IMG/VR virus record: IMGVR_UViG_3300031952_000038
Coordinates: 1 to 43,100 of that record
Reading direction: 5' to 3' (one strand)
Length of the DNA stretch: 43,100 nucleotides
Origin: a virus
Shown: one piece after another, positions 1 to 43,100 of the stretch
Position numbering within the stretch: the stretch's first letter is position 1
Layout: each line of letters begins with the position of its first letter
Program-made: the position numbers and the translations under genes
Notes under the pieces: generated by a model
What the model was told of the DNA's origin: nothing
The model's input: the letters and a program-made list of their open reading frames with translations, nothing else
The model's database searches: none

Positions 1-127
1 TTGTAGACATCGTATTCAAATGGGCTTTTGCCTTCTTGTTCAAGGATGTATCTTTTTACTTGTTCTTGGCTTACATGACCTGCACTTCCACAATAGTATC
101 CTGAAGCCCATAGGTGATTAAATCTCT
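1..127. repeat. Terminal direct repeat, copy 1 (circular overlap)
   Basis: These 127 bases recur exactly at 42974-43100. The repeat lies inside the tnpA gene and joining the ends restores that gene without a break. Its length of exactly 127 matches a common maximum assembly k-mer, so it most likely marks a circular contig rather than a biological terminal redundancy. Confidence 0.93.
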
Positions 128-500
128 TCCAAGTTTCTGCGTAGCCAAGACTTCTCAACTGAGGAAAACATCTGCGTAGCTGTATGCTCGTGTTTCCTTT
201 CAACTTCTTGATTAGGTCGCAAGGAGTGGTTGTAGGTCTTGCACCAACGAAAAGGTGCAAGTGGTCGGGCATTATCTCTAATGCAAGACATTCTACTTGG
301 TTATCATAACATACTCCTTGAATTATTGTTTTTAACACTTCTTTCACCTTTTCATCCGCAAGGACAGGCTTGCGATACTTTGGTATCCAAATAATGTGAT
401 AGTTGATGTTGTATTTGCAGTGAAAACCTTGTTTTACACTTGCTATCTTGCTTTCTATCTTGTGTTCTACTGGATTGAAATGCTTGTATCTTTGTGGCAT
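1..500 (-). CDS. tnpA: IS200/IS605-family transposase TnpA (5' part; continues across the junction)
   Basis: This is a Y1 single-strand transposase of the HUH family. The start at 500 is chosen because it follows GAGGTGG by 5 nt and gives MPQRYKHF. The reading frame runs off base 1 and finishes across the circular junction at 42919, giving 184 residues. The HUH metal-binding motif is HLHLF near residues 80-84. The catalytic tyrosine is most likely Y151 in the VKRYI helix, as in IS608 TnpA. PDHLH and the GYYCGSAGHVS segment are typical of the family. No TnpB gene is found; the next gene downstream is a PAPS-reductase-family protein whose start overlaps the tnpA stop. The ribosome site is locked in a hairpin (see 503-530). 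Confidence 0.93.
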   Translation of the reverse strand, partial: MPQRYKHFNPVEHKIESKIASVKQGFHCKYNINYHIIWIPKYRKPVLADEKVKEVLKTIIQGVCYDNQVECLALEIMPDHLHLFVGARPTTTPCDLIKKLKGNTSIQLRRCFPQLRSLGYAETWKRFNHLWASGYYCGSAGHVSQEQVKRYILEQEGKSPFEYDVY

Positions 501-502
501 AG

Positions 503-530
503 TTACCACCTCCAAAATCTGAGGTGGTAA
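503..530 (-). promoter_or_regulatory. Hairpin sequestering the tnpA ribosome binding site
   Basis: TTACCACCTC (503-512) and GAGGTGGTAA (521-530) form a perfect 10-bp stem with an 8-nt loop. On the mRNA the arm next to the start codon contains GAGGTGG, the tnpA Shine-Dalgarno sequence, only 5 nt from the ATG. The site is therefore masked when the stem forms. Salmonella IS200 tnpA is known to be repressed by a comparable 5'UTR stem-loop; that the same happens here is inference. Confidence 0.85.
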
Positions 531-684
531 GTCTTTGAGGGTTTCTTCTCTGAGCAGAAGCTCCTCTTATACCTTTAGGCTTACCGAAGCCGACCTTTTG
601 GAACAAAAGGGAAAGGTTTAAGTTGGGAGTTCTGCGTGAGAAACCCCACACTTCAGTGTGACTTGTTTGGGAGTATGTCATTTT
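531..684 (-). mobile_element. Probable IS200/IS605 left end and structured tnpA leader
   Basis: This non-coding stretch upstream of tnpA contains four further short inverted repeats: CTTCT/AGAAG (545-549/556-560), GGCTT/AAGCC (578-582/587-591), CCTTTT/AAAAGG (594-599/605-610) and CACACT/AGTGTG with a 2-nt loop (647-652/655-660). The last is placed where a left-end hairpin of an IS200/IS605 element would sit. A long open frame through this region (to 681) is judged a shadow of tnpA. The exact boundary of the element is not resolved. Confidence 0.6.
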
Positions 685-813
685 TTATTTTCCAAATATG
701 AATTCGTGGTCTGGCAAGTATCTTGTTAACCTATTGGATTCCCGGTTCTCTTTCTTTATAGTTTCACTTATTTTTCTAAGATAATCCTTTATTTCAACAA
801 TTTCTTCATTCAT
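685..813 (-). CDS. Small charged protein, unknown function
   Basis: This is a 42-residue ORF starting MNEEIVEIKDYLRKI and ending HEFIFGK. It is predicted mostly helical and highly charged. Its ATG lies inside the end of the preceding gene (stop 806-808), the translational-coupling arrangement used throughout this genome. It is the last gene before the IS200-like left end. No family is recognised. Confidence 0.55.
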   Translation of the reverse strand: MNEEIVEIKDYLRKISETIKKENRESNRLTRYLPDHEFIFGK

Positions 814-937
814 AAAGTCGCCTCAAGAATACACAGGACTTATCTTCTTCCTTCCAATCAGGACAGACTAAACATTCTGGAAAATCACATTCTGGATAAA
901 ATCTGCAATTACCACAATTCTTATCAATATCATCCAT
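806..937 (-). CDS. Small cysteine-rich protein
   Basis: This is a 43-residue ORF, MDDIDKNCGNCRFYPEC..., with CxxC at residues 8-11 and further cysteines in CDFPECLVCPDW, consistent with metal binding. It starts just after the ParB-methyltransferase remnant ends (939) behind GGAGATGA, and overlaps the next mini-gene by 8 bases. Its size and cysteine spacing resemble the small zinc proteins common in this genome. Function unknown. Confidence 0.65.
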   Translation of the reverse strand: MDDIDKNCGNCRFYPECDFPECLVCPDWKEEDKSCVFLRRLYE

Positions 938-938
938 T

Positions 939-1061
939 CTAATTCATCTCCTTTATCCTTTTTTCATGTATATTGCCTGTTAATTTCTCCCATCTATCAA
1001 TAATGATTTGGCAATAAACAGGGTCTATTTCCATCATAAAACACTTTCTATCAAGTTTTTC
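939..1061 (-). pseudogene. Out-of-frame C-terminal remnant of the ParB-methyltransferase
   Basis: Shifting frame at the A5 run (1056-1060) gives EKLDRKCFMMEIDPVYCQ followed by IIIDRWEKLTGN and a TAG at 939-941. That is the textbook C-terminus of beta-class DNA methyltransferases. Roughly 35-40 codons that should lie between GERK and this tail are missing. The junction GAACGAAAAACTT shares the short string GAAAA with the expected flank on each side, suggesting a microhomology deletion that also shifted the frame. Confidence 0.8.
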
Positions 1062-2037
1062 GTTCTCCAGCTCTTATTAATCCAGACCACTTCCATCTAA
1101 TAATTCTTGAAGGTTTTTTGAAACTTGTCCATGCTAATTCGCAATCGGCAAAGTTATTGCTCGGGATGTCTTCTCTTTTATCCCATACGAGCCAACAGGA
1201 ACTTTCTGGCAATTTATTGGCGAAGTAATTCCCTCCGAATATTATTTGATTTTTTCCATATGATAATAAGAATTCTGGATTGAATGGTTTATCATCTCCC
1301 TCTATCATCTTATGCTTACCAACAGGAACAATTCCACCTCTACCGATGCTTCCAAATTTGTTCCTGTTGGTAGTTTTATTGTCAAAGCCGAGGCGACCAT
1401 TGCCAAAACCAATCTTTCCATCGGCTTTGACAATATTTATTCCGTATGGTGGGTCTGTTAATAACAAATCAGCTTTTTCTCCATTCATTAACTTATCAAC
1501 ATCATCACTTTTAGTGGCATCTCCACACATTAACCTATGATTTCCTAATATGAAAACGTCTCCAGTTATTATTTTTGTTTTTGACTTAGCAAGTTCATAA
1601 GCATTAGGCTCAACATCATCAACAGGAATGTTAGTCTCTCCGATTGCGTTTATTAAGATATTTATTTCTTTCTCATCAAAGCCAGTATAAGACAATAAGT
1701 CTTTGTCTTCACTTTTTATGCTCATAAGGACTGACGCTAGTTGTATATCGTCCCACTCTCCCATAATCTTGTTCAAGGCAATATTCAAGGTCTTCTTCTT
1801 TGCATCGCTCAATCCCTCAACGATTACGCAAGGATAATCTTCAAGATTTAGTTTTAATCCTGCTTCGTAACGCTGATTGCCGCCGATAATAACTCCTTCT
1901 TCGTCTATTATTAGGGGGTCTACCATTCCGAACTCCTTAATGCTATTAACAAGTTTAGTCATTTCGTCTTCGCTCATGTATCGCGGGTTGTTCTCAAAGT
2001 GCTTTAATTCATCCGGTTTCTTCATTACAATCTTCAT
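1051..2037 (-). CDS. ParB/Srx-domain DNA methyltransferase, C-terminally truncated
   Basis: The N-terminal ~90 residues are a ParB/sulfiredoxin-like domain (NNPRYM near residue 17, GGNQRYEAG near 52-60). A DNA amino-methyltransferase domain follows, with GDATK and the catalytic DPPYG (about 195-199 from the ATG at 2037). Such fusions in phages normally end with an HPTQKP segment, a SAM-binding FxGSG motif and an MExDPxYC strand. Here the frame reads IRAGERKT and stops. The expected last strand survives only out of frame just downstream (939-1061), and the HPTQKP/FxGSG part is absent. The start is the ATG overlapping the TGA of the C5-methyltransferase. Catalysis is therefore doubtful; the ParB domain is intact. 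Confidence 0.88.
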   Translation of the reverse strand: MKIVMKKPDELKHFENNPRYMSEDEMTKLVNSIKEFGMVDPLIIDEEGVIIGGNQRYEAGLKLNLEDYPCVIVEGLSDAKKKTLNIALNKIMGEWDDIQLASVLMSIKSEDKDLLSYTGFDEKEINILINAIGETNIPVDDVEPNAYELAKSKTKIITGDVFILGNHRLMCGDATKSDDVDKLMNGEKADLLLTDPPYGINIVKADGKIGFGNGRLGFDNKTTNRNKFGSIGRGGIVPVGKHKMIEGDDKPFNPEFLLSYGKNQIIFGGNYFANKLPESSCWLVWDKREDIPSNNFADCELAWTSFKKPSRIIRWKWSGLIRAGERKT

Positions 2038-2111
2038 AAAATCGTAGGCAGGATACCACAAGTTTTAACTTGTGGAGGAATGCCGTCAGTAGTAACCACT
2101 GCCACAGCATT
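2033..2111 (-). repeat. 79-bp direct repeat copy A with RE-type hairpin
   Basis: Two blocks of about 24 and 36 bases are identical to those at 42089-42167, and a central 19-20 nt stem-loop differs. On the minus strand the stem is CCACAAGTT-aa-AACTTGTGG. It encodes the last 25 residues of the C5-methyltransferase, its TGA, and the ATGAA of the ParB gene. The format (9-bp stem, AA loop) matches right-end hairpins of IS200/IS605 elements. Confidence 0.9.
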
Positions 2112-2771
2112 TTTATCCACCATAACCTCGTTTAGTTGTATCTGTTTATTCTTATAAGCACAATTCAAAACAAGTAATCCCAGCTTTGGCTCTATGCAAT
2201 TTCTGAGAATAACATCTTTCCTATGGTCTAATTCAACATTACTCAAATCAAATCCTTTGTATTCTTGCATCTCTGAAATTGTTGCATTATGTTTTCTACT
2301 TTTAATCTTAATGTTGCTTAAAGGAAAGTTAGTCCAGAAATAGTGTTTTCCTACCTCTTGTGGTTTAATCAAGGGTTCATAGTATCCGATAACATTTTCA
2401 ACGCACCACTTCCCTTTGAAATACGAAGTTAAGAGTATTATTTCTTCATACAAACGCATATCTGCATACGCTTTAGGAATTATTGTTCCACAAGTTGGGT
2501 GAGGAGCTAATGTTCCCATAAACCTCACTCTTGAATGTGTTGGACAAGGAGGACTACTCCAAATAAAATCGTATTCCTCAAAATGTTCAAGTAAATATTG
2601 GTGGGCATCAGTGACTATAACTTTATCTTGTGGAAAGAAGTCTTGATAAATCTTTGCTATTTCAGGAACATTCTCAACAGCAGTAACCTCAATATCTCCA
2701 CTCCAAAGCTTACGATTACCACCAATTCCAGCATACAAATTCAAAATCCTAATAGTCTTTTGTTCAGTCAT
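2034..2771 (-). CDS. DNA (cytosine-5) methyltransferase
   Basis: This 245-residue protein transfers methyl from SAM to cytosine C5. Motif I is NLYAGIGG (11-18), the catalytic motif IV is SSPPCPTHS (Cys76), motif VI is CVENV (ENV 125-127), and a late KHYFWTNFP motif is present. The end of the fold is RNCIEPKLGLLVLN. It is much shorter than bacterial Dcm and lacks an obvious long target-recognition domain, as in compact phage enzymes. The C-terminal NAVAVVTTDGIPP...GILPTIL comes from the 79-bp repeat, not from the methyltransferase family. The start is supported by GGAGGGT. It probably protects viral DNA from host restriction or marks it. Confidence 0.93.
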   Translation of the reverse strand: MTEQKTIRILNLYAGIGGNRKLWSGDIEVTAVENVPEIAKIYQDFFPQDKVIVTDAHQYLLEHFEEYDFIWSSPPCPTHSRVRFMGTLAPHPTCGTIIPKAYADMRLYEEIILLTSYFKGKWCVENVIGYYEPLIKPQEVGKHYFWTNFPLSNIKIKSRKHNATISEMQEYKGFDLSNVELDHRKDVILRNCIEPKLGLLVLNCAYKNKQIQLNEVMVDKNAVAVVTTDGIPPQVKTCGILPTIL

Positions 2772-2816
2772 AGTTGAATACCCTCCGCATTTAATGTGGC
2801 GGGAAGGCGTTATTCC

Positions 2817-2996
2817 TTATGCCTTCATTAATTCTTTTCTTAAAGCCATTTCTTCAACGCTTAACTTGTAAAGGCTTTTATTGAATATTAAAGCCTTCCT
2901 TTTATCTCTGCAAGCATAACTACAATATTTCTTTCGTTCCATAGTAGTCATAAAAGCATTCTTGCAAACTGGGCAAGTCTTCATAAGTAAAGGCAT
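2817..2996 (-). CDS. Small zinc-finger protein
   Basis: This ~59-residue protein has TCPVCKNAF...KKYCSYACRDK, a CxxC...CxxxC zinc site resembling the MYM/FCS or HNH-adjacent treble-clef type. It resembles the mini-protein at 8842-8976. The ATG at 2996 overlaps the stop of the metallopeptidase and lies behind GGGTGA. Function unknown; nucleic-acid binding is plausible. Confidence 0.75.
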   Translation of the reverse strand: MPLLMKTCPVCKNAFMTTMERKKYCSYACRDKRKALIFNKSLYKLSVEEMALRKELMKA

Positions 2997-3313
2997 CAAT
3001 TTTTCACCCTTATATTCGCATAGTTGTCCGCATTGTTCTCTCTATCCTGATAACTTCCTAGACGATTATTTCCGGCACAAACATGCCCTATCTCGTGCAA
3101 CAGCACAAATCTTTTCATGTCGTCACTTAGATGATTACCGTCATAAATGATTATTCTTCCGCTATACCAGGCGTAACCATCATAATAAATGTTGTTTCTG
3201 CTTACTATATCTATTCTTACTGGGCATTCAGCAGGTAAAACGGTTAAGTATGGTGTAAGATTTACTCCCACATCATAAAAGATTATTGCACTTAATAATA
3301 ATATGCTCATCAT
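2996..3313 (-). CDS. Zinc metallopeptidase (HEIGH) with N-terminal hydrophobic segment
   Basis: The 105-residue protein carries HEIGH at 73-77 and a downstream RENNADNYA (about 91-99), the third zinc ligand arrangement of ImmA/IrrE-like and related small gluzincin-type peptidases. Residues 3-18 are hydrophobic and could be a signal or membrane anchor, which is unusual for ImmA. ImmA/IrrE proteins cleave repressors; whether this one does is unknown. The start ATGATG follows GGGGAT. Confidence 0.82.
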   Translation of the reverse strand: MMSILLLSAIIFYDVGVNLTPYLTVLPAECPVRIDIVSRNNIYYDGYAWYSGRIIIYDGNHLSDDMKRFVLLHEIGHVCAGNNRLGSYQDRENNADNYANIRVKN

Positions 3314-3325
3314 TATTCCATCCCC

Positions 3326-3724
3326 TTAAATATAAATCGTTATCGTATTAATTCCCTCTTTCTTTACTTTTGAATTACACTCAAATTCGTAGCGAACATC
3401 ATCTCTTAGCCTAACAAGGTCTACTCTCCTGTCTGCTTCGTCATTGGGACAAGCTTCCGTTATGTAGTCGGCTTTTTGTTTTGGAAAGCTTTGCATAGTA
3501 AGATCTATACTCATGGCAAGTATTTCTATGTGCTTAGTTACTGCTCCTCCAAACCTTATATCCCCCCATTTATGAAGCATGAGTGCCGCTACTGCCTTGC
3601 TTATTTCATGCTTTATGCTGTTGGCTGCGCTGAAATAAACGGCGTTCTTCGGCCTTCTCATATATGCAGGACATGCGGGAATATGATATTTGCGATAATT
3701 GATTACTTCAGGTTTTATCTTCAT
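3326..3724 (-). CDS. Putative PD-(D/E)XK-type nuclease-like protein
   Basis: This 132-residue protein begins MKIKPEVINYRKYHIP. Its core contains an N-terminal helix with KHEISKAV, then EACPNDEADRRVDLVRL and VRYEFECNSKVKKEG. The RRVDLV...YEFE...K succession resembles the D-E-x-K strand pair of RecB-like nucleases, but the exact ExK spacing is loose, so the call is tentative. The ATG overlaps the stop of the 28-residue ORF upstream. Possible roles are DNA processing or host-DNA degradation. Confidence 0.5.
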   Translation of the reverse strand: MKIKPEVINYRKYHIPACPAYMRRPKNAVYFSAANSIKHEISKAVAALMLHKWGDIRFGGAVTKHIEILAMSIDLTMQSFPKQKADYITEACPNDEADRRVDLVRLRDDVRYEFECNSKVKKEGINTITIYI

Positions 3725-3807
3725 AATCCCAACTTCTCTAATCTATTCAATATATATCGTAAATTGTCTCCTATTTGTTTCATCATCATCTTATCGTATT
3801 TATTCAT
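3721..3807 (-). CDS. Mini-protein, 28 residues
   Basis: The ORF MNKYDKMMMKQIGD... ends RLEKLGL. It is coupled at both ends: its ATG overlaps the TGA of the upstream gene and its TGA overlaps the ATG downstream. Both gene ends share the string GTTGGGATTATGAA, which also carries the downstream ribosome site. It may simply be a coupling ORF. Confidence 0.4.
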   Translation of the reverse strand: MNKYDKMMMKQIGDNLRYILNRLEKLGL

Positions 3808-4088
3808 AATCCCAACTCCTTCAAAATGTATTTAAAACAATCAAGTTTTTCTGGATTATTGTTTGATTGGCATTCAAAACAACAATCTCCAAACGCGCAA
3901 TCATCATGTTTCTCTATTGCTTTTTTTACTCTTTCCTTATCAAGACACATTCTCATAACATCAATAGCAAAAACAACCAGATGTCCATTCGCATCTTGAT
4001 ATAAAGCATTTTTCAATGATGGGATGACCTCACTAAACTTTTTATTATCTAGTGGGTCTCCTAAATCCACGCCTTCTTCAAAACTCAT
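3804..4088 (-). CDS. Hypothetical protein with cysteine cluster
   Basis: About 94 residues from the ATG at 4088 (MSFEEGVDLGD), which overlaps the TGA of the Myb-like gene and lies behind GAGGTG. A cluster CAFGDCCFEC (about 66-75) plus a later Cys suggests metal binding. The rest is helical. No family recognised. Confidence 0.65.
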   Translation of the reverse strand: MSFEEGVDLGDPLDNKKFSEVIPSLKNALYQDANGHLVVFAIDVMRMCLDKERVKKAIEKHDDCAFGDCCFECQSNNNPEKLDCFKYILKELGL

Positions 4089-4378
4089 TTTTTGCACCTC
4101 ATCTCGTATTCTACTTCTTCTCTGTCAAGGTATCTTTTAATACTTTTTGCTTGCTCTTCATCATCCGGTTTCAAAATTGGTGCTTCTTTTCTTGGTTTTA
4201 AATATCCGTTGTATTTCAATCTCCAAATTCTTTCATAAACATGTTCATAAGGTCTTTTCATAAGTTTTGCAATTTTAAATATTGGCAATTCTTCATTCCA
4301 AAGTTTTTCTAATTTTAGATATTCTTTATTAGTCCAAGGTTTACTTCTTTTTTTTAACCAAATCTCAACTTTAGCCAT
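4085..4378 (-). CDS. Myb/SANT-like DNA-binding protein
   Basis: The 97-residue protein has a tryptophan-spaced helical domain: PWTNKEYLKLEKLWNEE...IAKLMKRPYEHVYERIWRLKYNGYL, with tryptophans near 15, 27 and 52. This is the pattern of Myb/SANT-type or SPT-like helix-turn-helix domains. The C-terminal DEEQAKSIKRYLDRE is encoded by a 47-bp exact repeat shared with the gene at 4546. A role in viral transcription control is likely but inferred. Confidence 0.65.
   Translation of the reverse strand: MAKVEIWLKKRSKPWTNKEYLKLEKLWNEELPIFKIAKLMKRPYEHVYERIWRLKYNGYLKPRKEAPILKPDDEEQAKSIKRYLDREEVEYEMRCKK
4117..4163 (-). repeat. 47-bp exact repeat, copy 1
   Basis: Identical to 4596-4642. It encodes DEEQAKSIKRYLDRE near the C-terminus of the Myb-like protein. 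Confidence 0.93.
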
Positions 4379-4490
4379 TTTCTTTTAGCACCTCATTTAT
4401 ATAATCTTTTAATGTTATTCCTTTCTCTGCAGCATGCACCTTCAACTTCCTGTGCAAATCATCAGGTAATTCTATGTTTATGTTTGTCAT
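4371..4490 (-). CDS. Ribbon-helix-helix (Arc/CopG-type) regulator
   Basis: A 39-residue ORF: MTNINIELPDDLHRKLKVHA followed by AEKGITLKDYINEVLKENG. The NIELPDDLHRKLK strand-helix start and the GITLKDYINEVL second helix are diagnostic of ribbon-helix-helix repressors. Its stop overlaps the start of the Myb-like gene, so the two are probably co-translated. It likely binds DNA as a dimer. Confidence 0.8.
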   Translation of the reverse strand: MTNINIELPDDLHRKLKVHAAEKGITLKDYINEVLKENG

Positions 4491-4545
4491 TGTTTGAGCG
4501 CCTAGAAAGTTCAGATTTAGCTTCTTTTTGAGGTGAAACAAAAAA

Positions 4546-4731
4546 TCAACTCTCTAAGCGTTTCTCAATCAGTGGATTAATCAGGTAATCAATTCCTTCT
4601 CTGTCAAGGTATCTTTTAATACTTTTTGCTTGCTCTTCATCAACTGCGTTTATCACTCCGCTGATGATAATGAACTTGTAAGCAACAATCTTTTTACTTG
4701 TGATGTGCTTTTTATTAATTCCTTTTTGCAA
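4546..4731 (-). CDS. Small protein overlapping the SWIM-like gene
   Basis: The C-terminal frame reads AYKFIIISGVINAV, then DEEQAKSIKRYLDRE and GIDYLINPL, which looks like a genuine strand-helix-strand unit. No ATG is suitable. A TTG at 4731 behind GGAGTGA is the best start and gives 61 residues. It overlaps the end of 4653-4997 in another frame. It could instead be reached by a frameshift from that gene. Confidence 0.5.
   Translation of the reverse strand: MQKGINKKHITSKKIVAYKFIIISGVINAVDEEQAKSIKRYLDREGIDYLINPLIEKRLES
4596..4642 (-). repeat. 47-bp exact repeat, copy 2
   Basis: Identical to 4117-4163 and read in the same frame (DEEQAKSIKRYLDRE), here inside a different small gene. A recent segmental duplication is the simplest explanation. 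Confidence 0.93.
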
Positions 4732-4997
4732 GTCACTCCTCTCTTTAATAGCCAGAGGTATGCCGCCTTTTGATGACTGCAAACTGCCTTGTCCGTTTCT
4801 TTCCTCATTACGCAACCGTAATTCTTTCCTTTTGCGTTGCATATCCAAAGCATCTTTTCTTTGCTTATCTCTATCCATACTTGAGTCCATGTTCCTTTCC
4901 TCGTCATTATCTTGAATTCAAGAGTTTTACCAGTTATCTCCACGAGTATTACTTGTTTCCTTTTGACAATAGTGGCGGCCCTGAAAAAAGTAGTCAT
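4653..4997 (-). CDS. SWIM-like zinc-finger protein
   Basis: The 114-residue protein contains WICNAKGKNYGCVMRKETDK followed by AVCSHQKAAYLWLLKRG. The C...C...CSH...AA.LWL arrangement resembles SWIM zinc fingers, which bind nucleic acids or proteins. Its N-terminus is beta-rich (RKQVILVEITGKTLEFKI). The ATG overlaps the TGA of the gene before it (4994). The C-terminal 30 residues overlap another ORF and may not be conserved. Confidence 0.6.
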   Translation of the reverse strand: MTTFFRAATIVKRKQVILVEITGKTLEFKIMTRKGTWTQVWIEISKEKMLWICNAKGKNYGCVMRKETDKAVCSHQKAAYLWLLKRGVTCKKELIKSTSQVKRLLLTSSLSSAE

Positions 4998-5218
4998 GTC
5001 AGCTTGCTTTGTAGCTTCTTGATTTCTATGCTGACTGGTTCTCCGGGTTCAAAAAATTCCGCAATCTCCGGAGGACCTACGATGCTTATTTTTATGTCTT
5101 GTTTTCCTTCCTCTACTTTCAAAAAATTGACTTTTCCTATGCTCGTGTCGGAGTCTTCCTCATTAATTTCTGTTGTGCTAGTGCTTTTTATCTTTCCCTC
5201 ATACTTTATTGTTTCCAT
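4994..5218 (-). CDS. Small acidic beta-rich protein
   Basis: The 74-residue protein METIKYEGKIKSTST... contains an acidic EINEEDSD segment and KQDIKISIVGPPEIAEFFEPGE. The PGEPVSIEIKK end resembles a short beta-barrel. It is coupled to both neighbours by overlaps. Function unknown; its position between a nuclease and a SWIM-like protein hints at nucleic-acid metabolism. Confidence 0.65.
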   Translation of the reverse strand: METIKYEGKIKSTSTTEINEEDSDTSIGKVNFLKVEEGKQDIKISIVGPPEIAEFFEPGEPVSIEIKKLQSKLT

Positions 5219-5694
5219 ATTTTCACCTTCAGGAGTTCTTCTATCGGACTCATTTGCTCTATCATTACAACGTAGTCTTGCCTGTTTTCTCTCTTAATGA
5301 TTTCAAGTTTTCCTTCGCTGATGAGCCTTTCTAGTTTAGCCTTTTTAATGTAGCTGATTATAAAAAGTTCTTTCATGTCATCATTTAAGCGAGTGAATAT
5401 GTATATGTCAAAGACTGGTTTCTGAAACCAAAGTTTTGTATCAAAAGTGGTCTTTATGTCAACCTTTTTTCCGTCTATGACGAAGTCTTCGTCTTCCCAT
5501 CCTTTCTTAACGAAACTAACGGTAATATGAGGTATCTGGTTATTGTGCAAAAACCTTTCAAACACTATCTCTCCAAGTCTTCCAATAAAGTTGTTTTTGC
5601 AGTTAAACTTCTCATAAGTTTTTATGGCATCCAGTTCATCACTTTCTTTGTGGGCCTGTGTTATCTCTTCAGGTTTTATGCTTACTTTTATCAC
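5206..5694 (-). CDS. PD-(D/E)XK-superfamily nuclease-like protein
   Basis: The 162-residue protein has the restriction-endonuclease-like core: a helix with GRLGEIVFERFL (about 38-49, acidic residue E42), then EDFVIDGKKVDIKTT (about 69-83) with D-I-K as the catalytic strand. The rest is alternating strands and helices. Enzymes of this fold cleave or process DNA. The start is GTG at 5694; no ATG fits upstream. It overlaps the zinc mini-gene 5669-5797. Confidence 0.75.
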   Translation of the reverse strand: MIKVSIKPEEITQAHKESDELDAIKTYEKFNCKNNFIGRLGEIVFERFLHNNQIPHITVSFVKKGWEDEDFVIDGKKVDIKTTFDTKLWFQKPVFDIYIFTRLNDDMKELFIISYIKKAKLERLISEGKLEIIKRENRQDYVVMIEQMSPIEELLKVKIWKQ

Positions 5695-5797
5695 AAGTCC
5701 ACGCCTCTTTTCCTTTGCTCCAGCCTGCTAAGTGACTACGGAGCTCATTAACAAGAGCCCCGCAGTTAGCACACCTACTTTTCAAGGTTTTTTTCAT
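5669..5797 (-). CDS. Small zinc-binding protein
   Basis: A 42-residue ORF starting MKKTLKSRCANCGALVNELR, with CxxC (9-12), His22, and a C-terminal AWTCDKSKH supplying Cys36 and His40. These are plausible four-ligand zinc residues. It overlaps the OB-fold-like gene upstream by 23 bases and the nuclease start by 26 bases, both in other frames, which is typical of this genome's coupling. Confidence 0.6.
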   Translation of the reverse strand: MKKTLKSRCANCGALVNELRSHLAGWSKGKEAWTCDKSKHKT

Positions 5798-6209
5798 TAT
5801 TTTCAACCACTATTTCATGTAAGGAATATATTTTAGGCATCAATTCGGAAAACAAAATCCAAGCAGATTCTCCATCTAGTATTTTATCTGAACTTATTAA
5901 TGCCGCCACAATTATTGATGCATCTTTACTTGCACTTTGAGCTCTAATATATCTATCTTTTTTATTCCAATCAGGTTGTTCTGCGGATTTATTGAATGGT
6001 TTGCTTGGTTCTTTAACTTCCGTTTTCACTTCTTTTATGAAGCTAAAAACTTTTCCTTTATCATCCAAGTCAAGTTCTACTGTCTTTCCTTTTAGTTCTG
6101 GCTTCACATACTCTTTGGCTTTCTCACTGGGATTAAGCCATTCATCGCTTCCTTCAAGTTTTATTCCTCCAGTCTTGGCTACAAAATTTATCTTTCCGGT
6201 CTTCATCAT
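5775..6209 (-). CDS. Putative OB-fold single-strand DNA-binding-like protein
   Basis: The 144-residue protein starts with beta segments GKINFVAKTGGIKLEGSDEW, LNPSEKAKEYVKPELKGKTV and ELDLDDKGKVFSFI, resembling an OB-fold. A charged linker follows, then a helical RYIRAQSASKDASIIVAAL segment. Proteins of this layout occur in viral replication regions, but I cannot assign a family. It precedes a zinc protein and a nuclease, consistent with a DNA-metabolism cluster. Confidence 0.55.
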   Translation of the reverse strand: MMKTGKINFVAKTGGIKLEGSDEWLNPSEKAKEYVKPELKGKTVELDLDDKGKVFSFIKEVKTEVKEPSKPFNKSAEQPDWNKKDRYIRAQSASKDASIIVAALISSDKILDGESAWILFSELMPKIYSLHEIVVENNEKNLEK

Positions 6210-6211
6210 TC

Positions 6212-6367
6212 TTACATCACCTCATCCTTCTTCTTTATATTGAGGAGTAGTTTAGCCTTTGCACATTCAGGAAAACCTCCAAAATCTGTATGAAGTTGCT
6301 TAAAATCCTTCAATAATGTCTTTGCTCTTTTCTCTTCTTTCTTTACATATTTTATAATCACTTCCAT
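6212..6367 (-). CDS. Small helical protein, unknown
   Basis: A 51-residue ORF, MEVIIKYVKKEEKRAKTLLK..., highly basic and helical with a central HTDFGGFPEC. The ATG follows GGTGAAATAAG, a good archaeal ribosome site. No family recognised. Confidence 0.65.
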   Translation of the reverse strand: MEVIIKYVKKEEKRAKTLLKDFKQLHTDFGGFPECAKAKLLLNIKKKDEVM

Positions 6368-6368
6368 C

Positions 6369-6965
6369 TTATTTCACCTTCTCCTTCTTCTCCTCATCTT
6401 TAATGTTCTCAGCAGAAACAGAAGGGGTTTCACGTGCGATGACATTACACTTCTCAGTTTCTGCTTTCAAACCCATACTCAACAGGTTCCTGTCTTTCGT
6501 ATGTTTTGAACCCCCAGAGGTTGGACTAAGACGTTCGCCTGTAGTCGTGGCTTCTGGGGCGAGAGAACAATCACTACTTAATCTTAAATCTCTAATCTTT
6601 TCAAAGAGTTCAAATAAACATCCTTCTGCCAATTTTATTTTCCCGTCATCAAATACATATTGTCGCCATCCACTATCCCACTTTATTTCTCCAAGACCAA
6701 TATCATTTTCTTTGTTTTTGACAATAAACCATTTAGTCTTATTAAACAACAGGAACATTTTAGGCTTTCTAAAACTCCAATCTTTAAAAACAAGCCATCT
6801 CTTTTTAGGCTCATAATTAAGGGGGTTGTTTTCGTCTTTGCGAAGCCAAACCTGATTATCAAGTTCCTGATCAACATAAATTAGTACTCCTTTCTGTGAA
6901 GGAAAAACATCAAAATCCTTAATAGCCGTACTCAATATTTCTTTAGTAGTCTTTTGCTCAACCAT
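6369..6965 (-). CDS. Hypothetical protein with tryptophan-rich N-domain and unusual C-terminal tail
   Basis: Residues 1-130 look like a real domain: the MVEQKTTKEI leader, NQVWLRKDEN, then WDSGWRQYVFDDGKIKL and CLFELFEKIRDL. Residues ~131-190 differ sharply in composition (LAPEATTTGERLSPTSGG, CNVIARETPSVSAEN) and overlie a dense set of inverted repeats, so this tail may be translated from an inserted structured RNA or mobile-element end. The leader and NQVW segment are duplicated in the next gene. Function unknown. Confidence 0.7.
   Translation of the reverse strand: MVEQKTTKEILSTAIKDFDVFPSQKGVLIYVDQELDNQVWLRKDENNPLNYEPKKRWLVFKDWSFRKPKMFLLFNKTKWFIVKNKENDIGLGEIKWDSGWRQYVFDDGKIKLAEGCLFELFEKIRDLRLSSDCSLAPEATTTGERLSPTSGGSKHTKDRNLLSMGLKAETEKCNVIARETPSVSAENIKDEEKKEKVK
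6411..6560 (-). ncRNA. Candidate structured RNA element inside the 6369-6965 gene
   Basis: Four inverted repeats fall in 150 bases: CAGAAAC+AGAAG with CTTCT+GTTTCTG (6413-6424/6450-6463, 2-nt bulge), ACAGG/CCTGT with a 2-nt loop (6482-6486/6489-6493), CCCCAGA/TCTGGGG (6512-6518/6553-6559) and, nested in the last, GACTA/TAGTC (6524-6528/6542-6546). Such density is not expected in ordinary coding sequence. It could be a relic of an IS605/TnpB 3' end or an independent RNA. No family is assigned. Confidence 0.4.
6831..6858 (-). repeat. 28-bp repeat copy 1 (NQVW segment)
   Basis: Matches 7045-7072 with a single mismatch and encodes the NQVWLRKDE segment of the 6369-6965 protein. Confidence 0.9.
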
Positions 6966-7194
6966 AGAGTGCCTCCCACAATTCCTTCTGCTGTTTCTCA
7001 GTTAAGTGCTCAATAAAAACTGACTTCTTAACCCTCTCAACCTGTTCGTCTTTGCGAAACCAAACCTGATTAGTAAAATCTTCTAATTCTTTCTTTGCTT
7101 GATTAAGTTCCTCTATTGTTTTAGCATACAATATCTTAGCTTTAATTACATCAATCGTTAATACAATATTCAAAGTAGTTTTCTGCTCAAACAT
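6958..7194 (-). CDS. Small helical protein, partial paralogue of the next gene
   Basis: The 78-residue protein starts MFEQKTTLNIV and contains NQVWFRKDEQVERVKK, both shared with the 6369-6965 protein, then HLTEKQQKELWEALYG. The middle part is a coiled-coil-like helix. It looks like a product of partial gene duplication followed by divergence. The ATG follows a GGTGAAATA site. Function unknown. Confidence 0.65.
   Translation of the reverse strand: MFEQKTTLNIVLTIDVIKAKILYAKTIEELNQAKKELEDFTNQVWFRKDEQVERVKKSVFIEHLTEKQQKELWEALYG
7045..7072 (-). repeat. 28-bp repeat copy 2 (NQVW segment)
   Basis: Matches 6831-6858 with one mismatch and encodes NQVWFRKDE in the neighbouring gene. Together with the shared MxEQKTT starts it shows tandem duplication of gene parts. 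Confidence 0.9.
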
Positions 7195-7197
7195 AAT

Positions 7198-7323
7198 CTA
7201 TTTCACCTTTGGTTTGCTTTTTTTACTATTTCCACGAGTTCCGCCATTAAGGCAGATGCCTTCATCAGCAATATACACTTCCTTACACACTTCACAAGTC
7301 CAAATAACCTTTTGCTCAATCAT
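7198..7323 (-). CDS. Small zinc-ribbon-like protein
   Basis: A 41-residue ORF: MIEQKVIWTCEVCKEVYIAD followed by EGICLNGG and a basic tail. CxxC at 10-13 and a later Cys suggest half a zinc ribbon. The MIEQK start belongs to the same leader family as two downstream genes and the C5-methyltransferase. Its ATG overlaps the TAA of the previous gene (TAATG). Confidence 0.6.
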   Translation of the reverse strand: MIEQKVIWTCEVCKEVYIADEGICLNGGTRGNSKKSKPKVK

Positions 7324-7679
7324 TATATTAGTCTCCCCATTACTTCTGCGCTTATGAACATCCTCTTCCAATAATCTATCATTATCTCAAGCTTCTGAGT
7401 TTCCTTAATCTTATCACTAATAAGACTTTGAACATGAACATAACCAAGATGCTTGCCCAGTCTTATTGCCTGTTCTGATTTTCTTTTCAAATCATTAGTG
7501 TAACGAGCCTTTCCCTCAGCATCAACTTCATCTGTTATCTCGTTAAGAGTTTGGTATTCTATCTTCTTGTTGCCGTCAGTGAGACCTGCTATTTCGTCAT
7601 TGAGAATGAGCAGTTTTTCTTGTGCGGCCTTAATCTCTTCAGGAAGTTCTTGCAGTCTTTTAAAAATCTCTTCTTTCAT
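7323..7679 (-). CDS. Coiled-coil protein, unknown function
   Basis: About 118 residues, largely coiled coil, with NEITDEVDAEGKARYTNDLK followed by RKSEQAIRLG in the middle. Similar helical proteins occur in early regions of many phages without known function. The ATG at 7679 follows GAGGTGA with ideal spacing, so the longer GTG start at 7688 is unlikely. Confidence 0.65.
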   Translation of the reverse strand: MKEEIFKRLQELPEEIKAAQEKLLILNDEIAGLTDGNKKIEYQTLNEITDEVDAEGKARYTNDLKRKSEQAIRLGKHLGYVHVQSLISDKIKETQKLEIMIDYWKRMFISAEVMGRLI

Positions 7680-7730
7680 AAGTTTCACCTCAATAAAGTA
7701 AGTTCATTAAGCTTAATAATGTTGCTTACT

Positions 7731-8195
7731 TTAAATATTTTTTGGTTTCGGCTCTTTTATCTTTCCATAAGCTTCATTTAACAATTCTTCGGGTTCACAC
7801 TTTCTTTTCATCATTATGCTTTGGTTTCTCGCCAGTTCTTCAAGTTCAGCAAAGGGAGTTTTCTCTTTTATCTTCCGAATAAGATTTGTTATGCAACGCT
7901 CTTTTAGTTCAAGCATTTCCTTTTCAAATGCTTCCTTTAGTGGCCTCATGGTTTTGAGTTTTTCTTGCTGAAATCTTAATTCCTCAGCTATTTTCAGGTG
8001 CTCTAGTCGTTCTTTTTCTAGTTCTGCTTCTTTGCTTCCTATGTCCGTCATTGAATAGGCTTGTTCTATTAATCTATCAATCATACTGCTGTTGCTTAAT
8101 CCGTTTATTGCTGCAAGGTATTGGAGTTTTTTGCTGTTATTTTCATCTATGTAAAAGAGTTTTTTAATTCCTATTTTAATCTTGTTTCTACCCAT
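7731..8195 (-). CDS. Ribbon-helix-helix regulator with long coiled coil
   Basis: The 154-residue protein begins MGRNKIKIGIKKLFYIDENN, followed by KKLQYLAAINGLSNSSMIDRLIEQA, a strand-helix-helix unit of ribbon-helix-helix type. Residues ~55-125 form a charged coiled coil. It is the first gene after an AT-rich control region with two direct repeats 21 bp apart, so autoregulation is plausible though unproved. Confidence 0.65.
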   Translation of the reverse strand: MGRNKIKIGIKKLFYIDENNSKKLQYLAAINGLSNSSMIDRLIEQAYSMTDIGSKEAELEKERLEHLKIAEELRFQQEKLKTMRPLKEAFEKEMLELKERCITNLIRKIKEKTPFAELEELARNQSIMMKRKCEPEELLNEAYGKIKEPKPKNI

Positions 8196-8281
8196 TTTTT
8201 ATAGTTAACCTCTCAAGTTTTTTTATATATAAGTTATATATATATATATATAAGTTATATAATAAATTATATAAATATTAT
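8196..8281 (-). promoter_or_regulatory. AT-rich promoter/operator region with phased repeats
   Basis: This short gap is almost pure A+T. TATATAAGTTATATA occurs at 8226-8240 and again at 8247-8261, a spacing of 21 bp or two helical turns, putting both on one DNA face. Several TATA-like strings could serve TBP. It sits directly upstream of a ribbon-helix-helix gene whose family binds such repeats. Confidence 0.6.
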
Positions 8282-8509
8282 TCATAAATTCATTGGTTTA
8301 TCTCTTTCTTTTATTGTTATGAAGCATTCTATGTCTGTTCTTTCTTCAAGATTATTCCAGAAGTCGTATACTGTGCTGATGCTCTTCTTTGTGTCCTTGC
8401 TTAGTCTTGTGAAGTTAGGTTTGAACTTTTGCTTCTTCAAGGACTCTATGAATTCTCTTAGCCAACTACTTGTTACTGGCAGTATTCCTTCAATTCTCAC
8501 ATTTATCAT
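8282..8509 (-). CDS. Hypothetical protein, possibly helix-turn-helix
   Basis: About 75 residues from the ATG at 8509 (MINVRIEGILPVTSSWLREF), chosen because GGAGG lies 6 nt upstream; a longer ORF runs from 8545. The segment RLSKDTKKSISTVYDFWNNL resembles a helix-turn-helix recognition region. Function unknown; early regulatory neighbourhood. Confidence 0.6.
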   Translation of the reverse strand: MINVRIEGILPVTSSWLREFIESLKKQKFKPNFTRLSKDTKKSISTVYDFWNNLEERTDIECFITIKERDKPMNL

Positions 8510-8541
8510 GGTCTTTCCTCCTCTTCTGTCTATAAGCCTCG

Positions 8542-8841
8542 TCAAACCCCTTTTTTGCCTTGTTTTACAGGCTTTTCCTCTATCTTAGGGGTTTTATCCT
8601 TTCTCTTATTATAGTGCCTCTTTTGAGGCTTAATGAGTGTTTCTTGAGGTTTTTCCACGATTTCGGGCTCTTTAACCTCTTCCAGAGGTTTTTGTGATGG
8701 GAGCATGTAAAATTCTATCTGTATGTTTGTCAACTCATCAACTTTAGCCTTTATCTCTAGTTGCTGAATAGCCACTCTTTCAGTCATCAGTCCCGTATAT
8801 TTCTTGATGAATTCAATTAATTCTCTGTTAGATTCTTGCAT
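8542..8841 (-). CDS. Hypothetical coiled-coil protein with basic tail
   Basis: The 99-residue protein has an N-terminal helix (MQESNRELIEFIKKYTGLMT) and a long low-complexity tail alternating PEIVEKPQE and KPQKRHYNKRKDKTPK. The strongly basic end suggests nucleic-acid contact. No family recognised. Confidence 0.6.
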   Translation of the reverse strand: MQESNRELIEFIKKYTGLMTERVAIQQLEIKAKVDELTNIQIEFYMLPSQKPLEEVKEPEIVEKPQETLIKPQKRHYNKRKDKTPKIEEKPVKQGKKGV

Positions 8842-8976
8842 TTATTTCGCCTCTTCAAACGTTTTTTTCTTGTAACAAGCAAAACTACAGCAACCTAGAT
8901 GGCTTACTGCGGAGCCACAGGCCGTGCTTATGCTGTTGAAGTTAAAGTTCTTCCTGCAAACCGTGCATTTTGGCAT
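8842..8976 (-). CDS. Small zinc-finger protein
   Basis: A 44-residue ORF, MPKCTVCRKNFNFN..., with CxxC (4-7), Cys20 and GCCSFACYKKK (29-34). It shares the CxVCxxxF...CSxAC layout with the protein at 2817-2996, so the two are probably paralogues. Its stop overlaps the start of the next gene. Confidence 0.7.
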   Translation of the reverse strand: MPKCTVCRKNFNFNSISTACGSAVSHLGCCSFACYKKKTFEEAK

Positions 8977-8977
8977 T

Positions 8978-9211
8978 TTATTCATCATCCTCGCAAACTT
9001 GATAAGACACATTTCTTTTCCTAGTTACAGTGTGCTTAATTTCTTCAGGAGTATCTTTAAACTTCTTCCATTTCCAGAAGTCAAGAGTTCCGCCTGCTTT
9101 GGCATATTCTATGTATTCCCAATCTTCTCTTTCTAAGGCTTTTAATCGGTCATCCGTGGCTTTTATGAAATCGTCAAGCTCCTTAATTAATTGGTTTGTG
9201 TCTTCAATCAT
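8978..9211 (-). CDS. Hypothetical protein
   Basis: 77 residues from the ATG at 9211 (MIEDTNQLIKELDDFIKATD), preceded by GAGGT; an extension to 9250 lacks a good ribosome site. Helical N-half, then WEYIEYAKAGGTLDFWKWKK and a charged end. No family recognised. Confidence 0.65.
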   Translation of the reverse strand: MIEDTNQLIKELDDFIKATDDRLKALEREDWEYIEYAKAGGTLDFWKWKKFKDTPEEIKHTVTRKRNVSYQVCEDDE

Positions 9212-9290
9212 CGTGAAACCTCTTTTCCATCTTTCGCTCCCACACTTCATTCATTAGTTCTGTGTCAAACTCTTGGCTTTCCTCACTCAT
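9204..9290 (-). CDS. Mini-protein, 28 residues
   Basis: The ORF MSEESQEFDTELMNEVWERK bridges two genes: its ATG overlaps the end of the QRPEVKA protein gene and its stop lies just past the ATG of the next gene. It contains the ribosome site GAGGT for that gene and may function mainly in translational coupling. Confidence 0.4.
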   Translation of the reverse strand: MSEESQEFDTELMNEVWERKMEKRFHDD

Positions 9291-9861
9291 TATTTTCATC
9301 CCTTAATATCTTCTTTATCGTATAATCTATTATGTTTGGCAAATCCTTCTTAAGCTTTTTAGTAACTCCATCAGTATAAACTTTCTTTCCAAGAACATCA
9401 AGATATTCATCAGGATGATTTTTCTGATGTTCAACTTTCCTCTGATAATAAGCTTTATGTTGAGCTTTTACTTCGGGTCTCTGACAGTAAGCCTTCTGGT
9501 AAGCCTTATGGTAAGCTTTTACTTCAGGTCTCTGATAATAAGCCTTTACTTCGGGTCTCTGACAGTAAGCCTTATGGTAAGCCTTTACTTCAGGTCTCTG
9601 ATAATAAGCCTTATTGTAAGCCTTTACTTCAGGTCTCTGATAATAAGCCTTATTGTAAGCCTTCCTTTTGGCTTTTACTTCGGGTCTCTGATGGTAAGCC
9701 TTCTGGTAAGCTTTATGGTAAGCCTTTACTTCGGGTCTCTGATAGTAAGCCTTATGGTGAGCTTTTACTTCGGGTCTCTGATGGTAAGCCTTCTGGTAAG
9801 CTTTATGGTGAGCTTTTACTTCGGGTCTCTGATAGTAAGCCTTATGGCTTTCTTTACTCAT
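9283..9861 (-). CDS. QRPEVKA tandem-repeat protein
   Basis: The 192-residue protein contains nine QRPEVKA units spaced by 9, 13 or 17 residues, joined by KAYxxKAY linkers, over residues ~8-140. Tyr, His, Lys, Gln and Ala dominate. A short unique C-terminus (PDEYLDVLGKKVYTDGVTKK, then LPNIIDYTIKKIL) follows. Repeats of the YYQRPEVKAK type occur in scattered phage proteins with no established function; basic helical repeats suggest DNA or RNA binding. Unequal exchange between units should make repeat number vary. The ATG follows GGGGGATG. Confidence 0.8.
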   Translation of the reverse strand: MSKESHKAYYQRPEVKAHHKAYQKAYHQRPEVKAHHKAYYQRPEVKAYHKAYQKAYHQRPEVKAKRKAYNKAYYQRPEVKAYNKAYYQRPEVKAYHKAYCQRPEVKAYYQRPEVKAYHKAYQKAYCQRPEVKAQHKAYYQRKVEHQKNHPDEYLDVLGKKVYTDGVTKKLKKDLPNIIDYTIKKILRDENNE

Positions 9862-10442
9862 GTTTTCATCCCCCTTTTTATGCTTACGGATAATCCACCG
9901 CCTTTTTTTCCATTGGAAAGACCGAGCTTCTCAAAGATGAAATCTCTTACTTCCTTAGTATGTCTTTCCGGCCCGAAACCAAGCTTTTCACAGTCATCCT
10001 TGCTAAAAACACAAGTCAAACCTATTTTAGTCATCTCTATTGTCAGGTTCTTACCTCTTCCTCCGCTTGGAAGCCTCTCAGAAGCCTCAAGAACCCCCTT
10101 TTTAACGCTTTTCTCTGCTTCTACGTCCTTTGCAGCCTCCCGGTCATTATCAGCCTTTTCCTGCCTCTTCTCAGTCTCCTCTTCATTGAGTTTGACTATA
10201 TCATTCTGCATCATCTTAGCTAATTTCTTCATAAACAAACTCCCCTCCTGTTTTCTAATCCAGTCATAGTAAGCCCGTGTTTCTCTGTTCTGTCGTTCCT
10301 TCTCAAGCTTCTCGTGAACTCTGTATTCGTTCATGTCCTCAACTTCCGAGGGGATGCCATTCATTTTTGTTCGCCTCGTTAAGTCATTTATCTGCTGCCA
10401 GAAAAGATTGGCTATGAATTCCTTATCTTCGTGCGGTTTCAT
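9858..10442 (-). CDS. Hypothetical coiled-coil protein with C-terminal domain
   Basis: The 194-residue protein has a charged coiled-coil first half (RVHEKLEKERQNRETRAYYD, EEETEKRQEKADND) and a more globular C-terminus, LTIEMTKIGLTCVFSKDDCE followed by KLGFGPERHTKEVRDFIFEK. It is the first gene behind the TATA promoter near 10495, and GAGGTGAAACAG gives a strong ribosome site. Function unknown; promoter-proximal position suggests an early gene. Confidence 0.7.
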   Translation of the reverse strand: MKPHEDKEFIANLFWQQINDLTRRTKMNGIPSEVEDMNEYRVHEKLEKERQNRETRAYYDWIRKQEGSLFMKKLAKMMQNDIVKLNEEETEKRQEKADNDREAAKDVEAEKSVKKGVLEASERLPSGGRGKNLTIEMTKIGLTCVFSKDDCEKLGFGPERHTKEVRDFIFEKLGLSNGKKGGGLSVSIKRGMKT

Positions 10443-10488
10443 TCTGTTTCACCTCAAAATGCTTCATAATAACATAGAATAGTAGTCA

Positions 10489-10508
10489 AAGTATATAAAT
10501 CTTTCGGT
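10489..10508 (-). promoter_or_regulatory. Archaeal BRE/TATA promoter
   Basis: On the minus strand CGAAAGA is followed directly by TTTATATAC, a canonical BRE plus TATA box. The ATG of the first gene is about 50 bases further on, leaving room for a transcription start some 25 bases after the box and a leader containing GAGGTGA. It follows the terminator at 10545-10599 and so opens a separate transcription unit. Confidence 0.75.
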
Positions 10509-10538
10509 TTTAGCGAAGGTTTCTTTGTCTTTACTGGT

Positions 10539-10605
10539 AAAAAACCCTGAAAGGAATCCAAAGAAACATAAGTTTTTTTGGGGGTGAAAACTTTCAGGGC
10601 AAAAA
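10539..10605 (-). terminator. Terminator: inverted repeat with oligo-T
   Basis: CCCTGAAAG (10545-10553) and CTTTCAGGG (10591-10599) pair perfectly around a ~37-nt loop. Reading on the minus strand, the second arm is followed at once by a T6 run. It ends the structural/lysis unit ahead of the TATA promoter near 10495. Confidence 0.65.
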
Positions 10606-10621
10606 ACCAGTTTATGTGAAC

Positions 10622-10846
10622 TTAAAGTTCTACTTCTGTAAAGTAGAAATCCACTGCGTCAGCCAACAGTTTAATGAACAGGGCCGCAATTGCTCCTCCA
10701 AGGCTTATTAGCAATGTTTTCCAGTCAAATCCTATTGCGAGGTTTATTCCTGCAAGGATCGCTATTATTCCCTTAATGCTGTCCTTGTTCCTGTACAGTG
10801 CTTCTGATAACTTGTATCCTTTCCAACTAAGGTTTGGACTTTTCAT
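10622..10846 (-). CDS. Two-helix membrane protein, holin candidate
   Basis: The 74-residue protein has two hydrophobic helices, about residues 24-41 (IKGIIAILAGINLAIGF) and 44-63 (TLLISLGGAIAALFIKLLAD), with charged ends. Size, topology and position two genes after the papain-like protease fit a class II holin, which would open the membrane at lysis. It could instead be a structural membrane protein. Confidence 0.6.
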   Translation of the reverse strand: MKSPNLSWKGYKLSEALYRNKDSIKGIIAILAGINLAIGFDWKTLLISLGGAIAALFIKLLADAVDFYFTEVEL

Positions 10847-10864
10847 TCTTTGTTTCCCTCCGAT

Positions 10865-11101
10865 TCATGTTTTTCCTGTTATGTGAGCTATTAAGAATCC
10901 TAATATTATTCCGCAAAGGGTGAGGGCTGTTCCTCCAGTCCAAAGAGCGAGTTTTACTTTACCGCTTATCTTTTCGTGTTCTTTGCCGTTACTTTCACAG
11001 AATTCTCCAACCTTTCTTTCCAAATCTTCTAACTTTTCAAAAATTGTTTGATTAGTAATTCTCACGAATGTTTTGTTTCCGTTATCATTTTTTTTCATCA
11101 T
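10865..11101 (-). CDS. XhlA-like membrane protein
   Basis: The 78-residue protein has an amphipathic/coiled N-terminal half (FEKLEDLERKVGEFCESNGK) and one C-terminal transmembrane helix (LALWTGGTALTLCGIILGFL). The EHEKISGKVKL link before the helix resembles haemolysin XhlA-type phage lysis accessories. It lies between the holin candidate and the protease, completing a lysis-like cassette. Confidence 0.6.
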   Translation of the reverse strand: MMKKNDNGNKTFVRITNQTIFEKLEDLERKVGEFCESNGKEHEKISGKVKLALWTGGTALTLCGIILGFLIAHITGKT

Positions 11102-11115
11102 TTGTTACCTCTTTT

Positions 11116-11889
11116 TCATATTCGTATAGTCCAGCAGTCAAACCAAGGGCAATCATAAACATAACTATAAGGAAGCCAGGCTCTTCCTTTATCAGCCCAG
11201 TTCTTTCCCCAACTATTCTGTATTCTGAAAGCAACCTTATTATCATCATAACCTATAATATAGATTGCGTGTCCTCCAACAACCTTATTATCATAAGCAG
11301 GAATGGTGTCTTTAGTTAATCCTATCCAAGCTTCAGTAACGGGGATGGCTAGACTAACAGGATGACTTTGATTAAGGCTTTCTTTTATTCCTGGAACAGA
11401 CAGAATCCTTAAATATTCCTTTATCCTGAAGAATCTTGCGAAAGCACCACAGAATATTCCCGGATTATAGTTTATGTCTTTATCATTGTAAGCCATAAGT
11501 TTCTCAGGACAATCACCAAAATCATGGATAACTTTAAAAGCTTCTCTAAGATAACTTCCTTTGTCATCAGGAAATAATCCATTAAGAATTCTGCTATTAT
11601 AATAATTGTATTGCTCACTGCCCTCAACAAATTCTTCCCGGTTTATTCTTGATTCCATTTCATAAACGGCGACTGCACTATAAGCTGTGCAGCTATTAGC
11701 GCTTCCTTGCTGTCTGACTTCGCTAGCGTAAGTGCTTAAATCAACAATAGAAGGAAGAATGCCTATTGGTTTGTATCCTGTTATGTGGTCTCTAGTGTCA
11801 AGAGGGTCTTGCAAAGCGCCAAGTCTAAAGGCTTTCTTCGTGGTTATCCTTTCCTTCTTCTTGAAAAGCTTTAATAACCATTTAATCAT
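11116..11889 (-). CDS. Papain-family (C1A) cysteine protease, candidate lysis enzyme
   Basis: The 257-residue protein contains the full C1 peptidase signature: QQGSANSCTAYSA with oxyanion Gln61 and nucleophile Cys67, GGHAIYIIGYDD with His207, and IQNSWGKNW with Asn225. The N-terminus is an amphipathic basic helix (MIKWLLKLFKKKERI) rather than a signal peptide. Next to two small membrane proteins and at the end of the late unit, it is best explained as an endolysin that cuts a protein cell envelope such as an S-layer. A virion-maturation or entry role is the alternative. Confidence 0.85.
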   Translation of the reverse strand: MIKWLLKLFKKKERITTKKAFRLGALQDPLDTRDHITGYKPIGILPSIVDLSTYASEVRQQGSANSCTAYSAVAVYEMESRINREEFVEGSEQYNYYNSRILNGLFPDDKGSYLREAFKVIHDFGDCPEKLMAYNDKDINYNPGIFCGAFARFFRIKEYLRILSVPGIKESLNQSHPVSLAIPVTEAWIGLTKDTIPAYDNKVVGGHAIYIIGYDDNKVAFRIQNSWGKNWADKGRAWLPYSYVYDCPWFDCWTIRI

Positions 11890-13364
11890 GAGAATAACAC
11901 CGCCATACTTTCTATCTCTGGACCAGCACTAAAGTAAGTGTTTAAAGTAACCTTAACAACTAAGCTAGTGCCTGTCTGAGCAACACTTGTTAAAACTCTG
12001 TTGGTTATTGTTTGATAAGTTAGTCCTCCGTCAGCGCTTATCTGGAAAATGCTGCTACCAAGATTGCTGCCCACTATTCTTAATTCTACCTTTGTAAGAT
12101 TGACGAAAGAGGTTTTTGGAATGCTAATCCAAGTCCCTGTAGTTGAACCAACTGTTAATATTAGGCTTCCGTTAGTGATTTCGCAGTCAACAATGCTTCC
12201 TGTCAAACTACCATCACTAAAAGGTATATTATAACTATAATTTAGTTTGTTAAAATTATCGGCCGTCATTATAGTCTCGTTTTTCCTGATAACAGTATTG
12301 ATTAATTCCTTGGTGTCCTGAGGCTTAAACTCAGTAATAACCTCTGTTCTCCACCCTCCCATTCTTGTTCCGAAAGTGTGAGTAACCTCCAGAGCCTTGT
12401 AGATTCCGTAAATGTGCTGTCTGGGAACGCTAATCCAGAAGTTGTCTCCTTGATTAAGTGTTTGTAATCCGAAACTCTTAAATCTTCCTTGAGGAGGCCT
12501 ATTGGTGTATTTGGAAAGCTCAGCTATGGCAGTGGTTGAGGCGTCACTCATGGTGCTTATGCTGGTGTTCCTTATAAAAACCTCTCTGATGCCCTCATCT
12601 TCTCTGCCCGTTGTTGAGTCATCTAATCCGTTTATGGCGGTATAAACTATTGGTATTCCTACATCGTCTTGACCTATTACTGTAACCCTTGTTTTCTCGT
12701 AATAGTCATCGCTTCCGTTCTCTTGGGTTTCAATAAAGTTATCTCCTTCAGCGATACATTCGTCATCATTCATTATGGTGTTTGCTTCAAAGAAGTGGAA
12801 ATCAAGGTCGTTGTCAATGTAGCAGTCAAATCCGCTTTTTTCCATTAAGTCAGTTACCGCTTCATAGAAGGTTTTGTAATCATAACTGACATCAACATTT
12901 ACTCCGCTCAAACTCACATTATTATGGGTGCATTCGGGGGCGTATAAAGTTATTAAGTTAATCAATACTGTTCCGCAATCCATATCAGATGCTATGTAGC
13001 TTACTCTTCTTTCACTAAGGAAATAAGAGACGTGCCTACCGACTATCTCAAGGAATTGTCCTTCCTTATTCAATACTTCTCTGGGAAAATCAATTCTTCC
13101 AGTGAATTGTAGATAAGTTCCGTCAAGATTATCAAGATAACAATTAACCTCGTCACCAACACCGTATAATCCGCTTAGTATTCCTTTAGGATTATAAAGC
13201 TTAATGGTGAATCCTCCAATGCCGTAATTAAGCAATGGCTTAATCCATGTGCTCTCAACAACCTTGCCAGTAAGATTGTCTCCATTAATATTTATTACTG
13301 GATGAGTATTCCTAGTTATTGGAATGTTAATGAATACGTCAGTTGTTATTATCAATTTTCGCAC
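11886..13364 (-). CDS. Tail hub/baseplate protein
   Basis: The 492-residue protein has a start typical of tail hub (gp27/gpD-like) proteins: STWIKPLLNYGIGGFTIKLY, then QFTGRIDFPREVLNKEGQFLEIVGRHVSYFLSE is found in pieces at residues ~87-120. The middle domain includes FYEAVTDLMEKSGFDCYID and a PPQGRFKSFGLQTLNQGD segment. The last ~110 residues look like a beta-sandwich (LTKVELRIVGSNLG) that may bind carbohydrate. It lies between the fibre-like protein and the lysis genes, as expected for a distal tail component. Confidence 0.7.
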   Translation of the reverse strand: MRKLIITTDVFINIPITRNTHPVININGDNLTGKVVESTWIKPLLNYGIGGFTIKLYNPKGILSGLYGVGDEVNCYLDNLDGTYLQFTGRIDFPREVLNKEGQFLEIVGRHVSYFLSERRVSYIASDMDCGTVLINLITLYAPECTHNNVSLSGVNVDVSYDYKTFYEAVTDLMEKSGFDCYIDNDLDFHFFEANTIMNDDECIAEGDNFIETQENGSDDYYEKTRVTVIGQDDVGIPIVYTAINGLDDSTTGREDEGIREVFIRNTSISTMSDASTTAIAELSKYTNRPPQGRFKSFGLQTLNQGDNFWISVPRQHIYGIYKALEVTHTFGTRMGGWRTEVITEFKPQDTKELINTVIRKNETIMTADNFNKLNYSYNIPFSDGSLTGSIVDCEITNGSLILTVGSTTGTWISIPKTSFVNLTKVELRIVGSNLGSSIFQISADGGLTYQTITNRVLTSVAQTGTSLVVKVTLNTYFSAGPEIESMAVLFS

Positions 13365-16276
13365 ACCTCACAAATCGTGCAGCAGCTTCTGAAAGAGATA
13401 ATTGGTTGCAAATACTTCTTTACGCTGGAGTTGCAATTAACTAGGTCAACCCAAACCCAAAGACTAAGGTTTCCTCTTAAAGTCATGTTGCTGATGAATG
13501 TATAGTTGCTTGTTAAGATTAGTCCTGCTGACTTGTTGTATGATTGGCTGATTGTCATGTTCATGCAAGTAAATGTTTCATTAAGCTTAACTGATAAATT
13601 GAAATTGTTAGAAACGCTTTTACCAGTTATATTAAACAAGGGAATGGTCGGGGTTTGTCCATAAGCTGATATGTTGCTTTGGTTATAACTCTTTGGCTGA
13701 AAGAATATTGTGTTTGTCCAAGTGTAAGGAAGATTCTTATTAATTCTGCTTCTGAAGAAAGTAAGGTTTATTGTGTTATTATTGCTGTAACTAATGTTAT
13801 GAGCTATCAGGATGTATGTCTTGTTGCCTCCTTTATAATCATACTTTATATCATCTATGTATAAGCTTCCGTTAGTGTCTGAACTGAACTTTATAGGGAT
13901 GTTGGTTGAAACGCTCATATCCCAATACATGGCTTCCTCAAACCATTGATTAGCTTGACCTACGCCGAAAGGAGCAGTGCAATAAGTTTGTGATGCGCTA
14001 CCTAGCCAAATGTTGTCTCCAGAGGTAAGAACGCATGAAGACCAATTACCATCATAAGCTTTAGAAACATCAGTACTGCCACTAGCAGTCAGCCCATCTC
14101 CAGGACCGCTAATGCCCGTTACGTTTAACCAATCAGTGCCATTATAACATTGACCATAAGAAACCGAAGCCAGATTACGACTATATATTCTTAAATTAAT
14201 GATGTCGCTATAATTCCAACAAGAAGATGGAATTGTGTAATTAGTAAAATCTAAAAATGTGTCAAATCCGTGTTTCACTAACCACAAAGTAGAATTTAAA
14301 GCACCTAATGGCTTAGTATAATTTATATAAATATAGTTATTTGATAATGCATAAATCCCACCATAACTTAATCCGCAATCTCCATCAATACCATTCTGAT
14401 TAGTAATATTTGCGCTTTCTTGATAACAATATCCTAAATAATTAAAAACCGATATTGAAGTGATTGTATTAAGATAATTTGATAAGTATGTGCCGTTTAT
14501 TATTATAGGATTAATCACTACGGTATAGTTTAGACTAATGTTTTTTAATTGTATTATTCCCGGAGTTTGTGAATAAACATAGATAGGGACTTTGCAGAAT
14601 CCAGAATTATCAGCTATGCAAGAGGATAAGTAAGAAGTTATTGCTGAAGCACTGAAATTAACTGATTGCTCAGAACTTATTGTTCCCGTATAATTCCAGT
14701 CCCTGACTCCATCAATACTCCCTGTCTCTATCCAGATATTGCTGGGGAATGATGTTGTGTAATTAATATCCAGAAACGGAGTGAATCCCGCATAAAGTAA
14801 TTCATAATCTTGACTATAAAAATGTCTATAATCATAAACTGTTGAATTAATTGTTCCGTTTACCATTACTGATAAACTGCTTCCGCCACTATTAACTGTT
14901 GATTGAAGCATGTTTTTGACACTCCAATTATAATATATGTTTTGTGAACTTGCGCAAGAAGAAGTTCCGCATTCTATCCTGACGGATTCTTCAGATGTGC
15001 TGGCGTTGTGTGTCGGTATTCCTTTGTTCCAAGTCCAAGTGGAATCCCAATAACCCGTTACATAAGAAACATTTATCGTCAGGTTTCCCCCTATTCCTCC
15101 CTGATATAATTTTAGATGAAGTATTGCTGAATTAATTGTTGAATTGAGAGATATGTTTGATTCAAATTTTAATAAACCTATTTCTATACTAATCCCGCCA
15201 TACTTTGCTACATGTATATAATAATTGTTGTTATAGTTTTCGTCAGGATTAAGAATGTCCAGATAAGTATCAATTTGTAAAGTCATGTTTTGTGTTATTG
15301 TGCTATTAAAGCCTGTTATGTTGAATGAAAGATTTGAAGTGATATTAGCGGTTTTTGGGATGAGCAAGTAACCCGCGACCTTTGTTTCTTTCGCAGTGAA
15401 TGTCGTGTTCTTAATGTTTGTTGAGTCATTGAAGGTTGTTAAAGTAAAATCTGTTCCCGTCAAGACGGTTCCTATGCTTGAAACGAGGGTGTTGTTAACA
15501 TAAACCTTTACTCCCGTAGGGTAAGTTCCTCCAGAAACGTATCCTGTTATGTTAAAACTAAGATTAACAGGCTCATCATATTGATGACTTGATATGTTAA
15601 AACTGACGTTATTAGGGGTTACGAATGTCAGGTTAGTGTTTGAGCTTCCATTGCTCAAAGTCGTTCTTCTGAAATAAGTTATGTTGGCGATGAAACTTGT
15701 GGAGTTATCTGCGCAACTATAATTAACCCCGTAACTTGGATGATTAAAATCTATGCAAACAGTTCCGGAACTTATGTTGGCGCTAATGTTCAAAGCACTA
15801 CCCATTTCCACGTTTATGTTTGCTTGAGAAAAGTTATTGACAAAAAGTTCGGGGTCGCTGGTGGCGTTGTTGCCATACCATAATGGGTCAAGGTCTCCTC
15901 CTGCTCCGCTTATGCTCCACTTAACAGTTTCGGCAGGATTGTTCTTGTATCCTACAAGCTTAAACTGATACTTAACTCCTTTAGTAAGAGTTGTTTTGTT
16001 GTATGAATAGAAATCAACCCATTTACCGTATTTCTTGATGTATAATTCATAATCTTTAATCTCGGGGATGAAACTTAGTTTAATCTTTTCAGGATTATAA
16101 ATGTAAGTTGTTCGGTTAGTTGTAATGTTAATATAAGATATGCAGGGGTCAAGTGTTGTTCCGTCACAAAATTTGTCTCCGTCACTAACGATTATTGCTC
16201 CATTAAGAATTAGTAATGTGAATAAGCTTATTAGAGTTATTGCGCTTGTTAGGATTATTGTTTGTGTCTTAACCAT
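13352..16276 (-). CDS. Large secreted sequon-rich protein with DNRLRE-like domain
   Basis: The 974-residue protein starts with a clear signal/anchor (TIILTSAITLISLFTLLILN). It is unusually rich in N-x-S/T sequons (NITTNRTTY, NYTGTISSE). Around 340-470 a DNRLRE/disaggregatase-type domain is visible (LQIDTYLDILNPDENYNNNY, LLKFESNISLNSTINSAILH). Other parts resemble cell-surface beta domains. It sits between two tail genes, so it may be a tail fibre or adhesin, yet the signal peptide implies export. Cysteines at FCDGTTLDPC suggest disulfides. Confidence 0.75.
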   Translation of the reverse strand: MVKTQTIILTSAITLISLFTLLILNGAIIVSDGDKFCDGTTLDPCISYINITTNRTTYIYNPEKIKLSFIPEIKDYELYIKKYGKWVDFYSYNKTTLTKGVKYQFKLVGYKNNPAETVKWSISGAGGDLDPLWYGNNATSDPELFVNNFSQANINVEMGSALNISANISSGTVCIDFNHPSYGVNYSCADNSTSFIANITYFRRTTLSNGSSNTNLTFVTPNNVSFNISSHQYDEPVNLSFNITGYVSGGTYPTGVKVYVNNTLVSSIGTVLTGTDFTLTTFNDSTNIKNTTFTAKETKVAGYLLIPKTANITSNLSFNITGFNSTITQNMTLQIDTYLDILNPDENYNNNYYIHVAKYGGISIEIGLLKFESNISLNSTINSAILHLKLYQGGIGGNLTINVSYVTGYWDSTWTWNKGIPTHNASTSEESVRIECGTSSCASSQNIYYNWSVKNMLQSTVNSGGSSLSVMVNGTINSTVYDYRHFYSQDYELLYAGFTPFLDINYTTSFPSNIWIETGSIDGVRDWNYTGTISSEQSVNFSASAITSYLSSCIADNSGFCKVPIYVYSQTPGIIQLKNISLNYTVVINPIIINGTYLSNYLNTITSISVFNYLGYCYQESANITNQNGIDGDCGLSYGGIYALSNNYIYINYTKPLGALNSTLWLVKHGFDTFLDFTNYTIPSSCWNYSDIINLRIYSRNLASVSYGQCYNGTDWLNVTGISGPGDGLTASGSTDVSKAYDGNWSSCVLTSGDNIWLGSASQTYCTAPFGVGQANQWFEEAMYWDMSVSTNIPIKFSSDTNGSLYIDDIKYDYKGGNKTYILIAHNISYSNNNTINLTFFRSRINKNLPYTWTNTIFFQPKSYNQSNISAYGQTPTIPLFNITGKSVSNNFNLSVKLNETFTCMNMTISQSYNKSAGLILTSNYTFISNMTLRGNLSLWVWVDLVNCNSSVKKYLQPIISFRSCCTICEVCEN

Positions 16277-16280
16277 TTTT

Positions 16281-16685
16281 TCAACTATCTATGCTACTTT
16301 CAACAAGATTGAAATTCCAACTTATTATTGTGGGCTCTCCAGAAATGGTATTACTTTCAAATCTGGTTATTTTAACCTTTATGGTTCCTCTGTAATCATC
16401 AACGAAACTAATAGGATAACCACTATCAACATCTTGATGACCATGAATCATATTCTGACAACTAGTAATAAAAGTGGCGCAGTCAGCAATATCGGTTCCT
16501 ATATAAACTCCCGATACATCTATGGTTTTAGTCACTCCCCCGAAATCAAAAACATAAGTCTCATCACTATCTCTCGTATACATAGGCATCGGTGTGAGAT
16601 TGGCTTCCTTATATACCTTGCAGTTCGCTATGAAACTTTTACCATCTCCTTGTAAAGTTACTGCTCCTAAAGTCGTATTACCCAT
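16281..16685 (-). CDS. Tail protein, Dit/tail-tip-like
   Basis: The 134-residue protein is beta-rich: FIANCKVYKEANLTPMPMYT, YVFDFGGVTKTIDVSG, and the end KVKITRFESNTISGEPTIIS followed by WNFNLVESS. The closing strand pattern is common in distal-tail and related small tail proteins. Its place right after the tape-measure gene supports a tail-tip role. No precise family assigned. Confidence 0.55.
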   Translation of the reverse strand: MGNTTLGAVTLQGDGKSFIANCKVYKEANLTPMPMYTRDSDETYVFDFGGVTKTIDVSGVYIGTDIADCATFITSCQNMIHGHQDVDSGYPISFVDDYRGTIKVKITRFESNTISGEPTIISWNFNLVESSIDS

Positions 16686-16869
16686 TTTTACCCTTTAATC
16701 TATTATTTATGTCGTTTAACGCCTTAATCATAATTCTTTGTTGATTAACAAGACATTTAAGATAATCCTCCAACGTATCCAACTTAGAAGAATCAGAAAC
16801 AGGCATTTTAAATATAACCTTAGCTTTCTCCTCGTTAATCTTCTTTTCCTCTTCCATTAATTCAATCAT
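16678..16869 (-). CDS. Small tail-region protein
   Basis: The 63-residue protein MIELMEEEKKINEEKAKVIF... is helical and charged, ending LNDINNRLKGKNG. It overlaps both neighbours by a few bases. Function unknown. Confidence 0.6.
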   Translation of the reverse strand: MIELMEEEKKINEEKAKVIFKMPVSDSSKLDTLEDYLKCLVNQQRIMIKALNDINNRLKGKNG

Positions 16870-17042
16870 ATCAAGTTCCTTCTTCTAATGTCAAACTCAA
16901 GACTTCTAGCTTCTTTTTTAATCTGTCTTTCAATTTCTTTAATCATTAAATCTTTAATTGAAATGGTCGTGTTTATTTCTTTGGGAATCCTATTAAGATT
17001 ATCTATTGCTTGATTGACCGCTTCTTCGCTTTCGCTAACCAT
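16866..17042 (-). CDS. Small helical protein after tape measure
   Basis: A 58-residue ORF, MVSESEEAVNQAIDNLNRIP..., helical throughout and ending EFDIRRRNLI. The TGA overlaps the ATG of the next small gene. It fills the otherwise empty interval between the tape measure and tail-tip genes. Confidence 0.6.
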   Translation of the reverse strand: MVSESEEAVNQAIDNLNRIPKEINTTISIKDLMIKEIERQIKKEARSLEFDIRRRNLI

Positions 17043-17048
17043 TTTTTT

Positions 17049-18587
17049 TCACACATAAACCGTTTTTATTTTATGAATTGTTGTGTATGTTCTGTTAAGT
17101 TTAGATAATGAATCTAAGATTTGATTAACCATGTCAACACCAGTATTTTTCATGGTGATAAATCTGTTAATAGCATAATTTAAATTGTTCACTAATGGTC
17201 CTTTTATTGATAAACTCAAATCATCAACCTTATTTTTAATTATAGGAAGGTCCGTCTTCATAGTACTTGAAATATTAACATATGTGGTTTTGGCAGTATT
17301 TAAGTTGTTTATTAATGAACTGGTTCCACCAATACCAAGACTGGTTCCGCCTATGCTAGTATTAAGAGCGGTAACATTTTTAGTTACAACTGGAAGGTCC
17401 GTCTTCATAGTACTTGTCGTAATAGTATAAGTAGTTTTAACGTTTTTTAAACTTTCCGAAACCGTATCTAGACTGGTTTTTAATGGTGTATAAAAATCTT
17501 CAAAATCTTCTTTTTCACCAAAGGCTTTTTTACTAAGTTCAGCAGATTCCTCAAGAGTCAAGGCACTTACAAAACTAGGTTTTTCAAATTCCTTAATGCT
17601 TTTACCATGAAAAATCTTAGTCCAAACATTAACTAGCCAATTTTTACTTTTTTGAAATAATTCTATCATCTTAATATCCCAACCAGCCTCCCAAGCTACG
17701 TCAAGAAGACTAATTAATAATGAAACACTTATTCCTATTGTTCCTCCAACCAAAGCCCCCTCGGGTCCTCCAGCCATAAAGCCTATAAGAGCTCCTGCTC
17801 CTGCTCCTGTAGCCATTAGTTTAAAGTATTCTAGAACGCTAGTTCCGTCTTGAGTTAATATATCGTAAGCTTCAATTATGAAAGCTATTGTTAATCCTGC
17901 CGCTATAGCTATTTTAGCGTTAAGAATAGCTCCAGCTAATTTTCCAGTTTTTAATAATGTTAGTATGAAAGCAGCTAATCCTCCAAGTCCTATTATTCCT
18001 AATTGACTAGCAAAATCTTCCTTGTTAATCCACTCAGCCAAAGCCATTATTCCTAATCCTAAAGTTATAGTTGCTAATCCTCCAACAACAGCAGTTCCTA
18101 TACCAGCAGTAACAGCTGCTAAGAAACTAGCAGCTATTAATCCTCCTATAAGCATCCAGACACTAGGTTCTTTAGCTAAAGCAAGAATTCCAGCTCCGAA
18201 TACATCCATAGGACTTCCACCCGCAGCAGTTGCTTTATCTTGAGCTTCTTTAACATTATCAGCAATATTCTTCATATTAACAAGCATTTGTTTAACTAAA
18301 GGCATCAATGGTAAGAATAACATAATCATTATCAACTTAAACATGGTAAGAATTGGTCTGAGAAAAACACTAAAAGCCTCCCATATAGCAGCAAGGATTC
18401 CTATTTTTACAAGCATCTTATTGAATCCTTGAGCTATGCTATCTACTAGTTTTGTGCTTTCACCAACTCTTCCTTTTACCACACTCATAGCTCCTTCCAT
18501 GTTTTTTACTAAGTTCTCCGCTATCTTCTTAGAATTAGTTAGCATTCCTTCAAAGATTACGGGAATCTTAATACTAACATCAGCCAT
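17049..18587 (-). CDS. Tail tape measure protein
   Basis: The 512-residue protein is helical with a long hydrophobic centre (residues ~60-280, e.g. LIGGLIAASFLAAVTAGIGT and GAGAGALIGFMAGGPEGALV), and coiled-coil ends with repeated TTYVNISSTMKTDLP units. Position directly after the two tail chaperone frames is diagnostic. At roughly 1.5 angstrom per residue the tail would be about 75-80 nm, suggesting a modest siphovirus tail; this length is an estimate. The repeats TMKTDLPVV/TMKTDLPII imply internal duplication. Confidence 0.88.
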   Translation of the reverse strand: MADVSIKIPVIFEGMLTNSKKIAENLVKNMEGAMSVVKGRVGESTKLVDSIAQGFNKMLVKIGILAAIWEAFSVFLRPILTMFKLIMIMLFLPLMPLVKQMLVNMKNIADNVKEAQDKATAAGGSPMDVFGAGILALAKEPSVWMLIGGLIAASFLAAVTAGIGTAVVGGLATITLGLGIMALAEWINKEDFASQLGIIGLGGLAAFILTLLKTGKLAGAILNAKIAIAAGLTIAFIIEAYDILTQDGTSVLEYFKLMATGAGAGALIGFMAGGPEGALVGGTIGISVSLLISLLDVAWEAGWDIKMIELFQKSKNWLVNVWTKIFHGKSIKEFEKPSFVSALTLEESAELSKKAFGEKEDFEDFYTPLKTSLDTVSESLKNVKTTYTITTSTMKTDLPVVTKNVTALNTSIGGTSLGIGGTSSLINNLNTAKTTYVNISSTMKTDLPIIKNKVDDLSLSIKGPLVNNLNYAINRFITMKNTGVDMVNQILDSLSKLNRTYTTIHKIKTVYV

Positions 18588-18589
18588 AA

Positions 18590-18781
18590 TTAGTGCCTCT
18601 TACTATCTTCTTGCTCTTTCTTTCTCCACTCCGATTCTAAGTTGAGGAAGTTCAGGACTCTCTCATAACCGAGTTCGTTTACTTGAACTGGAGTGTATCC
18701 GAAAATCTTAGCCATCAAAAAATAAATGACTTCAACTTGTAACTCCGGATTATCCGTTCCCGTCCTGAAAGCCCAGTTCAA
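18590..18781 (-). CDS. Tail assembly chaperone, frameshift extension (gpT-like)
   Basis: This frame has no ATG; its first in-frame initiator is the TTG at 18781. Read by a -1 shift on the A9 run at 18787-18795 it continues the upstream chaperone as KKRSLNWAFRTGTDNPELQV, then EVIYFLMAKIFGYTPVQV. Lambda-type G/GT chaperones use exactly this arrangement to load tail tube onto the tape measure. The product would be a ~180-residue fusion. Confidence 0.75.
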   Translation of the reverse strand: MNWAFRTGTDNPELQVEVIYFLMAKIFGYTPVQVNELGYERVLNFLNLESEWRKKEQEDSKRH

Positions 18782-19122
18782 GCTTCTTTTTTTTTATCAG
18801 TAGGCGTATTTAATTCATTAAATAGTGCTACTAGTTCTTGCCCTAGTTCGTTAGACAAATCTCTAATGCTTTGAATGTTTAGGATGAAAGGAGCGGCTAT
18901 GATGCTTTTTAATAAGCAGTTTTCGCTCATAATCTTTTGGTCTAAGTCAAACTTAGCTATTCCTCCCACCATGCTCATCTTTGCACTCATCTGGTTAAGG
19001 TCTAACATTTCCCCGAAAGAGAGTTTCTTTATCCTTATAATTTCTTCCTTTCCTTCCCAATCTATTTCTAATTCCGTATAGGAAATCTTTTTCCCTCCAG
19101 AATCCATAGTCTTAATTTCCAT
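18778..19122 (-). CDS. Tail assembly chaperone (gpG-like)
   Basis: The 114-residue protein MEIKTMDSGGKKISYTELEI... continues KKLSFGEMLDLNQMSAKMSM and ends NTPTDKKKEA. The LSFGEMLDLN core is common in tail chaperones and its gene lies between tail tube and tape measure. Its last codons run through A9 before a TGA, making a slippery site for the -1 extension. Confidence 0.78.
   Translation of the reverse strand: MEIKTMDSGGKKISYTELEIDWEGKEEIIRIKKLSFGEMLDLNQMSAKMSMVGGIAKFDLDQKIMSENCLLKSIIAAPFILNIQSIRDLSNELGQELVALFNELNTPTDKKKEA
18785..18798 (-). promoter_or_regulatory. Programmed -1 frameshift site
   Basis: Reading GAT AAA AAA AAA GAA, an A9 run (18787-18795) provides an A AAA AAA(G) slippery heptamer 7 nt before the zero-frame stop. 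A -1 slip enters the 18590 frame as AGA AGC TTG. No stable downstream pseudoknot was identified by eye. Confidence 0.7.
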
Positions 19123-19155
19123 AGTCTTCTACCTCTTAGCTGTCTTCAGCGTTTT

Positions 19156-19326
19156 TTATAGTTCTAGTTCTTTCTCTAAAAATTTGAATATGTATTCTGC
19201 GTTCTTCTTATCATGCCATAATGGAAGTTCGGTTTCTCTGAACTTGTTAAAAGCAGTTCTTACTCTTGGCTTCCAATCAGGTTCTATTCCTTTATCTTCA
19301 AACTTTTCTTGAATGCTTTTAGCCAT
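19156..19326 (-). CDS. Small protein between tail tube and chaperone
   Basis: A 56-residue ORF, MAKSIQEKFEDKGIEPDWKP, continuing RVRTAFNKFRETELPLWHDK. It is basic-helical. It fills the interval between tail tube and chaperone genes and is likely a minor tail-assembly factor. No family recognised. Confidence 0.6.
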   Translation of the reverse strand: MAKSIQEKFEDKGIEPDWKPRVRTAFNKFRETELPLWHDKKNAEYIFKFLEKELEL

Positions 19327-19338
19327 TATTAATACCTC

Positions 19339-20370
19339 CTACGGATATGCTACGTCTGTCGCTTGAGCATTTGTCACTATTATGTTTGTGCAACTAAGAG
19401 CCCATCCAGTAACATCTTCCTTAACAACCTCGTTAACATCCAAAGGCAAAGTGTGCTCGTTAAGGTAAAAGTTAGCGAAGGTAAAAGACACTCCTCTAAG
19501 AGCTGCTCCTGCTCCTCCATTAGTGAATGTTAACACCAAGGCTATCCCCGCGGGATTAAGGGTTGCTAAAGCAGATGCCGTGTAGGGAACTGTTGTTCCA
19601 GCCCAATTCTCAAGCAAAAGGGTTACGTCACTAAAATCCACTGTCATCCTTACGTCATAAGTTCTTGTCTTTTCAGGGCCTGCCGTGCTGTATCTGCTTC
19701 CCAGTCCCCAAACCATCTCCACATTATTGGTTATTGTTAACTCAACGTTCTGGACATATCCTATAGTTACTCCAGCTTTACCTGTTAGTGTTCCTTGAGC
19801 AAAGGTTAGGGGGACTTCTGTTGGCGTTACTGCGTTTCCTATTCCTGCACTTGCTACTGTTTCTGTTCTGTAAGGGCATTCAAGCCTAACCTTGGCTACT
19901 TCGTCAACTGCTGCCGTTATTGTGCAACTTTGAACCTTACAGCCAATGAGAGCCGAAACGTAGTCTGTTCCTAGTTCCAAGGCATTGGCTACGCTGAAAC
20001 TGGCTAGTGTGTTGCTTTCAGCGTATGTGTGTGTCCAAGCACTTCCTGCCACCGCATCATTGGGTATTGCTCCCAATACTGCTCTTAGCCAACTAGCTCC
20101 TCCATGAGCCAATGTTGTGTCTCCTGCTCCTAGCAGGAATTCTATCGTTGCTGTTCCTTCAAACTTCTTAGCCACATTAGCACTTGCGTTCCTTGCTCCA
20201 AGACCGTGGATTCTTTCCATGTTGTTCTTTCTGCTAATGCTTATCTTTGTTCCTTGACCGAAAGGTCTAGGAAAACTTGCTGCTACTGTTCCGTAAGTAG
20301 CTGCGGCTTCAAAGCCATAGTTTACGTATCCGAATGCTCCACTCGCTGGCGTCTGTACTATTTTAATCAC
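19339..20370 (-). CDS. Major tail tube protein
   Basis: The 343-residue protein is beta-rich and well conserved in style: GYVNYGFEAAATYGTVAASF, ISRKNNMERIHGLGARNASA, FEGTATIEFLLGAG and the end FANFYLNEHTLPLDVNEVVK. This is the pattern of siphovirus tail tube proteins, and the gene precedes the chaperones. The start is uncertain: the GTG at 20370 lies inside GGAGGTGATT, which itself should be the ribosome site, so initiation may be at a non-AUG codon a few bases downstream. Confidence 0.8.
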   Translation of the reverse strand: MIKIVQTPASGAFGYVNYGFEAAATYGTVAASFPRPFGQGTKISISRKNNMERIHGLGARNASANVAKKFEGTATIEFLLGAGDTTLAHGGASWLRAVLGAIPNDAVAGSAWTHTYAESNTLASFSVANALELGTDYVSALIGCKVQSCTITAAVDEVAKVRLECPYRTETVASAGIGNAVTPTEVPLTFAQGTLTGKAGVTIGYVQNVELTITNNVEMVWGLGSRYSTAGPEKTRTYDVRMTVDFSDVTLLLENWAGTTVPYTASALATLNPAGIALVLTFTNGGAGAALRGVSFTFANFYLNEHTLPLDVNEVVKEDVTGWALSCTNIIVTNAQATDVAYP

Positions 20371-20397
20371 CTCCCAGTGATTGTTTTATATTCTCTT

Positions 20398-21075
20398 TTA
20401 TTCTATTACAAATTGTATCATGAAATCCTGATTCTGTTGCAATACCTTATCATAAGGTCCCTTAATGATTCCTGTTGTGCTTAATGGCTTTATGAACTTG
20501 AAAAGGTAAAAGCTCTTCGCCCTGTTAATAATGGCTTCTCTTATCTTAGTAGTTAAGTAGCTTAGGTAATCGCTTCCTCCTATATTGCTTATTCTTTCTG
20601 CCGGAACCCAGGCAAAAACTGTTATTACAATATCGCTTATCCACTTACTTGCTCCAAGTCCTAATGGTTCAGTATTTTGGTTGGTTATTTCTACTGCTAT
20701 TCTTGGGTAACTCTTGAAACTTAGGTCTTCTCTGGGATAATCAGGATATATCTTGTCTCCTCCCGCTCCTGTTGTTCCATAATCATATTGAATAATTACT
20801 GCATCTGACAGGGTTGCTCCGGTATAAAGGGTTACCGTCTTGTTTACTGCGTTGAATTCGTAGTCCAAAAAGTAATATTTGTTTACGGCAGCCACCGTTA
20901 AGCTTCTTATGTTTCTCGGTTCATAGGTTAGTGTGAATACTGTTTGGCTTGCTGTTGCGGTAAAGTTTTGAGTGGTCGTTGTTACGTTTCTTTGAGTAAC
21001 TGTTAATAAGTCAGCGTTTTTTAGTTCATTAACTATTTCCCTCTTAACATTATCCAAACGAAGACATATCGTCAA
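20398..21075 (-). CDS. Tail terminator/head-tail joining protein
   Basis: The 225-residue protein begins at a TTG (21075) because no ATG exists before NVKREIVNELKNADLLTVTQ. A beta insert (QTVFTLTYEPRNIRSLTVAA, VTLYTGATLSDAVIIQYDYG) precedes a C-terminal domain with SYPRIAVEITNQNTEPLGLG and ISDIVITVFAW, resembling tail terminator proteins. It sits between gp10-like and tail tube genes, the standard place for this function. Confidence 0.65.
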   Translation of the reverse strand: MTICLRLDNVKREIVNELKNADLLTVTQRNVTTTTQNFTATASQTVFTLTYEPRNIRSLTVAAVNKYYFLDYEFNAVNKTVTLYTGATLSDAVIIQYDYGTTGAGGDKIYPDYPREDLSFKSYPRIAVEITNQNTEPLGLGASKWISDIVITVFAWVPAERISNIGGSDYLSYLTTKIREAIINRAKSFYLFKFIKPLSTTGIIKGPYDKVLQQNQDFMIQFVIE

Positions 21076-21206
21076 TTTATCGCCTTTGCCAGTTCTAGTA
21101 TCTTCTTGGCTTTATTGCTTCCTAGTCTGACTACTTTGTTGCAGCTAAATGCCAAGACTTTTCCAGTATTGGTTTGTAATATTATGAATAATTGGCTGTG
21201 CTTCAT
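21072..21206 (-). CDS. Small basic protein in connector cluster
   Basis: A 44-residue ORF, MKHSQLFIILQTNTGKVLAF..., ending NKAKKILELAKAIN. The ATG overlaps the stop of the gp10-like gene, and its TGA overlaps the TTG start of the next gene. Beta-hairpin then helix. Function unknown. Confidence 0.6.
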   Translation of the reverse strand: MKHSQLFIILQTNTGKVLAFSCNKVVRLGSNKAKKILELAKAIN

Positions 21207-21562
21207 TTTCCCTCCAATACGCTCTTAACAATATTACTAATCTGAGGAATGGTTCTATAAATAGCTGGTCTTATGAAAGGAGTGTATGTTCCTTTAGGAT
21301 TACCATCTTTATTCTTGAATTCTCTAGGATTTTCGGGGGTGCCTGATTCTATATATATCGTCCCATCTTCAAGATAACTCGCGTAATCCACTCCTTCTGT
21401 GAAAATAGTTATTTCTTCAGGACTGTTTACTTCTCCCTTTATGTGAGCTCTTAGGAATCCCGTGTCAATGGGCGCTAGTCTTTTGGCTTTCCTAACTATC
21501 TCCTCCTTAAATCTTCTTAGGATTTCCATTTTTATTTCCGGAGTAATTATTTCTTCATTCAT
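21203..21562 (-). CDS. HK97 gp10-like tail completion protein
   Basis: The 119-residue protein shows the family signature: KRLAPIDTGFLRAHIKGEV (about 27-45), VDYASYLEDGTIYIES and PFIRPAIYRTIPQ near the C-terminus. Such proteins cap the tail at the head interface. Neighbouring connector and terminator genes agree. Confidence 0.82.
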   Translation of the reverse strand: MNEEIITPEIKMEILRRFKEEIVRKAKRLAPIDTGFLRAHIKGEVNSPEEITIFTEGVDYASYLEDGTIYIESGTPENPREFKNKDGNPKGTYTPFIRPAIYRTIPQISNIVKSVLEGK

Positions 21563-21762
21563 AGTTTCATCTTCTTCTTAAGCATAAGTATTTCTGCTTG
21601 CAAAATGCTTAACTGAGTTATTATATTGCTAATCTTCTTACTTAATATATTTACTTGAATTTCTAAACTTATAGGCTCAGTAATGGGCTCATCGCTTTCT
21701 ATATTAGCATTAACTTGCTCATCAATAAGTTTCTCAGCTTTTTCTTTCTCTTCTTTATCCAT
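21559..21762 (-). CDS. Small coiled-coil protein
   Basis: 67 residues from the ATG at 21762 (MDKEEKEKAEKLIDEQVNAN), chosen for its AGAGGT site; a longer ORF from 21837 overlaps the adaptor gene. The C-half is a leucine/isoleucine heptad coil (VNILSKKISNIITQLSILQA). Unknown function within the connector cluster. Confidence 0.6.
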   Translation of the reverse strand: MDKEEKEKAEKLIDEQVNANIESDEPITEPISLEIQVNILSKKISNIITQLSILQAEILMLKKKMKL

Positions 21763-21766
21763 GATT

Positions 21767-22123
21767 TTATACCTCTGACAAATAACAAACAGCATACCAG
21801 TGCATGAAAACGTTAGTAACATATCTCTTGGTAACATTCTTAACCAAGTATGTGAATCCGTCTATGCTGAACTTATCCATCCTCTTAGGCTCAAAACTTG
21901 TAGGAAACATTATATAAGCATCACCGACTTCTACAAGTCCTTCCTTATCAAACAAATATCTGTTCTCTTCAAGGAAGAATACTGCACTTTTATCAATTGC
22001 TGCCACATAAGTAATAATCTCGTCTCCAGTAACAGGGTCTACTGTTTTGCTAAGTACTGAGTAACTTAATGTCCTAGTCATATCGTTCAGTATTTGCGTG
22101 AAATCATCATTACTTAGTGTCAA
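21767..22123 (-). CDS. Head-tail adaptor (head closure) protein
   Basis: The 118-residue protein reads MTLSNDDFTQILNDMTRTLS..., TYVAAIDKSAVFFLEENRYL, VGDAYIMFPTSFEPKRMDKF and MHWYAVCYLSEV. A small beta-barrel following the gp6-like connector fits the gp16/head-closure position. The family call rests on layout plus fold-like pattern. Confidence 0.6.
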   Translation of the reverse strand: MTLSNDDFTQILNDMTRTLSYSVLSKTVDPVTGDEIITYVAAIDKSAVFFLEENRYLFDKEGLVEVGDAYIMFPTSFEPKRMDKFSIDGFTYLVKNVTKRYVTNVFMHWYAVCYLSEV

Positions 22124-23097
22124 CGTGAATCACCCGAACTGAAAAATATGCTTCTCTGTTTTCTTCCGACTCTATCCAATATTCTATTAGTTTCCTCAGT
22201 AAGCATATTTATTTGTTGTAATCCTCTTTGATAAATATCTCCCTTCACCACATTTTGTTGAGGAATACTATATGATGTAATCGCATTATAGTTTCCTCCC
22301 ATGAAGGTTATCCAAACTCTTATTGCGCTTAGGCATACTGCAAGATTCCAGATAACCTGAGGAACGCTACCATATCCGTAAGTGTAACTTACCTTTACAT
22401 TATTAGTTCCTTTAGCTATGGTGCTTTCTTTAAGAGTTATTTTTCCGTTAGGAATTATGCTGTTAGTTACTGGATCATTCATTGTTTGCAGCCAATAGTC
22501 TTCGCTTTCATAAGTTCCAACTATTATCTCCGCTTGACTTACCGTATCAAAGGTGCTTGTGGCATTCCCGTCAATATCAACTATGTTGCAAAGGGTTATG
22601 CTCTGAATTGGATAGTGGCTTAATTGAAAGCTGCTAGCGTAATTGCCTATTATGTCCTTGTCTTTTGTGCTAAGATACTCTGTTATGCTGTTGGCGTTAG
22701 TGAATAATCTTCCTGCTTGCATTTCCAGTTCTGCCTCTGCGTCAAGTATTAAAGCGTCTACTATTGCGCTACCAACTTCGCTCGTGCTTAGTCCTGTCTT
22801 GTTATAAACGTCTGTGTAAGTGCAGTATTTACTTACTGCTGGGGCTGTGCTTCCTTGAACATAAATTATTGTTAAGTAATCAGCATCCCATACTACGTTT
22901 AGGAATGTTATCGTGCTATTAGCTATTGCGTGAGTTACCGTGTATTCCGTGGTTGTTGTTAAGCTTAGTCCGTTATTGAATACTAGGAATCCTCCGCTTA
23001 CTGTTAATTGAGTATTAGCAAGTGTTAATACTCTGTTCGTTACTCCGTCTGTTAATGTGCAATTACTTCCTCTCTTGGTTTCGGTTGATAATCCCAT
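22120..23097 (-). CDS. Head-tail connector (gp6-like) with N-terminal beta domain
   Basis: The 325-residue protein has a ~90-residue beta-rich N-terminal extension (VTNRVLTLANTQLTVSGGFL, EYTVTHAIANSTITFL). A helical connector core follows: YTDVYNKTGLSTSEVGSAIV, then DALILDAEAELEMQAGRLF, typical of gp6-like adaptors. The C-terminus ends NRILDRVGRKQRSIFFSSGD. It docks to the portal in related viruses. Confidence 0.7.
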   Translation of the reverse strand: MGLSTETKRGSNCTLTDGVTNRVLTLANTQLTVSGGFLVFNNGLSLTTTTEYTVTHAIANSTITFLNVVWDADYLTIIYVQGSTAPAVSKYCTYTDVYNKTGLSTSEVGSAIVDALILDAEAELEMQAGRLFTNANSITEYLSTKDKDIIGNYASSFQLSHYPIQSITLCNIVDIDGNATSTFDTVSQAEIIVGTYESEDYWLQTMNDPVTNSIIPNGKITLKESTIAKGTNNVKVSYTYGYGSVPQVIWNLAVCLSAIRVWITFMGGNYNAITSYSIPQQNVVKGDIYQRGLQQINMLTEETNRILDRVGRKQRSIFFSSGDSR

Positions 23098-23110
23098 GTT
23101 TTTTTTTCAC

Positions 23111-23425
23111 CTATATTCTTGTGCAATTAATAGTGTTACAACTATATTTAATAACTCCACTAATGGATGCTTCTGGATTAGGGAAAGTTTTAGTTTCACT
23201 TAACTTAACCCACCCCGTTTCGCACTTAACGCTTTTTGTCCTGTTCTGAATGTAAGGATAGGCTGTGAGGCCTGTTCCGCTTATTCCCCCATAAAATACT
23301 CCTACTGTGTTACTTGATTCGCAATAATAAGTGTTAACTTGTTCAGTCGGGGTTAATAGTATGCTTCCTCCGAATCCTAAGAGCAGAGTGATTATTCCTA
23401 TTATTCCTACGTATTTGTTTTCCAT
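23111..23425 (-). CDS. Membrane-anchored/secreted small protein
   Basis: The 104-residue protein has an N-terminal hydrophobic segment (YVGIIGIITLLLGFGGSILL), then a cysteine-bearing exposed domain (NTYYCESSNTVGVFYGGISG, SVKCETGWVKL, CNTINC). Four cysteines could form two disulfides outside the cell. It is the first of four consecutive exported-type genes embedded in the virion module. Confidence 0.7.
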   Translation of the reverse strand: MENKYVGIIGIITLLLGFGGSILLTPTEQVNTYYCESSNTVGVFYGGISGTGLTAYPYIQNRTKSVKCETGWVKLSETKTFPNPEASISGVIKYSCNTINCTRI

Positions 23426-24528
23426 TAGTAAAACCTCAAAACATTATTTCCAAGAATCCTCATGACGGCATTACCATAAACTACGAACAACAAAAAGGGT
23501 GGAGGGTCGTCTTCTCCCGCTCCGGTTCCCGTAATGTTACTAAGCAAATAATAATTCAATCCGCTAATCGTTGTGGTTGATAACGTCATTCCATCCTTCG
23601 TTTCTCCAACAATAATATTTATTCTTCCAGAGCATTCATTATTAACATCATCAATGCTCTTTGCTCCGGGACATACAAAAACTTTATTAGATTGACTTAT
23701 TCTCGGAATTAATAAGCTAGCATTAACTACTCCGCTAGTAGTATAATTGTGTAGATAGGATTTCCTGTGGCTTCTATCAATCTTGCTTGAAAGATTACTC
23801 ATAGTAATGTTACTCGTGAAGTTAAAAACTATTATTGATGTAATATTATCGTCACTATCATTAATCATTACATAAGCGGAAATTATTCCTGTTGTTCCAT
23901 TAATCGCTAAGTTAAGACTATCATTAACTCTTATGAATGAAGTATTTGTTGGTGCCGATTTAATAATGTAAACAGGATTTTCTGATAAGCTATAATTAAC
24001 TAATACCTCAACATAATCAATATATATGTAATCTGCTCCGGCATCATAATTAAGTCCTTCACAAGCAACTATTAGACGACCATTAATCAAGTCAGTAAAA
24101 GAGTTATTATAAGTTACGTTAAGCCAATCATTACTGGTCGGAGTGCTTCCAATACTAATCCATGCGGGAGTTGTGAAGTTATAAATGTAACAAGTAGTTG
24201 TTTCGGCAGCATTATCATAACCTTTCCAATTAACTTTCAACTGATTAATATTAGTCTCATTTATAGAGAAGTTAAATCTCCAGAAGGGCTCATTATGAAC
24301 TCCGCTGCCAGTAACGTTAACGTATGAGGCATCGGGAACTTTAAGAGCAACATACTGAGTGCTGTTGGCTTCTGTGCCTGCTAATAACATGTTGCTGCCT
24401 GCTGGACTTCCCCAGTAAGCATTATTATTAGTGTCACTGAAATTATGATTATTGTTTAAAGCGTTTACTGAACTAATAATTAATAACATCATGCACAAAT
24501 ATCCAATTAATATAAGGTCTTTTTTCAT
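23425..24528 (-). CDS. Secreted sequon-rich protein
   Basis: Starting at the ATG at 24528 (overlapping the TGA of the previous gene), the ~367-residue product begins MKKDLILIGYLCMMLLIISS, a signal peptide. The mature part is a beta-sandwich-like chain full of N-x-S/T sites (NATQ-like, NFSINETNINQ, NFTSNITMSNLSS). The extreme C-terminus (PPPFLLFVVYGNAVMRILGN) is hydrophobic, perhaps a second anchor or virion-docking tail. No catalytic motif is visible. Confidence 0.72.
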   Translation of the reverse strand: MKKDLILIGYLCMMLLIISSVNALNNNHNFSDTNNNAYWGSPAGSNMLLAGTEANSTQYVALKVPDASYVNVTGSGVHNEPFWRFNFSINETNINQLKVNWKGYDNAAETTTCYIYNFTTPAWISIGSTPTSNDWLNVTYNNSFTDLINGRLIVACEGLNYDAGADYIYIDYVEVLVNYSLSENPVYIIKSAPTNTSFIRVNDSLNLAINGTTGIISAYVMINDSDDNITSIIVFNFTSNITMSNLSSKIDRSHRKSYLHNYTTSGVVNASLLIPRISQSNKVFVCPGAKSIDDVNNECSGRINIIVGETKDGMTLSTTTISGLNYYLLSNITGTGAGEDDPPPFLLFVVYGNAVMRILGNNVLRFY

Positions 24529-26198
24529 GTTGTCACATAATCGCATCCAGTTGCTGCTATTGCGTAGCATCCTGGACTGAATGTTAAGCAACCAGCACTG
24601 CAAGCTCCTCCTGTCCCTGTGCAATTATACAGGTAAAGAGTTCTGCTAGTGCTCTTGTTCATGTTAGTTCCGTCTGTGCAGTTAATCCAGTAATTATAAA
24701 CATTAAAGAAGCTTAGGCTTGCATTCGCTGTTATTATGGTTGCTGTGTTGTTAAGGGTTGATGCGTTGAATCCGTACAATGTATTATTCATTGTTAAATC
24801 GCATCTCATACTATTATTTTTATCATCTGTTGCTGTGAAGTTTATGCTTGGAGTGTCATCATTAGTCCAATTAAAATCAGGGGGGCTATTAACAATTACT
24901 GAAGGAGCAACACTATCTACAGTATAATTCCTATAGCTCAAGCCAAAGCCATTATTGTATAACTGACTTATTTCTGTAGAGTTCAAGCTTCTATTCCAGA
25001 ACCCTATTTCATCAAAACTACCATATAATCCCTCACTCGTTGTTCCTTTACTCATAATCTGCAACTTAGTATAAGCCACTACTGTTCCAGAACAAGTGCT
25101 GTTGTATACGAATGTTCCATTAACATAAACATTCATTTGGCTGCCATTATAGACGAAGGTAAGCATAACCCAGGTATTATTCACGAAATGAACATATGGA
25201 CGGCGAGCCCCGCAATTAGTTCCCGAAGTATCAATAACTACGTCTATTAAATCTCCGAAGCCTTGTGTTGCTTCACTATAACAGGACACGCTGTTTCCTC
25301 CATCATGGAATAATCTTCCATATCCTGCTCCTCCGTTTCCTGTTTTATTAACCCAAAGGTTAATGCTCATACTTGAAGCTCCAGTAACATTAGGAACTCT
25401 GACATTAAGATACTCCGCTTCTGCATCATCATTATATGCCTGACCTAATATTCCTCCGAAGCCGCTAGTTAATCCTCCGGTTAATGTTCCGTTTTTGTAA
25501 TTCATGCTATCAACACTTATTGTCCCGCTAGTCTTATCGTCGTCGCAAGTATAGTATTGTATTAACCCGTAATCTAAGCCTGTATAAGTTTCATTAATTC
25601 CGCTAGTAACATTCCACCAAGCCCACTTATCAACAACCAAAACATTAATTCCGATACTTAAAATAGGCTTCCACTCAATAGCGTAAGAATAATTAACTCC
25701 TCCAATCAAGCAACGGCTCGGTTCAATATCTCCTTTAATCTTGATTTTCTTTACATCAACTAAACCATTATAAGGGATTTCTTCATCAGAACAAGAAACG
25801 CTATTATTCTTCTGAATTATACAAGTCGTTTCAATAACATATAATTCGTAACTATTAACCTTACCGCACACTTCATTAAAAACAATGGACAAATTATCTT
25901 CTGCAGTAAGCTTCGTACTGTTCATCGTAAAAACCGCTTCTTTAAGGTTAGCATCATTAATCTTTAACTCAGTGAATATTTTGTTCTCAATATTTGTTGT
26001 GTTAGTGGTATTGAAAGCTTTCATTAATGATGTATCATTAACAACTTTATCCTCAAACAAAAGCTTATCTGAAGGAATGATTGCGTCTGCCTCGCCTTGG
26101 ATACTCAATAACAAAGGCAAAGCAATTATCATAATAACTATGAACGTTAACGGCAATACTTTAATGAATGCGCTTTTAACTTGAGTTTTCTTATTCAT
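24525..26198 (-). CDS. Membrane-anchored LamG-like lectin-domain protein
   Basis: About 557 residues from MNKKTQVKSAFIKVLPLTFI; residues ~15-38 are a transmembrane signal/anchor. A laminin-G/concanavalin-like domain spans roughly 205-420, with LIQYYTCDDDKTSGTISVDS at its start, SMSINLWVNKTGN in the middle and GSFDEIGFWNRSLNSTEISQ at its end. An Ig-like domain follows (VAPSVIVNSPPDFNWTNDDT). Dense sequons and paired cysteines mark an extracellular protein. A glycan-binding adhesin is the likely role. Confidence 0.8.
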   Translation of the reverse strand: MNKKTQVKSAFIKVLPLTFIVIMIIALPLLLSIQGEADAIIPSDKLLFEDKVVNDTSLMKAFNTTNTTNIENKIFTELKINDANLKEAVFTMNSTKLTAEDNLSIVFNEVCGKVNSYELYVIETTCIIQKNNSVSCSDEEIPYNGLVDVKKIKIKGDIEPSRCLIGGVNYSYAIEWKPILSIGINVLVVDKWAWWNVTSGINETYTGLDYGLIQYYTCDDDKTSGTISVDSMNYKNGTLTGGLTSGFGGILGQAYNDDAEAEYLNVRVPNVTGASSMSINLWVNKTGNGGAGYGRLFHDGGNSVSCYSEATQGFGDLIDVVIDTSGTNCGARRPYVHFVNNTWVMLTFVYNGSQMNVYVNGTFVYNSTCSGTVVAYTKLQIMSKGTTSEGLYGSFDEIGFWNRSLNSTEISQLYNNGFGLSYRNYTVDSVAPSVIVNSPPDFNWTNDDTPSINFTATDDKNNSMRCDLTMNNTLYGFNASTLNNTATIITANASLSFFNVYNYWINCTDGTNMNKSTSRTLYLYNCTGTGGACSAGCLTFSPGCYAIAATGCDYVTT

Positions 26199-26200
26199 TT

Positions 26201-29200
26201 TCAGCATCCTACCGTTGTTAAATTAAAGCTCGTGCCTATTATTGTTACTGTCCCGTTGTAGCATATCCCGCTAAAGTTTCCGTTAGCCTCAATATTTCCT
26301 ATCTTCCACTTGGCGAGAGGAACACTGATGTATCCTCCAGTAATCGTTATGTTGCTTGGGAAAGTGTAATTGCCTGCTCCAAAAGTAGTACCGGTTATGT
26401 TTCCTGCTCCAAGAAGTGTTCCGTTAAGTATTCTTCCCCCTACTAAAGTGTTGACTGTTTCATTAAGCATCCTAGCTCCTACAAGACTTAGTACCGTGGC
26501 ATTCATAGCTCTTGCTCCTACTTCGCTCATAAGAGTTGCGTTCATAGCCCTGGCACCAACCTCTAATAGTATTGTGTTGTTCTGAGCAATATTAGTAGCA
26601 TCAACCACCGTAGTAAGAGCCTTTAAACCAATAGTATTGTTCATTCCTTGAAGGCTTAGGTCTAAACTACCATTAATCATCCTACTGCTTATATCAGTTT
26701 GTATGTTATTGCCGTTAAGATAGAGTGCTCCTCCATAAAAAGATGTGGTGTTAATCGTAGTATTAGTCCATACTGTTGTTCCTGTTCCGGTTCCGAACGT
26801 TATATTAACTCCATCATCAATTATCATGCTACTATTTATTGTGTTCGTTCCATTCCATCTTGCAAGATAATTAGTTGTTCCACTTCCATTAACAGTTCCT
26901 CCTCCACTTCCTCCAGTCATCGCTACGCATTGGCTAGTAGTGCCTGTAGTTGTTGTTGTGACATTCTGAACAACATTACTTCCAGTACAATTAGCTGTTC
27001 CTGGAAGAGCCTTCAAGTTAGCAGTAGCATTAACATTAGTTAAGCTATTGTTTTGTGCGGTGTTCGTAGCGTCAACTACTGTTGTTAGTGCTTTTAAGCC
27101 AATGGTATTGTTCATGCCCTGAAGGCTAAGGTCAAGACTGCCATTCATCATGCGAGCGCCCACCAATAATAAGACGCTGTTGTTCTGGGCTGCGTTAGTG
27201 TTATCGGTTATCGTTGTATTGAAAAATCCTAATACCTGAATGTTGTAGCTAGTATTAATTCCTGCTATGCTATTGTTCATGTTAGTCAAACCAGCATCCA
27301 AAGTCCCATTAACTATCCTATTACCAGCGTAACTGTATAATGTAGCGTTCATAAGCCTAGCACCAACTTCACTCATTAGGGTATTATTCTGGGCAGTGTT
27401 CGTGTTGTCTATGATTGTAGTGTTAAAGAACTTCAGCACTTGTATGTTGTATGTCGTGTTAATGCTTGCTATCGTATTATTTATGTTGGTTATGCCCGCA
27501 TCAAGAGTTCCATTTACCATTCTCGCTCCTACTAATGTCATTACTGTCGCGTTCATTGCTCTTGCTCCAACCTCTAATAGTATTGTGTTGTTTTGGGCGG
27601 TGTTAGTGGCGTCTATGACTGTAGTGTTAAAGAATCCGAGAACCTGTATGTTACTGCTAGTGTTTACGCTATTAATTCTTAATGTTTCGTTGAATGCACT
27701 TGCTAAGGTTGTTATTGTGCTGTTAAGTGTTGTTCCATTAACGCATAGTATTCCTGTGCAGTTAGCTAAGTAATAGCTTCCTGTGATGTTCCATATCGTG
27801 TCTACTCCTCCCGTATCAGTGAAACTGGCTGTAAGGTTATCCATACCTATCCTTGCCAAGTTAATAGTCTTGGTGCTTGTTCCGTCAACGCTCAAAGCAG
27901 AAGTATAATTGTTCAAGTCAGTTGTTACAACTGTTATGCACTGACTAGTCGTTCCTGCGGTAGTGGTTGTGACATTTTGAGCCACATCGTTTCCTGTGCA
28001 ACTGGCTGTTCCTGGATAAGCTTTTGTGTTGGCAGTAGCATTAGCACTTGTTATATTGGCTTGTATTCCTGTTTTGTCTGCACTCCAATTACCCACTCCA
28101 GCAACCACCTCCACCAATGTCAAGTTGCTTGTCCCTATTGACGGCGTGTTTTGTAAGTTACTCCAATTTAACATTCCCACGAACCAACTAGCGGTAATAT
28201 TGAATAACCCAGCATCCCAATTACCAGTTAAACCTACGTTACCATCCTTGTGTATACTGTAGGGGTCTGTCTCTGAAGAAGAAGGGGTTGCAGGTCCTTT
28301 GCTTATAGCTACCCAATCAAACTGATGATTATGAGTTGATGAGCCAACATTAGAACTATAAAATCTTAATTGAACAATGCCACTAACGATGTGGTCTGCT
28401 ATATCATAAACGTTCATGGTCATAATATTATAATCGGGGCTTACACCGACCGTTCTATAACTTTCCCAACTATCAAGAACGCTATCCCACAGGGCTATAT
28501 CCATTGTGTGACTTTCTGTTGTGGCAGATTTATACCTCACTATAATCTGATTAAAATCTGTTATTCCAGTAAAATTAACTCTGAAATCAATATCAGAATT
28601 AACCTCGGAAACATTATAACTAATACTATCATAACTTGTGATGTTGCTTATTCCTCCGCTTGAAGTTCCAGTAACATTAGTTATGGCTGAAGCATTATAA
28701 ATAGTTACGATTAATAAACTATCGGCATAAGCGGTATCGTTGAATACGCTGGCATTATAGCATTGAACTCCAGTAGTTGTCGTGTTCTGAGTTACTAATT
28801 GTCCTGAACAAGTGCCTGGTAGGGCCTTCAAGTTTGCTGTGGCGTTCACGTTTGTTATGTTGGTCTGTATTCCGCTTATCTGACTTGTGTGAGTGACTAC
28901 TGTGCTGTTAACATTATTTATAGCTAAAGTATTATTGTATTTGCTGGCTGTCGTATCATTAATGTAATCTACGCAAGTGAGTGTGTCTCCTATTCCGCTA
29001 ACTACCTGTCCCGCACATGCCGTGGGGTAATTATCTATGGTCGTCCACAGGCTTCTGTTAACGAAGTAACTTATGCTGTTTGTTAGGCTAAGATAATCTG
29101 CTATGTTGTTACCATTAAGAGAACTTATGCTTGTGCAAGTAGTGCTATCATTTACTGCTGTGAGATAAGTTTGGCTACTTCCTGTTCCTACGCAGGCCAC

Positions 29201-30049
29201 GGGATAATTCTGAAGAGTAGTCCAATTAATAGGAGTTGATGTTCTAACTATTGTGGAGTTATCAAGTTCAGTATCCCTTGTAATAGTTGAATCTATTCTT
29301 GCATCAGCCACTGTTCCACTAGTAATATTTTCTCCACTTATAGTAACTGTGCTCTTAGAATGAACATGACTATCATCTGCTACTATTAAGTTGCTGTAAT
29401 TGCCGCTTACATCCCCTGCGCTATTAGTGAAAGTCCTGATTATTGTGGAATTATCAATTATTAATGTGTCGTTATAAATGTTTGTGTTGTAGCATTGAAC
29501 TCCAGTGGTTGTCGTGTTCTGAGTTACTGAACTTCCCGTGCATGTTCCTGGCAAGGCTTTTAATCCTATAGTGTTATTCTGTGCTAGTTGGCTTGCATCA
29601 ATGATTGTCGTGTTGTAGAATCCTAAGTTCTGAATGTTGCTTGTTGTGTTGATGTTGTTATCGGCGTTTTGTCTGTTGGTTATCTCGTTGCTTAGACTAG
29701 TGTTTTGAGCTGTTTGACTTGAGTCAATTTCTGTTTTTGTGTAGAAAAGATTGCTGAAAAAGCTAAAGACTATATCCAATAATCCCCCTGTAGTCTTCAG
29801 GGTGCTTGTATTAACATTCAAGTGGCTTATGTTGGTGTATTGGCTATAATTAACAGTTAAACTACTCATGTTGCCGTAATCTATTACCTTAGTGCCGTTC
29901 TGAAATATTCTTGTTCCGTTAATATCTGTGAAGTTAACAATAGCATAAATGTTCTTTCCCCATATATCCCCCTGAGGAACTAATGGAATTGCATTAACCA
30001 TTAGGCTAATGATTAATATTAATAAAGGATAGAATATTATTTTATTCAT
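26201..30049 (-). CDS. Giant repetitive secreted fibre protein
   Basis: The 1282-residue protein begins with a signal peptide (MNKIIFYPLLILIISLMVNA) and a fibre-like head (FYTKTEIDSSQTAQNTSLSN). The body repeats TAQNN(T/S) and G(A/G)RxxNGTL units such as NIQVLGFFNTTI and SLDLSLQGMNNTIGLKAL many times, with embedded RWNGTNTINSSMIIDDG, a motif of trimeric phage tail fibres. The end FSGICYNGTVTIIGTSFNLT closes with Cys. The combination of phage-fibre repeats with a secretion signal and dense sequons is the odd point. Confidence 0.78.
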   Translation of the reverse strand: MNKIIFYPLLILIISLMVNAIPLVPQGDIWGKNIYAIVNFTDINGTRIFQNGTKVIDYGNMSSLTVNYSQYTNISHLNVNTSTLKTTGGLLDIVFSFFSNLFYTKTEIDSSQTAQNTSLSNEITNRQNADNNINTTSNIQNLGFYNTTIIDASQLAQNNTIGLKALPGTCTGSSVTQNTTTTGVQCYNTNIYNDTLIIDNSTIIRTFTNSAGDVSGNYSNLIVADDSHVHSKSTVTISGENITSGTVADARIDSTITRDTELDNSTIVRTSTPINWTTLQNYPVACVGTGSSQTYLTAVNDSTTCTSISSLNGNNIADYLSLTNSISYFVNRSLWTTIDNYPTACAGQVVSGIGDTLTCVDYINDTTASKYNNTLAINNVNSTVVTHTSQISGIQTNITNVNATANLKALPGTCSGQLVTQNTTTTGVQCYNASVFNDTAYADSLLIVTIYNASAITNVTGTSSGGISNITSYDSISYNVSEVNSDIDFRVNFTGITDFNQIIVRYKSATTESHTMDIALWDSVLDSWESYRTVGVSPDYNIMTMNVYDIADHIVSGIVQLRFYSSNVGSSTHNHQFDWVAISKGPATPSSSETDPYSIHKDGNVGLTGNWDAGLFNITASWFVGMLNWSNLQNTPSIGTSNLTLVEVVAGVGNWSADKTGIQANITSANATANTKAYPGTASCTGNDVAQNVTTTTAGTTSQCITVVTTDLNNYTSALSVDGTSTKTINLARIGMDNLTASFTDTGGVDTIWNITGSYYLANCTGILCVNGTTLNSTITTLASAFNETLRINSVNTSSNIQVLGFFNTTVIDATNTAQNNTILLEVGARAMNATVMTLVGARMVNGTLDAGITNINNTIASINTTYNIQVLKFFNTTIIDNTNTAQNNTLMSEVGARLMNATLYSYAGNRIVNGTLDAGLTNMNNSIAGINTSYNIQVLGFFNTTITDNTNAAQNNSVLLLVGARMMNGSLDLSLQGMNNTIGLKALTTVVDATNTAQNNSLTNVNATANLKALPGTANCTGSNVVQNVTTTTTGTTSQCVAMTGGSGGGTVNGSGTTNYLARWNGTNTINSSMIIDDGVNITFGTGTGTTVWTNTTINTTSFYGGALYLNGNNIQTDISSRMINGSLDLSLQGMNNTIGLKALTTVVDATNIAQNNTILLEVGARAMNATLMSEVGARAMNATVLSLVGARMLNETVNTLVGGRILNGTLLGAGNITGTTFGAGNYTFPSNITITGGYISVPLAKWKIGNIEANGNFSGICYNGTVTIIGTSFNLTTVGC

Positions 30050-30074
30050 TTTCTTTCTGCCTCCTTGGTCTTCC

Positions 30075-30212
30075 TTATTGAGTGCAGCTTCTCATTGATA
30101 ATTCAGAGTAATATTGCTCTCTACTAGTCAAGTTCCTCTTGGTCCTTACATCATTTACTCTTACGCCTTCGCTTGTTTCGTCTTTTTCCGCCGGACTTAA
30201 CAGGTAAACCAT
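30075..30212 (-). CDS. Small protein upstream of fibre gene
   Basis: A 45-residue ORF, MVYLLSPAEKDETSEGVRVN, then DVRTKRNLTSREQYYSELSM. It overlaps the 34-residue basic ORF in another frame by about 60 bases, so at least one may be spurious. GGAGG after it serves the fibre gene. Confidence 0.4.
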   Translation of the reverse strand: MVYLLSPAEKDETSEGVRVNDVRTKRNLTSREQYYSELSMRSCTQ

Positions 30213-30255
30213 TAATAAACTCCAATATCGTTTTTATTGGTTTGTAATTGAACAT
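30151..30255 (-). CDS. Small basic protein
   Basis: A 34-residue ORF beginning immediately after the TAA of the previous gene: MFNYKPIKTILEFINGLPVK then a run of Arg/Lys (KRRNKRRRKSK). The basic tail suggests nucleic-acid or lumenal virion contact. Overlap with 30075-30212 leaves it uncertain. Confidence 0.45.
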   Translation of the reverse strand: MFNYKPIKTILEFINGLPVKSGGKRRNKRRRKSK

Positions 30256-30426
30256 TTAGTCGTAAACTATTGTGTATCTGAATCTGCTGTTGCCGAGAGG
30301 CGTAACCGCCCATCCGTAAACATGAGCATAAGTAAGTGTAGCTTTCCAAACAGCTAGTGCCGTTGCGTCTGTTACTGAACTGCTTACATCCAGGTCAAAT
30401 ACCACTATTAATGGAGTTATAGCCAT
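30256..30426 (-). CDS. 56-residue protein, tandem paralogue 2
   Basis: The ORF MAITPLIVVFDLDVSSSVTD ends with RFRYTIVYD. It is a paralogue of the gene directly upstream (30440-30610): identical MAITPLI start, V(F/Y)DL(D/E)VS, YGW and RYTIVY. Beta-rich and cysteine-free. Its position between fibre and capsid genes suggests a small virion component. Confidence 0.7.
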   Translation of the reverse strand: MAITPLIVVFDLDVSSSVTDATALAVWKATLTYAHVYGWAVTPLGNSRFRYTIVYD

Positions 30427-30439
30427 ATTTTTATCCTCT

Positions 30440-30610
30440 TCAACTATATACTATGGTGTATCTTAGCTTAGTGTTGCTGATGTTTGTTACTTTCCAACCA
30501 TAAATAACGCTTATGACTAACGTGTTTATCCATGTGTTTAGCAAGGTTTGGTCTGTTCCCCTTGCACTTACTTCCAAATCATATACCGCTATTAATGGAG
30601 TTATAGCCAT
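30440..30610 (-). CDS. 56-residue protein, tandem paralogue 1
   Basis: The ORF MAITPLIAVYDLEVSARGTD ends with KLRYTIVYS. Equal length and matching ends to 30256-30426 show tandem duplication. No known family. Confidence 0.7.
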   Translation of the reverse strand: MAITPLIAVYDLEVSARGTDQTLLNTWINTLVISVIYGWKVTNISNTKLRYTIVYS

Positions 30611-30613
30611 TAT

Positions 30614-30739
30614 TTAAGCCCCGCCATAATACCAGTATCTCTGATGTCTTGGATAATCCGCAGGAACTTTATCCCTTCTTGGTATTCCTAAGTCTGTTTT
30701 TGTATCTGCTTTTTCTTCTTTCTTCTTTTCTTTAGCCAT
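30614..30739 (-). CDS. Small charged protein
   Basis: A 41-residue ORF, MAKEKKKEEKADTKTDLGIP, then RRDKVPADYPRHQRYWYYGG. Charged N-terminus, aromatic C-terminus. The ATG follows GGAGG. Function unknown, likely structural accessory. Confidence 0.6.
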   Translation of the reverse strand: MAKEKKKEEKADTKTDLGIPRRDKVPADYPRHQRYWYYGGA

Positions 30740-30741
30740 CA

Positions 30742-31056
30742 TTATTCCTCCGCTTTTATGAACAAATCAATAACTTTTGTTATGTCTTTATTCATGCCCC
30801 AAAAACTTGGAATGTTTTTTTCAATCATTCTCTTTAGTATGGTATAGTCATAGTCTTCTAGTTCTAAGAGGTTGTTTTTCTCTGCTTTATCAAATGCTTC
30901 GCTAAGCCTCTTGAACAAATTGAAGTTATCCAAGCCTCTAGGCATTTCTTCCGGCTTTGTAAAATTAATTAAAGCCTTCAAGACCGTTAATGTGCTATCC
31001 TCAACTTCTCCGTCTTGCAACTTAACAAGCCATCTTAGGATTTTAACCTTTTTCAT
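30742..31056 (-). CDS. Hypothetical helical protein
   Basis: The 104-residue protein MKKVKILRWLVKLQDGEVED... is helical with LEDYDYTILKRMIEKNIPSF and a charged end. It follows the capsid-decoration-like gene. No family recognised. Confidence 0.6.
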   Translation of the reverse strand: MKKVKILRWLVKLQDGEVEDSTLTVLKALINFTKPEEMPRGLDNFNLFKRLSEAFDKAEKNNLLELEDYDYTILKRMIEKNIPSFWGMNKDITKVIDLFIKAEE

Positions 31057-31060
31057 CTTT

Positions 31061-31678
31061 TCAGTTGTGTGTGGTGTCAGCGCACATGATGTAGTAAGGC
31101 GTTGCTCCTATCAAGAACCTTATGGTATGAGTGCTTATGGCTATCGTGTTAGGTGCTAATAAGCTGGTTCCGTCGGGATCTGTTCCTGATATGGTTTGTT
31201 CTGCAAATAGGAATAATGCGTTCATGCTGGTTTGCCCATTAAATACTCCGGCGTCGCTTCCATAATCATGTAGTCCTATGTAAGCCATTCCGCTTCCGCT
31301 CCTCATACCTGTATGAGTTACTGCCGAGTTCAAAGCTAGTATTTGAATACTACAGGGCGGTGCTGTTGTTTGAGCTACTTCTGCTTGAAATTCTGCAACG
31401 CTTATATAACCATTAACGTTCTTGGTTGTTCCCTCAACTACTCTCGCATAGATGGCGTTAGCCCACATTCCGGCGCTTCCTGCGGTTGTTGTGACAACAT
31501 TTAGTCCTACTAATCCTGTGCTTCCTCCCGCGAATGTTCCTGCTGCTGTTATAGTTAGTCCGTGTAGTTCTGCTCCAGTCACCAAACTCCCCACATTCAT
31601 ATCCCATGTATATGGACTCTGGGTGAATGGCGTAGCTGCTACTCCGTTAGTTCCGTATAATCCTCTTGATGATACCAT
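31061..31678 (-). CDS. Capsid decoration/virion surface-like protein
   Basis: 205 residues from the ATG at 31678 (MVSSRGLYGTNGVAATPFTQ), which follows GGAGG; the ORF upstream to 31792 crosses a hairpin and an A/T tract and is untranslated leader. The chain is Gly/Ala/Thr-rich beta (LTITAAGTFAGGSTGLVGLN, VVTTTAGSAGMWANAIYARV). Its VTTTAGSAG segment echoes ETTAGSAGG in the next gene. It probably decorates the head. Confidence 0.6.
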   Translation of the reverse strand: MVSSRGLYGTNGVAATPFTQSPYTWDMNVGSLVTGAELHGLTITAAGTFAGGSTGLVGLNVVTTTAGSAGMWANAIYARVVEGTTKNVNGYISVAEFQAEVAQTTAPPCSIQILALNSAVTHTGMRSGSGMAYIGLHDYGSDAGVFNGQTSMNALFLFAEQTISGTDPDGTSLLAPNTIAISTHTIRFLIGATPYYIMCADTTHN

Positions 31679-31712
31679 CTTATTTTTCCTCCTTTGTTGC
31701 TTTTTCTTTTCT

Positions 31713-31775
31713 GAGGGTCTTCCACCCTCTACCTTGCCATAATTGTAAAGGCAATCCAAAAAAAAAAATAAAAAA
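31713..31775 (-). terminator. Oligo-T terminator and leader hairpin
   Basis: Immediately after the stop at 31782 the minus strand has a T-rich tract (A-run at 31758-31775 on plus), the normal archaeal termination signal. A hairpin GAGGGT/ACCCTC (31713-31729) follows in the leader of the next gene. It likely reduces rather than blocks read-through from the abundant capsid genes. Confidence 0.6.
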
Positions 31776-31781
31776 GTTTTT

Positions 31782-32117
31782 TTAGTATGCAAAGATTATT
31801 GCGTTATGCACGCAAGTAGTCGCTGGTAGCAGAGGAGTTATTGTTAGCACTCCTGCCGTTACGCTGTAAGTCCAACCCGTTTCCGAACCTGTTCCTGCAT
31901 GAACAGCATCTAGGCCTCCCGCGCTTCCTGCTGTTGTCTCCCTGAATACTAGCACTCCCGTGACGTTGTTAGCTCCGTATCTTGTAAGGTCAACAGTCAA
32001 ACTGTCGGTTCCTCCGACAAATGTTGCTGGTAATCTTACTTGGAGTATTTTCACTCCCGTATTCGGAGTTACTTCCTTCACCCATGTTGCCGTATCTTGT
32101 GTAAAAACTACTGCCAT
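31782..32117 (-). CDS. Capsid-associated protein
   Basis: The 111-residue protein MAVVFTQDTATWVKEVTPNT continues as a beta-barrel-like chain (VKILQVRLPATFVGGTDSLT, NVTGVLVFRETTAGSAGG, WTYSVTAGVLTITPLLP). Placed directly after the major capsid gene, it is a candidate decoration or head-stabilising protein. A strong GAGGAGGA site indicates high expression. Confidence 0.65.
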   Translation of the reverse strand: MAVVFTQDTATWVKEVTPNTGVKILQVRLPATFVGGTDSLTVDLTRYGANNVTGVLVFRETTAGSAGGLDAVHAGTGSETGWTYSVTAGVLTITPLLPATTCVHNAIIFAY

Positions 32118-32130
32118 TTTACAGTCCTCC

Positions 32131-33261
32131 TCATGCTCCTATGTCTATGATTACGTGATTGAATTGTGGTGCTTTCACAATTAACACTTCATAGCATTTT
32201 AGCATGAATTTGATGCTGTCATTGGTTTTAGCCAACTCTTCGTAACTAACATCTTGTAAGACTCTCATCTCTATAACGTTAGTGTCTAGGACGAATAGGC
32301 TTCTTCCTGTTGCTGGAACCATAGCTCCTGTTCCTGCTGTCGTGCTAAGGAACCTACTCGCAATTATTGGCAGTCCTTCAAAGCTTACAGTAGTTATTCC
32401 CCAAGCAATAGTCGTAGTGCTGACATATCTTAGTTGGTCCTGGATGAGTGCCTTTATTGCGTCATAGGTTGCGTAGTCACAAACTATTAGGTTTGGTTCT
32501 CCACCACTGGTTCTGCAAGTCCTGACAGCTGTTCTTATATTGCCTATTCCAAGTGCTACTCCAGCCATGTCGGTTCTGTTGCCTGCTGCTCCTCCGAGAG
32601 CTAATCCGCTAGCGTTTGCTCCGCTTATCAAGTTCCATAAGCCGTCGTAACTATCTGCTGCTGGCATCACTGTGCTGTTTACTGGTTCTGTCCATGCTGC
32701 TGTATGGTCTCCAAGAAGTATTGCTGCTTCTTCTAGCCTTTTCAATGCCAAGGTTTTGTTCTTGACTTCAAGACTTAAAGCGTCTACGTATCCCCCGCTT
32801 GCAAGGTATTGTTTACTTGCTGCGAACATTTGACCAGTTACTCTTCCTACGCTGTAAAGGTATCTTAACAATACGCTTCTTCTTACGTAGGTGTCGTTTT
32901 GCTCTGTTAGTGCGCTGTCTTCTGGCAAGAGCTGTGCCGTGCTGATAGCCGTTATCTGGTTGTAATCAGCTGTTTTTCCATAGTTAGTAACTCTTGGAAT
33001 GAGTTCTACTAATGGTGTTGCTCTCCTTGTCAGGTCAACGATTTCCGGGTCAACATAAACAGGAATAAGTACTGGTAAGTTTCCTGCTGCGTATGTGCTT
33101 AGAGTTGTTGTAAGGGCTTTTCTGATTGTGAATCCCCCTTCCATCAATTCTCCTGCTATGCTTTTCCTCATATCATAGTTACTCATGCCGTCACAAGTAA
33201 CCATGTCTTCCGGTAATCCATTGCTCCCGACATAGGCTTTACTAAAATTAATCTGTTCCAT
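32131..33261 (-). CDS. Major capsid protein (HK97 fold)
   Basis: The 376-residue protein has N-arm and E-loop-like regions (TTTLSTYAAGNLPVLIPVYV, DPEIVDLTRRATPLVELIPR), a P-domain helix (KTLALKRLEEAAILLGDHTA) and an A-domain end (SFEGLPIIASRFLSTTAGTG, SLFVLDTNVIEMRVLQDVSY). The gene follows protease and scaffold in canonical order and has a strong GGAGGAATGAA site. No long cleavable delta domain is obvious beyond the first ~30 residues. Confidence 0.88.
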   Translation of the reverse strand: MEQINFSKAYVGSNGLPEDMVTCDGMSNYDMRKSIAGELMEGGFTIRKALTTTLSTYAAGNLPVLIPVYVDPEIVDLTRRATPLVELIPRVTNYGKTADYNQITAISTAQLLPEDSALTEQNDTYVRRSVLLRYLYSVGRVTGQMFAASKQYLASGGYVDALSLEVKNKTLALKRLEEAAILLGDHTAAWTEPVNSTVMPAADSYDGLWNLISGANASGLALGGAAGNRTDMAGVALGIGNIRTAVRTCRTSGGEPNLIVCDYATYDAIKALIQDQLRYVSTTTIAWGITTVSFEGLPIIASRFLSTTAGTGAMVPATGRSLFVLDTNVIEMRVLQDVSYEELAKTNDSIKFMLKCYEVLIVKAPQFNHVIIDIGA

Positions 33262-33274
33262 TTCATTCCTCCAT

Positions 33275-34021
33275 TTATTTTTGCCTATATCTAACTTCTC
33301 CGTCTGCTATCTGCTTAGATATGGATTGTCGCTGAACACTTTCAGGAGCAACGTTTTCGTCTATTGCTTTGTAGAAGCTCTGCTTATAGAACTTCTCTAT
33401 CTTATCCATGTCTTTCAATACATTGTTTAATCTGTCGTTAACAGATTTTTCCAAAGCCGTTATCTTATTGCTGACGGCCTCTCTTATCCCATCAAGTTGC
33501 TTTGACAGGTTAACGAACAAAGGGCTTTTAAGCAAATCAGGCTCTACTGATTTACCCATAGGGGTACTTTGTTCTCTAGCTACACTTATTCCGCTTTGCG
33601 GAACGAATACGTCTTGAGGAGTGCTGGGAACGCTTGCTCCCGGACTCAAAGTTGAATTATCATCAGTAGCACTAGCAGCATCTTCTGATGGACTTTCTGC
33701 TCCTGCTGCTTTCTTTGCTTTCTTCTTCTTTTTCTTATCATCATCTTCTTCGTCTACTTCTTCCATAGCCTTCTCTTCAGGCTTTTCTTCCGGAAGTTCT
33801 TTATTACATTTATCATCTTCTTCAGGCTTGTCTTCTGCTTTAAGTTTTACTTTCTCGGTCATATTATTCTCCTCCTTATTATTCAAAGATTTTTTTATCT
33901 GAGCCAAAGGGTCGTTTCCCATGGCTTCTGGACTCATAAAAGTGGTGTTGGGAAGTTCGTTTTCTGCTTTCATCTTAACGTATTTGGAATTGCTTCTTGG
34001 TTTTATAAAGTCGTCAGGCAT
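33275..34021 (-). CDS. Scaffold-like protein
   Basis: About 248 residues from the ATG at 34021. The protein is very acidic/basic (EDDDKKKKKKAKKAAG), then a coiled coil (LSKQLDGIREAVSNKITALE, NDRLNNVLKDMDKIEKF) and a basic end, the usual design of capsid scaffolds. A second ATG at 33862 (MTEKVKLKAED) has a much better ribosome site (GGAGGAGAATAAT), suggesting a shorter product from the same frame. Confidence 0.72.
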   Translation of the reverse strand: MPDDFIKPRSNSKYVKMKAENELPNTTFMSPEAMGNDPLAQIKKSLNNKEENNMTEKVKLKAEDKPEEDDKCNKELPEEKPEEKAMEEVDEEDDDKKKKKKAKKAAGAESPSEDAASATDDNSTLSPGASVPSTPQDVFVPQSGISVAREQSTPMGKSVEPDLLKSPLFVNLSKQLDGIREAVSNKITALEKSVNDRLNNVLKDMDKIEKFYKQSFYKAIDENVAPESVQRQSISKQIADGEVRYRQK

Positions 34022-34587
34022 AATGGGCACACTCCTTTATTTGTTTCTGTATAACAATTAATACAAGATTCTTCAGAACCCTGTAGAGATAATTTTGCGC
34101 TCTTAGCTATAGCTTGAGGAATAGTCAAGAAACTGTCTGCGTTACTAGGAATTCCGACAACGGAAATTTCGTAAATCTTTACTTTATCCAATACCTTTAT
34201 CTTCTTCCCAAGGCTTCTATCGTATTCCCAGCTGAATCCCGTAACGTTACCTCCAACGCTAAGACCGAGTTTAATTCCCTTCTTGAGCTTATTCAATAGC
34301 ATGGGAACTTTAGGATTAGTAATGGCATCATCCAAGATTATTCCTACTTGAACGCTGTTATTAATTAGTTCTGCTTGATTGATTACTCCCAGAGTGTTTT
34401 CCCATCCGTGCTCGTGATTGCCGAAAAGGTTTACTCCAGTCTTTTTTATGTCGTTAACCATTGATTGTAAAGCTTCATCGCTCATCTTCTCATCATCCCT
34501 ATCAACGTTTGTAGTGCTGGCTATTCCCGTAAGATTATTAGAATTTATATCCTTTTGTAAAGGAATAATTATGTTAAAACTGTTCAT
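34003..34587 (-). CDS. Prohead maturation protease with C-terminal zinc ribbon
   Basis: The 194-residue protein is a U35/HK97-type prohead protease: FGNHEHGWENTLGVI (His58/His60), LGLSVGG with the nucleophile Ser110, and KVKIYEISVVGIPSNADSFL. It cleaves scaffold and capsid during maturation. After the protease fold comes CINC (175-178) and CPLC (187-190), a compact zinc ribbon not normally present. It may tether the protease to DNA or scaffold. A likely leaderless promoter lies just upstream. Confidence 0.88.
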   Translation of the reverse strand: MNSFNIIIPLQKDINSNNLTGIASTTNVDRDDEKMSDEALQSMVNDIKKTGVNLFGNHEHGWENTLGVINQAELINNSVQVGIILDDAITNPKVPMLLNKLKKGIKLGLSVGGNVTGFSWEYDRSLGKKIKVLDKVKIYEISVVGIPSNADSFLTIPQAIAKSAKLSLQGSEESCINCYTETNKGVCPLCLTTL

Positions 34588-34608
34588 AAGAAAGAGTATT
34601 ATGATGTC

Positions 34609-34627
34609 TTTGTTATTTAAGCTTTAC
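34609..34627 (-). promoter_or_regulatory. Probable promoter for the protease-scaffold-capsid unit
   Basis: The minus strand reads GTAAAGCTTAAATAACAAAG, with a TATA-like CTTAAATAA about 30 bases before the protease ATG. Transcription starting ~25 bases downstream would give an almost leaderless mRNA; no Shine-Dalgarno is seen. The same AAATAACAAA string recurs near 39243. Confidence 0.45.
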
Positions 34628-34656
34628 TATTTTTGTGTAATCTAGTAGGGTTTATC

Positions 34657-34875
34657 CTATTTCCTTAGGGCATAAACCTTCACTCTGTTACCCAAAGCCT
34701 CCACTTCTCCAAAGCTATTAATCACTTTGACAAAGCTTCTGAAACTCTTAACGTGCTCCTCTCGCAGAATTGTAGGGTCTTTGTTTCTTATATGATTATA
34801 CAGAGCATTAGCTTTAAGAGTTGATTGGCTTAGTTCAAGTATTATTAACTTGTTCAATTTCTCTCTTTTGTGCAA
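34657..34875 (-). CDS. Small winged-helix-like protein
   Basis: The 72-residue protein starts MHKREKLNKLIILELSQSTL and contains KANALYNHIRNKDPTILREE then SFGEVEALGNRVKVYALRK. The helix-helix-wing pattern suggests a small DNA-binding regulator, unusual between portal and protease genes. No specific family. Confidence 0.6.
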   Translation of the reverse strand: MHKREKLNKLIILELSQSTLKANALYNHIRNKDPTILREEHVKSFRSFVKVINSFGEVEALGNRVKVYALRK

Positions 34876-34876
34876 A

Positions 34877-34969
34877 TTAACCTCTTTTCTTGAGAATATC
34901 TTTTATCTGTTTCAGTTCTTCAAGAATCTGAATAAGAATCATCGTATCCGCTTGTTTGTTAAATCTCAT
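34877..34969 (-). CDS. Mini-protein, 30 residues
   Basis: The ORF MRFNKQADTMILIQILEELK ends KDILKKRG. Its ATG overlaps the end of the portal gene and GAGGTTAATTTG in its last codons is followed by the next gene. Probably a coupling ORF with a coiled-coil peptide. Confidence 0.4.
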   Translation of the reverse strand: MRFNKQADTMILIQILEELKQIKDILKKRG

Positions 34970-37900
34970 GGTATTCCGCAGTCGTGCATCTACAATTTAC
35001 GTGTATTGGAATCATTCCTCTAGCTTCTTTAATGCTGAAGATTTTTCCATCATGTTCCTTACAAGTTTTACATAATCTTCCATCTTCAGGAGCCGATATG
35101 AATTCTACTTTATCTCCTCCCTCTTCTTCTATACGCATAAGGTTTCCTTCATTAGCCAATCTTATTATCTCGGTTCTAGCTATTAACTTGCTTCTTTCCT
35201 TATCATGAATTACTTTGTCTATCCTGCTTGCTATGTATGTTATGTTGCTATCTTGAGTGAAACTGGTGCTTAGTATGTTTCTTATCATATCAATCTGCTT
35301 CTGAGTTAGGTCTGATAGGTAGTCTTTTAAAAGGTTTCTGTAACTATTGCTGTTTGCGTAATCTAGGACGAATGGGAAGCTTTTGCTTACGTCAAATCCT
35401 GCAAAAGCTTTCACGTTCATGTCATCATCGTTGCTTTTATCAAAATCATAATTCTTAGGCTTCAATTCGGGAAGACTTATTGGGTCGCTTATGTTGTATT
35501 GTTCTAGTGCGTTGCTCATGGCCTCCATGAGAGGCGCTGATAGTAATTCTTCGCTTTTGAATCTTGCTCCGCAAGCCGTGCATCTTATGTCTTCGGGCAT
35601 TTGCTCCATACTATTAAGGTATGTTAGGCTTGGTTGTCCGCAAATAGGGCAATGAATCTCATCCTTGTTACTATCGCTTTGCTGTATTATTCCTCCGTGT
35701 CCTAAGATGTTGGGGTTGGTGTCTGTATAAGGTTTTGGTTGAGAAGTCCATGGTTTAGGATTTTGTGGCTGAGAATCTGCTCCGCTTGGTCTTCTAGGCA
35801 TGCTTATTGGTTGGTCGTGATAGTATTGTCCATCATCAACACCTTTTTTAATTAAAGAATTATACCACTCTGTTGCGGTCTCTGCAGATAAGATGTCCCC
35901 CTTTTTATAATATTGGATCTGCCTCGCCACCACATAATCAACCAGGCTAATCTCACCCTTTGCAGGATCCTTCTTGAGGTACTCTTCATAATTCTGGTCA
36001 TCCACTTTGCTTTGGCCCATCTCATCTCTGGTTGGGGCCTTATTGTCTGCTGGCTTTGCAGAACTTGCTCCAATTTGCTCATGCACTGCCTCATCCTTGC
36101 TCTGGCCTGGTTTGATAGGGATGTGCTTTCCACCCACCGTGATCCATTGAACATCAGAATTAGCTCCTTTTAAAGCTGTGTTATCTTTTTTTTTTGATTC
36201 CTCAATGTAAGTTTCAAGTTCCTTCTTCTGCTCAGCAGCCATCCGCTTTACATCTTCAGAATTATCGGCTTCTAATACCGCGACAAGTTTTTTGTGTTCT
36301 CTAATCAAGTCCTCATACTTCATCTTCTTATAATCCTTTAAACCCTTCTCGCTCTTAGGCTTATCACCTTTACTCTCAGATGATTCTCTTTCTTCTTTCT
36401 GGTTAGGGGCTTGACTTTCTTCCTCATCACTCATTCCCTCACTATTTCCTTGCATCATCCTATTAGCAAGACTATTGCTTACGTCTCCTCCACTAATAGG
36501 TTCTAATCCTAGTTCTTCTCTTATCTCGTTTATCGTTTTTATTCCCATGGTTAGTTCAAGATTCCAGTTCTCAAGTCTCATCTTCTTCTCTGCCGGATCA
36601 TCATAAATGAATTGGAATTCTATGCCTTCAAATCCGAATTCCGGTATTATTCCTTTATTAATATAGGCTTCAAGTAACTTTAGAAATGGCCTTATACTCT
36701 TCCGCTTTACTAGTTCGCTTTGAGTAGCGCTAGTGGCCCTGTTTAGGTCATCAGTTATTCCTAGTTCATTAGGACTAAGACCGAAAGAAGATATTACTAT
36801 GTTAAAGTACCATTTCTGAGTCTCCAAGAATTCTAGTTCTTTCTGGCTAACGCTGAATGGTTGCCATTTCAAGTCTTTATTGACTACTGCTACTTTGTGT
36901 GGTTGGGCGCGGAATTCGTTATTCCAGTAATTCATGAAATCCTTTATTTCTGTCTCGTTAGTCTCAAGCAAACTTAATATACCGTCAGGAATGGTTGTTT
37001 CTTCAAAGAATCGCTTATTATAAAGAGTAGAATAATGTAAGCTTTTTATAATATCAAGTATGCTCTGAACACGACTGTATCCGTAGCAACTCATGCTTCT
37101 AGGATGCTCAGAGAGATAAACTATTTCTTCATCATTAAACCACATAGGATGAGCAGGAATCTGATAAGAATTATGAGTTATGATTCCATTAGCACTAAAA
37201 CAATGCACATCCGCAACATGAATATTGTAAACAATATCGGTTTTTAATTTCTTCGTGATTAGTTGTATTGGTACAAGAAATTGTGTTTCAAGCAATTGCA
37301 CCAACCCATTTCTTCCAAGGTTTTTATGAATCGTATTGAATGAAAGCTTGTCTAAATATTCCTGTGCTTTGATAGTTATTATCCAGAAACCATTGCTTTT
37401 TATAATTCTGCCTTTGAACTCGTGCTCTTTTCCTTTTGTGAAAGAAATACTGCAATATGCTCCTTGTCTCAAAAGCAAAGTTCTTAATTGCCACGCTAAA
37501 TTTCTGCTTACGGTCACGAATCCCATCTGCTTATCACTTTGGTAACCATCACCTTTATTGAAACTATTTAAAAGACAAGCCTGTTTTTCTTTTGGCAATT
37601 GCATTATCCATGCTGGTAATTTCTTGTGCTTCGCACCTTTACCAAAATAACGAGTGAATAATGAGGATATAACTTTACTAAAGAATCTGACGTGTAATAC
37701 ATTATCCTGCTGCATTCTTGAATCAGTTAATCCGAAAATGTTTCGCATGAGATAGCATATTTTATCTGCATATTCCTCTTCCAATATTGAAAGCGTAAAA
37801 TCAATCACGTTTCCTTTACTAACATAACCCTCTGCGAGAAACCACCCAGCAAGTTCCAAAAATTCGTTATCCACTTTTATTTGGTCTGGAAGATTATAAC

Positions 37901-38687
37901 ATTTAGGTAATGCTTTTCTAGTTATCCACTTCCTAATCATTGGTTGACGTTTACCATACCTTTTTATATGCAACTTATCAGCAATTTCCCAAGGCAACAA
38001 GCCTTGTTTAGATAACTTAATCGCTTCATTATATGTTGTTTTCCAATAGAATTCCTTACTACTCCTATCATACACTTCAAGCCACGCTAAATCTTGAGTA
38101 TCCATTGGTGTTTGAGAAATAAGCACGTCATCATCAGTCAATTCTCCAGCATTAATCCATTCTTCAGACCCATCTTCATTCTTAACTAAGAACGGATGTT
38201 CTTTTGTGCAAGTAATTTCGGGAACGCCTTGCGCTTTCAGAGTAACAAATTCGCCACTATATTCCCTTTTGTAATTATCAAGAACGGCGTGATATTTGCC
38301 ATCATTACCCAATACAAAGTCTTTAGTGGTTATTTCATCAGCGTTTTTAAATCCTGAACGTGTATCTATGATATTCTCTTTCGTAAGACAATATTGCCAG
38401 TATCCTTTATTGAATCCGAACTTATCAATCTCCTTCAAAAAACTAGCTCCGTCTCTGCAATAAATTTCTGTCATGGTTCTTTGACCAAAAGGCTTTAATA
38501 TAGGAGCTCCACTTTTAGGTTCTATCTCGTTGAAATCGTAGCTGTTAATATCAAAGACCTTAACCAAGACTCCAGCATCTATTTCAAGAATATCTTTTAA
38601 ACAGGCACGTATTAGTTGAGCGAAGCTTTCATGATTATGATTAGGATACTTCAAGAAATCTTTGACTATTTTGATGTTGTCGGCCAC
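34959..38687 (-). CDS. Portal - Mu-F-like head morphogenesis fusion, intein-containing
   Basis: The open frame is 1242 residues. Extein portal sequence lies before residue 100 and from 507 to ~780 (e.g. DEEIVYLSEHPRSMSCYGYS, SSFGLSPNELGITDDLNRAT). An acidic linker, a QWITVGGKHIPIKPGQ segment, a zinc ribbon (CPICG...CTACG, about 1012-1040) and a Mu-F-type domain (ARTEIIRLANEGN; RLCKTCKEHDG; PIHVNCRCT) follow. The portal forms the DNA channel. The frame begins at a GTG, but portal-like sequence continues upstream across in-frame TAA codons (see 38688-38966). Confidence 0.85.
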   Translation of the reverse strand: MADNIKIVKDFLKYPNHNHESFAQLIRACLKDILEIDAGVLVKVFDINSYDFNEIEPKSGAPILKPFGQRTMTEIYCRDGASFLKEIDKFGFNKGYWQYCLTKENIIDTRSGFKNADEITTKDFVLGNDGKYHAVLDNYKREYSGEFVTLKAQGVPEITCTKEHPFLVKNEDGSEEWINAGELTDDDVLISQTPMDTQDLAWLEVYDRSSKEFYWKTTYNEAIKLSKQGLLPWEIADKLHIKRYGKRQPMIRKWITRKALPKCYNLPDQIKVDNEFLELAGWFLAEGYVSKGNVIDFTLSILEEEYADKICYLMRNIFGLTDSRMQQDNVLHVRFFSKVISSLFTRYFGKGAKHKKLPAWIMQLPKEKQACLLNSFNKGDGYQSDKQMGFVTVSRNLAWQLRTLLLRQGAYCSISFTKGKEHEFKGRIIKSNGFWIITIKAQEYLDKLSFNTIHKNLGRNGLVQLLETQFLVPIQLITKKLKTDIVYNIHVADVHCFSANGIITHNSYQIPAHPMWFNDEEIVYLSEHPRSMSCYGYSRVQSILDIIKSLHYSTLYNKRFFEETTIPDGILSLLETNETEIKDFMNYWNNEFRAQPHKVAVVNKDLKWQPFSVSQKELEFLETQKWYFNIVISSFGLSPNELGITDDLNRATSATQSELVKRKSIRPFLKLLEAYINKGIIPEFGFEGIEFQFIYDDPAEKKMRLENWNLELTMGIKTINEIREELGLEPISGGDVSNSLANRMMQGNSEGMSDEEESQAPNQKEERESSESKGDKPKSEKGLKDYKKMKYEDLIREHKKLVAVLEADNSEDVKRMAAEQKKELETYIEESKKKDNTALKGANSDVQWITVGGKHIPIKPGQSKDEAVHEQIGASSAKPADNKAPTRDEMGQSKVDDQNYEEYLKKDPAKGEISLVDYVVARQIQYYKKGDILSAETATEWYNSLIKKGVDDGQYYHDQPISMPRRPSGADSQPQNPKPWTSQPKPYTDTNPNILGHGGIIQQSDSNKDEIHCPICGQPSLTYLNSMEQMPEDIRCTACGARFKSEELLSAPLMEAMSNALEQYNISDPISLPELKPKNYDFDKSNDDDMNVKAFAGFDVSKSFPFVLDYANSNSYRNLLKDYLSDLTQKQIDMIRNILSTSFTQDSNITYIASRIDKVIHDKERSKLIARTEIIRLANEGNLMRIEEEGGDKVEFISAPEDGRLCKTCKEHDGKIFSIKEARGMIPIHVNCRCTTAEYHEI
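37170..38390 (-). mobile_element. Intein with LAGLIDADG endonuclease in the portal
   Basis: Residues 100-506 (407 aa) form an intein. Block A begins with Cys100 (CLTKENIIDTRSG), block B is CTKEHPFLV, the endonuclease blocks are LAGWFLAEGYVS (279-290) and LLNSFNKGDGYQ (372-383), and the end is VHCFSANGIITHN followed by Ser507. All splicing residues (Cys1, TxxH, His-Asn, Ser+1) are present, so splicing should restore YWQY-SYQIP. The DOD endonuclease would home into intein-free portal genes. Confidence 0.92.
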
Positions 38688-38966
38688 CCATTCATATTCA
38701 TATTCATCACTTGCTACTACATCCCAATCAAGACTGCTTATCTCGTCAACAATTGTCTTTACGCAAGCAGTAACCCAGAAAGATTGGCTGAACTGCCGAA
38801 GCTCGTTTCTTGATTTTAGTAAATCATTAATGACTTAACTAAATGTATCAACACGCCTCGGCTGCCCTTTTATCGTCGGTAAGCATTTAACTTATCCGAA
38901 ACTGATAGGCTGCCAAAAGTATTCTGTTAATACTGCTTTTCGTCCCTCACCACTGACCCACGGCAA
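38688..38966 (-). pseudogene. Portal N-terminal coding region interrupted by in-frame TAA codons
   Basis: In the portal frame the sequence upstream of the GTG start reads as convincing portal N-terminus: LPWVSGEGRKAVLTEYFWQP, ISFG-TAA-VKCLPTIKGQPRRVDTFS-TAA-VINDLLK, then SRNELRQFSQSFWVTACVKT and IVDEISSLDWDV. The two TAA codons are at 38892-38894 and 38835-38837. No ATG or SD suits a downstream start. Sequencing/assembly substitution, read-through, or real inactivation are all possible; both could be CAA-to-TAA changes. Confidence 0.65.
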
Positions 38967-39132
38967 TTTGGTTTATCATTAATGATAAATTTCCAGTCTG
39001 TGTCCAGTAGTTACCAGAGACGATACCAGTAAATGCGTTAATGTCTTTTTTTACACTTTGTAGTTGACGGACTTCACTTCTCAAGCGACTTATTTCTTTC
39101 TTCACACTCGCTTGAATTTTGTCCTTCTTCAT
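38947..39132 (-). CDS. Small coiled-coil protein upstream of portal
   Basis: 61 residues from the ATG at 39132, which follows GGAGGT by 6 nt: MKKDKIQASVKKEISRLRSE, then VRQLQSVKKDINAFTG and an exposed SGNYWTQTGNLSLMINQIAV. Helical N-half. Its end overlaps the portal-like frame. Function unknown. Confidence 0.6.
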   Translation of the reverse strand: MKKDKIQASVKKEISRLRSEVRQLQSVKKDINAFTGIVSGNYWTQTGNLSLMINQIAVGQW

Positions 39133-39235
39133 TAATAGACCTCCATTTAATGTGATTGTGCGGATTATCATCCAGAAGAACGTTCAAAACTTTTTTTGGA
39201 TTGGTTCCGCTTAGCATAAATAAGAATACTTAGTG

Positions 39236-39252
39236 GTTTTGTTATTTAAATG
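39236..39252 (-). promoter_or_regulatory. Probable TATA promoter upstream of portal unit
   Basis: The minus strand reads AACATTTAAATAACAAAAC, with TTTAAATAA as a TATA-like box. It lies in the gap after the YkgJ-like gene and ~110 bases before the small gene that precedes the portal. The AAATAACAAA string matches the candidate promoter near 34615. Confidence 0.45.
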
Positions 39253-39407
39253 TTACGATTTTCAACATTTTTCCCAAAACTCCCCAAAATCCTGCAAAGA
39301 GTCTTACCGCCCTTTAGTTTAATGAGGAACCTGCAAGGCTTCCAGAGCTTACCATCTTTGATTGTGAAGCAACATCTGCCGCATCTGAGGCATCGGGCTT
39401 CTTCCAA
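39246..39407 (-). CDS. YkgJ-like cysteine-cluster protein overlapping terL
   Basis: The frame reads ARCLRCGRCCFTIKDGKLWK, then PCRFLIKLKGGKTLCRILGS. The CxxCGxCC...C...C pattern is that of YkgJ-type metal/Fe-S proteins. It overlaps the last ~94 bases of the terminase gene in a different frame. The likely start is TTG at 39407, nine bases after GGAGG. A longer open frame to 39566 has translated-noise composition and is not included. Confidence 0.55.
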   Translation of the reverse strand: MEEARCLRCGRCCFTIKDGKLWKPCRFLIKLKGGKTLCRILGSFGKNVENRNI

Positions 39408-40819
39408 AACATTTCGCCTCCCATTATCACCATGCTTGGTGTTCCTCCTTCCCAGCACATGTAGCATAGGCTGTCTGCGTAGTCGGGGCTTTTTTCTTCT
39501 GCGGTGTCTTCTGCGCTTGTTCCTGGATCTAGTATCTTTATCTTCATGCTGCTTGTTAGTTCCCATTTCATCTTTGTCAATTGGTCTATTAGCATGTTCT
39601 CTTTTATTATCTTTATCTTCTTCTTCTCAAATAGTTCTCTGAGGTTGAAGTATGCTTCGCTTTTTTGGTTGAGGTATCTTGCTTGAGATGCTTTATTAGT
39701 GGGGCTTTTTCCTCCCCTGTAGTCTTTTACTATGCAGTTTATGACTTTTTCGCTTCTCAACTCTTGTAGTCTACTATACACTCCCGCACCTATTCCGCTA
39801 CTGTCTACCGTAATCCTTTTAATTCCCATTTCTTTTATTGCTTCAGCAATCCTTCCTACTGTAGTCATGGTTTCTGCTTGATCCCAGTGCATTATCTTTG
39901 TCACTTCATATTCTCCCATTTCCTTGTCTTTTATTCCTATGGTTAATACTGTTGTGTCGTTGCCTTTCTCAGCAATATCTGCTCCGGCAACAACCTCTCC
40001 AATAAGCTTTTTTTCGCTCTTAATAGCTTCTTGTATCCAACTCCAATGAATTAGTTGGTCTTCGCTTTCTTCAGGGAACTCTGCTCTGTAAAGTATTCCG
40101 AATTCCCTATCTGTCAATATGCTTTTCTGCTCATCAATGAAATCCTGACTAATCCGTTTCTCAGATAAGGCTATGGTATAATCTATATGGACATGATGCC
40201 AGTTAGGGTTCGTCCAATGCTGCCACATCTGTCCATCTCTATGATTGGGATTGCCTATTTCTATATAAACGCTTTCTGGATTGTCTCCCAGCATCCTGGT
40301 AATCTTACTACGATATACTTCATAGTCTATATCGCAAATTTCGTCCACAAGGCATAAGTCGCTTCCCCATCCCATAAGCGCTTGTCCTTGACCCTCAGCA
40401 GTAAGTGTTCTTAACTCGTTATTGCGCTTAAAGGTCATCCTGTTCTTGCTCACCTCTTTTCTTATGCGCTCTATGCCCTTCTTGTCAATATCCAGAAGTT
40501 CTGCTAATACGGGATTCCAAGTCAGAAAGCCTGCTATGTAGTTCCTTATTATCATGGTCTTCTCATGCGTGGGAGCAATCAAAACTATTTTCTTGTCATG
40601 ATTCCTGATAAGCCACAGTATTATTCCCATGCTAACGCAAAAGCTCTTGCCGTAGCGTGTCATGCAGCAGATAGTCGCTCTCTTGTGTTCAGAATAGGCT
40701 ATTAGTCTCACAAGGTTCTCTTGCTTTGAGGTTAGGTTTATGTTGAAGAAAGCTTTACAAAGCTTTTTCACTTCCTTGTTCTTCCACCACTGGATTAGTA
40801 ATTCTTGGTCTGTCATCAT
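39314..40819 (-). CDS. terL: Terminase large subunit
   Basis: The 501-residue protein packages DNA. The ATPase has an adenine/Walker A region TICCMTRYGKSFC (MTRYGKS 53-59), Walker B DLCLVDEI (154-161) and a coupling motif. The RNase H-like nuclease has GADIAEKGNDTT (Asp281), RITVDSSGIGAG (Asp339) and SPDYADSLCYM (Asp446/449). The end overlaps the YkgJ-like frame. It starts inside the small-subunit gene. The sequence resembles TerL proteins of tailed archaeal viruses and phages generally. Confidence 0.93.
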   Translation of the reverse strand: MMTDQELLIQWWKNKEVKKLCKAFFNINLTSKQENLVRLIAYSEHKRATICCMTRYGKSFCVSMGIILWLIRNHDKKIVLIAPTHEKTMIIRNYIAGFLTWNPVLAELLDIDKKGIERIRKEVSKNRMTFKRNNELRTLTAEGQGQALMGWGSDLCLVDEICDIDYEVYRSKITRMLGDNPESVYIEIGNPNHRDGQMWQHWTNPNWHHVHIDYTIALSEKRISQDFIDEQKSILTDREFGILYRAEFPEESEDQLIHWSWIQEAIKSEKKLIGEVVAGADIAEKGNDTTVLTIGIKDKEMGEYEVTKIMHWDQAETMTTVGRIAEAIKEMGIKRITVDSSGIGAGVYSRLQELRSEKVINCIVKDYRGGKSPTNKASQARYLNQKSEAYFNLRELFEKKKIKIIKENMLIDQLTKMKWELTSSMKIKILDPGTSAEDTAEEKSPDYADSLCYMCWEGGTPSMVIMGGEMFWKKPDASDAADVASQSKMVSSGSLAGSSLN

Positions 40820-41258
40820 GCTTTTCTGCTTTCTCGGCTGCTTCTATTATCTGGTAAATGCTTAATTCGTTCCTTTGAATGTTCTGGGTGCCTATGACTT
40901 GAATGTTTTCACCGGTAAGCAATCCCAGACTGGCACCGGTTTTGAGCGCTATCTCATGTTCTTTCTGAAGTCTGTCAATTATGCTCAGTTCTTCTTTAAG
41001 ATTTATATCTGGTTTGTTCAAATGAGTTATGAGTCTTCTGATGCGACTATCTTGTTGACTTATCCATTTTGTGAGGTATTCCATGCCTTTGAGACTGAGT
41101 TGTTCATGACCTATTTTTCTCATCATGTAGTGTATGTCTTTCCAAGTAGTCTCGTAATGGTTGTTTAGTGCTTTGGCTATTTCTTGCATGTTTAATCCGC
41201 TAGTGTAGAGTTTCCATGCTTTTAATGCTCTTTCTTCTCTTATGGTTTTGGCTGCCAT
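40755..41258 (-). CDS. terS: Terminase small subunit
   Basis: The 167-residue protein has an N-terminal helix-turn-helix (GLNMQEIAKALNNHYETTWK, residues ~26-45), a central coiled coil (DINLKEELSIIDRLQKEHEI) and a C-terminal segment that overlaps the start of terL by 65 bases. Domain layout and position identify TerS, which selects DNA for packaging. Confidence 0.82.
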   Translation of the reverse strand: MAAKTIREERALKAWKLYTSGLNMQEIAKALNNHYETTWKDIHYMMRKIGHEQLSLKGMEYLTKWISQQDSRIRRLITHLNKPDINLKEELSIIDRLQKEHEIALKTGASLGLLTGENIQVIGTQNIQRNELSIYQIIEAAEKAEKHDDRPRITNPVVEEQGSEKAL

Positions 41259-41320
41259 CGGTTTTTATCGGTTATTTCCCCGATTATTAATTAATTATAG
41301 ATTTTTCCTAATATATTAGG
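41259..41320 (-). promoter_or_regulatory. Control region upstream of terS with 14-bp palindrome
   Basis: CCTAATATATTAGG (41307-41320) is a perfect palindrome overlapping the stop of the upstream gene, followed toward terS by AT-rich ATTAATTAATAAT and two copies of AACCGAT just before the ATG. The palindrome contains a TATA-like core and could be promoter, operator or both. It probably starts late structural transcription. Confidence 0.5.
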
Positions 41321-41502
41321 TTTTTTGGGTGTTTGTGTCTTTTCCATTCGCTTAATCCTGTTAGTTCTACCATTATCATTTCTTCCTTGCTGTTAAGCGC
41401 CTTATATCCTTTTGCTTTACATACAGGACAAACGTATGGGCTGTGGTAGTCTATTATTATTTCTTCTTTTGTGTCATGCAATCTTACTGTGTGCAGTTTC
41501 AT
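41308..41502 (-). CDS. Small zinc-binding protein
   Basis: The 64-residue protein MKLHTVRLHDTKEEIIIDYH contains YVCPVCKAKGY (CxxC at 25-28) and a basic KRHKHPKN end. With only one CxxC, metal binding may need a dimer or the His residues. The ATG overlaps the TGA of the 31-residue ORF upstream. Confidence 0.65.
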   Translation of the reverse strand: MKLHTVRLHDTKEEIIIDYHSPYVCPVCKAKGYKALNSKEEMIMVELTGLSEWKRHKHPKNLIY

Positions 41503-41594
41503 GCTGCTGGTTCTTTTTTTCCTTTTCTTTCTGATAGTTTCTCGTCTACCATTCCGAACTCCTTAATACTAACTACAAGTTTTCTTTTGCCCAT
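41499..41594 (-). CDS. Mini-ORF carrying a ParB-domain relic
   Basis: The 31-residue ORF MGKRKLVVSIKEFGMVDEKL ends KGKKEPAA. The KLVxSIKEFGMVD stretch matches KLVNSIKEFGMVD in the ParB-methyltransferase, and 24 bases are identical (1918-1941 versus 41544-41567). It is coupled by overlap to both neighbours. It is most likely a fragment of a lost second ParB gene, maintained or not as a peptide. Confidence 0.5.
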   Translation of the reverse strand: MGKRKLVVSIKEFGMVDEKLSERKGKKEPAA

Positions 41595-41821
41595 AGTTTT
41601 GCTTTTGGTAATACTTCATTAAGCTTTTCTAGTCTTTCTGTTAAGATGCTGAGGTTTTTTGTTGCTTCTTCTATTGTTTTCTTGTCTTCCTCAATCTTTT
41701 TTTGTATGTCCTCCACTATCTTTATTATGGTTTCTGGTTCTACTTCTTCAGTTGTGTTGTGTCTTACCATTATCTTGTGGTTTTCTAGTTCTTCTACGCT
41801 TAGTTCGTCTTGCTTCATCAT
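41573..41821 (-). CDS. Coiled-coil protein, unknown
   Basis: The 82-residue protein MMKQDELSVEELENHKIMVR... is a long amphipathic helix (IVEDIQKKIEEDKKTIEEAT, LSILTERLEKLNEVL). The start follows GGAGGAATAAAA. It overlaps the basic C-terminus of the gene upstream. No family recognised. Confidence 0.65.
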   Translation of the reverse strand: MMKQDELSVEELENHKIMVRHNTTEEVEPETIIKIVEDIQKKIEEDKKTIEEATKNLSILTERLEKLNEVLPKAKLWAKENL

Positions 41822-42059
41822 TTTTATTCCTCCTTATTTTTGGTACTATTGATGTTTCTTTAAGAATATTAGCTAATTGCATTCCCAAATGTTCTGTCAT
41901 TAAGAATTTATAATTGCAATAACAAGTGCTACAATTAATTTCAACAATCACGGATTCTTCTGGTTCATGTAACTCTTTATAGATGTGTATTCCTATTTCG
42001 TGTTTTCCATTTTCTCCATATTCTGAACCTCCACTGAATAACGTTGTTTTCGTGCTCAT
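41748..42059 (-). CDS. Hypothetical protein with cysteine pair and basic tail
   Basis: The 103-residue protein has a compact first part (KHEIGIHIYKELHEPEESVI, EINCSTCYCNYKFLMTEHLG) and a very basic tail (KIRRNKNDEARRTKRRRTRK) that overlaps the next gene. Three cysteines in NCSTCYC may bind metal. GGAGG precedes the ATG. Function unknown. Confidence 0.6.
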   Translation of the reverse strand: MSTKTTLFSGGSEYGENGKHEIGIHIYKELHEPEESVIVEINCSTCYCNYKFLMTEHLGMQLANILKETSIVPKIRRNKNDEARRTKRRRTRKPQDNGKTQHN

Positions 42060-42088
42060 TTTACTTTACCTCCTTTATCCTTTTTTCG

Positions 42089-42167
42089 TTCATAAAATCG
42101 TAGGCAGGATACCCAAAGATTTATCTTTGGGAGGAATGCCGTCAGTAGTAACCACTGCCACAGCATT
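42089..42167 (-). repeat. 79-bp direct repeat copy B with RE-type hairpin
   Basis: It shares both outer blocks with 2033-2111, but the stem is CCCAAAGAT-aa-ATCTTTGGG. It encodes the last 25 residues of the PAPS-reductase-family protein and its TGA. Just downstream a 10-codon stub (MNEKRIKEVK, 42061-42093) resembles the end of the ParB-methyltransferase (HEKRIKEMN). It is a candidate right end for the tnpA element. Confidence 0.9.
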
Positions 42168-42926
42168 AGTCCTTGCCTCTACCTCCAATTCTCTTTGTTC
42201 TGGATGTTGTTTTCTCTTCAATAGTCTATAAATTTGAGGGTGGCTTTTGCTTAATACTTTCTCCCAAGTTGTATAAGCTGTGCAAGGCAAACAACCAACC
42301 CTCCTATGAACACCATTCCATTTCTGATAAACAGGATTAATTGGTAAATTATTCCTCTTTATATAATCCCAAACTTCTTCCTCTTTCCAGCTAATTATTG
42401 GGTGTATCTTCCAGATATTCCAACTTTTAGAGAAATATCTCTGTCCACAAGTTCCAATATTAATATCATCATCTCTTAAATTCTCATACTTTAAGAAAAC
42501 AAGATTTCTCACTCTACTCTCCCAACGAGTAATCCCCGTAAAAATAGCTTTTATCTTATGCTCTTTGTAAGCTATTTGAGTAGGCTTTTCTTTTAAGTAA
42601 TAACAACATTTAGGAGTATGTAACTTCTTTTTCCCTCCTCTACAAGTTGGTAATCCATACTTGTCAAGGCATTTCCAGAAAGTCATATTCTTATAGGGCT
42701 TAGTTTCAATCAAGTTAAGATTCCATAATTTAGTTATTTCTTCTTTAAATTTGATTGTTTCTGGAAATTCTACTCCAGTATTATTAAAGAAAACCTTTAT
42801 GTTCCAATTATATTTTAAAGCCATGTGAAGAACTACAAGACTATCTTTTCCAAAACTACAAGCCACCCCAATATTCTCTCCATACTTCTCAATAGATTGT
42901 TTGATTAATTCTTCTGCTTCAAACAT
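42090..42926 (-). CDS. PAPS-reductase-family protein (IbrA/DndC-like)
   Basis: About 278 residues from the ATG at 42926, chosen because GGTGAT lies six bases upstream; a GTG at 42938 is an alternative. The PP-loop is SFGKDS (24-29), followed by FNNTGVEFPETIKFKEE, TCRGGKKKLHTPKCCYYLKE, GITRWESRVRN, and RVGCLPC; the cysteines could hold an Fe-S cluster. Relatives act in sulfate reduction, DNA phosphorothioation (DndC) or, with a ParB partner, as IbrA/IbrB. No sulfate pathway genes are near; a ParB protein is. The last 25 residues come from the 79-bp repeat. Its start overlaps the tnpA stop. Confidence 0.85.
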   Translation of the reverse strand: MFEAEELIKQSIEKYGENIGVACSFGKDSLVVLHMALKYNWNIKVFFNNTGVEFPETIKFKEEITKLWNLNLIETKPYKNMTFWKCLDKYGLPTCRGGKKKLHTPKCCYYLKEKPTQIAYKEHKIKAIFTGITRWESRVRNLVFLKYENLRDDDINIGTCGQRYFSKSWNIWKIHPIISWKEEEVWDYIKRNNLPINPVYQKWNGVHRRVGCLPCTAYTTWEKVLSKSHPQIYRLLKRKQHPEQRELEVEARTNAVAVVTTDGIPPKDKSLGILPTIL

Positions 42927-43100
42927 TGGAGAAATCACCTATTTTTAGTTGTCCTTTTAAGGCTTCTGGGCAGTTGTAGACATCGTATTCAAATGGGCTT
43001 TTGCCTTCTTGTTCAAGGATGTATCTTTTTACTTGTTCTTGGCTTACATGACCTGCACTTCCACAATAGTATCCTGAAGCCCATAGGTGATTAAATCTCT
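42919..43100 (-). CDS. tnpA: TnpA, 3' part (redundant copy at window end)
   Basis: This is the C-terminal part of the same transposase, seen because the window repeats its first 127 bases. It encodes the region from just before the catalytic tyrosine to the end, finishing KIGDFSNV and TGA at 42919-42921. The stop falls inside the start region of the PAPS-reductase gene (ATG at 42926), implying translational coupling of transposase and reductase. Confidence 0.9.
   Translation of the reverse strand, partial: RFNHLWASGYYCGSAGHVSQEQVKRYILEQEGKSPFEYDVYNCPEALKGQLKIGDFSNV
42974..43100. repeat. Terminal direct repeat, copy 2 (circular overlap)
   Basis: This is an exact copy of bases 1-127. The non-redundant genome is therefore 42,973 bp and base 42973 is followed by base 1. 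Confidence 0.93.

Follow-up and report, generated by a model that had tools for sequence, protein, structure and literature searches.

Fibre genes that begin with signal peptides lie in the neck region of the structural module of a tailed virus. We observe signal peptides, selection for N-x-S/T sites (sequons), a conserved gene slot, one N-terminal motif in both signal-bearing and signal-less fibres, and the nesting of a signal-less virus in the signal-bearing clade. We tentatively propose, at close to an even chance though short of it, that the neck-slot fibre is a virion-type fibre, usually routed through Sec and probably glycosylated, which docks on the particle at or after lysis, and that the products of genes 13352 and 23111 (genes are named by their lower coordinate) stay on the host side.

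The virus and its exported genes

The window, which is the whole 43,100-base record analysed here, has an exact 127-bp direct repeat at its ends (1-127 = 42974-43100), which makes a circularly complete genome, about 42,970 bp long, very probable. Its minus strand encodes nearly all of the large ORFs, including the five exported genes, the connector, the hub-like gene, the MCP and the peptidase. The head part runs from terminase through portal (with an intein and a MuF domain), protease and major capsid protein (MCP; 32131..33261) to the exported cassette. The head-tail adaptor, or connector (22120..23097; phrog_442), which we use as the reference gene of the neck slot, comes next, followed by head closure, tail completion, tail tube and tape measure. 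Then come gene 16281, the exported gene 13352, a hub-like gene (11886..13364, named for its position) and a papain-family (C1) peptidase (11116..11889; PF00112, E 7.6e-14), which is a possible lysis or entry enzyme. Terminase, portal, maturation protease, MCP, connector and tube were matched in order by PHROG, as in a tailed virus with an HK97-type capsid (Caudoviricetes-like); the tape-measure and hub labels are based on position, length and local families.

The MCP served as query for relatives and for the host. Its relatives (36-41% identity) were found in Woesearchaeota, Nanoarchaeota and one unclassified archaeal MAG, with one further match in a bin labelled WOR-3, and the host is likely among small archaea of the Woesearchaeota/Nanoarchaeota type. 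In a sample of 100 genomes from the phylum of one MCP-relative MAG, 85 encode STT3/AglB, which makes N-glycosylation of exported proteins plausible there.

Several other features of the genome are recorded here. The portal gene (34959-38687) has a large intein inside and is fused to a MuF-like head morphogenesis domain. A TnpA-like IS200/IS605 ORF (3-515) is truncated by the left end of the record. Two repeats pair 2033-2111 with 42089-42167 (92% identity) and 1918-1956 with 41544-41582 (90% identity); the former gives a common C-terminal tail, NAVAVVTTDGIPP, to two unrelated ORFs, one methylase-like and one PAPS-reductase-like. A 58-bp repeat, 93% identical (4106-4163, 4585-4642), encodes the segment DEEQAKSIKRYLDREE common to two small proteins. 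We also notice a HEIGH metallopeptidase-like motif in a small protein whose N-terminus is hydrophobic (2996-3313), a near-perfect 46-bp palindrome flanked by small genes (8222-8266), and a protein of QRPEVKAYHKAY repeats with a short charged C-terminus (9283-9861).

Five genes had been picked out in a sequence-only reading as exported proteins set among connector, tail and capsid genes. Each indeed begins with a signal or anchor segment, and PHROG matches identify the neighbours as connector, head-closure, tail-completion, tail-tube and MCP genes. By hydropathy and residue tallies, the fibres have an N-terminal signal peptide and cleavage-type residues. The largest, 26201 (26201..30049, 1282 aa), has a signal of the cleavable type, MNKIIFYPLLILIISLMVNA preceding IPLVPQGD, a mature N-terminus PLVPQGDIWGKNIYAI, which is the window version of DFTPQGDINLRxxYxI, a repetitive shaft and a jelly-roll domain. 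The 560-aa, sequon-rich 24525 (24525..26207) has a long signal (VLPLTFIVIMIIALPLLLSIQGEADA). Gene 23425 probably does not begin with the TTG at 24624; the ATG at 24528 is more likely and gives a sequon-rich protein of 367 aa (23425..24528; MKKDLILIGYLCMMLLIISSVNA) with a weak GH114-associated match below the cut-off. The small 23111 (23111..23425, 104 aa) has an N-terminal membrane segment, and its relatives adjoin exported genes in several viruses. The remaining gene, 13352 (13352..16276, 974 aa, sequon-rich), lies between 16281 and the hub gene. Genes overlap at 26201/24525, at 24525/23425 (with the ATG start), at 23425/23111 and at 13352/11886, which suggests that the exported genes are co-translated with structural genes.

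The domains of the set point to carbohydrate or surface binding. The LamG domain proposed for 24525 is clear (PF13385, E 2.2e-13, 51.1 bits versus a curated cut-off of 27.6). In 26201, a CBM-like beta-sandwich (28130..28729), located by Foldseek and by comparison with relatives, is common to the signal-bearing fibres L124, L132, L133, L134 and L149 (34-46% identity); it matches CBM28/35/6/29 and the baseplate of phage phi812 (E 6e-5 to 1e-3) in a model of modest confidence (pLDDT 53.8 overall, core 70-90). Among relatives, we notice a beta-helix domain in L003 and a CBM96 domain in L096. A search of the fibres against solved structures gave no match. The phage-fibre label for 26201 derives from relatives with the same N-terminal motif; its own HMM match is weak, the only PHROG family matched being phrog_18501, of unknown function (E 0.0036).

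The fibre slot in related viruses

A capsid-profile search gave 80 viral loci, whose core arrangement is MCP, connector, head closure, tail completion and tube. One large clade and some other viruses have exported genes inserted on one or the other side of the connector; many relatives have no exported cassette in the neck slot. We defined the fibre family by the mature start DFTPQG[DN]INLRxxYxI directly after a signal peptide. Signal peptide and motif occur together in 32 viral contigs, the window included and some near-duplicates among them, and these fibres, where mapped, are located in the MCP-connector-tail interval; three further fibres (L018, L021, L075) are diverged. The motif-based searches themselves impose part of the conservation seen at motif positions 1 to 9. 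The capsid-profile search has no such bias and recovered ten motif fibres (L003, L006, L034, L046, L062, L069, L070, L076, L088 and the window) together with the three diverged ones. Of 2.9 million viral contigs, only 11 have DFTPQGDIN, and every one belongs to this virus group. The connector protein as a single-sequence query found no relatives.

At the level of sequence, the arrangement of signal peptide and fibre start within the structural module is conserved. The motif is preceded by A, V, S or T, and A occupies -2 in 18/26, as signal peptidase prefers. Among 730 ORFs of 12 non-exported virion families of the relatives, only three have an N-terminal hydrophobic segment. The location in the structural module and the conserved N-terminal segment are those expected of a Caudoviricetes virion fibre, with the segment as the putative attachment to the virion. 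A candidate docking partner is P128, a protein of about 125 aa (e.g. L153:17267-17653, L157:15872-16252) with weak helix-hairpin-helix matches in Pfam. It occurs in 21/25 fibre viruses versus 2/33 without the fibre (Fisher p 8e-10), a co-occurrence confounded by phylogeny; P128 is a lead only because the two groups are largely separate clades. Elsewhere among the relatives' tail genes lie probable homing-endonuclease-like ORFs, of the GxxxWNKG type or similar (L154:4952-5746, L154:10936-11505, L157:16439-17233, L158:3705-4331), one of which adjoins a 13352-family gene.

Relatives lacking the hydrophobic N-terminus, named beforehand as evidence against export, do exist: 32 contigs keep the signal, but four contigs of two lineages (L098/L100/L101; L102) have MSDFTPQGDINLR without a signal peptide, in the position directly following the connector. 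In L096, which has a signal, the sequence is LA and then SDFTPQGDINLRG; in L098, which has none, it is M and then SDFTPQGDINLRD, so both would give an identical mature end. On the MCP tree, from which L102 (partial MCP) was left off, L098 is nested among signal-bearing viruses with strong support (100/99). Its nearest signal-bearing relative is L152, and the two are 97.8% identical in the connector and 86.7% in the MCP, with DNA that corresponds up to the start codon. Past the motif, the fibre bodies of L098 and L102 differ from the signal-bearing ones. The difference between L098 and L152 is therefore probably an exchange of fibre alleles at the motif, not a clean deletion of the signal, and function may have switched along with the allele. 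The signal-less fibres match PHROG tail-fibre and tail-protein families (E 5e-5 to 1e-4 for L102, 2e-13 for L098), which suggests that members of the family act as ordinary virion fibres. These exceptions sharpen the case, in that signal-bearing and signal-less forms keep the same motif at their predicted mature ends.

All 12 loci with a member of the 13352 family encode an N-terminal membrane segment in it, and the N-terminal ectodomain of the family has two invariant Cys (C37 and C45 in the window). The segment is probably a membrane anchor, because most relatives have no good cleavage site. Often, as in the window, L086, L102 and G394, the gene is flanked by 16281 and the gene for the hub. 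The DNRLRE-type label given to 13352 is not supported, since the window protein has no Pfam or NCBIfam match; a homologue in L096 with the same N-terminal domain matches CBM96 (E 2.4e-6) and, just under the cut-off, DNRLRE (E 4.4e-8). The model of the 13352 N-terminal domain is moderate (pLDDT 67.9), and its beta-sandwich matches are weak and mixed, with E never under 0.001.

Sequon content and export

Each protein was shuffled, with its first 30 residues excluded, and observed sequons were compared with expectation. The excess is clear in 13352 (62 versus 23 expected, z 9.7), 23425 (19 versus 7.6, z 4.9), 24525 (29 versus 10.6, z 6.4) and 26201 (87 versus 40, z 9.1, somewhat inflated by internal repeats). 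It amounts to 2.2 to 2.7 times expectation, and only the +2 spacing is raised. The saturation with sequons noted earlier thus applies to these four proteins but not to 23111, which has two sequons and is unenriched. Fourteen other window proteins range from z -1.9 to 1.7, except the MCP (7 versus 2.5, z 3.1). Across relatives, the pooled +2 ratio is 2.14 (95% CI 1.91-2.33) for 29 signal-bearing fibres, versus 0.80-1.14 for eleven non-exported virion families and 1.46 for the MCP. We considered glycan selection for the MCP excess and rejected it, as it looks like conserved structural Asn-x-Ser/Thr (e.g. NDS, in the C-terminal core).

The ratio is 1.48 for the signal-less fibre. In the L098/L101 virus, the adjacent LamG protein is likewise without a signal and has a ratio of 0.63. 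The protein in the tail-tip slot, in contrast, is still exported and has 44 sequons versus a background of 15; within one genome, the excess therefore follows export. Cys content is 1.06% in signal-bearing fibres versus 0.26% in the L098 fibre. The fibres of L152, L046, L018 and L021 have a signal and little or no sequon enrichment. Four of the five exported window proteins are enriched beyond composition, as predicted for AglB substrates, and the signal-bearing fibre is probably N-glycosylated by the host AglB.

A proposed route from the cell to the particle

We infer the following route from these sequence features. Both 26201 and 24525, and probably 23425, would be virion-type adhesive fibres made as Sec precursors. 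Removal of the signal peptide would leave the conserved mature N-terminus (S/A)DFTPQGDINLRxxYxI, and outside the membrane the fibre would probably be N-glycosylated and might form disulphides. Meanwhile, the cytoplasm would be the site of capsid and tail assembly. When the cell lyses, or later, the fibre would dock by its free N-terminus on the neck or head surface, giving a particle with a glycosylated, carbohydrate-binding fibre. The anchored 13352 and 23111 would remain in the host membrane, exposing their domains to the outside, and may act there in superinfection block, adhesion or egress. Because exported and non-exported forms share the N-terminus, one docking role on the particle is the simplest account, and signal-bearing forms with that role would meet the particle outside the cytoplasm. 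Export with attachment at egress, one of the options offered by the sequence-only reading, is thus the one we favour on the motif, as an interpretation. The motif could instead be a shaft cap, and the window hub could carry a binding domain. Some relatives (G392, G397) have non-exported candidate tail-tip proteins after the hub; given these and the possible hub domain, receptor binding may depend mainly on a protein other than the exported fibre.

The strongest rival, and a serious one that we regard as possible if on balance doubtful, is that the whole set of five is made late and ends up on the surface of the infected archaeal cell or is shed from it, and that the likeness to fibres reflects a virion fibre recruited for secretion. 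They would then block superinfection, change the adhesion of an episymbiont or act as decoys. Display on the host had also been suggested from the sequence alone; it fits the anchored 13352 and 23111, which look to have their bulk outside, and for the rest of the set it competes with docking on the particle. LamG, CBM-like and beta-helix domains suit cell adhesion, the neck-slot cassette is missing from many relatives, as accessory genes would be, and export alone suffices for sequon selection. However, this reading leaves unexplained why non-exportable fibres have the same N-terminal motif, why the fibres are cleavable and have no membrane anchor, and why the genes recur beside the connector. 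A hydrophobic N-terminus could also fall short of full export, serving membrane insertion for assembly or egress or being removed by a viral protease, with fibres joining virions on the cytoplasmic side. Cytoplasmic fibre assembly is normal for tailed viruses and the signal-less forms show that it works in this slot, but the sequon excess and Cys content of signal-bearing fibres indicate life outside the membrane, and the residues preceding the motif fit the preference of signal peptidase; we consider it unlikely.

An origin as host adhesin genes acquired by the virus, also raised earlier, is very unlikely. Cellular surface proteins commonly have LamG and CBM-like domains, but the DFTPQGDIN motif is restricted to this virus group, and a profile search of 371 host-phylum genomes gave no convincing non-viral homologue of the fibre start. 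The sole strong match, G004, lies on a MAG contig stretch that also bears capsid genes. The 13352 N-terminal profile gave no convincing host homologue in 194 genomes, and a positive control on virus records worked. It is scarcely credible that the true starts lie downstream of the hydrophobic stretch. Some signal regions have internal ATG codons; against this, the stretch is conserved in 32 contigs, several loci (e.g. L123, L142) have no alternative start codon before the motif, and a purine-rich, Shine-Dalgarno-like site precedes a start in 11/32 loci.

Caudoviricetes have neck whiskers, collar fibres and tail fibres, such as T4 fibritin and tail fibres and the lactococcal neck passage structures. 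Their fibres are long and repetitive, conserved at the N-terminus and variable in the adhesive C-terminal parts, and their genes adjoin those of the connector; to our knowledge, they lack a secretion signal and a sequon excess, and assembly takes place in the cytoplasm. The present family resembles them in its repetitive shaft, conserved N-terminus, connector-adjacent gene and the PHROG tail-fibre matches of its signal-less members, and the window fibre differs in its secretion signal and sequon excess. Superinfection-exclusion proteins of phages, e.g. the T5 lipoprotein Llp, are likewise virus-encoded and exported to the host surface, but they are small lipoproteins outside the structural fibre slot, whereas the window proteins are large, sequon-rich and adhesive and lie inside the virion module.

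Among archaeal viruses, the head-tailed HRTV-DL1 shows faint glycoprotein bands; its host-attachment protein ORF24 has nine sequons, its MCP is also suspected of glycosylation, and loss of aglB left the viral life cycle unchanged (PMC10384203). It is thus a tailed archaeal virus with a sequon-bearing protein of the attachment type, but its sequon load is far lower and a signal peptide is unreported (PMC10384203), whereas the window fibre has a signal. Pleolipoviruses (HFPV-1/HRPV type) have exported, glycosylated receptor-binding spikes (PMC10384203), but they are enveloped and leave through the membrane, in contrast to a virus with terminase, portal, HK97-type MCP and tail. None of 50,697 annotated phage records matches the fibre, the 13352 family or the MCP, and we found no paper in the open-licence literature either on viruses of this host group or on exported tailed-virus fibres. 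Within these records and this literature, the suggestion that the strategy is undescribed seems to hold. We know of no precedent for docking outside the cytoplasm in a non-enveloped tailed virus. Our broader claim, which we put forward with some reserve and place below an even chance, is that a non-enveloped tailed archaeal virus passes virion fibres through Sec and N-glycosylation and fits them to particles outside the cytoplasm, and that its relatives alternate between an exported and a cytoplasmic form of one docking fibre.

In the current view, tailed-virus particles reach completion within the cell, and N-glycans are added outside the membrane. If the proposal is true, secretion and glycosylation of a fibre ahead of its contact with the particle would amount to a new way of assembling a virion, and would account for how N-glycans could come to be on non-enveloped archaeal viruses. 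The L152 and L098 pair, with and without the signal, is a ready natural experiment on the route of the fibre to the particle. If the proteins instead stay on the host, they would form a large and unstudied group of viral glycoproteins on the surface of episymbiotic, contact-dependent archaea.

Follow-up and report, generated by a model that had tools for sequence, protein, structure and literature searches.

How two different modification genes of one virus come to share a C-terminal tail, and why the repeat encoding this tail keeps a hairpin whose stem has changed in sequence, are the questions raised by this locus. The window, that is, the whole stretch of 43,100 nucleotides analyzed here, corresponds to a viral genome that is circular and 42,973 bp long, its ends overlapping by 127 bp (positions 42974-43100 repeat positions 1-127). 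Among its gene products are a terminase, a capsid protein of the SU10-like type and a portal protein that contains an intein. The intein of the portal protein (34959-38687) has a LAGLIDADG-like domain (Pfam). A repeat protein of the YQRPEVKAHHKA type is encoded at 9409-9846 by 39-bp repeats arranged in tandem, with 12-bp offsets.

Twin repeats with a compensated hairpin

A repeat search of the window returned two 79-nt copies (2033-2111 and 42089-42167; family D7) with 92% identity, in agreement with the earlier note. The six differences are distributed as three per stem arm, with none outside the stem, and all of them are compensated (CCACAAGTT/AACTTGTGG in one copy and CCCAAAGAT/ATCTTTGGG in the other). 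The compensatory stem changes claimed before were thus confirmed as three base pairs. When folded as single-stranded DNA, both copies showed the same shape and beat 200/200 shuffles, with z values of -4.2 for the 2033 copy and -3.6 for the 42089 copy. The identity of the two copies extends over about 28 nt on the upstream side of the core (AATGCTGTGGCAGTGGTTACTACTGAC), a stretch seen only in this window; the two ends may have exchanged sequence recently. Neither an Rfam search nor a blastn search of the repeat against phage records gave a match.

Read on the minus strand, each repeat closes an ORF with NAVAVVTTDGIPP-x5-GILPTIL. The ORFs and Pfam identified these, as proposed, as a C5-methyltransferase (2034-2771) and a PAPS-reductase-family protein (PAPS_reduct; 42090-42938). 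The next ATG at the 2033 copy opens a long gene, a ParB-methyltransferase of 328 codons, and that at the 42089 copy a 10-codon ORF. The idea that the repeat itself supplies the stop codon and the next ATGAA had to be abandoned: the TGA and ATGA are the insertion target, outside the mobile part, and a long next gene follows only at the 2033 copy.

A family of hairpins at the ends of mobile elements

The core of the repeat, GGCATTCCTCC-N-GGTATCCTGCC, recurs in 26 further viral stretches and in 60 from cellular genomes; the stem differs yet is paired in nearly all of these matches. The core consists of a 3-bp outer stem, a 6x6 internal loop and a 9-bp inner stem. Among 21 distinct 38-nt cores, 93.3% of the cells were paired, compared with 67.8% in shuffled sets, and 0/500 shuffles reached the observed value. 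Double changes were seen at 10/12 base pairs of the structure, with a covariation score of 0.569 against 0.112. One-sided (G-U-type) stem changes were nearly absent (2 cells versus 56 with double changes), and this pattern suggests a DNA hairpin, or palindrome correction from arm to arm, rather than an RNA. Even the outer stem may change: in L092, L096 and L099, which were found via tnpA and not via the pattern, altered outer stems keep pairing in 3/3 cases.

The same core ends plain tnpA elements (L068, L070), iscB elements (L004, L043, L054, L065) and tnpB elements (L005, L010, L012, L015, L016, L019, L020, L025, L059, L089). The earlier note had named two observations that would speak against it, namely an intact coding domain with a conserved stem sequence and a lack of association with TnpA/TnpB genes. 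The stems vary with their pairing kept, and tnpA, tnpB and iscB genes are associated with the core. Two matches, in L032 and L058, look like chance and were set aside. The virus record of L014 also includes L113, where another end, with the outer stem GTGCTG/CAGCAC, lies behind methyltransferase-like and radical-SAM-like genes; just upstream, no partner end was found.

Guide code and strand

Each hairpin of IS608 has at its 5' foot a guide of four nucleotides that pairs with the four of the cleavage site, TTAC with the guide AAAG and TCAA with the guide GAAT (PMC5934647). We derived the rule from these two pairs (site position 2 with guide position 1, 1 with 2, and 4 with 4). On the strand opposite to the genes, which is the plus strand of the window, the left ends have the layout TCAT, 14 nt, GATA, hairpin; the right ends consist of GATA, GAAA or AATA, the hairpin, 6 nt, and TCAT or TTAT. 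The tnpB relatives share the target TCAT and the guide GATA, and their right ends have CAAG with TGAC or AATG with TTAC, with 4-nt spacers. The code fits at 3/3 positions in 35/35 ends, including the four of the window, where 3.8 would be expected with random guides, the rule having been applied after some of the ends had been inspected. The spacing is credible in 34 of these 35 ends; the left end of L010 fits only at an unusual spacing.

Subterminal hairpins are present at both ends on one strand, the left ones identified by covariation and folds and the right ones, the predicted folds of which are weak on their own, by paired arms at a constant position. The guide at the foot of REP hairpins is GT[AG]G (PMC6006769); the guides seen here, GATA, GAAA, AATA, CAAG and AATG, are not of this type. 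A loose pattern search for changed guides gave mostly chance hairpins.

Our initial reading, like that of the earlier note, was of right ends, with the coding strand as reference. It was reversed by the guide code of IS608 together with the geometry. As the strand that fits the code lies opposite to the genes, we now regard the repeats as left ends, and the label "right end" is a matter of strand. The hairpin format of IS200/IS605 ends was thus correctly recognized, with the plus strand being the active one.

Two elements in the virus genome

Element 1 (1561 bp) runs across the origin, from 42094 to 42973 and from 1 to 681, and carries tnpA and the PAPS-reductase-family gene. Its target site TCAT (42090-42093, plus strand; ATGA on the coding strand) lies in the flank, with cleavage after 42093, and fits the guide GATA at 3/3 positions. 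The left end (42094-42167, plus strand) comprises a 14-nt spacer (42094-42107), the guide GATA (42108-42111), the hairpin (42112-42131) and then sequence common to the other copy; it is defined by the repeat, its fold, the covariation and the code. The cargo gene (42090-42938, minus strand; PF01507, E 1.4e-37; phrog_424) crosses the left end with its last codons and has its stop TGA within the target ATGA. On the minus strand, the 3' part of tnpA was read from the sequence at 42919-42973 (tnpA profile match at 42928-43098) and continues at 1-500, where the 5' part encodes the Y1 HUH transposase (PF01797, E 5.5e-35; IS608-type structures, E 2e-33 to 1e-20). The motifs DHLHLF and VKRYI are conserved in alignment A1, so that element 1 has a Y1 HUH TnpA with the catalytic Tyr. 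The tnpA proteins of the window and of five relatives form one group, the relatives being 61-63% identical to the window protein. An inverted repeat at 490-520 (TTACCACCTC / GAGGTGGTAA) overlaps the start region of tnpA and could hide its ribosome-binding site. The right end (640-681, plus strand) consists of the guide GAAA (640-643), the hairpin (644-671), a 6-nt spacer and the cleavage site TCAT (678-681), with a code of 3/3; its hairpin is not significant by predicted fold alone, and L008 and L092 have the same end type. The right flank opens a short ORF only.

Element 2 (2038-2813, 776 bp) carries only the C5-methyltransferase and has no transposase, and is thus non-autonomous. Its target TCAT (2034-2037, plus strand) is, on the coding strand, the ATGA at the start of the ParB-methyltransferase; cleavage falls after 2037, and the code is 3/3 with the guide GATA. 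The left end (2038-2111, plus strand), supported by the same four kinds of evidence, contains a 14-nt spacer (2038-2051), the guide GATA (2052-2055), the hairpin (2056-2075) and shared sequence to 2111. The cargo (2034-2771, minus strand; PF00145, E 3e-5) is homologous to the gene of the L022 cassette and to a gene in L097, with 47 and 58% identity (alignment A2). The right end (2777-2813, plus strand) is laid out as in the L022 cassette, with the guide AATA (2777-2780), the hairpin (2781-2803), a 6-nt spacer and the cleavage site TTAT (2810-2813), and again the code is 3/3.

The direct repeats are 2917 bp apart on the circular genome, close to the 2.9 kb given in the earlier note. They do not flank one module, since each copy belongs to its own element. 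The ParB-methyltransferase (1051-2061, true start about 2037, minus strand; PF02195, phrog_498) lies between the elements and is cargo of neither, although left end 1 and right end 2 would also enclose it as a possible 3.7-kb composite. This gene appears to be disrupted: the reading frame stops after ...WSGLIRAGERKT, and what comes next (935-1050) is a C-terminal piece typical of methyltransferases, LDRKCFMMEIDPVYCQIIIDRWEKLTG, in another frame. The segments 41544-41582 and 42057-42094 resemble pieces of the same region (repeat D12 with 1918-1956, repeat D13 with 935-972), which gives the impression of a second copy of the ParB-methyltransferase that has decayed on the far side of element 1.

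Taken as a whole, the 79-bp repeats are in all probability the left ends of two IS200/IS605-family cassettes that carry modification genes and are inserted just before start codons.

Insertion at start codons

ATGA was present at the boundary in 73/78 distinct flanks. ORFs of at least 50 codons begin at 62% of the boundary ATGs, compared with 29% of the ATGA sites overall in the same stretches. A complete tnpB element of Selenomonas lies at the start codon of a bioB-like gene, which we take from its translation to be bioB (biotin synthase), and four relatives have an empty site. The joined flanks of this element agree exactly with L175 and L176 (GGCTTTCAT before the junction and GTCATCATATCC after it). 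For this tnpB relative, insertion was precise, 3' of the tetranucleotide and without target duplication. To judge from their joined flanks, the window cassettes would have been inserted with the same precision. A copy in Selenomonas consisting of the left end only precedes another gene, and in relatives without the copy the identity resumes at the ATGA.

When the flanks of the viral cassettes in L011, L014, L027 and L029 were joined, a ribosome-binding site (SD) was again followed by a start codon at normal spacing; in L018, the upstream gene stops on the same ATGA. We searched for an empty site of the methyltransferase cassette itself and found none. Searches with the window TnpA alone and with the window terminase gave no usable relative of this virus, and thus no empty site within its own lineage. 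Among the relatives of L029 by terminase, the gene block is missing as a whole, which leaves no clean empty site.

It is worth noting that left-end-only or short copies also occur directly before start codons in L034 (4994-5045) in Selenomonas and at nine places in one Oscillospiraceae MAG (behind L033). In these genomes, the native ribosome-binding site is replaced or displaced.

Cargo between the ends

DNA methyltransferases of several unrelated families lie between the ends (the window C5-methyltransferase, L006, L008, L011, L013, L014, L018, L021, L022, L023, L091 and L097; that of L023 was called from visible motifs only). The other cargo comprises PAPS-reductase-family genes (window, L026), radical-SAM genes (L092, and L027 by similarity to L092), nuclease-like genes (L096, and L003 with PDDEXK_5) and, in L029, one unassigned gene. 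Cassettes with differing cargo lack tnpA in L008, L011, L022, L027 and L029; L014 keeps a C-terminal tnpA remnant, and L091 has tnpA with four further ORFs. In virus variants with >99% identical flanks, L003/L028 and L010/L016 differ only between fixed ends, with a PDDEXK_5 nuclease in the former and tnpB in the latter. In L097, the element lies exactly at the start codon of the homologue of the window C5-methyltransferase. A tnpA of Bifidobacterium beside a phage adenine methyltransferase proved to belong to two ordinary IS605 copies flanking the gene, which is not cargo.

There is another interpretation of these arrangements. The ends may be true IS200/IS605 ends, and the methyltransferases resident genes between separate insertions or decayed copies, which never move with the ends. 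The lack of an empty site for the cassette would agree with this, as would the common decay seen in tnpA remnants and left-end-only copies and the L097 element, which merely sits before a C5-methyltransferase. However, compact one-gene units with code-fitting ends on both sides recur in unrelated contexts, and the joined flanks give an intact gene start. L011 and L027 have identical left-end and right-end hairpins around unrelated cargo, and the same cargo families occur with and without tnpA, for example with it in L092 and without it in L027. By our own count, methyltransferases make up 12/19 cargo genes, compared with about 3-5/67 other genes of the same contigs. We therefore regard resident genes as unlikely, and cassettes that include the methyltransferases as the better reading. 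The module shuffling proposed in the earlier note stands to the extent that the ends double as gene ends and that differing genes lie between common ends; these gene ends are left ends.

The hairpin in RNA and protein

The hairpin might instead be an RNA element of gene starts, in which GGAGG, hairpin and ATGA serve translation coupling or SD positioning and which was spread by recombination. A GGAGG-like stretch does precede most hairpins and ATGA follows them, and the left-end-only copies of Selenomonas stand before genes whose native SD was replaced. An RNA element would not be expected, however, to end tnpA, tnpB and iscB elements with a partner end that obeys the IS608 code, to lack one-sided changes almost entirely, or to leave the pair of element and empty site at bioB. 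This makes an RNA element quite improbable as the main explanation, and the hairpin of a cassette end may have a secondary role in translation.

That the repeat codes for a C-terminal peptide with a function of its own, GIPPxxxxxGILPTIL, such as an interaction tag of modification enzymes, is scarcely credible: the two window proteins and those of L008, L014, L018, L021 and L023 have the GILPTIL-type tail in frame, but relatives with a 17-nt spacer and L006, L011, L013 and L027 read the hairpin in other frames, or the cargo stops before the hairpin DNA (L022 among these cases), conservation follows DNA blocks with stem codons changing and pairing kept, and the C5 homologues in L022 and L097 have no tail. 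On the sequences compared, the shared tail is the cassette end read in frame and is not conserved as protein.

Proposed mechanism

The cassette ends, the code, the target, the diversity of cargo and the empty sites of relatives are established at the level of sequence, and from them we infer that the methyltransferase cassettes are themselves mobile. TnpA from element 1 or from its relatives would bind the hairpins on the single-stranded plus strand, cut after TCAT on the left and after TCAT or TTAT on the right, peel out a circle and paste it after a TCAT. The predicted circle junction is ...TTAT joined to AAAATCG..., and the predicted empty site is ...CTTCAT joined to TCCTTATGCC.... Element 2 and the many other cassettes without a transposase would be mobilized in trans.

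The complementary strand of TCAT reads ATGA, with which many genes begin and which is common as a stop/start overlap; a cassette would therefore land between a ribosome-binding site and a start codon. The downstream gene would retain its ATGA, and the element would usually bring an ATGA at its other end on the coding strand and adopt the displaced ribosome-binding site. This ATGA would begin either a short leader or, as in L008, the cargo. Cargo that is in frame, as in both window elements, would cross the left-end hairpin and stop at the TGA in the ATGA of the next gene; since its stop lies within the target, the window cargo is probably translationally coupled to that gene.

Cargo capture probably occurs by joint excision of an element before a gene and another end behind it, after which internal ends and tnpA would be lost to leave one-gene cassettes moved in trans. 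The arrangement in L097 suggests such a route, as a further left end behind the gene would make the C5-methyltransferase cargo. In its widest form, the hypothesis is a start-codon-targeted single-stranded cassette system of viruses. A single TnpA would serve a large number of one-gene cassettes without a transposase, most of them for DNA modification, and move them from one ATGA junction of an operon to another; cargo would be exchanged between fixed ends, and viruses would thereby have swappable anti-restriction enzymes while their genes stay intact. We consider this wider hypothesis about as likely to be right as wrong.

Comparison with known systems

Descriptions of IS200/IS605 elements usually comprise tnpA, with tnpB or without it. 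TnpB and IscB stem from these elements, and so, through TnpB and IscB, do Cas12 and Cas9. The same ends carry here DNA methyltransferases and other modification genes, many copies being without a transposase of their own. Such a cassette system could explain the quick reshuffling of modification genes among viruses. It also indicates that a DNA guide of 4 bases can aim insertions at start codons, giving entry to operons with no gene broken. We found no IS200/IS605 element with methyltransferase cargo in the literature; coverage of subscription papers was partial, so this is weak evidence.

The elements resemble IS608 and ISDra2 in the Y1 HUH TnpA, the subterminal hairpins on one strand and the pairing of the foot guide with the cleavage tetranucleotide (PMC5934647, PMC6006769). 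About 14 nt between left cleavage and guide, insertion 3' of the tetranucleotide and, in tnpB relatives, precise empty sites are further likenesses. They differ in that a DNA-modification, PAPS-reductase, radical-SAM or nuclease gene replaces tnpB, that many copies lack tnpA, and that the target TCAT complements an ATGA start and serves as the stop of the cargo. The tnpB and iscB elements (L089, L012, L004, L043) have the same left-end core, and the tnpB members the same target TCAT and guide GATA, but they carry an RNA-guided nuclease, and the right ends of the tnpB members are of the CAAG/TGAC or AATG/TTAC type with 4-nt spacers. Among the window ORFs inside the elements there is neither tnpB nor iscB, which membership of the IS605 or IS1341 group would call for. 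The published IsrB target motif, NTGA/TTGA/ATGA (PMC9581776), is compatible with ATGA.

MITE-like non-autonomous IS605 elements likewise have two ends without a transposase and are moved in trans if at all; unlike them, cassettes of the window type carry a complete gene fused or coupled to the end. The gene cassettes of integrons, in which one promoterless gene with a folded single-stranded recombination end is moved by an enzyme supplied elsewhere, are alike in their working. The present cassettes are nevertheless not members of that system, as no integrase, attC or platform was seen in them, and they have two hairpin ends and are inserted at start codons.
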